Shown here piece after piece: positions 1 through 64,000 of a DNA stretch of 64,000 nucleotides. Origin of the DNA: Chamaelirium japonicum (Eukaryota; Streptophyta; Magnoliopsida; Liliales; Melanthiaceae). Location of the stretch: NCBI GenBank assembly GCA_947650365.1, contig CANTAL010000024.1, positions 744,001 to 808,000 on the forward strand. The letters run 5' to 3'. A program made the translations under genes and the position numbers. Numbering within the stretch: position 1 is the first letter of the stretch; every line of letters begins with the position of its first letter. Under the pieces are notes generated by a model that saw only the letters and a program-made list of their open reading frames with translations, did no database searches and was not told the DNA's origin.

Positions 1-3000
1 CATTCTATTTCATTCATACGATCCATTCTAATTCATTCATACGATCTATTCTAATTCTTTCGCACGAATGTATCCATTCTAATTCATTCGTACGATCCAT
101 TCTAATTCATTCGCACGATCCATTCTAATTCATTCATACAATCCATTCTAATTCTTTTGCACGAATGTATCCATTCTAATTCATTCGTTCGATCCATTCT
201 AATTCATTCGTACGATCCATTCTAATTCATTCGCACGATCCATTCTAATTCATGCATACGATCCAATCTAATTCATTCATACGATCCATTCTAATTCATT
301 CGCACGAATATATCCATTCTAATTCATTCGTACATGGATGAATGAATTAGAATGGATCGTGCGAATGAATTAGAATGGATCGTACGAATGAATTAGATTG
401 GATCGTATGAATGAATTATAATGGATCATGCGAATGAATTAGAATAGATCATACGAATGAATTAGAATGGATCGTACGAATGAATTAGAATGGATACATT
501 CGTGCAAAAGAATTAGAATGGATTGTATGAATGAATTAGAATGGATCGTGCGAATGAATTAGAATGGATCGTACGAATGAATTAGAATGGATACATTCGT
601 GCGAAAGAATTAGAATAGATCGTATGAATGAATTAGAATGGATCGTATGAATGAAATAGAATGAATCGTACGAATGAATTAGAAAGGATCATGCGAATGA
701 ATTAGAATGGATCGTGCGAATGAATTAAAATGGATCGTATGAATGAATTAGATTGGATCGTATGAATGAATTAGAATGGATCGTGCGAATGAATTAGAAT
801 GGATCGTACGAATGAATTAGAATGGATACATTCGTGCGAATGAATTAGAATGGATCGTATGAATGAATTAGAATCGATCGTACGAATGAATTAGAATGGA
901 TCATGCGAATGAATTAGAATAGATCGTGCGAATGAATTAGAATGGATCGTACGAATGAAATAGAATGGATTGTACGAATGAGATAGAATGGATCGTACGA
1001 ATGAATTAGAATGGATATATTCATGCGAATGAATTAGAATGGATCATATGAATGAATTAGAATGGATTCATTCGCACGAATGAATTAGAATAGATTGTGC
1101 GAATGAATTAGAATGGATCGTAGGAATGAATTAGAATGGATATATTCATGCGAATGAATTAGAATGGATCGTATGAATGAATTAGAATGGATCGTATGAG
1201 TGAATTAGAATGGATACGAAGGAATTAGAATGGACCGTACGAAGGAATTAGAATGGAGAATGGATCGAGCGAATGAATTAGAATGGATCGTGCGATAAGC
1301 ATGGATCGGACGAATGAAATAGAATAGATCGTACGGATAAATGAATTAGGATCATGCTAATGAATTAGAATGGATCATACGAATGAATTAGAATGGATCA
1401 TACTAATGAATTAGAATAGATTGTGCGAATGAATTAGAATTGATCGTACGAATGAATTAGAAAGGATATATTCGTGCGAATGAATTAGAATAGATCGTAT
1501 GAATGAATTAGATTGGATCGTATTAATGAATTAGAATGGATCGTGCGAATGAATTAGAATGGATCGTACGAATGAATTAGAATGGATAGATTCATGCGAA
1601 TGAATTTGAATGGATCGTATGAAGGAATTAGAATGGATCGTACGAAGGAATTAGAATAGATCATACGAAGAAATTAGAATGGATCGTACGAATGAATTAG
1701 AATAGATCGTATGAATGAATTAGAATGGATCGTGCGAATGAATTAAAATGGATCGTATGAATGAAATAGAATGGATCGTATGAATTAGAATGGATCGTAC
1801 GAATGAAATAGAATGGATCGTACGAATGAATTAGAATAGATTGTGCGAATGGATTAGAATGGATCATACGATTGAGTAAGAATGGATTGTACGAATGAAA
1901 TAGAATAGATCGTACGAATGAATTAGAATGGATCATGCTAATGAATTAGAATTGATCGTACGAATGAATTAGAATAGATTGTGCGAATGAATTAGAATGG
2001 ATCGTACGAATGAATTGGAATGAATACATTCGTGCGAATGAATTAGAATGGATCGTATGATTGAATTAGAGTGGATCGTGCGAATGAATTAGAATGGATT
2101 AGAATGGATCGTTTGAGTGAATGCGAATGGATCGTGCGAATGAATTAGAATGGATCGTTTGAGTGAATGCGAATGGATCGTGCGAATGAATTAGAATGGA
2201 TTGTACGAATGAATTAGAATGGATCGTACGAATGAATTAGAATGGATACATTCGTGCGAATCCATTCTATTTCATTCGTACGATCCATTCAAATTCATTC
2301 GCACGATCCATTCTAATTCATTCATACGATCCATTCTAATTCATTCGTACGATCCATTCTAATTCATTCGCACAATGTATTCTAATTCATTCGTACGATC
2401 CATTCTAATTCATTCGCACGATCCATTCTAATTCATTCATACGATCCATTCTATTTCATTCGTACGATCCATTCTTACTCATTCGTACGATCCATTCTAA
2501 TTCCTTCGTACGATCCATTCTAATTCATTCGCATGATCCATTCTAATTCCTTCGTACGATCCATTCTAATTCATTCGTACTATCCATTCTAATTCCTTCG
2601 TACGATCCATTCTAATTCATTCGTACGATCCATTCTAATTCCTTCGTATGATCCATTCTAATTAATTCGTACGGTATGATTTATTCTAATTAATTCGTAC
2701 GATTCATTCTAATTCAATCCAATCTAATTCATTCGTACGATCCATTCTAATTCATTCGTACGATTCATTCTAATTCAATCCATTCTAATTCATTCGTACG
2801 ATCCATTCCTACTCATTCGTACGATCCATTCTAATTCATTCGCACGAATGAATCCATTCTAATTCATTCGTATGATCCATTCTAATTCATTCGCATGAAT
2901 GTATCCATTCTAATTCATTCGTACGATCCATTCTATCTCATTCGTACAAACCATTCTATTTCATTCGTACGATCCATTGCAATTCATTCGCACGATCCAT

Positions 3001-4870
3001 TCTAATTCATTCGCATGATCCATTCTAATTCATTCGTACGATCGATTCTAATTCATTCATACGATCCATTCTAATTCATTCGCACGAATGTATCCATTCT
3101 AATTCATTTGTACGATCCATTCTAATTCATTCGCACAATCTATTCTAATGCATTGATACGATCCCTTCTAATTTATTCGCACGATCCATTCTAATTCATT
3201 CATACGATCCATTCTAATTCATTCATATGATCCATTCTAATTCATTCGCACGATCCATTCTTACTCATTCGTAAGATCCATTCTAATTCATTCGCACGAT
3301 CCATTCTAATTCGTTAATACGATCCATTCTAATTCATTCGCACGATCCATTCTAATTCATTCACACTCATACGATCCATTCTAATTCATTCGCACGAATG
3401 TATCCTTTCTAATTCATTCGTACGATCAATTCTAATTCATTCGCACGAATGTATCCATTCTAATTCATTCGTACATGGATGAATGAATTAGAATGGATCG
3501 TGCGAATGAATTAGAATGGATCGTACGAATGAATTAGATTGGATCGTATGAATGAATTATAATGGATCATGCGAATGAATTAGAATAGATCATACGAATG
3601 AATTAGAATGGATCGTACGAATGAATTAGAATGGATACATTCGTGCAAAAGAATTAGAATGGATTGCATGAATGAATTAGAATGGATCGTGCGAATGAAT
3701 TAGAATGGATCGTACGAATGAATTAGAATGGATACATTCGTGCGAAAGAATTAGAATAGATCGTATGAATGAATTAGAATGGATCGTATGAATGAAATAG
3801 AATGAATCGTACGAATGAATTAGAAAGGATCGTGCGAATGAATTAGAATGGATCGTGCGAATGAATTAGAATGGATCGTATGAATGAATTAGATTGGATC
3901 GTATGAATGAATTAGAATGGATCGTGCGAATGAATTAGAATGGATCGTACGAATGAATTAGAATGGATCGTTTGAATGAATTAGAATGGATCGTACTTAT
4001 GAATTAGAATGGGTCATACGAATGAAATAGAATGGATCGTACGAAGGAATTAGAAAGGATCATACAAACGAATTAGAATGGATCGTATGAATGAAATAGA
4101 ATAGATCGTACGAATGAATTAGAATGGATCGTATGAATGAATTAAATTGGATCGTATGAATGAATTAGAATGGATTGTACGAATGAAATAGAATAGATTG
4201 TACGAATGAATTAGAATGGATCGTGCGAATGAATTAGAATGGGTCGTACGAATGAATTAGAATGGATACACGATCCAGATCCATTCTAATCCATTCGCAC
4301 AATCTATTCTAATTCATTCGTAGGATCCATTCTAATTCATTACTACGATCCATTCTAATTCATTCGTACGATCCATTCTAATTCATTCGTACGATCCATT
4401 CTAATTCATTCGCACGATCCATTCTAATTCATTCATACGATCCATTCTAATTCATTCGTATGTATCCATTCTAATTCATTCATACGATCCATTCTAATTC
4501 TACGATCCATTCTTACTCATTCGTATTATCCATTTTAATTCATTCACACAAATGAATTAGAATAGATTGTGCGAATGAATTAGAATGGATCGTACGAATG
4601 AATTGGAATGGATACATTCGTGCGAATGAATTAGAATGGATCGTATGAATGAATTAGAGTGGATACATTCGTACAAATGAATTAGAATGGATCGTACGAA
4701 TGAATTAGAATGGATACATTCGTGCGAATGAATTAGAATGTATCATATGAATGAATTAGAATGGATCGTTTGAGTGAATGCGAATGGATCGTGCGAATGA
4801 ATTAGAATGGATTGTACGAATGAATTAGAATGGATCGTACGAATGAATTAGAATGGATACATTCGTGCGA
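1..4870. repeat. Array blocks 1-6
   Basis: Orientation blocks: plus 1-333, minus 334-2259, plus 2260-3473, minus 3474-4270, plus 4271-4550, minus 4551-4870. The minus runs starting near 343 and 3475 share the same order of variants (an ATTATAATGG unit, then a GTGCAAAAG unit), so one is a copy of the other about 3.13 kb away. Two tandem units with TTTGAGTGAATGCG lie at about 2110 and 2157; this variant is a useful marker elsewhere in the array. Confidence 0.9.
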
Positions 4871-7570
4871 ATCCATTCTATTTCATTCGTACGATCCATT
4901 CTAATTCATTCGCACGATCCATTCTAATTCATTCATACGATCCATTCTAATTCATTCGTACGATCCATTCTAATTCATTCGTACGATCCATTCTAATTCA
5001 TTCGCACAATCTATTCTAATTCATTCGTACGATCCATTCTAATTCATTCGCACGATCCATTCTAATTCATTCATACGATCCATTCTATTTCATTCGTACG
5101 ATCCATTCTTACTTATTGTACGATCCATTCTAATTCATTTGCACGAAGGTATCCATTCTAATTCATTCGTACTATCCATTCTAATTCCTTCGTACGATCC
5201 ATTCTAATTCCTTCGTACGATCCATTCTAATTCATTCGTACGATCCATTCTAATTCATTCGTACGATCCATTCTAATTCCTTCGTATGATCCATTCTAAT
5301 TCATTCGTACGGTATGATTCATTCTAATTCATTCGTACGATTCATTCTAATTCAATCCATTCTAATTCATTCGTACGATCCATTCTAATTCATTCGTACG
5401 ATCCATTCTAATTCATTCGTACGATTTATTCTAATTCAATCCATTCTAATTCATTCGTACGATCCATTCTTACTCATTCGTACGATCCATTCTAATTCAT
5501 TCGCACGAATGAATCCATTCTAATTCATTCGTACGATCCATTCTAATTCATACGATCCATTCTATTTCATTCATACGATCCATTTTAATTCATTCGCACG
5601 ATCCATTCTAATTCATTCATACGATCCATTCTAGTTCATTCATACGATCCATTCTAATTTCTTCGTATGATCTATTCTAATTCCTTCGTACGATCCATTC
5701 TAATTCCTTCGTACGATCCATTCGAATTCATTCGCACGAATCTATCCATTCTAATTCATTCGTACGATCCATTCTAATTCATTGGCACGATCCATTCTAA
5801 TTCATTAATACGATCCAATCTAATTCATTCATACGATCTATTCTAATTCATTCGCACGAATATATCCTTTCTAATTCATTCGTACGATCCATTCTAATTC
5901 ATTCGCACAATCTATTCTAATTCATTAGTACGATCCATTCTAATTCATTCGTACGATCCATTCTAATTCATTAGCACGATCCAAATTCATTTATCCGTAC
6001 GATCTATTCTATTTCATTCGTACGATCCATTCTTATCGCACGATCCATTCTAATTCATTCGCACGATCCATTCTCCATTCTAATTCCTTCGTACGATCCA
6101 TTCTAATTCCTTCGTATCCATTCTAATTCACTCATACGATCCATTCTAATTCATTCATACGATCCATTCTAATTCATTCGCATGAATGTATCCATTCTAA
6201 TTCATTCGTACGATCCATTCTAATTCATTCGCACAATCTATTCTAATTCATTCATACGATCCATCCTAATTCATTCGCACGAATGTATCCATTCTAATTC
6301 ATTAGTACAATCCATTCTATTTCATTCGTACGATCCATTCTTACTCATTCGTACGATCCATTCGTATCCATTCTAATTCATTCGTACGATCTATTCTAAT
6401 TCATTCATACGATCCATTCTAATTCATTAATACGATCCAATCTAATTCATTCATACGATCCATTCTAATTCATTCGTACGATCCATTCTAATTCATTCGC
6501 ACGATCCATTCTAATTCATTCGCACGATCCTTTCTAATTCATTCATACGATCCATTCTAATTCATTCGTACGATCCATTCTAATTCATTCACACGATCCA
6601 TTCTAATTCATTCGCACGAATGTATCCATTCTAATTCATTCGTATGATCCATTCTAATTCATTCACACGATCCATTCTAATTCATTCATACAATCCATTC
6701 TATTTCTTTTGCACGAATGTATCCATTCTAATTCATTCGTACGATCCATTCTATTTCATTCGTACGATCCATTCTAATTCATTCGTACAATCCATTCTAA
6801 TTCATTCGCACGATCTATTCGAATTCATTAGCACGATCCATTCTAATTCATTCGTACGATCCATTCTAATTCATTTATACGACCCAATCTTATTCATTCG
6901 TACAATCCATTCTAATTCTTTTGCACGAATGTATCCATTCTAATTCATTCGTACGATCCATTCTAATTCATTCGTATGATCTATTCTAATTCATTTGCAT
7001 GATCCATTATAATTCATTCATACGATCCAATCTAATTCATTCGTACGATCCATTCTAATTCATTCGCACGAATGTATCAACTCTAATTCATTCGTACGAT
7101 CCACTCTAATTCATTCATACATGTACGAATGAATTAGAATGGATACATTCGTGCGAATGAATTAGAATGGATCGTATGAATGAATTAGATTGGATCGTAT
7201 GCATGAATTAGAATGGATCGTGCGAATGAATTAGAATGGATCGTACGAATGAATTAGAATGGATGGAACGAATGAATTAGAATGGATACATTCGTGCAAA
7301 AGAATTAGAATGGATTGTATGAATGAATTAGAATGGATCGTGCGAATGAATTAGAATGGATAGTACGAATGAATTGGAATGGATACATTCGTGCGAAAGA
7401 ATTAGAATAGATCGTACGAATGAATTAGAATGGATCGTAAGAATGAAATAGAATGGATCGTACGAATGAATTAGAATGGATCGTGCGAATGAATTAGAAT
7501 GGATCGTACGAATGAATTAGAATGGATCGTACGAAGGAATTAGAATGGATCGTACGAATGAATTAGAAAG

Positions 7571-7765
7571 GATACATTCGAATTCATTCGTACGATCCAT
7601 TCTAATTCATTCGTACGATCCATAGTCTAATACATTCGCACGATCCATTCTAATTCATTCGCACGATCCATTCTAATTCATTCACAAAATCCATTCTAAT
7701 TCATTCTAATTTATTCGTATGTGAGTGGATCGTGTTTTTTCGTGCTAATGAATTAGAATGGTTCG
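7571..7765 (+). repeat. T6 cassette, copy 1
   Basis: A short plus block bounded by two distinctive junctions: GATACATTCGAATTCATTCG on the left, and GTGAGTGGATCGTG followed by six T and CGTGCTAATG on the right. The T run is the only homopolymer of this length in the array units. The same left and right ends occur together at five places. Confidence 0.85.
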
Positions 7766-7902
7766 TACGAATGAATTAGAATGGATACATTCGTGCGAAA
7801 GAATTAGAATGGATCGTAAGAATGAATTAGATTGGATCGTATAAATGAATTAGAATGGATCGTACGAATGAATTAGAATGGATCGTGCTAGATCGTATGA
7901 AT

Positions 7903-8308
7903 GAAATAGAATGGATCGTATGAATTAGAATGGATCGTACGAATGAAATAGAATGGATCGTACGAATGAATTAGAATAGATTGTGCGAATGGATTAGAAT
8001 GGATCATACGATTGAGTAAGAATGGATTGTACGAATGAAATAGAATAGATCGTACGAATGAATTAGAATGGATCATTCTAATGAATTAGAATTGATCGTA
8101 CGAATGAAATAGAATGGATCGTATGAATTAGAATGGATCGTACGAATGAAATAGAATGGATCGTACGAATGAATTAGAATAGATTGTGCGAATGGATTAG
8201 AATGGATTATACGATTGAGTAAGAATGGATTGTACGAATGAAATAGAATAGATCGTACGAATGAATTTGAATGGATCATGCTAATGAATTAGAATTGATC
8301 GTACGAAT
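7903..8308 (-). repeat. Local tandem duplication of about 203 bp
   Basis: The run starting at the GAAATAG unit at 7903 is repeated at 8106 with the same succession of variants: a shortened GTATGAATTAG unit, GTGCGAATGGATTAG, then ACGATTGAGTAAG. Only a few bases differ, so the duplication looks recent compared with the age of the array. Confidence 0.8.
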
Positions 8309-8627
8309 GAATTAGAATAGATTGGGCGAATGAATTAGAATGGATCGTACGAATGAATTGGAATGGATACATTCGTGCGAATGAATTAGAATGGATAGTA
8401 TGAATGAATTAGAGTGGATACATTCGTACAAATGAATTAGAATGGATCGTACGAATGAATTAGAATGGATACATTCGTGCGAATAAATTAGAATGGATCA
8501 TATGAATGAATTAGAATGGATTGTTTGAGTGAATTCGAATGGATCGTGCGAATGAATTAGAATGGATTGTACGAATGAATTAGAATGGATCGTACGAATG
8601 AATTAGAATGGATACATTCGTGCGAAT

Positions 8628-11600
8628 CCATTCTATTTCATTCGTACGATCCATTCTAATTCATTCGCGCGATCCATTCTAATTCATTCGTATGATCCAT
8701 TCTAATTCATTCGTACGATCCATTCTAATTCATTCGCACAATCTATTCTAATTCATTCGTACGATCCATTCTAATTCATTCGCACGATCCATTCTAATTC
8801 ATTCATACGATCCATTCTATTTCATTCGTACGATCCATTCTTACTCATTCGTACGATCCATTCTAATTCATTTGCACGAAGGTATCCATTCTAATTCATT
8901 CGTACTATCCATTCTAATTCCTTCGTACGATCCATTCTAATTCCTTCGTACGATCCATTCTAATTCATTCGTACGATCCATTCTAATTCATTCGTACGAT
9001 CCATTCTAATTCCTTCGTATGATCCATTCTAATTCATTCGTACGGTATGATTCATTCTAATTCATTCGTACGATTCATTCTAATTCAATCCATTCTAATT
9101 CATTCGTACGATCCATTCTAATTCATTCGTACGATCCATTCTAATTCATTCGTACGATTCATTCTAATTCAATCCATTCTAATTCATTCGTACGATCCAT
9201 TCTTACTCATTCGTATGATCCATTCTAATTCATTCGCACGAATGAATCCATTCTAATTCATTCGTATGATCCATTCTAATTCATTCGCATGAATGTATCC
9301 ATTCTAATTCATTCGTACGATCCATTCTATCTCATTCGTACAATCCATTCTATTTCATTCGTACGATCCATTCTAATTCATTCGCATGATCCATTCTAAT
9401 TCATTCGCATGATCCATTCTAATTCATTCGTACGATCGATTCTAATTCATTCATACGATCCATTCTAATTCATTCGCACGAATGTATCCATTCTAATTCA
9501 TTCGTACGATCCATTCTAATTCATTCACACAGTCTATTCTAATTCATTCATACGATCCATTCTAATTTATTCGCACGATCCATTCTAATTCATTCATACG
9601 ATCCATTCTAAATCATTCGCACGATCCATTCTTACTCATTCGTACGATCCATTCTAATTCATTCGCACGATCCATTATAATTCATTAATACGATCCATTC
9701 TAATTCATTCGCACGATCCATTCTAATTCATTCACACTCATACGATCCATTCTAATTCATTTGCACGAATGTATCCTTTCTAATTCATTCGTACGATCCA
9801 TTCTAATTCATTCGCACAATCTATTCTAATTCATTCGAATGATCCATTCTAATTCATTCGTACGATCCATTCTAATTCATTTGTACGATCCATTCTAATT
9901 CATTCGCACGATCCATTCTAATTCATTAGCACGATCCATTCTAATTCATTTGTACGATCCATTCTAATTCATTTATACGATCCAATCTAATTCATTCATA
10001 CGATCCTTTCTAATTCTTTCGCACGAATGTATCCATTCTAATTCATTCGTACGATCCATTCTAATTCATTTGCACGAAAAAACACGATCCACTCACATAC
10101 GAATAAATTAGAATTAATTAGAATGGATTGTGTGAATGAATTAGAATGGATCGTATGAATGAATTAGAATGGATCGTGCGAATGAATTAGAATGGATCGT
10201 GCGAATGAATTAGAATATGGATCGTACGAAGGAATTAGAATGGATCGTACGAATGAATTCGAATGTATCCTTTCTAATTCATTCGTACGATCCATTCTAA
10301 TTCCTTCGTACGATCCATTCTAATTCATTCGTACGATCCATTCTAATTCATTCGCACGATCCATTCTAATTCATTCGTACGATCCATTCTATTTCATTCA
10401 TACGATCCATTCTAATTCATTCATACGATCTATTCTAATTCTTTCGCACGAATGTATCCATTCTAATTCATTCGTACGATCCATTCTAATTCATTCGCAC
10501 GATCCATTCTAATTCATTCATACAATCCATTCTAATTCTTTTGCACGAATGTATCCATTCTAATTCATTCGTTCGATCCATTCTAATTCATTCGTACGAT
10601 CCATTCTAATTCATTCGCACGATCCATTCTAATTCATGCATACGATCCAATCTAATTCATTCATACGATCCATTCTAATTCATTCGCACGAATATATCCA
10701 TTCTAATTCATACGTACATGTATGAATGAATTAGAATGGATCGTACGAATGAATTAGAGTTGATACATTCGTGCGAATGAATTTGAATGGATCGTACGAA
10801 TGAATTAGATTGGACCGTATGAATGAATTATAATGGATCATGCGAATAAATTAGAATAGATCATACGAATGAATTAGAATGGATCGTACGAATGAATTAG
10901 AATGGATACATTCATGCAAAAGAATTAGAATGGATTGTATGAATGGATTAGAATGGATCGTGCGAATGAATTAGAATGGATACATTCGTGCGAATGAATT
11001 AGAATGGATCGTATGAATGAATTAGATTGGATCGTATGAATGAATTAGAATGGATCGTGCGAATGAATTAGAATGGATCATACGAATGAATTAGAATGGA
11101 TCGTTTGAATGAATTGGAATGGATCGTACTTATGAATTAGAATGGGTTATACGAATGAAATAGAATGGATCGTACGAAGGAATTAGAAAGGATCATACAA
11201 ACGAATTAGAATGGATCGTATGAATGAAATAGAATACATCGTACGAATGAATTAGAATGGATCGTATGAATGAATTAGATTGGATCGTATGAATGAATTA
11301 GAATGGATTGTACGAATGAAATAGAATTGATCGTACGAATGAATTAGAATGGATCGTGCGAATGAATTAGAATGGGTCGTACGAATGAATTAGAAAGGAT
11401 ACACGATCCAGATCCATTCTAATTCATTCGCACAATCTTTTCTAATTCATTCGTAGGATCCATTCTAATTCATTACTACGATCCATTCTAATTCATTCAT
11501 ACGATCCATTCTAATTCATTCGTACGATCCATTCTAATTCATTCGCACGATCCATTCTAATTCATTCATACGATCCATTCTAATTCATTCGCATGAATGT

Positions 11601-14594
11601 ATCCATTCTAATTCATTCGTACGAACCATTCTATCTCATTCGTACAATCCATTCTATTTCATTCGTACGATCCATTCTAATTCATTCGCACGATCCATTC
11701 TAATTCATTCGCATGATCCATTCTAATTCATTCGTACGATCGATTCTAATTCATTCATACGATCCATTCTAATTCATTCGCACGAATGAAATAGAATAGA
11801 TCGTACGAATGAATTAGAATGGATCGTGCGAATGAATTAGAATGGATCGTACGAATGAAATAGAATGGATTGTACGAATGAGATAGAATGGATCGTACGA
11901 ATGAATTAGAATGGATACATTCATGCGAATGAATTAGAATGGATCGTATGAATGAATTAGAATGGATTGTGCGAATGAATTAGAATGGATCGTACGAATG
12001 AATTAGAATGGATCGTGCGAATAAATTAGAATGGATCGTATGAATGAATTAGAATAGATTGTGCGAATGAATTAGAATGGATCATACGAATGAATTAGAA
12101 TGGATCGTGCGAATGAATTAGAATGGATCGTACGAATGAATTAGAATGGATCGTATGAATGAATTACATTGGATCGTATTAATGAATTAGAATGGATCAT
12201 ACGAATGAATTAGAATGGATTGTACGAATGAATTAGAATAGATCGTATGAATGAATTAGATTGGATCGTATTAATGAATTAGAATGTATCGTGCGAATGA
12301 ATTAGAATGGATCGTACGAATGAATTAGAATGGATAGATTCGTGCGAATGAATTCGAATGGATCGTGCGAATAAATTAGAATGGATCGTACGAATGAAAT
12401 AGAATGGATTGTACGAATGAGATAGAATGGATCGTACGAATGAATTAGAATGGATCATACGAATGAATTAGAATGGATTGAATTAGAATGAATCGTACGA
12501 ATGAATTAGAATGAATCATACCGTACGAATGAATTAGAATGGATCATACGAAGGAATTAGAATGGATCATACGAATGAATTAGAATGGATCATACGAATG
12601 AATTAGAATGGATCGTACGAATGAATTAGAATGGATCGTATGAATGAATTAGAATGGATCGTGAGAATGAATTAGAATGGATCGTACGAATGAAATAGAA
12701 TGGATTCGCACGAATGTATCCATTCTTATTCATTCGTACGATCCATTCTAATTCATTCGTACAATCCATTCTAATTCATTCGCACGATCCATTCGCATTC
12801 ACTCAAACGACCCATTCTAATTCATAAGTACGATCCATTCTAATTCATTCAAATGATCCATTCTAATTCATTCGTACGATCCATTCTAATTCATTCGCAC
12901 GAATGTATCCATTCTAATTCATTCGTACGATCCATTCTAATTCATTTGTACGAATGTATCCATTCTAATTCATTCGTACGATCCATTCTAATTCATTTGT
13001 ACGAATGTATCCTTTCTAATTCATTCGTACGATCCATTCTAATTCATTCGCACAATCTATTCTAATTCATTAGTACGATCCATTCTAATTCATTCGTACG
13101 ATCCATTCTAATTCATTCATACGATCCATTCTAATTCATTCGTACGATCCATTCTAATTCATTCGTACGATCCATTCTAATTCATTTGCACAATCTATTC
13201 TAATACATTCGTACGATCCATTTAAATTCATTCGCACGATCCATTCTAATTCATTCATACGATCCATTCTAATTCATTCGCACAAATGTATCCATTCTAA
13301 TTCATTCGTACGATCCATTCTAATTCATTTGCACAATCTATTCTAATTCATTCATACGATCCATTCTAATTTATTCGCACGATCCATTCTAATTCATTCA
13401 TACGATCCATTCTAATTCATTCATATGATCCATTCTAATTCATTCGCACGATCCATTCTTACTCATTCGTACGATCCATTCTAATTCATTCGCACGATCC
13501 ATTCTAATTCATTAATACGATCCATTCTAATTCATTCGCACGATCCATTCTAATTCATTCACACTCATACGATCCATTGTAATTCATTCGCACGAATGTA
13601 TCCTTTCTAATTCATTCGAACGATCCATTAGAATTAGAATGAATTAGAATAGATTGTGCGAATGAATTAGAATAGATCGTACGAATGAATTAGAAAGGAT
13701 ACATTCGTGCGAATGAATTAGAATCGATCGTATGAGTGTGAATGAATTAGAATGGATCGTGCGAATGAATTAGAATGGATCGTATTAATGAATTAGAATG
13801 GATCGTGCGAATGAATTAGAATGGATCGTACGAATGAGTAAGAATGGATCGTGCGAATGAATTAGAATGGATCATATGAATGAATTAGAATGGATCGTAT
13901 GAATGAATTAGAATGGATCGTGCAAATAAATTAGAATGGATCGTATGAATGAATTAGAATAGATTGTGCGAATTAATTAGAATGGATCGTACGAATGAAT
14001 TAGAATGGATACATTCGTGCGAATAAATTAGAATGGATCGTATGAATGAATTAGAATGGATCGTGCGAATGAATTAGAATGGATCGTACGAATGTATTAG
14101 AATAGATTGTGCGAATGAATTAGAATGGATCGTACGAATGAATTAGAATGGATCGTACGAATGAATTAGAATGGATCGTATGGATTAATTCGAATGGATC
14201 GTACGAATTAATTAGAATGGATCGTACTAATGAATTAGAATACATTGTGCGAATGAATTAGAATGGATCGTACGAATGAATTAGAAAGGATACATTCATA
14301 CAAATGAATTAGAATGGATCATACGAATGAATTAGAATGGATACATTTGTACAAATGAATTAGAATGGATCGTACGAATGAATTAGAATGGATACATTCG
14401 TGCGAATGAATTAGAATGGATCGTACGAATGAATTAGAATGGATCGTTTGAATGAATTAGAATGGATCGTACTTATGAATTAGAATGGGTCGTTTGAGTG
14501 AATGCGAATGGATCGTGCGAATGAATTAGAATGGATTGTACGAATGAATTAGAATGGATCGTACGAATGAATTAGAATGGATACATTCGTGAGA
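8628..14594. repeat. Array blocks 11-18
   Basis: Orientation blocks: plus 8628-10099, minus 10100-10261, plus 10262-10714, minus 10715-11407, plus 11408-11785, minus 11786-12704, plus 12705-13629, minus 13630-14594. Much of this order of blocks is repeated in the next segment (14595-19288), which makes the two higher-order copies. The T6 cassette is 5669 bp from its copy at both of its ends. Confidence 0.9.
10065..10275 (-). repeat. T6 cassette, inverted copy 2
   Basis: Reverse-complement form of the cassette at 7571: it begins with GCACGAAAAAACACGATCC and ends with GAATTCGAATGTATCC. It lies 5669 bp upstream of the next inverted copy, with the same spacing at both ends. Confidence 0.85.
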
Positions 14595-15735
14595 ATCCAT
14601 TCTATTTCATTCGTACGATCCATTCTAATTCATTCGCACGATCCATTCTAATTCTTTCATACGATCCATTCTAATTCATTCGTACGATCCATTCTAATTC
14701 ATTCGTACGATCCATTCTAATTCATTCGTACGATCCATTCTAATTCCTTCGTATGATCCATTCTAATTCATTCGTACGGTATGATTCATTCTAATTCATT
14801 CGTACGACTCATTCTAATTCAATCCATTCTAATTTATTCGTATGATCCATTCTAATTCATTCGTACGATCCATTCTAATTCATTCGTACGATCCATTCTA
14901 ATTCATTCATACGATTCATTCTAATTCTAATTCATTCCTACGATCCATTCTAATTCCTTCATACGATCCATTCTAATTCATTCGTACGATCCATTCTAAT
15001 TCATTCGCAGGATCTATTCTAATTCATTCGTACGATCCATTCTATTTCATTCATACGATCCATTCTAATTCATTCATACGATCTATTCTAATTCTTTCGC
15101 ACGAATGTATCCATTCTAATTCATTCGTACGATCCATTCTAATTTATTCGTACGATCCATTCTAATTCATTCGTACGATCCATTCTAATTCATTCGCACA
15201 ATCTATTCTAATTCATTCATACGATCCATTCTAATTTATTCGCACGATCCATTCTAATTCATTCATACGATCCATTCTAAATCATTCGCACGATCCATTC
15301 TTACTCATTCGTACGATCCATTCTAATTCATTCGCACGATCCATTCTAATTCATTAATACGATCCATTCTGATTCATTCGCACGATCCATTCTAATTCAT
15401 TCACACTCATACGATCCATTCTAATTCATTCGCACGAATGTATCCTTTCTAATTCATTCGTACGATCCATTCTAATTCATTCGCACAATCTATTCTAATT
15501 CATTCGAACGATCCATTCTAATTCATTAGTATGATCCATTCTAATTCATTCGTACGATCCATTCTAATTCATTCGCACGATCCATTCTAATTCATTCGCA
15601 CGATCCATTCTAATTCATTCGTACGATCCATTCTAATTCATTTATACGATCCAATCTAATTCATTCATACGATCCATTCTAATTCTTTCGCACGAATGTA
15701 TCCATTCTAATTCATTCGTACGATCCATTCTAATT

Positions 15736-15945
15736 CATTTGCACGAAAAAACACGATCCACTCACATACGAATAAATTAGAATTAATTAGAATGGATTGT
15801 GTGAATGAATTAGAATGGATCGTATGAATGAATTAGAATGGATCGTGCGAATGAATTAGAATGGATCGTGCGAATGAATTAGAATATGGATCGTACGAAG
15901 GAATTAGAATGGATCGTACGAATGAATTCGAATGTATCCTTTCTA
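15736..15945 (-). repeat. T6 cassette, inverted copy 3
   Basis: Nearly identical to the copy at 10065, including the odd GAATTAGAATATGGATCG unit. It is part of the higher-order duplication of this part of the array. Confidence 0.85.
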
Positions 15946-16190
15946 ATTCATTCGTATGATCCATTCTAATTCCTTCGTACGATCCATTCTAATTCATTCG
16001 TACGATCCATTCTAATTCATTCGCACGATCCATTCTAATTCATTCGTACGATCCATTCTATTTCATTCATACGATCCATTCTAATTCATTCATACGATCT
16101 ATTCTAGTTCTTTCGCACGAATGTATCCATTCTAATTCATTCGTACGATCCATTCTAATTCATTCGCACGATTCATTCTAATTCATTCAT

Positions 16191-16716
16191 ACAATCCATT
16201 CTAATTCTTTTGCACGAATGTATCCATTCTAATTTATTCGTTCGATCCATTCTAATTCATTCGTACGATCCATTTTAATTCATTCGCACGATCCATTCTA
16301 ATTCATTCATACGATCCATTCTAATTCATTTGCATGAATGTATCCATTCTAATTCATTCGTACGATCTATTCTATCTCATTCGTACAATCCATTCTATAT
16401 CATTCGTACGATCCATTCTAATTCATTCGCACGATCCATTCTAATTCATTCATACAATCCATTCTAATTCTTTTGCACGAATGTATCCATTCTAATTTAT
16501 TCGTTCGATCCATTCTAATTCATTCGTACGATCCATTCTAATTCATTCGCACGATCCATTCTAATTCATTCATACGATCCATTCTAATTCATTCGCATGA
16601 ATGTATCCATTCTAATTCATTCGTACGATCCATTCTATCTCATTCGTACAATCCATTCTATATCATTCGTACGATCCATTCTAATTCATTCGCACGATCC
16701 ATTCTAATTCATTCGT
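16191..16716 (+). repeat. Local tandem duplication of about 263 bp
   Basis: ACAATCCATTCTAATTCTTT at 16191 recurs at 16454 with the same downstream order (TTATTCGTTCG, GCATGAATGTATCC, CTATCTCATTCG, CTATATCATTCG). The matching higher-order copy near 10520 has this stretch once. The duplication therefore arose after the two larger copies separated, or was lost from the other. Confidence 0.8.
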
Positions 16717-19288
16717 ACGATCCATTCTAATTCATTCGCACGATCCATTCTAATTCATGCATACGATCCAATCTAATTCATTCATACGATCCATTCTAAT
16801 TCATTCGCACGAATGTATCCATTCTAATTCATTCGTACATGTATGAATGAATTAGAATGGATCGTACGAATGAATTAGAGTTGATACATTCGTGCGAATG
16901 AATTAGAATGGATCATACGAATGAATTAGATTGGATCGTATGAATGAATTATAATGGATCATGCGCATGAATTAGAATAGATCATACGAATGAATTAGAA
17001 TGGATCGTACGAATGAATTAGAATGGATACATTCGTGCAAAAGAATTAGAATGGATTGTATGAATGAATTAGAATGGATCGTGCGAATGAATTAGAATGG
17101 ATACATTCGTGCGAATGAATTAGAATGGATCGTATGAATGATTTAGATTGGATCGTATGAATGAATTAGAATGGATCGTGCGAATGAAGTAGAATGGATC
17201 GTACGAATGAATTAGAGTGGATCGTTTGAATGAATTAGAATGGATCGTACTTATGAATTAGAATGGGTTATATGAATGAAATAGAATGGATCGTACGAAG
17301 GAATTAGAAAGGATCGTACAAACAAATTAGAATGGATCGTATGAATGAAATAGAATACATCGTACGAATGAATTAGAATGGATCGTATGAATGAATTAGA
17401 TTGGATCGTCTGAATGAATTAGAATGGATTGTACGAATGAAATAGAATAGATCGTACGAATGAATTAGAATGGATCGTGCGAATGAATTAGAATGGGTCG
17501 TACGAATGAATTAGAATGGATACACGATCCAGATCCATTCTAATTCATTCACACAATCTATTCTAATTCATTCGTAGGATCCATTCTAATTCATTACTAC
17601 GATCCATTCTAATTCATTCATACGATCCATTCTAATTCATTCGTACGATCCATTCTAATTCATTCGCACGATCCATTCTAATTCATTCATACGATCCATT
17701 CTAATTCATTCTCATGAATGTATCCATTTTAATTCATTCGTATGATCCATTCTATCTCATTCGTACAATCCATTCTATTTCATTCGTACGATCCATTCTA
17801 ATTCATTCGCACGATCCATTCTAATTCATTCGCATGATCCATTCTAATTCATTCGTACGATCGATTCTAATTCATTCATACGATCCATTCTAATTCATTC
17901 GCATGAATGAAATAGAATAGATCGTACGAATGAATTAGAATGGATCGTGCGAATGAATTAGAATGGATCGTACGAATGAAATAGAATGGATTGTACGAAT
18001 GAGATAGAATGGATCGTACGAATGAATTAGAATGGATCGTACGAATGAATTAGAATGGATTGAATTAGAATGAATCGTACGAATGAATTAGAATGAATCA
18101 TACCGTACGAATGAATTAGAATGGATCATACGAAGGAATTAGAATGGATCGTACGAATGAATTAGATCCATTCTAATTCATTCATATGATCCATTCTAAT
18201 TCATTCGCACGATCCATTCTTACTCATTCGTACGATCCATTCTAATTCATTCGCACGATCCATTCTAATTCATTCACACTCATACGATCCATTCTAATTC
18301 ATTCGCACGAATGTATCCTTTCTAATTCATTCGAACGATCCATTAGAATTAGAATGAATTAGAATAGATTGTGCGAATGAATTAGAATGGATCGTACGAA
18401 TGAATTAGAAAGGATACATTCGTGCGAATGAATTAGAATGGATCGTATGAGTGTGAATGAATTAGAATGGATCGTGCGAATGAATTAGAATGGATCGTAT
18501 TAATGAATTAGAATGGATCGTGCAAATGAATTAGAATGGATCGTACAAAAGAGTAAGAATGGATCGTGTGAATGAATTAGAATGGATCGTATGAATGAAT
18601 TAGAATGGATCGTGCGAATAAATTAGAATGGATCGTATGAATGAATTAGAATAGATTGTGCGAATGAATTAGAATGGATCGTACGAATGAATTAGAATAG
18701 ATACATTCGTGCGAATGAATTAGAATGGATCGTATGAATGAATTAGAATGGATCGTGCGAATGAATTAGAATGGATCGTACGAATGTATTAGAATAGATC
18801 GTGCGAATGAATTAGAATGGATCGTACGAATGAATTAGAATGGATCGTACGAATGAATTAGAATGGATCGTATGAATGAATTAGAATGGATCGTACGAAT
18901 GAATTAGAATGGATCGTACTAATGAATTAGAATAGATTGTGCGAATGAATTAGAATGGATCGTACGAATGAATTAGAAAGGATACATTCGTACAAATGAA
19001 TTAGAATGGATCGTACGAATGAATTAGAATGGATACATTTGTACAAATGAATTAGAATGGATCGTATGAATGAATTAGAATGGATACATTCGTGCGAATG
19101 AATTAGAATGGATCGTACGAGTGAATTAGAATGGATCGTTTGAATGAATTATAATGGATCGTACTTATGAATTAGAATGGGTCGTTTGAGTGAATGCGAA
19201 TGGATCGTGCGAATGAATTAGAATGGATTGTACGAATGAATTAGAATGGATCGTACGAATGAATTAGAATGGATACATTCGTGCGAAT

Positions 19289-22280
19289 CCATTCTATTTC
19301 ATTCGTACGATCCATTCTAATTCATTCGCACGATCCATTCTAATTCTTTCATACGATCCATTCTAATTCATTCGTACGATCCATTCTAATTCATTCGTAC
19401 GATCCATTCTAATTCATTCGTACGATCCATTCTAATTCCTTCGTATGATCCATTCTAATTTATTCGTACGGTATGATTCATTCTAATTCATTCATACGAT
19501 TCATTCTAATTCAATCCATTCTAATTCATTCGTACGATCCATTCTAATTCATTCGTACGATCCATTCTAATTTATTCGTACGATCCATTCTAATTCATTC
19601 GTACGATTCATTCTAATTCTAATTCATTCGTACGATCCATTATAATTCCTTCGTACGATCCATTCTAATTCATTCGTACGATCCGTTCTAATTCATTCGC
19701 ATGATCCATTCTAATTCATTCGTACGATCCATTCTATTTCATTCATACGATCCATTCTAATTCATTCATACGATCTATTCTAATTCTTTCGCACAAATGT
19801 ATCCATTCTAATTCATTCGTACGATCCATTCTAATTTATTCGTACGATCCATTCTAATTCATTCGTATGATCCATTCTAATTCATTCGCATAATCTATTC
19901 TAATTCATTCGCACGATCCATTCTAATTCATGCATACGATCCAATCTAATTCATTCGCACGAATGTATCCATTCTAATTCATTCGCACAATCTAATTCAT
20001 TCATACGATCCATTCTAATTCATTCGTATGATCTATTCTAATTCATTCATACGATCCATTCTAATTCATACAATCTATTCTAATTAGAATGGATCGTACT
20101 AATGAATTAGAATAGATTGTGCGAATGAATTAGAATGGATCGTACGAATGAATTAGAAAGGATATATTCGTGCGAATGAATTAGAATAGATCGTATGAAT
20201 GAATTAGATTGGATCGTATTAATGAATTAGAATGGATCGTGTGAATGAATTAGAATGGATCGTACGAATGAATTAGAATGGAAAGATTCGTGCGAATGAA
20301 TTTGAATGGATCGTACGAAGGAATTAGAATGGATCGTACGAAGGAATTAGAATAGATCATACGAAGAAATTAGAATGGATCATACGAATGAATTAGAACG
20401 GATCGTATGAATGAATTAGAATGGATCGTGCGAATGAATTAAAATGGATCGTATGAATGAAATAGAATGGATTGTATGAATTAGAATGGATCGTACGAAT
20501 GAAATAGAATGGATCGTACGAATGAATTAGAATAGATTGTGCGAATGGATTAGAATGGATCATACGATTGAGTAAGAATGGATTGTACGAATGAAATAGT
20601 ATAGATCGTACGAATGAATTAGAATGGATCATGCTAATGTATTAGAATTGATCGTACGAATGAATTAGAATAGATTGTGCGAATGAATTAGAATGGATCG
20701 TACAAATGAATTGGAATGGATACATTCGTGCGAATGAATTAGAATGGATAGTATGAATGAACTAGAGTGGATACATTCGTACAAATGAATTAGAATGGAT
20801 CGTACGAATGAATTAGAATGGATACATTCGTGCGAATGAATTAGAATGGATCATATGAATGAATTAGAATGGATCGTTTGAGTGAATTCGAATGGATCGT
20901 GCGAATGAATTAGAATGGATTGTACGAATGAATTAGAATGGATCGTACGAATGAATTAGAATGGATACATTCGTGCGAATCCATTCTATTTCATTCGTAC
21001 GATCCATTCTAATTCATTCGCACGATCCATTCTAATTCATTCGTACGATCCATTCTAATTCATTCGTACGATCCATTCTAATTCATTCGCACAATCTATT
21101 CTAATTCATTCGTACGATCCATTCTAATTCATTCGCACGATCCAATCTAATTCATTCATACGATCCATTCTATTTCATTCGTACGATCCATTATTACTCA
21201 TTCGTACGATCCATTCTAATTCTTTTGCACGAAGGTATCCATTCTAATTCAATCGTACTATCCATTCTAATTCCTTCGTACGATCCATTCTAATTCCTTC
21301 GTACGATCCATTCTAATTCATTCGTACGATCCATTCTAATTCATTCGTACGATCCATTCTAATTCCTTCGTATGATCCATTCTAATTCATTCGTACGGTA
21401 TGATTCATTCTAATTCATTCGTACGATTCATTCTAATTCAATCCATTCTAATTCATTCGTACGATCCATTCTAATTCATTCGTACGATCCATTCTAATTC
21501 ATTCGTACGTTTCATTCTAATTCAATCCATTCTAATTCATTCGTACGATCCATTCTTACTCATCGTATGCATGAATTAGAATGAATCGTGCGAATGAATT
21601 AGAATGGATCGTACGAATGAAATAGAATGGATCGAACGAAGGAATTAGAATGGATCGTACGAAGGAATTAGAATGGATCGTACGAATGAATTAGAATGGA
21701 TTGAATTAGAATGAATCGTACGAATGAATTAGAATGAATCATACCGTACGAATGAATTAGAATGGATGATACGAAGGAATTAGAATGGATCGTACAAATG
21801 AATTAGAATGGATCGTACGAATGAGTAAGAATGGATCGTACGAATGAAATAGAATGGATCGTATGAATGAATTAGAATGGATCGTGCGAATGAATTAGAA
21901 TGGATACATTCGTGCGAATGAATTAGAATGGATCGTATGAATGAATTAGATTGGATCGTATGAATGAATTAGAATGGATCGTGCGAATGAATTAGAACGG
22001 ATCGTACGAATGAATTAGAATGGATCGTTTGTATGAATTAGAATGGATCGTACTTATGAATTAGAATGGGTCATACGAATGAAATAGAATGGATCGTACG
22101 AAGGAATTAGAAAGGATCGTACAAACGAATTAGAATGGATCGTATGAATGAAATAGAATAGATCGTACGAATGAATTAGAATGGATCGTATGAATGAATT
22201 AGATTGGATCGTACGAATGAATTAGAATGGATCGTGCGAATGAATTAGAATGGGTCGTACGAATGAATTAGAATGGATAC
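19289..22280. repeat. Array blocks 27-30
   Basis: Orientation blocks: plus 19289-20081, minus 20082-20977, plus 20978-21565, minus 21566-22280. The first few hundred bases repeat those after 14595 (same CTAATTCTTTCATACG unit near the start). The plus-to-minus switch at 20082 sits in the perfect 14-bp palindrome ATTCTAATTAGAAT at 20077-20090. Confidence 0.9.
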
Positions 22281-25200
22281 ACGATCCAGATCCATTCTAA
22301 TTCATTCGCACAATCTATTCTAATTCATTCGTAGGATCCATTCTAATTCATTACTACGATCCATTCTAATTCATTCATATGATCCATTCTAATTCATTCG
22401 TACGATCCATTCTAATTCATTCATACGATCCATTCTAATTCATTCATACGATCCATTCTAATTCATTCGTATGTTTCCATTCTAATTCATTCATACGATC
22501 CATTCTAATTCTACGATCCATTCTTACTCATTCGTATTATCCATTTTAATTCATTCACACGAATGTATCAACTCTAATTCATTCGTATGATCCATTCTAA
22601 TTCATTCGCACGAATGTATCCATTCTAATTCATTCGTACGATCCATTCTAATTCATTCGTACGATCCATTCTAATTCATTCGTACGATCCATTCTAATTC
22701 CTTCGTATGATCCATTCTAATTCATTCGCACGAATGTATCCATTCTAATTCATTCGTACGATCCATTCTAATTCATTCGTACGATCCATTCTAATTCCTT
22801 CGTATGATCCATTCTAATTCATTCGCACGAATGTATCCATTCTAATTCATTCGTACGATCCATTCTAATTCATTCGTACGATCCATTCTAAATCCTTCGT
22901 ATGATCCATTCTAATTCATTCGTACGATCAATTCTGATTCATACGTTCCATTCTAATTCATTCGCACAATCTATTCTAATTCATTCGTACGATCCATTCT
23001 AAATCATTTGCACGAATGCATCCATTCTAATTCATTCGTACGATCCATTCTAATTCATTCATACGATCCATTCTAATTCATTCGCATGAATGTATCCATT
23101 CTAATTCATTCGTATGATCCATTCTAATTCATTCGCACAATCTATTCTAATTCATTCATACGATCCATCCTAATTCATTCGCACGAATGTATCCATTCTA
23201 ATTCATTCGTGCAATCCATTCTATTTCATTCGTACGATCCATTCTTACTCATTCGTACGATCCATTCTTACTCATTCGTACAAAGGAATTAGAATGGATC
23301 GTACGCAGGAATTAGAATGGTTTGTACGAAGGAATTAGAATGGATCGTACGAATGAATTAGAATGGATACATTCGTGCGAATGAATTAGAATGGATCAAA
23401 CGAATGAGTAAGAATGGATCGTACGAATGAAATAGAATGGATCGTACGGATGAATTAGAATGGATCGTGCGAATGAATTAGAATTGATCGTATGAAAGAG
23501 TAAGAATGGATCGTATGAATGAATTAGAATGGATCGTGCGTATAAATTTGAATGGATCGAACGAATGAATTAGAATGGATCATACGAATGAATTAGAATG
23601 GATCGTATGAATGAATTAGAATGGATCGTGCGAATGAATTAGAATGGATTATATGAATGAAATAGAATGGATTGTACGAATGAGATAGAATGGATCGTAC
23701 GAATGAATTAGAATGGATAATTCATGCGAATGAATTAGAATGGATCATACGAATGAATTAGAATGGATTCATTCGTGCGAATGAATTAGAATGGATCGTT
23801 CGAATGAGTAAGAATGGATCGTACGAATGAATTAGAATGGATTGAATTAGAATGAATCGTACGAATGAATTAGAATGGATCGTACGAATGAATTAGAATG
23901 GATCGTACGAATGAATTAGAATGGATTGAATTAGAATGAATCGTACGAATGAATTAGAATGAATCATACCGTACGAATGAATTAGAATGGATCATACGAA
24001 GGAATTAGAATGGATCGTGCGAATAAATTAGAATGGATTGTATGAATGAATTAGAATAGATTGTGCGAAGGAATTAGAATGGATCGTACGAATGAATTAG
24101 AATGGATACATTTGTGCGAATGAATTAGAATCGATCGTATGAATGAATTAGAATCGATCATACGAATGAATTAGAATGGATCATGCGAATGAATTAGAAT
24201 GGATCGTGCGAATGAATTAGAATGGATCGTACGAATGAAATAGAATGGATTGTACGAATGAGATAGAATGGATCGTACGAATGAATTAGAATGGATACAT
24301 TCATGCGAATGAATTAGAATGGATCATACGAATGAATTAGAATGGATTCATTCGTGCGAATGAATTAGAATGTATCGTACGAATGAGTAAGAATGGATCG
24401 TACGAATGAACTAGAATGGATTGAATTAGAATGAAACGTACGAATGAATTTGAATGGATCGTACGAATGAATTAGCATGGATCGTACGAATGAATTAGAA
24501 TGGATTGAATTAGAATGAATCGTACGAATGAATTAGAATGAATCATACCGTACGAATGAATTAGAATGGATCATACGAAGGATCGTACGAATGAAATAGA
24601 ATGGATCGAACAAATGAATTAGAGTGGATACATTTGTACAAATGAATTAGAATGGATCGTATGAATGAATTAGAATGGATACATTCGTGCGAATGAATTA
24701 GAATAGATCATATGAATGAATTAGAATGGATCTTTTGAGTGAATGCGAATGGATCGTGCGAATGAATTAGAATGGATTGTACGAATGAATTAGAATGGAT
24801 CGTACGAATGAATTAGAATGGATACATTCATGTGAATCCATTCTATTTCATTCGTACGATCCATTCTAATTCATTCGCACGACCCATTCTAGTTCATTCA
24901 TACGATCCATTCGCATTCACTCAAACGATCCATTCTAATTCATTCATATGATCCATTCTAATTCTTTTGCACGAATGTATCCATTCTAATTCATTCGTTC
25001 GATCCATTCTATTTCATTCGTACGATCCATTCTAATTCATTCGCACGATCCATTCTAATTCATGCATACGATGAGCAAGAATGGATCGTACGAATGAATT
25101 AGAATGGATTGAATTAGAATGAATCGTACGAATGAATTAGAATGGATTGTACGAATGAATTAGAATGGATTGAATTAGAATGAATCGTACGAAAGAATTA

Positions 25201-28200
25201 GAATGAATCATACCGTACGAATGAATTAGAATGGATCATACAAAGGAATTAGAATGGATTGTACGAATAAATTAGAATGGATCGTATGAATGAATTAGAA
25301 TGGATCGTACGAAGGAATTAGAATGGATAGTACGAATGAATTAGAATGGATACCTTCGTGCAAATGAATTAGAATGGATCGTACGAATGAGTAAGAATGG
25401 ATCGTACGAATGAAATAGAATGGATCGTATGAATGAATTAGAATGGATCGTGCGAATGAATTAGAATGGATCGTACGAATGAATTAGAATAGATTGTGCA
25501 AATGAATTAGAATGGATCGTACGAATGAATTAGAATGGATCGTACGAATGAATTAGAATGGATCGTATGAATGAATTAGAATGGATCGTGCGAATGAATT
25601 AGAATGGATCGTACAAATGAAATAGAATGGATTTGCACGAATGTATCCATTCTAATTCATTCGTACGATCCATTCTAATTCATTCGCACAATCTATTCTA
25701 ATTCATTCGTACGATCCATTCTAATTCATTCGCACGATCCTTTCTAATTCATTCATACGATCCATTCTATTTCATTCGTACGATCCATTCTTACTCATTC
25801 GTACGATCCATTCTAATTCATTTGCACGAAGGTATCCATTCTAATTCATTCGCACAATCTATTCTAATTCATTCGAACGATCCATTCTAATTCATTCGTA
25901 CGATCCATTCTAATTCATTCGTACGATCCATTCTAATTCATTCGCACGATCCATTCTAATTCATTCGCACGATCCATTCTAATTCATTCATACGATCTAT
26001 TCTAATTCATTCATATGATCCACTCTAATTCATTCATACAATCCATTCTAATTCATTCGTACGATCCATTCTATTTTATTCATACGATCCATTCTAATTC
26101 ATTCATACGACCCATTCTAATTTATTCGCACGATCCATTCTAATTCATTCATACGATCCATTCTAATTCATTCATATGATCCATTCTAATTCATTCGCAC
26201 GATCCATTCTTACTCATTCGTACGATCCATTCTAATTCATTCGCACGATCCATTCTAATTCATTAATACGATCCATTCTAATTCATTCGCACGATCCATT
26301 CTAATTCATTCACACTCATACGATCCATTCTAATTCATTCGCACGAATGTATCCTTTCTAATTCATTCGTACGATCCATTCTAATTCATTCGCACAATCT
26401 ATTCTAATTCATTCGAACGATCCATTCTAATTCATTCGTACGATCCATTCTAATTCATTTGTACGATCCATTCTAATTCATTCGCACGATCCATTCTAAT
26501 TCATTCGCACGATCCATTCTAATTCATTCGTACGATCCATTCTAATTCATTTATACGATCCAATCTAATTCATTCATACGATCCATTCTAATTCATTCGC
26601 ACGAATCTATCCATTCTAATTCATTCGTACGATCCATTCTAATTCATTCGTACGAACCATTCTAATTCATTCGCAGGATCCATTCTAATTCATTCGTACG
26701 ATCCATTCTATTTCATTCATACGATCCATTCTAATTCATTCATATGATCTATTCTAATTCTTTCGCACGAATGTATCCATTCTAATTCATTCGTACGATC
26801 CATTCTAATTCATTCGCACGATCCATTCTAATTCATTCATACAATCCATTCTAATTCTTTTGCACGAATGTATCCATTCTAATTCATTCGTTCGATCCAT
26901 TCTAATTCATTCGTACGATCCATTCTAATTCATTCGCACGATCCATTCTAATTCATTCGTACGATCCATTCTAATTCATTCGTACGATCGATTCTAATTC
27001 ATTCGCACAATCTATTCTAATTCATTCGTACGATCCATTCTAATTCATTCGCACGATCCATTCTAATTCATTCATACGATCCATTCTAATTCATTCGTAC
27101 GATCCATTCTAATTCATTGGCACGAATATATCCTTTCTAATTCATTCGTACGATCCATTCTAATTCATTCGCACAATCTATTCTAATTCATTCATACGAT
27201 CCATTCTAATTCATTCGTATGATCCATTCTTACTCATTCGTACGATCCATTCTAATGAATTCGCACGAATGTATCCATTCCAATTCATTCGTACGATCCA
27301 TTCTAATTCATTCGTACGATCCATTCTAATTCCTTCGTATGATCCATTCTAATTCATTCGTATGGTATGATTCATTCTAATTCTTTCGTACGATCCATTC
27401 TTACTCATTCGTATGATCCATTCTAATTCATTCGCATGAATGTATCCATTCTTATTCATTCGTACGATCCATTCTATCTCATTCGTACAATCCATTCTAT
27501 TTCATTCGTACGATCCATTCTTACTCATTCGTAAGATCCATTCTAATTCATTGGCACGAATGTATCCATTCTAATTCATTCGTACGATCCACTCTAATTC
27601 ATTCATACGATCCATTCCAATTCATTCTAATTCTAATTCATTCGCACGAATGTATCCATTCTAATTCATTCGTACGATTCATTCTAATTCATTCGCACAA
27701 TCTATTCTAATTCATTCGTACGATCCATTCTAATTCATTCGCACGATCCATTCTAATTCATTTGCACGATCTATTCTAATTCATTCATACAATCCATTCT
27801 AATTCTTTTGCATGAATGTATCCATTCTAATTCATTACGAATGAGTAAGAATGGATTGTACGAATGAATTAGAATGGATACATTCGTGCGAATGAATTAG
27901 AATGGATCATACGAATGAGTAAGAATGGATCGTACGAATGAAATAGAATGGATTGTACGAATGAATTAGAATGGATCGTACGAATGAATTAGCATTGATC
28001 GTGCTAATGAATTAGAATGGAACGTACGAATGAATTAGAATGGATCGTAGAATGGATCGTATGAATGAATTAGATTGGATCGTACGAATGAGTAAGAATG
28101 GATCATATGAATGAAATAGAATGGATCGTACGTATCAATTAGAATGGATACATTCATGGGAATGAATTAGAATGGATCGTACGAAGGAATTAGTATAGAT

Positions 28201-28789
28201 TGTGCGAATGAATTAGAATGGATCGTACGAATGAATTAGAAAGGATACATTCGTGTGAATGAATTAGAATGGATACCTTCGTACAAATGAATTAGAATGA
28301 ATCGTACGAATGGGTAAGAATGGATCGTACGAATGAAATAAAATGGATCGTATGAATGAATTAGAATGGATCGTGCGAATGAATTAGAATGGATCGTACG
28401 AATGAATTAGAATAGATTGTGCGAATGAATTAGAATGGATAGTACGAATGAATTAGAATGGATCGTACGAATGAATTAGAGTGGATACACTCGTACAAAT
28501 GAATTAGAATGGATCGTACGAATGAATTAGAATGGATACATTCGTACAAATGAATTAGAATGGATCGTACGAATGAATTAGAATGGATACATTTGTGCGA
28601 ATGAATTAGAATGGATCGTACGAATGAATTAGAATGGATCGTTTGAATGAATTAGAATGGATCGTACTTATGAATTAGAATGGGTCGTTTGAGTGAATGC
28701 GAATGGATCGTGCGAATGAATTAGAATGGATTGTACGAATGAATTAGAATGGATCGTACGAATGAATGAGAATGGATACATTCGTGCGA
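22281..28789. repeat. Array blocks 31-36
   Basis: Orientation blocks: plus 22281-23279, minus 23280-24833, plus 24834-25071, minus 25072-25633, plus 25634-27835, minus 27836-28789. Within the first block a sub-segment of about 120 bp is present three times in a row at about 22600-22900, marked by the series GCACGAATGTATCC then CCTTCGTATG. The minus block contains repeated copies of the ATTGAATTAGAATGAATCG tag at about 23850, 23930, 24420 and 24500. Confidence 0.9.
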
Positions 28790-31700
28790 ATCCATTCTAT
28801 TTCATTCGTATGATCCATTCTAATTCATTCGCACGAGCCATTCTAATTCATTCATACGATCCATTCTATTTCATTCGTACGATCCATTCTTACTCATTCG
28901 TACGGTCAATTCTAATTCATTTGCACGAAGGTATCCATTCTAATTCATTCGTACGATCGATTCTAATTCATTCATACGATCCATTCTAATTCATTCATTC
29001 GTACGATCCATTATAATTCATTCATACATGTACGAATGAATTAGAATGGATACATTCGTGCGAATGAATTAGAATGGATCGTATGAATGAATTACATTGG
29101 ATCGTATGCATGAATTAGAATGGATCGTGCGAATGAATTAGAATGGATCGTACGAATGAATTAGAATAGATCGAACGAATGAATTAGAATGGATACATTC
29201 GTGCAAAAGAATTAGAATGGATTGTATGAATGAATTAGAATGGATCGTGCAAATGAATTAGAATGGATCGTACGAATGAATTAGAATGGATACATTCGTG
29301 CGAAAGAATTAGAATAGATCGTATGAATGAATTGGAATGGATCGTATGAATGAAATAGAATGGATCGTACTAATGAATTAGAATGGATCGTGCGAATGAA
29401 TTAGAATGGATCGTACGAATGAATTAGAATGGATCGTACGAAGGAATTAGAATGGATCGTACGAATGAATTAGAATAGATCGTACGAATGAATTAGAATG
29501 GATACGAATGGATCGTACAAATGAGTAAGAATGGATCGTACGAATGAAATAGAATGGATCGTACGAATGAATTAGAATGGATTGAATTAGAATGAATCGT
29601 ACGAATGAATTAGAATGGATCATACGAATGAATTAGAATGGATCGTACGAATGAATTAGAATGGATTGAATTAGAATGGATCGTACGATAAGAATGGATC
29701 GTACGAATGAAATAGAATAGATCGTACGGATAAATGAATTTGGATCGTACGAATGAATTAGAAAGGATATATTCGTGCGAATGAATTAGAATAGATCGTA
29801 TGAATGAATTAGATTGGATCGTATTAATGAATTAGAATGGATCGTGCGAATAAATTAGAATGGATCGTACGAATGAATTAGAATGGATAGATTCGTGCGA
29901 ATGAATTTGAATGGATCGTACGAAGGAATTAGAATGGATCGTACGAAGGAATTAGAATAGATCATACGAAGAAATTAGAATGCATCGTACGAATGAATTA
30001 GAATGGATCGTATGAATGAATTAGAATGGATCGTGCAAATGAATTAAAATGGATCATATGAATGAAATAGAATGGATCATATGAATTAGAATGGATCGTA
30101 TGAATGAAATAGAATGGATCGTACGAATGAATTAGAATAGATTGTGCGAATGGATTAGAATGGATCATACGATTGAGTAAGAATGGATTGTGCGAATGAA
30201 ATAGAATAGATCGTACGAATGAATTAGAATGGATCATGCTAATGAATTAGAATAGATCGTACGAATGAATTAGAATAGATTGTGCGAATGAATTAGAATG
30301 GATCGTACGAATGAATTGGAATGGATACATTCGTGCGAATGAATTAGAATGGATCGTATGAATCAATTAGAGTGGATACATTCGTACAAATGAATTAGAA
30401 AGGATCGTACAAATAAATTAGAATGGATACATTTGTGCGAATGAATTAGAATGTATCATATGAATGAATTAGAATGGATCGATTGAGTGAATGCGAATAG
30501 ATCGTGCGAATGAATTAGAATGGATTGTACGAATGAATTAGAATGGATCGTACGAATGAAGTAGAATGGATACATTCGTGCGAATCCATTCTATTTCATT
30601 CGTACGATCCATTCTAATTCATTCACACGATCCATTCTAATTCATTCATACGATCCATTCTAATTCATTCGTACTATCCATTCTAATTCATTCGTACGAT
30701 CCATTCTAATTCATTCGCACAATCTATTCTAATTCATTCGTACGATCCATTCTAATTCATTCGCACGATCCATTCTAATTCATTCATACGATCCATTCTA
30801 TTTCATTCGTACGATCCATTCTTACTCATTCGTACGATCCATTCTAATTCATTTGCATGAAGGTATCCATTCGAATTCATTCGTACTATCCATTCTAATT
30901 CCTTCGTACGATCCATTCTAATTCCTTCGTACGATCCATTCTAATTCATTCGCACGATCCATTCTAATTCATTCGCACGAATGTATCCATTCTAATTCAT
31001 TCGTATGATCCATTCTAATTCATTCATACAATCCATTCTAATTCATTCGTACGATCCATTCTAATTCATTCGCACGATCCATTCTAATTCATTCGCACGA
31101 TCCATTCTAATTCATTCGTACGATCTATTCTATTTCATTAGTACAATCCATTCTAATTCATTCATACGATCCATTCTAATTCATTCATACGATCCATTCT
31201 AATTCATTCGTATGAATGATCGTGCTAATGAATTAGAATAGATCGTGCGAATGGCTTAGAATGGATTTTGCGAATGAATTAGAATGGATCGTACGAATGA
31301 AATATAATGGATTGTACGAATGAGATAGAATGGATCGTACGAATGAATTAGAATGGATACATTCATGCGAATGAATTAGAATGGATCATACGAAGGAATT
31401 AGAATGGATTCATTCGTGCGAATGAATTAGAATGGATCGTACGAATGAGTAAGAATAGATCGTACGAATGAATTAGAATGGATTGAATTAGAATGAATCA
31501 TACGAATGAATTAGAATGGATCGTACGAATGAATTAGAATGGATCGTACGAATGAATTAGAATGGATTGAATTAGAATGAATCGTACGAATGAATTAGAA
31601 TAGATTGTACGAATGAATTAGAATGGATCGTACGAATGAATTAGAATGGATCGTACGAATGAATTAGAATGGATCGTACGAATGAATTAGAATGGATACA

Positions 31701-33574
31701 TTCGTGCGAATGAATTAGAATGGATCGTACGAATGAATTAGAGTTGATACATTCGTGTGAATGAATCAAAATGGATAATATGAATGAGTAAGAATGGATC
31801 GTAGAATTAGAATGGATCGTATGAATGAATTAGAATGGATACATACAAATGAATTAGAATGGATCGTATGAATGAATTAGAATGGATCGTGCGATTGAAT
31901 TAGAATGGATCGTACAAATGAATTAGAATGGATCGTATGAATGAATTAGAATGGATCGTAGTAATGAATTAGAATGGATCCTACGAATGAATTAGAATAG
32001 ATTGTGCGAATGAATTAGAATGGATCTGGATCGTGTATCCATTCTAATTCATTCGTACGACCCATTCTAATTCATTCGCACGATCCATTCAAATTCATTC
32101 GTATGATCCATTCTAATTCATTCGTACGATTCATTCTAATTCAATCCATTCTAATTCATTCGTACGATCCATTCTTACTCATTCGTACGATCGATTCTAA
32201 TTCATTCATACGATCCATTCTAATTCATTCGTACGATCTATTCTGTTTCATTCGTACAATCCATTCTTACTCAATCGTATGATCTATTCTAATCCATTCG
32301 CACAATCTAGTCTAATTCATTCGTACGATCCATTCTATTTAGTTTGCACGAAGGTATCCATTCTAATTCATTCGTACTATCCATTCTAATTCCTTCGTAC
32401 GATCCATTCTAATTCATTCGTACGATCCATTCTAATTCATTCGCACGATCCATTCTAATTCATTCGTACGATCCATTCTATTTCATTCATACGATCCATT
32501 CTAATTCATTCATACGATCCATTCTAATTCATTCGCACGATCCATTCTAATTCATTCGCATGATCCATTCTAATTCATTCGTACGATCGATTCTAATTCA
32601 TTCATACGATCCATTCTAATTCATTCGCACGAATGTATCCATTCTAATTCATTCGTACGATCCATTCTAATTCATTCATACGATCCATCCTAATTCATTC
32701 GCACGAATGTATCAACTCTAATTCATTCGTATGATCCATTCTAATTCATTCGCATGAATGTATCCATTCTAATTCATTCGTACGATCCATTCTAATTCAT
32801 TTGTACGATCCATTCTAATTCATTCGTACGATCTATTCTAATTCATTCGCACAATCTATTCTAATTCATTCGTACGATCCATTCTAATTCCTTTGTACGA
32901 TCCATTCTAATTCCTTCGTACGATCCATTCTAATTCATTCATACGATCTATTCTAATTCCTTCGTACGATCTATTCTAATTCATTTATACGAATGTATCC
33001 ACTCTAATTCATTCATACGATCCATTCTAATTCATTCGCACGAATGTATCCATTCCAATTCATTCGTACGATCCATTCTAATTCATTCGCACAATCTATT
33101 CTAATTCATTCGTACGATCAGTTCTAATTCATTAGCATGATCCATTCTAATTCATTCGTACGATCTATTCTATTTCATTCGTACAATCCATTTTTACTCA
33201 ATCGTATGATCCATTCTAATCCATTCGCACAATTTATTCTAATTCATTCGTACGATCCATTCTATTTCATTTGTACGATCCATTCAAATTCATACGATCC
33301 ATTCTATTTCATTCGCACGATCCATTCTAATTCATTCATACAATCCATTCTAATTCTTTTGCACGAATGTATCCATTCTAATTCATTCATACGATCCATT
33401 CTTACTCATTCGTACGATCCATTCTAATTCATTCGCACGAATGAATCCATTCTAATTCATTCGTATGATCCATTCTAATTCATTCGCATGAATGTATCCA
33501 TTCTAATTCATTCGTACGATCCATTCTATCTCATTCGTACAATCCATTCTATTTCATTCGTACTATCCATTCTA
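28790..33574. repeat. Array blocks 37-41
   Basis: Orientation blocks: plus 28790-29027, minus 29028-30583, plus 30584-31212, minus 31213-32032, plus 32033-33574. The minus-to-plus junction at 32033 (GGATCTGGATCGTGTATCC) is the reverse-complement form of a junction found in the other sense at 4270, 11408, 17528 and 22280. Inversion therefore moved whole junctions, not only units. Confidence 0.9.
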
Positions 33575-36188
33575 GATCATACGAAGAAATTAGAATGGAT
33601 CGTACGAATGAATTAGAATGGATCGTTTGAATGAATTAGAATGGATCGTGCGAATGAATTAGAATGGATCGTACGAATGAATTAGAATAGATTGTGCGAA
33701 TGAATTAGAATGGATCGTACGAATGAATTAGATTGGATACATTCGTACAAATGAATTAGAATAGATCGTACGAATGAATTAGAATGGATACATTCGTGCG
33801 AATGAATTAGAATGGATCATATGAATGAATTAGAATGGATCGTTTGAGTGAATGCGAATGGATCGTGCGAATGAATTAGAATGGATTGTACGAATGAATT
33901 AGAATGGATCGTACGAATGAATTAGAATGGATCGTATGCATGAATTAGAATGGATCGTGCGAATGAATTAGAATGGATCGTACGAATGAATTAGAATGGA
34001 TCATACGATCCATTCTAATTCATTCGTACGATCCATTCTAATTCATTCGCACGAATGTATCCATTCTAATTCATTCATACGATCCATTCTAATTCATTCG
34101 TACGATCCATTCTAATTCATTCGTACAATCCATTCTAATTCATTCGCACATCTATTCGAATTCATTCATACTATCCATTCTATTTCATTCGTACGATCCA
34201 TTTTAATTCATTCGCACGATCCATTCTAATTCATTCATACGATCCATTCTAATTCATTCGTACGATCCATTCTAATTTCTTCGTATGATCTATTCTAATT
34301 CCTTCGTACGATCCATTCTAATTCATTCATACGATCTATTCTAATTCTTTCGCACGAATGTATCCATTCTAATTCATTCGTACGATCCATTCTAATTCAT
34401 TCGCACGATCCATTCTAATTCATTCGTGCGAATGAATTAGAATGGATCGTAGGAATGAATTAGAGTGGATACATTCGTATAAATGAATTAGAATGGATCG
34501 TACGAATGAATTAGAATGAATACATTCGTGCGAATCCATTCTATTTCATTCGTACGATCCATTCTAATTCATTCGCCCGATCCATTCTAGTTCATTCATA
34601 CGATCCATTCTAATTCATTCGTACGATCCATTCTAATTCATTCGCACAATCTATTCTAATTCATTCGTACGATCCATTCTAATTCATTGATACGATCCAT
34701 TCTAATTCATTCGCACGATCCATTCTAATTCATTCGTACGATCCATTCTAATTCATTCATACGATCGATTGTAATTCATTCGTACGATTCATTCTAATTC
34801 ATTCGTACGATCCATTCTAATTCATTCGCACAATCTATTCTAATTCATTCGTAGGATCCATTCTAATTCATTACTACGATCCATTCTAATTCATTCATAC
34901 GATCCATTCTAATTCATTCGTACGATCCATTCTAATTTATTCGCACGATCCATTCTAATTCATTCATACGATCCATTCTAATTCATTCGCATGAATGTAT
35001 CCATTCTAATTCATTCGTACGATCCATTCTATCTCATTCGTACAATCCATTCTATATCATTCGTACGATCCATTCTAATTCATTCGCACGATCCATTCTA
35101 ATTCATTCGCATGATCCGTTCTAATTCATTCGTACGATCCATTCTAATTAGAATAGATCGTATGAATGAATTAGATTGGATCGTATTAATGAATTAGAAT
35201 GGATCGTGCGAATGAATTAGAATGGATCGTACGAAGGAATTAGAATTGATCGTACGAAGGAATTAGAATGGATAGTACGAATGAATTAGAATGGATACCT
35301 TCGTGCAAATGAATTAGAATGGATCATACGAATGAGTAAGAATGGATCGTACGAATGAAATAGAATGGATCGTATGAATGAATTAGAATGGATCGTGCGA
35401 ATGAATTAGAATGGATCGTACGAATGAATTAGAATAGATTGTGCGAATGAATTAGAATGGATCGTACGAATGAATTAGAATGGATCGTACGAATGAATTA
35501 GAATGGATCGTATGCATGAATTAGAATGGATCGTGCGAATGAATTAGAATGGATCGTACGAATGAATTAGAATGGATCATACGAAGGAATTAGAATGGAT
35601 CGTACGAATGATTTAGAAAGGATACATTCGAATTCATTCGTATGATCCATTCTAATTCCTTCATACGATCCATATTCTAATTCATTCGCATGATCCATTC
35701 TAATTCATTCGCACGATCCATTCTAATTCATTCATACGATCCATTCTAATTCATTCACACAATCCATTCTAATTCCTTCTAATTTATTCGTATGTGAGTG
35801 GATCGTGTTTTTTCGTGCTATTGAATTAGAAGGGATCGTACGAATGAACTAGAATGGATACATTCGTGCGAAAGAATTAGAATGGATCGTATGAATGAAT
35901 TAGATTGGATACATTCGTGCAAATGAATTAGAATGGATACATTCATGGGAATGAATTAGACTGGATCGTACAAAGGAATTAGAATGGATCATACGAATGA
36001 AATAGAATGGATTGAATTATAATGAATCGTACGAATGAATTAGAATGAATCATACCGTACGAATGAATTAGAATGGATAATACGAAGGAATTAGAATGGA
36101 TCGTACGAATGAATTAGAATGGATCGTACGAATGAATTAGAATGGATTGTATGAATGAATTAGAATGGATCGTACGAATGAGTAAGAA
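33575..36188. repeat. Array blocks 42-48
   Basis: A densely switching stretch. Orientation blocks: minus 33575-34004, plus 34005-34427, minus 34428-34532, plus 34533-35146, minus 35147-35630, plus 35631-35794, minus 35795-36188. The 105-bp minus block is among the shortest in the array. The switch at 35147 lies in the perfect palindrome ATTCTAATTAGAAT (35141-35154). Confidence 0.9.
35621..35840 (+). repeat. T6 cassette, copy 4
   Basis: Same sense as the copy at 7571, with both diagnostic ends. It is slightly longer, with one more unit before the GTGAGTGG end, and has a few private changes such as GCTATTGAATTAGAAGGG. Confidence 0.85.
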
Positions 36189-39100
36189 TCCATTCTATTT
36201 CATTCGTACGATCCATTCTAATTCATTCGTACGATCCATTCTAATTCCTTCGTATGATCCATTCTAATTCATTCGTACGGTATGATTCATTCTAATTCAT
36301 TCGTACGATTCATTCTAATTCAATCCATTCTAATTCATTCATACGATCCATTCTAATTCATTTGTACGATCCATTCTAATTCATTCGTACGATTCATTCT
36401 AATTCAATCCATTCTAATTCATTCGTACGATCCATTCTAATTCATTCGCACAATCTATTCTAATTCATTCATACGATCCATTCTAATTTATTCGCACGAT
36501 CCATTCTAATTCATTCATACGATCCATTCTAATTCATTCATATGATCCATTCTAATTCATTCGCACGATCCATTCTATCTCATTCGTACAATCCATTCTA
36601 TTTCATTCGTACATTCCATTCTAATTCATTCGCACGATCCATTCTAATTCATTCGCATGATCCATTCTAATTCATTCGTACGATCGATTCTAATTCATTC
36701 ATACGATCCATTCTAATTCATTCGCACGATTGTATCCATTCTAATTCATTCGTACGATCCATTCTAATTCATTCGCACAATCCATTCTAATTCATTCATA
36801 CGATCCATTCTAATTTATTCGCACGATCCATTCTAATTCATTCATACGATCCATTCTAATTCATTCATATGATCCATTCTAATTCATTCGCACGATCCAT
36901 TCTTACTCATTCGTACGATCCATTCTAATTCATTCGCACGATCCATTCTAATTCATTAATACGATCCATTCTAATTCATTCGCACGATCCATTCTAATTA
37001 ATTCACACTCATACGATCCATTCTAATTCATTCGCACGAATGTATCCTTTCTAATTCATTCGTACGATCCATTCAAATTCATTCGCACAATCTATTCTAA
37101 TTCATTCGAACGATCCATTCTAATTCATTCGTACGATCCATTCGTATCCATTCTAATTTATTCGTACGATCTATTCTGATTCATTCGTACGATCCATTCT
37201 AATTCATTAATACGATCCAATCTAATTCATTCATACGATCCATTCTAATTCATTCGTACGATCCATTCTAATTCATTCGCACTATCCATTCTAATTCATT
37301 TGCACGATCCATTATAATTCATTCATACGATCCATTCTAATTCATTCGTACGATCCATTCTAATTCATTCGCACGATCCATTCTAATTCATTCGCACGAA
37401 TGTATCCATTCTAATTCATTCGTATGATCCATTCTAATTCATTCACACGATCCATTCTAATTCATTCATAAAATCCATTCTATTTCTTTTGCATGAATGT
37501 ATCTATTCTAATTCATTCGTACGATCCATTCTATTTGATTCGTACGATCCATTCTAATTCATTCGTACAATCCATTCTAATTTATTCGCACGATCTATTC
37601 GAATTCATTCGCACGAATGTATCCACTCTAATTCATTCATACGATCCATTCTAATTCCTTCGTACGATCCATTCTATTTCATTCGTATGATCCATTCTAT
37701 TTCATTCATATAATCCATTCTAATTCATTCGCACGATCCATTCTAATTCATTCATACGATCGATTCTAATTTATTCATACGATCCATTCTAATTCATTCG
37801 CACGAATGTATCCATTTTAATTCATTCGTACGATCCATTCTAATTCATTCGCACAATCTATTCTAATTCATTCATACGATCCATTCTAATTTATTCGCAC
37901 GATCCATTCTAATTCATTCATACGATCCATTCTAATTCATTCATATGATCCATTCTAATTCATTCGCACGATCCATTTTACTCATTCGTACGATCCATTC
38001 TAATTCATTCGCACGATCCATTCTAATTCATTAATACGATCCATTTTAATTCATTCGCACGATCCATTCTAATTCGTTCACACTTATACGATCCATTCTA
38101 ATTCATTCGCACGAATGTATCCTTTCTAATTCATTCGTACGATCCATGGATCGTACGTATGAATTAGAATGGATCGTACGAATGAATTAGAATGGATCGT
38201 ATGAATGAATTAGATTGGATCGTATGAATGAATTAGAATGGATTGTACGAATGAAATAGAATAGATCGTACGAATGAATTAGAATGGATCGTGCGAATGA
38301 ATTAGAATGGGTCGTACAAATGAATTAGAATGGATACACGATCCATACCCATTCTAATTCATTCGCACAATCTATTCTAATTCATTCGTAGGATCCATTC
38401 TAATTCATTACTACGATCCATTCTAATTCATTCATACGATCCATTCTAATTCATTCATACGATCCATTCTAATTCATTCGCACGATCCATTCTAATTCAT
38501 TCATACGATCCATTCTAATTCATTCGTATGTATCCATTCTAATTCATTCATACGATCCATTCTAATTCTACGATCCATTCTTACTCATTCGTATTATCCA
38601 TTTTAATTCATTCACACGACTGTATCAACTCTAATTCATTCGTACAATCTATTCTAATTCATTCGCACGAATATATCCATTCTAATTCATTCGTACGATC
38701 CATTCTAATTCATTTGTACGAATGTATCCACTCTAATTCATTCATACGATCCATTCTAATTCATTCGCACGAATGTATCCATTCCAATTCATTCGTACGA
38801 TCCATTCTAATTCATTCGCACAATCTATTCTAATTCATTCGTACGATCAATTCTAATTCATTAGCATGATCCATTCTAATTCATTCGTACGATCTATTCT
38901 ATTTCATTCGTACAATCCATTCTTACTCAATCGTATGATCCATTCTAATCCATTTGCACAATCTATTCTAATTCATTCGTATGATCCATTCTATTTCATT
39001 CGTACGATCCATTCTAATTCATATGATCCATTCTATTTCATTCGCACGATCCATTCTAATTCATTCATACAATCCATTCTAATTCTTTTGCACGAATGTA

Positions 39101-39362
39101 TCCATTCTAATTCATTCGTTCGATCCATTCTAATTCATTCGTACGATCCATTCTTACTCATTCGTACGATCCATTCTAATTCATTCGCACGAATGAATCC
39201 ATTCTAATTCATTCGTATGATCCATTCTAATTCATTCGTACGATCCATTCTAATTCATTCGCACGATCCATTCTAATTCATACATACGATCCAATCTAAT
39301 TCATTCATACGATCCATTCTAATTCATTCGCACGAATGTATCCATTCTAATTCATCGTACAT
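36189..39362. repeat. Array blocks 49-51
   Basis: Orientation blocks: plus 36189-38147, minus 38148-38339, plus 38340-39362. The plus-to-minus switch at 38148 is the centre of a perfect 22-bp palindrome. The last block carries a plus-sense copy of the 240-bp marker segment (from about 38866). Confidence 0.9.
38136..38157. repeat. Perfect 22-bp palindrome at an orientation switch
   Basis: The arms are CGTACGATCCA and its exact complement, with no spacer. It joins a plus unit head-on to a minus unit, and it is the cleanest inversion junction in the array. Confidence 0.95.
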
Positions 39363-42300
39363 GTATGAATGAATTAGAATGGATCGTACGAATGAATTTG
39401 AATGGATCGTATGAATGAATTAGAATGGATCGTGCGAATGAATTAGAATGGATCGTACGAATAAAATAGAATGGATTAGCACGAATGTATCCATTCTAAT
39501 TCATTCGTACGATCCATTCTAATTCATTCGTACAATCCATTCTAATTCATTCGCACGATCCATTCGCATTCACTCAAACGACCCATTCTAATTCATAAGT
39601 ACGATCCATTCTAATTCATTCAAACGATCCATTCTAATTCATTCGTACGATCCATTCTAATTCATTCGCACGATCCATTATAATTCATTAGAATGGATCG
39701 TACGAATGAATTAGAATAGATCGTACGAATGAATTAGAATGGATACGAATGGATCGTACGAATGAGTAAGAATGGATCGTACGAATGAAATAGAATGGAT
39801 TGTACGAATGAATTAGAATGGATACATTCGTGCGAATGAATTAGGATGGATCGTATGAATGAATTAGAATAGATTGTGCGAATGAATTAGAATGGATCGT
39901 ACGAATGATTTAGAATGGATAGATTTGTGCAAATGAATTTGAATGGATCGTACGAATGAATTAGAATGGATCGTATGAATGAATTAGAATGGATCGTGCG
40001 AATGAATTAGAATGGATCGTACGAATGAAATTGAATGGATTCGCACGAATGTATCCATTCTAATTCATTCGTACGATCCATTCTAATTCATTCGTACAAT
40101 CCATTCTAATTCATTCGCACGATCCATTCGCATTCACTCAAACGATCCATTCTAATTCATTCATATGATCCATTCTAATTCATTCGCACGAATGTATCCA
40201 TTCTAATTCATTCGCACGATTCATTCTAATTCATTCATACGATCCATTCTATTTCATTCGTACGATCCATTCTTACTCATTCGTATGATCCATTCTAATT
40301 CATTTGCACGAAGGTATCCATTCTAATTCATTCGTACTATCCATTCTTACTCATTCGTACTGATAAATTAGAATGGATCGTGCGAATGAATTAGAATGGA
40401 TCGTACGAATGAGTAAGAATAGATCGTATGAATGAATTAGAATGGATCGTGCGAATAAATTAGAATGGATCGAACGAATGAATTACAATGGATCATACGA
40501 ATGAATTAGAATGGATCGTATGAATGAATTAGAATGGATCGTGCGAATGAATTAGAATGGATTATATGAATGAAATAGAATGGATCATACGAATGAAATA
40601 GAATGGGTCGTACGAAGGAATTAGAATGGATCGTATGAATGAATTAGAGTGGATACATTCGTGCGAATGAATTCGAATAGATCGTGCGAATGAATTAGAA
40701 TGGATTGTACGAATGAATTAGAATGGATCGTACGAATGAAATAGAATGGATCGTACGAATGAACTAGAATGGATACATTCGTGCAAAAGAAATAGAATGG
40801 ATTGTATGAATGAATTAGAATGGATCGTGTGAATGAATTAGAATGGATCATACGAATGAATTAGAATGGATACATTCGTGCGAATGAATTAGAATGGATC
40901 GTGCGAATGAATTAGAATGGATCGTACGAATGAATTAGAATGGATCGTATGAATGAATTAGAATGGATCATGCGAATGAATTAGAATGGATCGTGCGAAT
41001 GAATTAGAATGGATCGTACGAATGAATTAGAATGGATCGTACGAATGAATTAGAATGGATTGAATTAGAATGAATCGTACAAATGAATTAGAATGAATCA
41101 TATCGTACGAATGAATTAGAATGGATCGTACGAAGGAATTAGAATGGATCGTACGAATGAATTAGAAAGGATACATTCGAATTCATTTGTACGATCCATT
41201 CTAATTCCTTCGTACGATCCATATTCTAATTCATTCGCACGATCCATTATAATTCATTCGCACGATCCATTCTAATTCATTCATACGATCCATTCTAATT
41301 CATTCACACAATCCATTCTAATTCATTCTAATTTATTTGTATGTGAGTGGATCGTGTTTTTTCGTGCTAATGAATTAGAATGGATCGTACGAATGAATTA
41401 GAATGGATACATTCGTAGGAAAGAATTAGAATGGATCGTATGAATGAAGTAGATTGGATCGTATAAATGAATTAGAATGGATCGTACGAATGAATTAGAA
41501 TGGATCGTGCTAATGAATTAGAATGGATCGTGTGAATGAATTAGAATGGATCGTGCGAATGAATTAGAATGGATCGTACGAATGAATTAGAATGGATCGT
41601 ACGAATGAATTAGAATGGATCATTCGAATGAATTAGAATAGATTGTGCGAATGAATTAGAATGGATCGTACGATTGAATTAGAAAGGATACATTCGTGCG
41701 AATGAATTAGAATGGATCGTATGAGTGTGAATGAATTAGAATGGATCGTGCGAATGAATTAGAATGGATCGTATTAATGAATTAGAATGGATCGTGCGAA
41801 TGAATTAGAATGGATCGTACGAATGAGTAAGAATGGATCGTGCGAATGAATTAGAATGGATCATATGAATGAATTAGAATGGATCGTATGAATGAATTAG
41901 AATGGATCGTGCGAATAAATTAGAATGGTTCGTATGAATGAATTAGAATAGATTGTGCAAATGAATTAGAATGGATCGTACGAATGAATTAGAATGGATA
42001 CATTCGTGCGAATAAATTAGAATGGATCGTATGAATGAATTAGAATCGATCGTACGAATGAATTAGAATGGATCATGCGAATGAATTAGAATGGATCGTG
42101 CGAATGAATTAGAATGGATCGTACGAATGAAATAGAATGGATTGTACGAATGAGATAGAATGGATCGTACAAATGAATTAGAATGGATACATTCATGCGA
42201 ATGAATTAGAATTGATCATACGAATGAATTAGAATGGATTCATTCGTGCGAATGAATTAGAATGGATCGTACAAATGAGTAAGAATGGATCGTACGAATG

Positions 42301-42862
42301 AATTAGAATGGATTGAATTAGAATGAATCGTACGAATGAATTAGAATGGATCGTATGAATGAATTTGAATGGATCGTACGAATGAATTAGAATGGATTGA
42401 ATTAGAATGAATCGTACGAATGAATTAGAATGAATCATACCGTACGAATGAATTAGAATGGATCATACGAAGGAATTAGAATGGATCGTACGAATGAATT
42501 AGAATGGATCGTACGAAGGAATTAGAATGGATCGTACGAAGGAATTAGAATGTATAGTACGAATGAATTAGAATGGATACCTTCGTGCAAATGAATTAGA
42601 ATGGATCGTACGAATGAGTAAGAATGGATCGTACGAATGAAATAGAATGGATCGTATGAATGAATTAGAATGGATCATGCGAATGAATTAGAATGGATCG
42701 TACGAATGAATTAGAATAGATTGTGCGAATGAATTAGAATGGATCGTACGAACGAATTAGAATGGATCGTACGAATGAATTAGAATGGATCGTATGAATG
42801 AATTAGAATGGATCGTGCGAATGAATTAGAATGGATCATATGAATGAAATAGAATGGATTCG
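39363..42862. repeat. Array blocks 52-58
   Basis: Orientation blocks: minus 39363-39478, plus 39479-39687, minus 39688-40042, plus 40043-40360, minus 40361-41179, plus 41180-41339, minus 41340-42862. Three minus-to-plus junctions here (39479, 40043, 42862) have the same form: AATGGATT, then a GCACGAATG unit, then plus units leading to CGCATTCACTCAAACG. Two other junctions in the array, at 12705 and 25634, share the start. Confidence 0.9.
41171..41385 (+). repeat. T6 cassette, copy 5
   Basis: Same sense as copies 1 and 4. Both ends and the T6 run are kept, and the ATTCTAATTTATTTGTATG approach to the right junction matches copies 1 and 4 apart from single bases. Confidence 0.85.
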
Positions 42863-45800
42863 CACGAATGTGTCCATTCTAATTCATTCGTACGATCTAT
42901 TATAATTCTTTCGTACAATCCATTCTAATTCATTCGCACGATCCATTCGCATTCACTCAAACGATCCATTCTAATTCATTCATATGATCCATTCTAATTC
43001 ATTTGCACGAATGTATTCTAATTCATTCGTATGATCCATTCTAATTCATTTGTACGAATGTATCCACTCTAATTCATTCATACGATCCATTCTAATTCAT
43101 TCGCACGAATGTATCCATTCCAATTCATTCGTACGATCCATTCTAATTCATTAGCACAATCTATTCTAATTCATTCGTACGATCAATTCTAATTCATTAG
43201 CATGATCCATTCTAATTCATTCGTACGATCTATTCTATTACATTCGTACAATCCATTCTTACTCAATCGTATGATCCATTCTAATCCATTCGCACAATCT
43301 ATTCTAATTCATTCGTACGATCCATTCTATTTCATTCGTACGATCCATTCTAATTCATACGATCCATTCTATTTCATTCATACGATCCATTTTAATTCAT
43401 TCGCACGATCCATTCTAATTCATTCATACGATCCATTCTAATTCATTCGTACGATCCATTCTAATTTCTTCGTATGATCTATTCTAATTCCTTCGTACGA
43501 TCCATTCTAATTCCTTCGTACGATCCATTCAAATTCATTCGCACGAATCTATCCATTCTAATTCATTCGTACGATCCATTCTAATTCATTCGCACGATCC
43601 ATTCTAATTCATTAATACGATCCAATCTAATTCATTCATACGATCTATTCTAATTCATTCGCACGAATATATCCTTTCTAATTCATTCGTACGATCCATT
43701 CTAATTCATTCGCACAATCTATTCTAATTCATTAGTACGATCCATTCTAATTCATTCGTACGATCCATTCTAATTCATTAGCACGATCCAAATTCATTTA
43801 TCCGTACGATCTATTATATTTCATTCGTACGATCCATTCTAATTCATTCGCACGATCCATTCTCCATTCTAATTCCTTCGTACGATCCATTCTAATTCCT
43901 TTGTATCCATTCTAATTCACTCATACGATCCATTCTAATTCATTCATACGATCCATTCTAATTCATTCGCATGAATGAATCCATTCTAATTCATTCGTAC
44001 GATCCATTCTAATTCATTCGCACAATCTATTCTAATTCATTCATACGATCCATCCTAATTCATTCGCACGAATGTATCCATTCTAATTCATTTATACAAT
44101 CCATTCTAATTCATTCGTACAATCCATTCTAATTCATTCGCACAATCTATTCTAATTCATTCATACGATCCATTCTAATTTATTCGCACGATCCATTCTA
44201 ATTCATTCTAATTCATTCGCACAATCTATTCTAATTCATTCGTACGATTAATTCTAATTCATTAGCATGATCCATTCTAATTCATTCGTACGATCTATTC
44301 TATTTCATTCGTACAATCCATTCTTACTCAATCGTATGATCCATTCTAATGAATTAGAATGGATCGTATGAGTGAATTAGAATGGATACGAAGGAATTAG
44401 AATGGATCGTGCGAATGAATTAGAATGGATACATTCGTGCGAATGAATTAGAATGGATCGTTTGAATGAATTAGAATGGAACGTACTTATGAATTAGAAT
44501 GGGTCATACGAATGAAATAGAATGGATCGTACGAAGGAATTAGAAAGGATCGTACAAACAAATTAGAATGGATCGTATGAATGAAATAGAATAGATCGTA
44601 CGAATGAATTAGAATGGATCGTATGAATGAATTAGATTAGATCGTATGAATGAATTAGAATGGATTGTACGAATGAAATAGATTAGATCGTACGAATGAA
44701 TTAGAATAGATCGTATAAATGAATTAGAATGGATACATTCGTGCGAATGATTTAGAATGGATCGTACGAATGAATTAGAATAGATTGTGCGAATGAATTA
44801 GAATGGATCATATGAATTAGAATTGATCGTACGAATGAATTAGAATGGATCATACGAAGGATTTAGAATGGATCGTACGAATGAATTAGAATGGATCGTA
44901 CGAATGAATTAGAATGGATACATTCTTGCGAATGAATTAGAATGGATCATACGAAGGAATTAGAATGGATCGTACGAATGAATTAGAATGGATCGTACGA
45001 ATGAATTAGAATGGATACATTCGTGCGAATGAATTAGAATGGATCATACGAAGGAATTAGAATGGATCGTACGAATGAATTAGAATGGATCGTATGAATG
45101 AATTAGAATGGATCGTACGAATGAATTAGAATGGATACATTCGTGCGAATGAATTAGAATAGATCATACGAATGAATTAGTGTTGATATATTCGTGTGAA
45201 TGAATTAAATTGGATAATACGAATGAGTAAGAATGGATCGTAGAATTAGAATGGATCGTATGAAAGAATTAGAATGGATACATACGAATGAATTAGAATG
45301 GATCGTATGAATGAATTAGAATGGATCGTGCGAATGAATTAGAATGGATCGTACGAATGAATTAGAATGGATCGTATGAATGAATTAGAATGGATCGTAG
45401 TAATGAATTAGAATGGATCCTACGAATGAATTAGAATAGATTGTGCGAATGAATTAGAATGGATCTGGATCGTGTATCCATTCTAATTCGTTTGTACGAC
45501 CCATTCTAATTCATTCACACGATCCATTCTAATTCATTCGCACAATCTATTCTAATTCATTCGCATGAATGTATCGATTCTAATTCATTCGTACATGTAT
45601 GAATGAATTAGAATGGATCGTACGAATGAATTAGAGTTGATACATTCATGCGAATGAATTCGAATGGATCGTACGAATGAATTAGATTAGATCGTATGAA
45701 TGAATTATAATGGATCATGCGAATGAATTAGAATAGATCATACGATTGAATTAGAATGGATCGTACGAATGAATTAGAATGGATACATTTGTGCAAAAGA

Positions 45801-48800
45801 ATTAGAATGGATTGTATGAATGAATTAGAATGGATCGTGCGAATGAATTAGAATGGATACATTCGTGCGAATGAATTAGAATGGATCGTATGAATGAATT
45901 AGATTGGATCGTATGAATGAATTAGAATGGATCGTGTGAATGAATTAGAATGGATCGTACGAATGAATTAGAATGGATCGTTTGAATGAATTAGAATGGA
46001 TCGTACTTATGAATTAGAATGGGTCATACGAATGAAATAGAATAGATCGTACGAAGGAATTAGAAAGGATCGTACAAACTAATTAGAATGGATCGTATGA
46101 ATAAAATAGAATAGATCGTACGAATGAATTAGAATGGATTGTATGAATAAATTAGATTGGATCGTATGAATGAATTAGAATGGATTGTACGAATGAAATA
46201 GAATAGATCGTACGAATGAATTAGAATGGATCGTACGAATGAATTAGAATGGATACATTCGTGCGAATTAATTAGAATGGATTGTATGAATGAATTAGAA
46301 TCGATCGTACGAATGAATTAGAATGGATCATGCGAATGAATTAGAATGGATCGTGCGAATGAATTAGAATGGATCGTATGAATGAAATAGAATGGATTGT
46401 ACGAATGAGATAGAATGGATCGTATTAATGAATTAGAATGGATACATTCATGCGAATGAATTAGAATGGATCATACGAATGAATTAGAATAGATACCTTC
46501 GTGCAAATGAATTAGAATGGATCGTGTGAATGAATTAAAATGGATCGTATGAATGAAATAGAATGGATCGTATGAATTAGAATGGATCGTACGAATGAAA
46601 TAGAATGGATCGTACGAATGAATTAGAATAGATTGTGCGAATGGATTAGAATGGATCATACGATTGAGTAAGAATGGATTGTACGAATGAAATAGAATAG
46701 ATCGTACGAATGAATTAGAATGGATCATGCTAATGAATTAGAATTGATCGTACGAATGAATTAGAATAGATTGTGCGAATGAATTAGAATGGATCGTACG
46801 AATGAATTGGAATGGATACATTCGTGCGAATGAATTAGAATGGATCGTATGAATGAATTAGAGTGGATACATTCGTACAAATGAATTAGAATGGATCGTA
46901 CGAATGAATTAGAATGGATACATTCATGCGAATGAATTAGAATGGATCATATGAATGAATTAGAATGGATCGTTTGAGTGAATGCGAATGGATCGTGCGA
47001 ATGAATTAAATGGATTGTTCGAATGAATTAGAATGGATCGTACGAATGAATTAGAATGGATACATTCGTGCGAATCCATTCTATTTCATTCGTACGATCC
47101 ATTCTAATTCATTCGCACGATCCATTCTAATTCATTCATACGATCCATTCTAATTCATTAGTTCGATCCATTCTAATTCATTCGTATGATCCATTCTAAT
47201 TCATTCGCACAATCTATTCTAATTCATTCGTACGATCCATTCTAATTCATTCATACGATCCATTCAATTTCATTCGTACGATCCATTTAATTTCATTCGT
47301 ACGATCCATTCTTACTCATTCGTACGATCCATTCTAATTCATTTGCACGAAGGTATCCATTCTAATTCATTCGTACTATCCATTCTAATTCCTTCGTACG
47401 ATCCATTCTAATTCCTTCGTACGATCCATTCTAATTCATTCATACGATCCATTCTAATTCATTCGTACGATCCATTCTAATTCATTCATACGATCCATTC
47501 TAATTCATTCGTACGATCCATTCTAATTCATTCGTACGATCCATTCTAATTCATTCGCACGAATGGATCATATGAATGAATTAGAATGGATCGTATGAAT
47601 GAATTAGAATGGATCGTGCGAATAAATTGGAATGGATCGTATGAATGAATTAGAATAGATTGTGCGAATGAATTAGAATGGATCGTACGAATTAATTAGA
47701 ATGGATACATTCGTGCGAATGAATTAGAATGGATCGTATGAATGAATTAGAATCGATCGTACGAATGAATTAGAATGGATCATGCGAATGAATTAGAATG
47801 GATCGTGCGAATGAATTAGAATGGATCGTACGAATGAAATAGAATGGATCGTACGAATGAGATAGAATGGATCGTACGAATGAATTAGAATGGATACATT
47901 CATGCGAATGAATTAGAATGGATCATACGAATGAATTAGAATGGATTCATTCGTGCGAATGAATTAGAATGGATCGTACGAATGAGTAAGAATGGATCGT
48001 ACGAATGAATTAGAATGGATTGAATTAGAATGAATCGTACGAATGAATTAGAATGGATCGTACGAATGAATTAGAATGGATCGTACGAATGAATTAGAAT
48101 GGATTGAATTAGAATGAATCATACGAATGAATTAGAATGAATCATACCGTACGAATGAATTAGAATGGATCATACGAAGGAATTAGAATGGATCGTACGA
48201 ATGAATTAGAATGGATCGTACGAATGAATTAGAATGGATCGTACGAAGGAATTAGAATGGATACATTCGTGCGAATGAATTAGAATGGATCGTATGAATG
48301 AATTAGAATCGATCGTACGAATGAATTAGAATGGATCATGCGAATGAATTAGAATGGATCGTGCGAATGAATTAGAATGGATCGTACGAATGAAATAGAA
48401 TGGATTGTACGAATGAGATAGAATGGATCGTACGAATGAATTAGAATGGATACATTCATGCAAATGAATTAGAATGGATCATACGAATGAATTAGAATGG
48501 ATTCATTCGTGCAAATGAATTAGAATGGATCGTACGAATGAGTAAGAATGGATCGTACGAATGAATTAGAATGGATTGAATTAGAATGAATCGTACGAAT
48601 GAATTAGAATGGATCGTACGAATGAATTAGAATGGATCGTGCGAATGAATTAGAATGGGTCGTACGAATGAATTAGAATGTATACATGATCCTGATCCAT
48701 TCTAATTCATTCGCACAATGTATTCTAATTCATTCGTAGGATCCATTCTAATTCATTACTACGATCCATTCTTATTCATTCATACGATCCATTCTAATTC

Positions 48801-48945
48801 ATTCGTACGATCCATTCTAATTCATTCGCACGATCCATTCTAATTCATTCATACGATCCATTCTAATTCATTCGTATGTATCCATTCTAATTCATTCATA
48901 CGATCCATTCTAATTATACGATCCATTCTTACTCATTCGTATTAT
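42863..48945. repeat. Array blocks 59-65 and array end
   Basis: Orientation blocks: plus 42863-44349, minus 44350-45471, plus 45472-45596, minus 45597-47073, plus 47074-47563, minus 47564-48687, plus 48688-48945. The switch at 44350 is an inverted repeat with perfect 10-bp arms CCATTCTAAT/ATTAGAATGG around two bases. The minus block at 47564-48687 contains two tandem copies of a segment of roughly 0.5 kb, starting near 47700 and 48250 and marked by GAATCGATCG and AATGAGATAG units. The array stops after CTCATTCGTATTAT. Confidence 0.9.
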
Positions 48946-48958
48946 TGGGCAGGTTGGG

Positions 48959-48979
48959 CGATCGGTCGATCGGTCGATC
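48959..48979 (+). repeat. Short CGATCGGT direct repeat
   Basis: CGATCGGT occurs twice and is followed by CGATC, right after the satellite border. It shares the GATC core with the satellite unit but is not a unit copy. Confidence 0.8.
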
Positions 48980-49161
48980 TCCCGCTACCTGAGCGAACCC
49001 CCATCTCGGGGATAGCAAGGGGCTGTCCAAAGTTGAGCCTTTGACTCATTGATCGAGTCTCAAGATGAGCTTTTTGAGTGTTACTTCCTTCTGGTTGACC
49101 CTGATGTTTTGTCCTCGCCATTTAGAGAGCGAAGAGTACAATGAGAGTGCCGACATCCGAA

Positions 49162-49220
49162 CGGTTGTCTGTTCAACCGAAGGGGCTAGGAAGTCTGATC
49201 GGTTGTCTGCTCAACCGATC
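49162..49220 (+). other. Pair of similar stem-loops
   Basis: CGGTTG-TCTGTT-CAACCG (49162-49179) is followed by a nearly identical second copy inside GATCGGTTG-TCTGCT-CAACCGATC (49197-49220), which has perfect 9-bp arms and a 6-base loop. The two lie about 38 bp apart, so this may be a duplicated hairpin. Function unknown. Confidence 0.6.
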
Positions 49221-49653
49221 TGACTTGTTGTAGAGCGAACTGGCTTCTCGTTCGATCCCACAGACGGTGCCAAACTATGGGGGAAAATCTTCGTGCCGAC
49301 CCAAAGACTTCGCCACACCAGTCAATTGAATGTTCGAATCGAAGATCGTTGTTCGATCTGTTGTTGATTGAAGTTGATGTTTCTGATATGCTAACAGAGA
49401 AAGTTTAACACGAGAGATATGATCTCGGAGTTCAGCCGAAGCCTACGTCTTCGTGTTATAGGGAGCAACCCGAATTCACTAGCACTTGTATCGAAGTGAT
49501 CTCGACAGGCCGAGTGTCACTGAAACCACTCTGATCTCTTCAAAGACAAGAAGAAGATCGAAGAGAGGATGGAAACTGAAAGCCAGAGCTTTGATTTCTG
49601 AAAATCAGATCTCAGAACTGAAAATTCGGATCCATTTACATTCGAAGGGTCTG

Positions 49654-49664
49654 CTATTTATAGG
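49654..49664 (+). promoter_or_regulatory. TATA-like box
   Basis: CTATTTATAGG lies in a GC-mixed context, 120 bp before the GC-rich tandem repeat. It would be the promoter of the putative LTR. No transcript evidence is available. Confidence 0.35.
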
Positions 49665-49774
49665 ATTTTCTGGAGGTAAATGGCGATTTCTGCTGTCATA
49701 TCTGGGGATCCTCTAGGTAAAGCTAGTGGGCCCCGCTGCCATTTCTTGGGGGATTCCATAGGCTTTTGGGCCCA

Positions 49775-50034
49775 CCAGGCAGGGTCTGTGGGTCCAGTTC
49801 TAGTCTCTGGGGGCCTACCAGGCAGGGCCGGTGGGTCCCGCTGTGGTCTTCGGGAGCCCACCAGGCAGGGCCGGTGGGTCCCGTTGTTGTCTTCGGGGGC
49901 CCACCAGGCAGGGCCGGTGGGTCCTACTGTTGTCTTCGGGGGCCCACCAGGCAGGGCCGGTGGGTCCCGCTGTTTGTCTTCGGGGACCCACCAAGCAGGG
50001 CCGGTGGGTCCCGCTATTTGCAGACTTCTTGCCA
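49775..50034 (+). repeat. GC-rich 43-bp minisatellite, about six copies
   Basis: Unit starts (CCAGGCAGGG or a variant) lie at 49775, 49818, 49861, 49904, 49947 and 49991, spaced 43 bp with a single 44-bp step. Each unit reads roughly CCACCAGGCAGGGCCGGTGG, then GTCCCGCTGTTGTCTTCGGG. The first copy is more diverged and the middle four are close to identical. Because 43 is not a multiple of 3 and the unit lacks stops in several frames, it creates proline- and glycine-rich open frames on both strands that are not genes. Confidence 0.92.
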
Positions 50035-50052
50035 AAATTTGCACCCACAATC

Positions 50053-51140
50053 CCAGCCGACCAGTCATAAGAAAACAAAGAGAGAAACAAAGACAAAAGA
50101 GAGAAGAAGAGAGAAGAGAACAGAGAGATAAATGAAGATAGAAGGGAGAAGAAGTCCTACTCTAGTCGAAAACTCTATAGAAGAGAGAAAAGAAAAGAGA
50201 ATAGAACAGAGAGATAAATGAAGAGAGAAGAGAGAAGAAGTCCTACTCTAATCCATTGGCCACGGGTATAGGTGTGAAGTAAGAAGAAATCTAAATTCAA
50301 AAACTCCACTTCTGTCTTTGTTTCTCTCTCCGTTTTCTTGGGACAGGTCGGTTGGGCTTGATATATTCGTGTTGATAACGTGTTATGAGATAGGACAAAG
50401 ACAGACCCGTCAAACATGCCCCACCATAAAGGGGTTGTATAAATATTGAGAAGTGGAGTTTTAGAATTTAGATTCTTACTTACTTCGCACCTATACTCGT
50501 GGCCAATGGACTGGAGTAGGGCTTCTTCTCTCTTCTCTCTTTATTTATCTCTTTGTTCTTTTCTCTATTCTTCTATCTCTTATGTCTTTGTTTCTCTCTC
50601 TCTATTATTTTGCGACTGGTCGGCTGGGCTCGACATGTTCATGTTGATAACGTGTTGTGAGAAGAGAGAAGAAGAGAATAGAGAAGTCAAAAACTCCACT
50701 TCTTAATAATATAATTAAATCTCCATATTCTCTTCTCTCTTCTCCCATGAATTAGGGTTTCCCATAGATTGCTTAGGCCCTAAGTAAGTTTACCCTATAA
50801 ATAATATACGATCCTTTTAGGGTGGGTCACATTTGACGGCTCTCTCTTTCTCCCATCTCATAATACGTTATCAGTACAAACATGTCGAGCCCAACTGACC
50901 AGTCGTAAGAAAACGGAGAGTGAAACAAAGACAGAGGAGAGAGAAGAGAATGGAGATATAAATAAAGATAGAAGAGAGAAGAAGACCTACTCCAATCTAT
51001 TGGCTACGAATATAGGAATGAAGTAAGAAGGAATCTAAATTCTAAAACTCCACTTCTCAATAATATAATTAAATCTCACTATTCTCTTCTCTTTTTTCCC
51101 ATGATTTAGGGTTTCCCATAGATTGCTTAGGCCCTAAGTA
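50053..51140. repeat. Module run before the 1.5-kb duplication
   Basis: Plus 50053-50310 (two partial purine modules), minus 50311-50673 (a partial core, then a full body), plus from about 50680 with a full module to about 51060 and the start of the next. The fusion CCAAAACTCCAC-style end to TTCTGTCTTTG at 50310 is a plus-to-minus junction that recurs later. Open frames here come from pyrimidine-tract codons only. Confidence 0.75.
50752..50880 (+). promoter_or_regulatory. Telobox/TATA/GTTATCAG core
   Basis: TTAGGGTTT at 50752, CTATAAATAATAT at 50795-50807, GTTATCAG at 50867. The order is fixed: telobox-like motif about 43 bp before the TATA-like motif, and GTTATCAG about 70 bp after it. Promoter function is inferred only. 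Confidence 0.35.
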
Positions 51141-51240
51141 AGCATACCCTATAAATAATATACAACCCCTTTAGGGTGGAGCACGTTTGATAGTGCTCAC
51201 TTTCTTCTATCTCATAATACATTATCAGCACGAATATGTC
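51106..51240 (+). promoter_or_regulatory. Telobox/TATA/ATTATCAG core
   Basis: TTAGGGTTT at 51106, CTATAAATAATAT at 51149-51161, ATTATCAGCACG at 51221. The spacing matches the copy at 50752. Confidence 0.35.
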
Positions 51241-51619
51241 GAGCCCAACCGATTAATTACATAAAAACGAAGAGAAAAATGAAGACAAAAGAGAGAGATG
51301 AAAAGAGAAGAGAACGAAGAGATAAACAAAGAGAGAAGAGAGAAGAGAGAAGAGAGAAGAAGTCCTGCTCCAGTCCATTGGCCACAAGTATAGGTGTGAA
51401 GTAAGAAGGAATCTAAATTTCAAAACTCCACAGAAGAAAGAGAAGTAGAGAGAAGAGAATAGAGAGGTAAATAAAGAGAGAAAAGAGAAAAAGTCCTACT
51501 CCAGTCCATTGGCCACGAGTATAGGTAAGAAGTAAGAAGGAATCTAAATTCCAAAACTCCACTTTTGTCTTTATTTCTCTCTCTATTTTCTTACGACAGG
51601 TCGGATGGGCTCGACATGT

Positions 51620-51755
51620 TCATGCTGATAACGTGTTGTGAGATGAGAGAAAGAGAAAGTCGCCAAACATGCCCTACGCTAAAGGGGTCGTATATTATTT
51701 ATAGGGTAAGCTTACTTAGGGCCTAAGCAATCTATGAGAAACCCAAATCCATGGG
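51620..51755 (-). promoter_or_regulatory. Module core, minus sense
   Basis: ATGCTGATAA at 51622, TATATTATTTATAGGG near 51691, and GAGAAACCCAAATCC at the telobox position, which is therefore degraded here. Confidence 0.3.
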
Positions 51756-51929
51756 AGAAGATAAAAGAGAACGGAGAAATAAACAAAGATAGAAGAGAGA
51801 AGAAGTCCTGCTCCAGTCCATTGGCTACTGGTATAGGTGTTAAGTTAGAAAGAATCTATATTCCAAAACTCCACTTCTGTCTTCATTTCTCTCTCTGTTT
51901 TTTTACGACTGGTCAGCTTGGCTTGACAT

Positions 51930-52065
51930 ATTCGTACTGATAATGTGTTATGAGATAGGAGAAAGAGAGAGCCATCAAACGTTCCCAACCCAAAGAGGGT
52001 CATATATTATTTAAAATGTAAGATTACTTAGGACCTAAATAATCTATAGGAAACCCTAATCCATA
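51930..52065 (-). promoter_or_regulatory. Module core, minus sense
   Basis: GTACTGATAA at 51934 and an intact AAACCCTAAT at 52051. The TATA-like part is altered (ATTATTTAAAATG), so this copy has lost the AGGG flank. Confidence 0.28.
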
Positions 52066-53124
52066 TGAGAGATAAAAAAGAGAAAAAAGAGATTTAATTA
52101 TATTATTGAGAAATGGAGTTTTGGAATTTAGGTTCCTTCTTACTTCATACCGATACCCGTGGTAAATGGACATGAGCAGGACTTCTTCTCTCTTTGTTTA
52201 TCTCTCTATTCTCTCCTCTTTTCATTTCTCTCTGTTCACTTCTCTCTTCTCACAACATGTTATCAGCATGAACATGTCAACCCCAACCGACCAGTCGCAA
52301 AAAAACAGAAAGAGAAACGAAAACAGAAGAGAGAAAAGAACGGAGAGAATAGAGAGATAAATGATATGAGAAAAGAGAAGAGAGAAGAAGACCTGCTCCA
52401 GTACATTGGCCACAGGTATAGGTGTGATGTAAAAAGGAATCTAAAATCCAAAACTCCACTTCTCAATATTTATATGATCCCTTTAAGGTAGGGCACGTTT
52501 GACGGCTCTCTTTTTGACTCATCTCACAATATGTTATCAGCACGATCATTTCGAGCTCAATCGACAAGTCACATAAAAACGGAGAGATAAACGAAGACAG
52601 AAGAGATAAAAGAAGAGATAAGAGATCAGAGAGATAAACAAAAAGAGAAGAGAGAAAAAGTCCAGCTTACCCTATAAATAATATATAACCCCTTTAGGTG
52701 GGGCATGTTTGACGGTTCACTCTTTCTCCCATCTCATAATATATTATCAGCACGAACATGTCGAGCCCAGCCGACCAGTCATAAAAAATCGGAGAGAGAA
52801 ACGAAGATAGAGAAGAGAGAAGAAGAGAGAAGAGAACGGAGATATAAACGAAGATAGAAAGGAGAATAAGTCCTACTCCAGTCCATTGGTCACGGGTATA
52901 GGTATGAAGTAAGAAGGAATCTAAATTCCAAAACTCCACAGAAGAAAGAGAAGAAGAGAGAAGAGAATAGAGTGATAAATAAAGAGAGAAAATAGAAGAA
53001 GTCCTACTCCAGTCCATTGGCCACGGATATAGGTGTGAAGTAAGAAGGAATCTAAATTCCAAAACTTCACTTTTGTCTTCGTTTCTCTCTCCGTTTTTAT
53101 ATGACTGGTCAGATGGGCTCGATA

Positions 53125-53262
53125 TTTTTGTGCTGATAAAGTGTTGTGAGAGGGGAGAAAGAGAAAGTCGTCAAACATGCCCCACCTTAAAGGGGTCATA
53201 TATTATTAATAGGGTAAGCTTACTTAGGGCCTAAGCAATCTATGTAAAACCCTAATCTACGG
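53125..53262 (-). promoter_or_regulatory. Module core, minus sense
   Basis: GTGCTGATAA at 53130, TATTATTAATAGGG near 53200, and AAACCCTAAT near 53248. Confidence 0.3.
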
Positions 53263-53439
53263 AAGAAGATAGAAGAGAACGGAGAAATAAACAAAGAGAG
53301 AAGAGAGAAGAAGTCCTGCTCCACTCCATTGGCCACGGGCATAGGTGTGAAGTTAGAAGGAATCTAAATTCTAAAACTCCACTTCTGTCTTTGTTTCTCT
53401 CTCCGTTTTCTTGCGACTGGTCGGCTGGGCTCGATATGT

Positions 53440-53580
53440 TCATACTGATAATGTGTTGTGCGATAGGAGAAAGAGAGAGCCGTTAAACATTCCCCACCCC
53501 AAGGGGGTCGTATATTATTTATAAGGTTAGCTTACTTAGGACCTAAGCAATCTATTGGAAATCCTAATCTATAAAAGTGA
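53440..53580 (-). promoter_or_regulatory. Module core, minus sense
   Basis: ATACTGATAA at 53443, TATATTATTTATAAGG near 53511, and GAAATCCTAATC in place of the telobox. Confidence 0.28.
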
Positions 53581-54154
53581 TCAAAAAGAGAACGGAGAGA
53601 TTTAATTGTATTATTGAGAATAGAGTTTTGGAATTTAGGTTCCTTCTTACTTCATACCTATACCTGTGGTAAATGGACATGAACATGACTTCTCTCTTTG
53701 TTTATCTTTCTATTCTCTTCTGTCTTCTTCTCTCTTCTTACAATACGTTATCAGTATAAACATGTCAATCCTAACCGACCAGTCATAAAAAAACAGAGAG
53801 AGAAACGACTACAGAAGAGAGAGAAGAATAGAAAAAAGAACAGAGAGAACAGAGAGATAAATGAAGAGAGAAGAGAGAAAAAGACCTGCTTCAGTGTATT
53901 GGCCACGGGTATAGGTGTGAAGTAAAAAGGAATCTAAAATCCAAAACTTCACTTCTTATGAGAAGTGGAGTTCTGGAATTTAGATTCCTTCTTACTTTAC
54001 ACCTATACCCGTGGCCAATGGACTGGAGCAGGATTTCTTCTCTATTCTCTCTTCTCTCTTCGTTTATCTCTCTATTTTCTTCTCTCTTCTTTCCTCTCTT
54101 CTGTCTTCATTTCACTCTTCATTTTCTTGTGACTAGTCAGCTGGGCTCGATATA

Positions 54155-54345
54155 TTTGTACTGATAACGTGTTATGAGATAGAAAAAAGGGAAAGCTGTC
54201 AAACGTGTCCTATCCTTAAGGGGTCGTATATTATTTATAGGGTAAGCTTACTTAGGGCCTAAGTAATCTATGGGAAAGGGGTCGTATATTATTTATACGG
54301 TAAGCTTACTTAGGGCTAAGCAATCTATGGGAAACCCTAATCAAT
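54155..54345 (-). promoter_or_regulatory. Module core with doubled TATA section
   Basis: GTACTGATAA at 54158, then two TATA-like sections (54223 and 54281 starts) and one AAACCCTAAT near 54332. The doubling is a 58-bp tandem duplication that is also present in the second 5.36-kb copy. Confidence 0.3.
54223..54338 (-). repeat. 58-bp tandem duplication in module core
   Basis: GTCGTATATTATTTATA starts at 54223 and again at 54281. The duplicated section covers the TATA-like box and CTTACTTAGGG up to TCTATGGGAAA. Confidence 0.9.
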
Positions 54346-54480
54346 GGGAGAGGACCGACGGTGGATAGCCACCCTATCGAACGATCTTATAACAGTTGTA
54401 ATGTTTTAATTTTTTTTTAAAGAAAAATATATATTATTTTTAAAGTAAAAAATTTGGGTGTACCTCATCTTCCTTCTTTA

Positions 54481-55315
54481 CTTCTTATTATTTAATTAAT
54501 TTAATTAGTTTAATAAATTAAATTATTAAATAATTATATAATTAAATAAATATTTATTTATCCATATAAATAAATAACTAAATTATTTAAATAATTTTTT
54601 TTATTTAAATATTAAAATAAATAAATATTTATTTGATTATTTAAAAAAATATTAAGTTATTTAAAAAATATTTTATCATTTATATATTCAAATAATTAAC
54701 TAATTATTTAAATAACAAGTAAATAGTTATTAAATTATTTTTTATTTTATTACTTAATTAAATAATTAATTTTTTTATTAATTTTAATTAAAATTTCATA
54801 ATTTAATAAAATAATTATTTAATGATTTAATTATTTAATTACATAATAATTTATTTTATTATTATTTATTTAACTATAAAATTATTTCATAATTAAATTA
54901 TTTATTTGTTTTTGTAAATAATCTATTTAATATATTTCTTCACTAAATAAGTTTTTAAATAATTAAATATTAGATTAATTTTTTAATAATTTAATAATAA
55001 AATAATATTTTAAGAAATACCAATGAAAATAAATAAATTAAGTAAGTATATAATTAAACTATTATTTCTTTATTTAATAATTTAAATAATTAAATAGTTA
55101 GCTAATTTAAATATTTAATAATATAATAATAATAATAAATAAATAAGTTTAATTAAATAACTATATAATTAAATAAGTAAAAAATTTAATTATTTTATTA
55201 AAAATTAAATTATTAAATTATTTAATATATTAAATTATTTAATAATTAAATAAATTATTAATTTAATTAAAAAAAATTTAGTAATATTACTATGATAATC
55301 ATAATAACGTTGACA
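54481..55315. repeat. AT-rich block in copy 1
   Basis: More than 800 bp composed almost only of A and T, mostly permutations of TTAAT, AATAATTAAATA and TTATTTAA. It is introduced by a non-AT leader (GTGGATAGCC, AACAGTTGTAATG) and closed by CTATGATAATCATAATAACG. No coding potential and no clear terminal repeats. It could be a matrix-attachment-type region or an old AT-rich element; neither can be shown from the sequence. Confidence 0.85.
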
Positions 55316-55624
55316 TAGTACTATTGAGAAGAGGAGTTTTGGAATTTATATTCCTTCTTACTTCACACCTTTACCTGTGGCTGATGGATTTGAGTAGGAC
55401 TTCTTCTCTCTTCATTTATCTCTCCGTTCTCTTCTTTTTTCTTATCTCTCTTCTGTGGAGTTTTGGAATTTAGATTCCTTCTTACTTCACACCTATATAT
55501 ATGGCCAATGGATTAGAGTAGAACTTGTTCTCTCTTCTCTCTACGTTTATCTCTTCGTTTTCTTCTCTCTTTTCTGTCTTCGTTTTCCTTTCTATTTTCT
55601 TGTGACTGGTCGGTTGGGCTCGAA

Positions 55625-55765
55625 ATATTTGTGCTGATAATATATTATGAGATAAGAGAAAGATAGAGCCGTCAAACATGCCCCACCCTAAAGGGGTCGT
55701 ATATTACTTATAAAGTAAGCTTACTTAGGGCCTAAGCAATCTATAGGAAACCGTAATCTATGGGA
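55625..55765 (-). promoter_or_regulatory. Module core, minus sense
   Basis: GTGCTGATAA at 55631, ATATTACTTATAAAG near 55701, and AAACCGTAAT at the telobox position (one mismatch). Confidence 0.28.
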
Positions 55766-56034
55766 GAAGAGATAAGAGAATAGAGAGATTTAATTATATT
55801 ATTGAGAAGTAGAGTTTGGGAATTTTTATTCCTTCTTACTTAACAACTATACCCGTGGCAAATGGACTGGAGCAAGACTTCTTCTCTCTTATCTCTTCAT
55901 TTATCTCTTCGTTCTCTTCTCTCTCCTTCTCTCTTCTTCTCTCTCTTCTGTCTTTATTTCTCTCTCCATTTTTTAATGACTGGTCCATTGGGCTCGACAT
56001 GTTCGTGCAGATAACGTATTGTGAGATGGGGGAT

Positions 56035-56217
56035 TGCTTATATATTTTATTTATTTTATTTATTTCAATAAATATTTCTTTAAATATTATAAAGTGTATC
56101 GTTTCTTTAAATATTTAAATAGTATCATTTCAATTTTATTATTTAAATATTTAATTATAAAACATTTTATATTTATTAAATAATTTATATTAATTTATAA
56201 GCAAAAGAAATATTTTA
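56035..56217. repeat. Small AT segment in copy 1
   Basis: TATATTTTATTTATTTTATT at 56041, then TTTCTTTAAATATTTAAATA, interrupts a minus module just after GTGAGATGGGGGATT. The flanking module resumes at about 56218. Confidence 0.75.
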
Positions 56218-56522
56218 TTTCTCTTCTTCTCTCTTTATTTATCTCCCCATTCTCTTCTCTCTTCTTCTCTCTCTTTTGTCTTCGTTTCTTGCACCATTTT
56301 CTTGTGACTGGTTAGCTAGGCTCGATATGTTCGTGCTGATAATGTATTGTGAGAAGAGAGAAGAGAACGGAAAGAACAATTTAGAGAGAAAAAAGAAGAA
56401 GTCTTACTCCAGTCCATTCACCACGGGTATATGAGTGAAGTAAAAAGGAATCTAAATTCCAAAACTCCACTTCTCAATAATATAATTAAATATCTCCGTT
56501 CTCTTCCCTATTCTCCCATGGA

Positions 56523-56650
56523 TTAGGGTTTCCCATAGATTACTTAGGCCCTAAGTAAGCTTACCCTATAAATAAATATGATCTCTTTATAGTGGGGCAT
56601 GTTTGATGGCTCTCTCTTTCTCCCATCTCATAATTTGTTATTAGTATGAA
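56523..56650 (+). promoter_or_regulatory. Module core, plus sense
   Basis: TTAGGGTTT at 56523, CTATAAATAAATATG from 56566, and a weakened GTTATTAGTATG at about 56638. Confidence 0.3.
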
Positions 56651-57570
56651 CAAAGAGAAAAGAAAAAAAAAGTCCTACTCCAGTCCATTCGCCATGGGTA
56701 TAAGTGTGAAGTAAGAAGGAATATAAATTCCAAAACTCTACTTCTCAATAGCATCATCTCAAAGTTATTATGATTATCATAGTAAATTCCAAAACTCTCT
56801 TCATTTTAATTAAATAATTAATTTAATTAAAAAAATTATAGTAATATTATCAATACGAAAAGAGAAGAAATCCTGCTCTAGTCCGTTAGCCATGGGTATA
56901 CGTATGAAGTAAGAAGGAATCTAAATTACAAAACTCTACTTCTCAATATTTATATGACCCCTTTAGGGTGGGGCACATTTGATGGCTCTCTCTTTCGTCC
57001 ACTTCAGAATATGTTATCAGAATGAACATATTAAGCCCAGTCTACCAGTCAAATAAAAATGGAGAGAGAAATGAACACAGAAGAAAGAGAAGAAGAGACA
57101 AGAGAAAACGGAGAGAAAAACAAAGACAGAAGAGAAAAGAAGAGAGAAGAGAATAAAGAGATAAACGAAGAGAGAAGAAGTCCTGCTCTAGTCCATTATC
57201 CATGAGTATAGGTGTGAAGTAAGATAGAATCTAAATTTAAAAACTCAACTTCTCAATATTTATACGACCCCTTTAGGGTGGTGCACATTTGACGGCTCTC
57301 TCTTTCTCCTATCTCACAACACATTATCAGTATAAACATGTCGAGCCTAGCCGATCAGTTATAAGAAAACGGAGATAGAGAAAAAACAGAAGAGAGAGAA
57401 CAAAATAGAAAAAAACAGAGAGATAAACGAAGAGAAAAGAGAGAAGAAGTCCTACTACAGTCCATTGGCCAGAGGTCTAGGTATGAAGTAAGAAGTAATC
57501 TAAATTCCAAAACTCTACTTCTCCATAATATAATTAAATATCTCCTTTCTCCTCTCTCTTCTCCTATGGA

Positions 57571-57710
57571 TTATGATTTCCCATAGACTGCTTAGACCCT
57601 AAGTAAGCTTACTCTATAAATAATAAATAATATATGACCTCTTTAGGGTAGTGCACATTTGATAGCTCTCTCTTTCTCCCATCTCAATATATGTTATCAG
57701 TACGAACATG
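57571..57710 (+). promoter_or_regulatory. Module core, plus sense
   Basis: TTATGATTT replaces the telobox at 57571, CTATAAATAATAAATAAT starts near 57614 with an extra AATAAAT step, and GTTATCAGTACG lies at 57693. The same extra step is found in the partner at 62990, which supports their pairing in the large duplication. Confidence 0.3.
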
Positions 57711-59509
57711 TCGTGCCCAGCTGACCAGTCGTAAGAAAACGGAGAAAGAAACGAAGATATAAGTAAAGTTTTGGATTCGAGTAGGACTTTTTCTTTTTCT
57801 CTCTTTATTTATCTCTCTATTCTCTTTCCTCTTCTTCTCTCTCTTCTGTTCATTTTTTGAATTTAGATTCCTTCTTACTTTACACCTATACCCATGGCCA
57901 ATGGATTGGAGCAAGACTTCTTCTTTCTTTTCTTTTTGTTTATCTCTCCGTTCACTTCTATCTTCTTCTCTCTCTTCTGTCTTTGTTTCTCACTCTATTT
58001 TCTAATAACTGGTCGACTGGGCTCGATATATTCGTGCTGATAACGTATTATGAGATGGGAGAAAGAGAGAGCCATCACACGTGCCCTACCCTAAAGGGGT
58101 CGTATAAATATTAAGAAGTGGAGTTTTGGAATTTAGATTCTTTCTTACTTCACACTTATACCCATGGCCAATGGATTGGAGCAGGATTTCTTCTCTCTTC
58201 CCTCTTCGTTTATCTCTCCATTCTCTTCTATCTTTTTCTCTTTCTTTTATCTTTGTTTCTCTCTCTATTTTCTTGTGACTAGTCGGTTGGGCTCAATATG
58301 TTCGTGCTGATAACGTGTTGTGAGAAAAGAGAAGAGGACCTAAATAAATTAATATAAATCTCTCTAGTTTTAATAATTAAATAGAAGTCTGCCCTTATCT
58401 TCTCTCTTCTGTGGAGTTTTAGAGTTAAGATTCCTTATTACTTCATACCTATACCTGTGGCCAATGGACTAGAGCAATACTTCTTCTCTCTTCTCTCTTT
58501 GTTAATCTCTACATTCTCTTCTCGATTCTTCTCTCTCTTCTCTATTCTCCGTTTTTTTCTCTTTTCTTCTCTCTCTTCTATGAAGTTTTGGAATTTAGAT
58601 TCCTTCGTACTTCGCACCTATACCCTTGGCCAATAGATTGGAGCAAGACTACTTTTGCCCTTTTCTCTTCGTTTATCTCTCCGTTTTCTTCTCTCTTCTA
58701 ACTAAAAAATTTAATTAAATAATATAATTATTTAATTGAGGGAAAAACTAAGACAGAAGAGAAAGAACAAGAGAGAAGAGAACAGAGAGATTAATAAAAA
58801 AAAAAGAGAGAAGAGAGAAGAAGTCCTGCTCTAGTCCATTAGCCATGGGTATAGGTATGAAGTAAGAAGGAATCTAAATTCTAAAACTACACAGAAAAGA
58901 GAAAAGAAGAGAAAAGATAATGAAAAGATATATAAAGATATAAGTGGAGTTTTGGAATTTAGATTTTTTGTTACTTCACACCTATACCCGTGGATAATGG
59001 ACTGGACCAGGACTTCTTCTTTCTTCTCTCTTTATTTATCTCTCTGTTCTTTTCTCTTTGCTTCTCTCTTTTCTGTGGAGTTTTGGAATTTAGATTCCTT
59101 CTTACTTTACACCTATACCCATGGCCAATGGACTGGAGCAGGACTTCTTCTCTCTTCTCTCTTCGTTTATCTCTCCGTTCTCTTCTTTCTTCTTCTCTCT
59201 CTTTGATTTTCGTTTCTCTCTCCGTTTTCTTATGACTGGTCGGTTGGGCTCGATATTTTTGTGCTGATAAAATATTGTAAGGTAGAAGAAAGAAGAGAAT
59301 GGGGAGATTTAATTATATTATTGAGAAGTGGAGTTTCGGAATTTAGATTCCTTTTTACTTCACACCTATCCCCGTGGCCAATGGACTAAAGCAGGACTTC
59401 TTCTCTTTTCTCTCTTCGTTTATCTCTTCGTTATCTTCTCTCATCTTCTCTCTCTTCTGTCTTCATTTCTCTCTCCGTTTTCTTATGACTGGTCGGCTGG
59501 GCTCGATAT

Positions 59510-59697
59510 GTTCGTGCTGATAACGTGTTATGAGATAGGAAAAAAAAAGAGTTGTCAAACGTGTCCCACCCTAAAAGGGTCATATATTATTTATAGAGTA
59601 AGCTTACTTAGGGTCTAAGCAATCTATGGGAAAGGGGTCGTATATTATTTATAGGGTAACCTTACTTTGGGCCTAAGCAATATATAGGAAACCATAA
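59510..59697 (-). promoter_or_regulatory. Module core with doubled TATA section
   Basis: GTGCTGATAA at 59514, TATA-like sections starting at 59579 and 59637, and AAACCATAAT in place of the telobox. It is the partner of the core at 54155. Confidence 0.3.
59579..59694 (-). repeat. 58-bp tandem duplication, second copy
   Basis: The same doubling as at 54223, with starts at 59579 and 59637. It is shared by both 5.36-kb copies and so is older than the large duplication. Confidence 0.9.
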
Positions 59698-59835
59698 TCC
59701 ATAGAAGAGATCAGATGGTGGATAGCCATCCCCTCGAATGATCTTAGAACAGTTGTAATGTTTTAAATTTTTTTAAAGAAAAATATAAATTATTTTTAAA
59801 ATAAAAATTCAGATTACCTCATCTTCCTTCTTTAC

Positions 59836-60645
59836 TTCCTATTATTTAATTAATTTAATTAGTTTAATAAATTAAATAATTAAATAACTAAATAATTAAA
59901 TAATTAAATAAATATTTAATTATTTATATAATTAAATAACAAAATTATTTAAATAATTTATTTATTATTTAAATATTCAAATAAATAAATATTTATTTGA
60001 TTACTTCAAAAAATATAATGTTATTTTAAATAATATTTTATTATTTATATATTCAAATAATTAACTAATTATTTAAATAATAAGTAAATAGTTATATAAT
60101 TTATTTTTAATTTTATTATTTAAATAAATAAATAATTTTTTAATTAATTTCAATATATATTTTATAATTTAATAAAATATTTATATAATTATTTAATTAC
60201 ATAATAATTAATTTTATTATTATTTATTTAACTATAAAATTAATTAATATTTAAATTATTTTTTATTTTATTTAATAATTTATTTAATATATTTCTTTGC
60301 TAAATAAGTTTTTAAATATTTAAATAATTGACTAATTATTTAACTATTTCAAAATAAAATAATATTTTATAAAATAACTAATAAAATAAAATAATTAATT
60401 AATTTTATAATTAAATCAATATTTCTTTATTTAATAATTAAAATAATTAAATCGGTACATAATTTAATTATTTAATAATATAATAAAAAATAAATAATTA
60501 AAATAATTAAATAAGTTAAAAAAATTAATTATTTTATGAAAACCATAAATATTAAATTATTTAAATAATTTAATAATTAAATAAATAATTAATTTAATTA
60601 AAAAAAATTATAATAACATTACTATGATAATCATAATAACGTTGA
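59836..60645. repeat. AT-rich block in copy 2
   Basis: Partner of the block at 54481, with the same leader and the same closing sequence. The interior has diverged more than the module sequence around it, mainly by small length changes in A/T runs, as expected for slippage-prone DNA. Confidence 0.85.
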
Positions 60646-60974
60646 GATGATACTATTGAGAAGTGGAGTTTTGAAATTTAGATTCCTTCTTACTTCACAC
60701 CTATACCCGTGGCCAATGGACTTGAGCTGGACTTTTTCTCTCTTCTCTCTTCATTTATCACTTCGTTCTCTTCTCTCTTATTCTTATCTTTTATGGAGTT
60801 TTGGAATTTAGATTCCTTCTTAATTCACACCTATACATATGGCAAATGGACTGGAGCAGGACTTCTTATCTTTTCTCTCTTCATTTATCTCTTTTTTCTC
60901 TTCTCTCTTCTTCTCTCTCTTCTGTTTTTGTTTCTCTCATCATTTTTTTGTAATTGGTTGGCTGAGCTTAACTT

Positions 60975-61110
60975 GTTCGTACTGATAACATAATATGTGA
61001 TGGGAGAAAAAGAGAGCCGTCATATATGCCGCACCCTAAAGGGGTCATATATTATTTATAGAGTAAGCTTACTTAATGCCTAAGGAATCTATAGGAAATC
61101 CTAATCCATG
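60975..61110 (-). promoter_or_regulatory. Module core, minus sense
   Basis: GTACTGATAA at 60979, ATATTATTTATAGAG near 61049, and GAAATCCTAATCC in place of the telobox. It is the partner of the core at 55625. Confidence 0.28.
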
Positions 61111-61369
61111 GGAGAAGAGAGAAGAGAATGGAGAGATTTAATTATATTATTAAGAAGTGGAGTTTTGGAATTTAGATTCCTTCTTACTTCACACCTATAC
61201 CCGTGGTGAATGGACTGAAGCAGGACTTCTTCTCTCTTCTCTCTTTGTTTATCTCTCCGTTCTCTTCTCTCTCATTCTCTCTCTTCTATCTTCGTTTCTC
61301 TTTGTTTTTTGGTGACTCGTCTGCTGGGCTCAACATGTTCATGCTGATAACGTATTGTGAGATGGGAGA

Positions 61370-61545
61370 TTACTTATATATTTTATTTATTTTAATTAAT
61401 ATTTGTTCAAATATTATAAAGAATATTATTTCTTTAAATATTTAAATAGTATCATCTCAATGTTATTATTTAAATATTAAATTATAAAACATTACATAAT
61501 TATTAAATAATTTATATAAATTTATGAGCATGAATAATATTTTAT
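61370..61545. repeat. Small AT segment in copy 2
   Basis: Partner of the segment at 56035, with TATATTTTATTTATTTTA from 61377 and the same TTTAAATATTTAAATAGTAT core. Confidence 0.75.
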
Positions 61546-61846
61546 TTCTCTTCTCCTCTCTTTATTTATCTCTCCGTTCTCTTCTCTCTTCTTCTCTCTC
61601 TTCTGTCTTCGTTTCTCGCACCGTTTTCTTGTGGCTGGTCGGTTGGGCTCGATATGTTCGTGCTGATAACGTGTTGTGAGAAAAGAGAAGAGAACAAAAA
61701 GATAAATGAAGAGAGAAGAGAGATGTCTTACTCCAATCCACTCACCAAGGGTATTGGTGTGAAGTAAGAAGGAATCTAAATTCCAAAACTCTACTTCTCA
61801 ATAATATAATTAAATCTCTCCGTTCTCTTATTTCTTTTCCCATGGA

Positions 61847-61985
61847 TTAGGGTTTCCCATAGATTGCTAAGGTCCTAAGTAAGCATACCCTATAAATAAT
61901 ATACGACCCTTTTAGGGTGGGGCATGTTTGATGGCTCTCTCTTTCTTCTAACTCACAATACGTTACCAGCATGAACATGTCGAGC
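61847..61985 (+). promoter_or_regulatory. Module core, plus sense
   Basis: TTAGGGTTT at 61847, CTATAAATAATAT at 61890-61902, and GTTACCAGCATG near 61962. This core is among the best kept in the window and is the partner of the one at 56523. Confidence 0.33.
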
Positions 61986-62425
61986 CCAGCCGACTTGTCG
62001 CAAGAAAACGGAGAGAGAAATGAAGACAAAAGAGAGTAGAAAAAAGAAGAAAATGGAGAGATAAATAAAGAGAGAAAAGATAAGAAGTCATGCTCCAGTC
62101 CATTCGCCATGGGAATAGGTGTGAAGTAAGAAGGAATCTAAATTCCAAAACTCTATTTCTCAATAGTATGATCTCAATGTTATTATAATTATCATAGTAA
62201 ATTCCAAAACTCTCTTTATTTTAATTAAACAATTAATTTAATTAAAAAAATTATAGTAACAGGTATAGGTGTAAAGTAAGAAGAAATCTAAATTACAAAA
62301 CTCCATTTCTCAATATTTATATGACCCGTTTAGGGTGGGGCATATTTGATCGATCTTTCTTTCTTCTACCTCACAATATGTTATCAGCACGAATATGTCG
62401 AGCACAGTCTACCAGTCATAAGAAT

Positions 62426-62572
62426 ACGGAGAGAGAAACGAAGACAGAAGAGAGAGAAAAAGAGAGAAGAAAAAACGGAGAGAGAAACGAAGACAGAAAA
62501 GAGAGAAAAAGAGAGAAGAAAAAACAGAGAGAGAAACGAAGACAGAAGAGAGAGAAAAAGAAAGAAGAGAAC
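62426..62572 (+). repeat. 49-bp purine tandem repeat, three copies
   Basis: Units start at 62426, 62475 and 62524 (ACGGAGAGAGAAACGAAGAC, ending in AGAGAGAAGAAAAA). It expands the purine tract of a plus module. The partner region of copy 1 (about 57055-57160) has no clear triple, so the expansion is local. Confidence 0.85.
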
Positions 62573-62989
62573 AAAAAGATAAACGAAGAGAGAAGAAGTC
62601 CTGCTCTATGCCATTGGCTATGGATATAGGCATAAAGTAAGAAGGAATCTAAATTCCAATACTCAACTTCTCAGTATTTATATGACCCCTTTAGGGTAGA
62701 GCATATTTGATGTCTCTTTCTTTCTCCTATCTTACAATATGTTATCAGCATGAACATATCGAGCCCAGCCGATCAATCACAAGAAAACAGAGAGAGAAAT
62801 GATGGCAGAGGAGAAACAACAAGAAAGAAGAAAACGAAGAGATAAACGAAGACAGAAGAGAAAAGAAGTCCTGCTCTAGTTTATTAACCATGGGCCTAGG
62901 TGTGAAGTAAGAAGTAATCTAAATTCCAAAAGTCCACTTCTTAATAATATAATTTACACTCACCATTCTCTTCTCTCTTTTCCCATGGA

Positions 62990-63125
62990 TTAGGGTTTCC
63001 CATAGATTGCTTAGGCCCTAAGTATGCTTACCCTATAAATAATAAATAATTTATGACCCCTTTAGGGTGGGGCACATTTGAGGCTCTCTTTTTCTCTTAT
63101 CTCACAACACGTTATCAGCACGAAT
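62990..63125 (+). promoter_or_regulatory. Module core, plus sense
   Basis: TTAGGGTTT at 62990, CTATAAATAATAAATAAT from 63033, and GTTATCAGCACG at 63111. All three motifs are intact. Confidence 0.33.
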
Positions 63126-64000
63126 ATATCGAGCCCAGCTGACCAGTCATAAGAAAACAGAGAGAGAAACGAGGCCAGAAGTGAAGTTTTGGAATTTAGA
63201 TTCCTTCTTACTTCACACCTATACCCATGGACAAAGGATTAGAGTAGGAATTCTTCTCTCTTGTCTCTTCATTTATCTCTTCGTACTCTTCTCTCTTCTT
63301 CTCTTTCTTTTATGGAGTTTTTGAATTTAGATTCTTTCTTACTTCACACCTATACCCGTGGCCAATGGACTTGAGCAGGACTTCTTATTTATTGTCTCTT
63401 TATTTATCTCTTTGTCCTCTTCTCTCTTCTGTCTTTGTTTCTCTCTCCATTTTCTTATGACTGGTCGGTTGGGCATGACATGTTCGTGTTGATAACGTAT
63501 TATAAGATGGGAGAAATAAAGAGCCGGCACACGTGCTGTACCCTAAAGGGGTCGTATAAATATTAAGAAGTAGAGTTTTGGAATTTAGATTCCTTTTTAC
63601 TTCACACCTATACTCGTGGCGAATGGACTGGAGAAGGACTTCTAATCTCTTAATCTTCGTTTATCTCTCTATTTTTTTCTCTCTTTTTCTCTCTCTTTTG
63701 TCTTTATTTCTTTCTTCGTTTTTTTGTGACTAGTTGGTTGGACTCGACATGTTCGTGTCGATAATGTGTTGTGAGAAGAGAGAAGAGAACCTAAATAAAA
63801 TAATATAAATATCTCTAGATTTAATAATTAAATAGAAGTCTGTTCTTATCTTCTTTCTCTTTTGTAGAGTTTTGGAATTTAGATTCCTTATTACTTCACA
63901 CTTATACCCGTGGCCAATGGATTGGAGCAGAACTTCTTGTATCTTCTCCTTTTGTTTATCTTTACGTTCTCTTCTCTATTCTTCTCTCTCTTCTCTCTTC

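Follow-up and report, generated by a model that had tools for sequence, protein, structure and literature searches.

The 64,000-nucleotide stretch analysed here (the window) very probably covers the edge of a block of Chio1/Chio2, from the lily relative Chionographis japonica (Chamaelirium japonicum in NCBI naming) or a very close relative, in which the strand flips derive from few junctions that were then multiplied. Chio1/Chio2 is the CENH3-bound centromere satellite of the holocentromere of this species (PMC10264360). The satellite changes strand 64 times within the window. To count these as 64 separate inversions is an overcount, as most of the switch points recur as near-identical copies.

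Strand blocks and monomers of the array

Strands were labelled by running a circular two-strand profile model, consisting of the 23-bp unit and a background state, on the window. Within 1–48,941 this resulted in 65 blocks, of which 33 are forward and 32 reverse, separated by 64 direct switches of strand, with 24,755 bp on the forward strand (the CATTC strand) versus 24,186 bp on the reverse strand. The blocks are 87 to 2,266 bp long (mean 753, median 643), the first being truncated by the window edge. Tandem Repeats Finder reported a period of 23 (together with 28, 46, 69 and longer multiples) over the same interval. The strand-flipping feature is thus confirmed, and the preliminary description, which gave about 64 flips, about 65 blocks of 100 to 2,200 bp and a spacing of about 750 bp, was accurate almost to the number. 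It had placed the array at 1–48,945; an array of about 49 kb is indeed present, with its right end at 48,941 and its left end outside the window.

1..48941, both strands: Chio1/Chio2-type satellite array, 65 alternating-strand blocks, cut at left by the window edge (profile model and Tandem Repeats Finder)
48684..48941, forward strand: last block, the right edge of the array, with non-satellite sequence beyond (profile model and sequence reading)

Strand annotation of the units, which had been proposed as a check, shows alternating orientation and was robust, with 64 direct switches at each of the switch penalties 1e-3, 1e-4 and 1e-5. At 1e-7 only 58 direct switches were obtained (72 segments) because some cross short stretches left unassigned; with 1e-10 and 1e-14 every change of strand passed through such a stretch (130 segments, 0 direct switches) and the strand totals were nearly the same. 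The reverse complement of the window also gave 64 switches, with strand totals shifted by about 220 bp, and individual switch positions are therefore accurate to a few bases only. With the same profile model the repeat was absent from three out of three first-order Markov control sequences, and re-orienting all reverse blocks resulted in one block and no switches.

Measured from anchor to anchor, 1,605 of 1,964 intervals are 23 bp long and 231 are 28 bp long, while the remaining 128 vary in length. The 23-bp units show a mean identity of 0.936 to their consensus, CCATTCTAATTCATTCGTACGAT. The 28-bp consensus, CCATTCTAATTCATTCGCACGAATGTAT, differs from it by five additional bases and a single T-to-C change. 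In a separate count of 23- and 28-bp monomers, 28-mers made up 112 of 927 forward and 120 of 912 reverse monomers. Ninety-one monomer variants are common to both strands and represent 85% of the forward and 79% of the reverse 23/28-bp monomers. Their mean coverage, 82.0%, compares with 83.3% (sd 0.6) for random splits of the blocks, so that sharing between the strands is slightly lower than between random halves. Hence, a single family occupies both strands, which differ slightly at most, and the earlier view of one family inverted on itself as opposed to two interleaved satellites is upheld.

The 9-mer TTCGTACGA occurs 319 times in the array and its reverse complement 308 times; neither occurs in the flank. 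When a dimer of the 23-mer was folded as single-stranded DNA, one 8-bp TCGTACGA stem joined the neighbouring monomers (−6.2 kcal/mol, z −4.05). The same stem was less exceptional in the trimer (z −2.02).

Correspondence with Chio1/Chio2

Published Chio1 and Chio2 have monomers of 23 and 28 bp which differ by 5 bp and one substitution; the 23-bp monomer is dominant, the 28-bp variant less abundant, and the two are intermingled (PMC10264360). An 8-bp dyad forms a hairpin between adjacent monomers, with three dyad symmetries per monomer in Chio1 and four in Chio2 (PMC10264360). The layout is given as ‘forward- and reverse-oriented arrays’, from a HiFi assembly (PMC10264360), and in a later paper as a ‘frequently alternating orientation’ (PMC12722358), which also assigns the 9-mer TTCGTACGA to Chio. 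The array in the window is classed as Chio because it matches in monomer lengths and differences (dominant 23-bp and minor 28-bp monomer, 5 bp plus one substitution), in carrying the 9-mer on both strands, in the 8-bp hairpin linking neighbouring monomers and in its alternating strands. No contradiction was found in the account given in PMC10264360. Given its length, its 9-mer and 8-bp hairpin, and the 5-bp and 1-bp differences from the 28-mer, the 23-mer is probably identical to Chio1 in all of its 23 letters. By analogy with the Chio papers, a centromere role and CENH3 binding would also apply to the array in the window. Chio units are described as megabase-scale and CENH3-binding, with 7–11 per chromosome (PMC10264360).

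That the array is instead an undescribed satellite of some other plant, with no more than a resemblance to Chio, is highly improbable given the joint match of the 23/28-bp lengths, the 5-bp plus 1-bp difference, the 9-mer, the hairpin, the intermingling and the alternating strands. Chama, the dyad-rich centromere satellite of Chamaelirium luteum in the sister genus, also has TTCGTACGA. However, its monomers are of 60 bp, its arrays keep one consistent orientation and include long higher-order repeats, and it is named as a contrast to Chio (PMC12722358). The window array does not fit the Chama type; its monomers are of 23 and 28 bp and its orientation switches 64 times. Human satellites 2 and 3 are likewise CATTC-rich, and 1,738 reads matching both strands were set aside there as possible inversion breakpoints (PMC4022460), but these satellites belong to human heterochromatin and derive from an ancestral pentamer, without a 23/28-bp monomer (PMC4022460). 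Among the literature examined, no system was closer than Chio.

The preliminary description knew of no described family with such an architecture, a view that a previously described family with alternating layout would overturn. Chio1/Chio2 is such a family (PMC10264360, PMC12722358), and the view falls. The alternating layout is already described and is ordinary for C. japonica. The window is thereby assigned to an unusual centromere already in the literature, and the claim of a new satellite architecture no longer stands. What is added here is the typing of junctions at base level, which is incremental. The word ‘junction’ is absent from the main text of PMC10264360, and typing of individual switch points does not appear under that word there.

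Recurrence and spread of the switch junctions

The 50 bp around each switch were clustered at similarities of 0.9, 0.8 and 0.7, with both orientations compared, for reverse-to-forward (RF, n=32) and forward-to-reverse (FR, n=32) switches. At 0.9 and 0.8, RF switches fell into 9 and 6 clusters and FR switches into 20 and 17, compared with means of 31.9 and 27.8 (RF) and 31.8 and 28.4 (FR) in 60 sets of 32 random joins; the minimum for random joins at 0.8 was 22 clusters of 32. At 0.7 (RF 2, random 12.6; FR 14, random 12.8) clustering no longer distinguishes FR from chance. Thirty rounds of jittering, with shifts of at most 4 bases per switch point, gave 9–12 RF and 19–25 FR clusters at 0.9, and 6–7 and 16–18 at 0.8. 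At 0.9 and 0.8 the cluster counts are below those of random joins, and many of the switches are thus copies of each other. In total, the 64 switches represent 23 junction types at 0.8 (6 RF and 17 FR). The main recurring ones are as follows.

2146..2345 (switch 2245): RF_A, the commonest RF junction, example; 16 copies, identical membership at 0.9 and 0.8
RF_A copies, one orientation: 2245, 4856, 8611, 14580, 19272, 20964, 24821, 28775, 30569, 34518, 47059
RF_A copies, opposite orientation: 12716, 25643, 39487, 40051, 42870
4168..4367 (switch 4267): RF_B junction, example; 8 copies at 0.8
RF_B copies: 4267, 11400, 17521, 22278, 38335, 48683; inverted 32034, 45473
7469..7822: RF_C + FR_B module, example; two switches 154–177 bp apart; 5 copies
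RF_C/FR_B copies: 7568/7722, 35618/35795, 41167/41344; inverted 10265/10098, 15934/15767

At 0.8, three types (RF_A 16, RF_B 8 and RF_C 5 copies), each present in both orientations, account for 29 of the 32 RF switches, and five types of 8, 5, 3, 2 and 2 copies for 20 of the 32 FR switches. RF_C and FR_B, as typed at 0.8, co-occur in five out of five copies, and at 0.9 each divides by orientation (3 + 2). Six of the eight RF_B members cluster at 0.9, where 38335 and 48683 drop out. Singletons at 0.8 (12 of 32 FR, 3 of 32 RF) speak for independent small inversions of a formerly head-to-tail array; as an account of all 64 switches this is nevertheless very unlikely, in view of the eight recurrent types and of random joins that averaged 27.8 and 28.4 clusters and never fell below 22.

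The likeness between copies extends over distances that differ between types, against a background of 0.83–0.88 per bin from 60 in-phase pairs. In RF_A the copies resemble each other over about 100 bp of the left arm (0.96 and 0.91 per 50 bp) and 100–150 bp of the right (0.94, 0.95, 0.88), then fall to background. The corresponding distances are 50 bp left and about 300 bp right for RF_B, some 300 bp or longer in each direction for RF_C, and about 400 bp left and about 150 bp right for FR_B. The eight members of FR_A show likeness over about 100 bp of the left arm but only background values on the right (0.85, 0.87), which makes a common origin of these members less sure.

On a larger scale, a multi-block segment carrying flips is present twice.

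8612..13636: multi-block segment, duplication copy 1, carries flips
14581..18351: multi-block segment, duplication copy 2

The order of junction types in the two segments matches at seven of eight junctions. Three blocks have the same length in both segments (167, 681 and 385 bp) and show identities of 100%, 97.4% and 98.2%, respectively; the remaining blocks differ in length. The shared order and the near-identical blocks indicate that flips travel with segmental duplication, as in a higher-order repeat. A BLAST self-comparison (at least 93% identity, 40-base seeds; 60 of 83 matches listed) served for examples and not for counts, because the 97.4% identical 681-bp pair was absent among the matches listed.

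In view of this single window, a limited number of inversion junctions may have arisen first, either through breakage and template switching or through recombination of monomers that lie on opposite strands. These junctions would then have been multiplied by segmental duplication and conversion over hundreds of bp to kb, and homogenisation within the array would have held both strands to one sequence family.

The excess of FR over RF types suggests, as a hypothesis, a more specific route in which the array spreads by head-to-head modules. An RF_A cassette of about 200–250 bp (16 copies, both orientations) would be inserted or copied into either strand, and each insertion would carry in one unchanged RF junction and make one new FR edge. 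This would explain the 6 RF versus 17 FR types. We consider this route possible but doubtful, as FR_A (8) and FR_B (5) recur too, the 8612–13636 duplication copies RF and FR switches equally, and a single window was studied. If true, a defined inverted-repeat cassette would be the amplifying unit of the Chio centromere. The typed switch points offer a handle on the growth of strand-flipping centromere arrays. Junction recurrence and the RF/FR asymmetry can be checked across the 100 published Chio units and set beside the sister species, in which the satellite arrays reportedly keep a consistent orientation.

False palindromic switch points might also result from the assembly or from reads with missed adapters or both strands, and in Ensete a few Nanopore reads showing reversals of tandem arrays were regarded as possible artefacts (PMC9055855). 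Such errors would yield near-identical mirror arms. When 150-bp arms were compared at 58 of the 64 junctions (the other six have a neighbouring block of <150 bp), own arms were no more alike than those of other junctions (FR 0.804 vs 0.817; RF 0.832 vs 0.848). Only one of the 58, among 29 testable FR junctions, exceeded the 95th percentile of other-junction arms. It lies in the following stretch.

1..663: self-palindromic stretch; forward block 1–333 repeats, in inverted form, the beginning of block 334–2245

The minus-strand self-match of this stretch (BLAST, 668 columns, 95.8% identity, 10 gap columns) was judged too diverged for a read artefact. As mixed Chio orientation had also been reported from a HiFi assembly (PMC10264360), we give an artefactual origin of the switches hardly any weight. 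The arm test likewise rejects, in general, that adjacent blocks are mirror copies of one another, as expected from inverted duplication, the exception being 1–663.

A hairpin hinge, with snap-back switching exactly at the dyad, was unsupported as a general rule since tight loops are not enriched at switches. Loops of up to 4 bases were found at 5 of 32 FR and 1 of 32 RF switches, compared with 17.2% and 18.5% of random joins (2,000 each), so that FR agrees with the expected share and RF falls short of it. In the 40 bases at the switch, mirror identity was lower than in random joins for FR (0.713 vs 0.790) and higher for RF (0.838 vs 0.796), although the RF values are not 32 independent ones because most RF junctions are copies. 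Tight palindromes at single junctions were seen at 35149 (loop 0) and at 11785, 34431 and 44350 (loop 2).

The right flank

The satellite gives way to non-satellite sequence from 48,942 onwards. No RNA gene was detected in the window at the gathering threshold of Rfam, and a Pfam scan of 10 of the 56 open frames in the right flank gave no match at the curated cut-off. The flank contains the following repeats and AT-rich islands.

49768–50013: GC-rich 43-bp minisatellite, about 5.7 copies, just beyond the array edge (Tandem Repeats Finder)
50141–64000, both strands, in runs: second repeat family (GTGGAGTTTTGGAATTTAGATTCC...), from matches to an 83-bp query
54400–55399 and 59900–60399: extremely AT-rich islands, GC 4–12% in 500-bp windows

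The AT-rich islands sit within a 2.7-kb direct duplication (53956–56652 and 59318–61977, 85% identical). The second repeat family gave 43 matches to the 83-bp query, 27–87 bp long and 85–96% identical, in the strand order --+----+----+-++++-----++++-++++++-----++++. Flipping here therefore extends beyond the Chio satellite. A 16-mer, CACGTTATCAGCACGA, recurs on both strands (63108 on the forward strand; 58302, 59512 and 61658 on the reverse). It is reminiscent of a retrotransposon primer-binding site, and by this likeness the repeat in the flank could represent a non-autonomous element.
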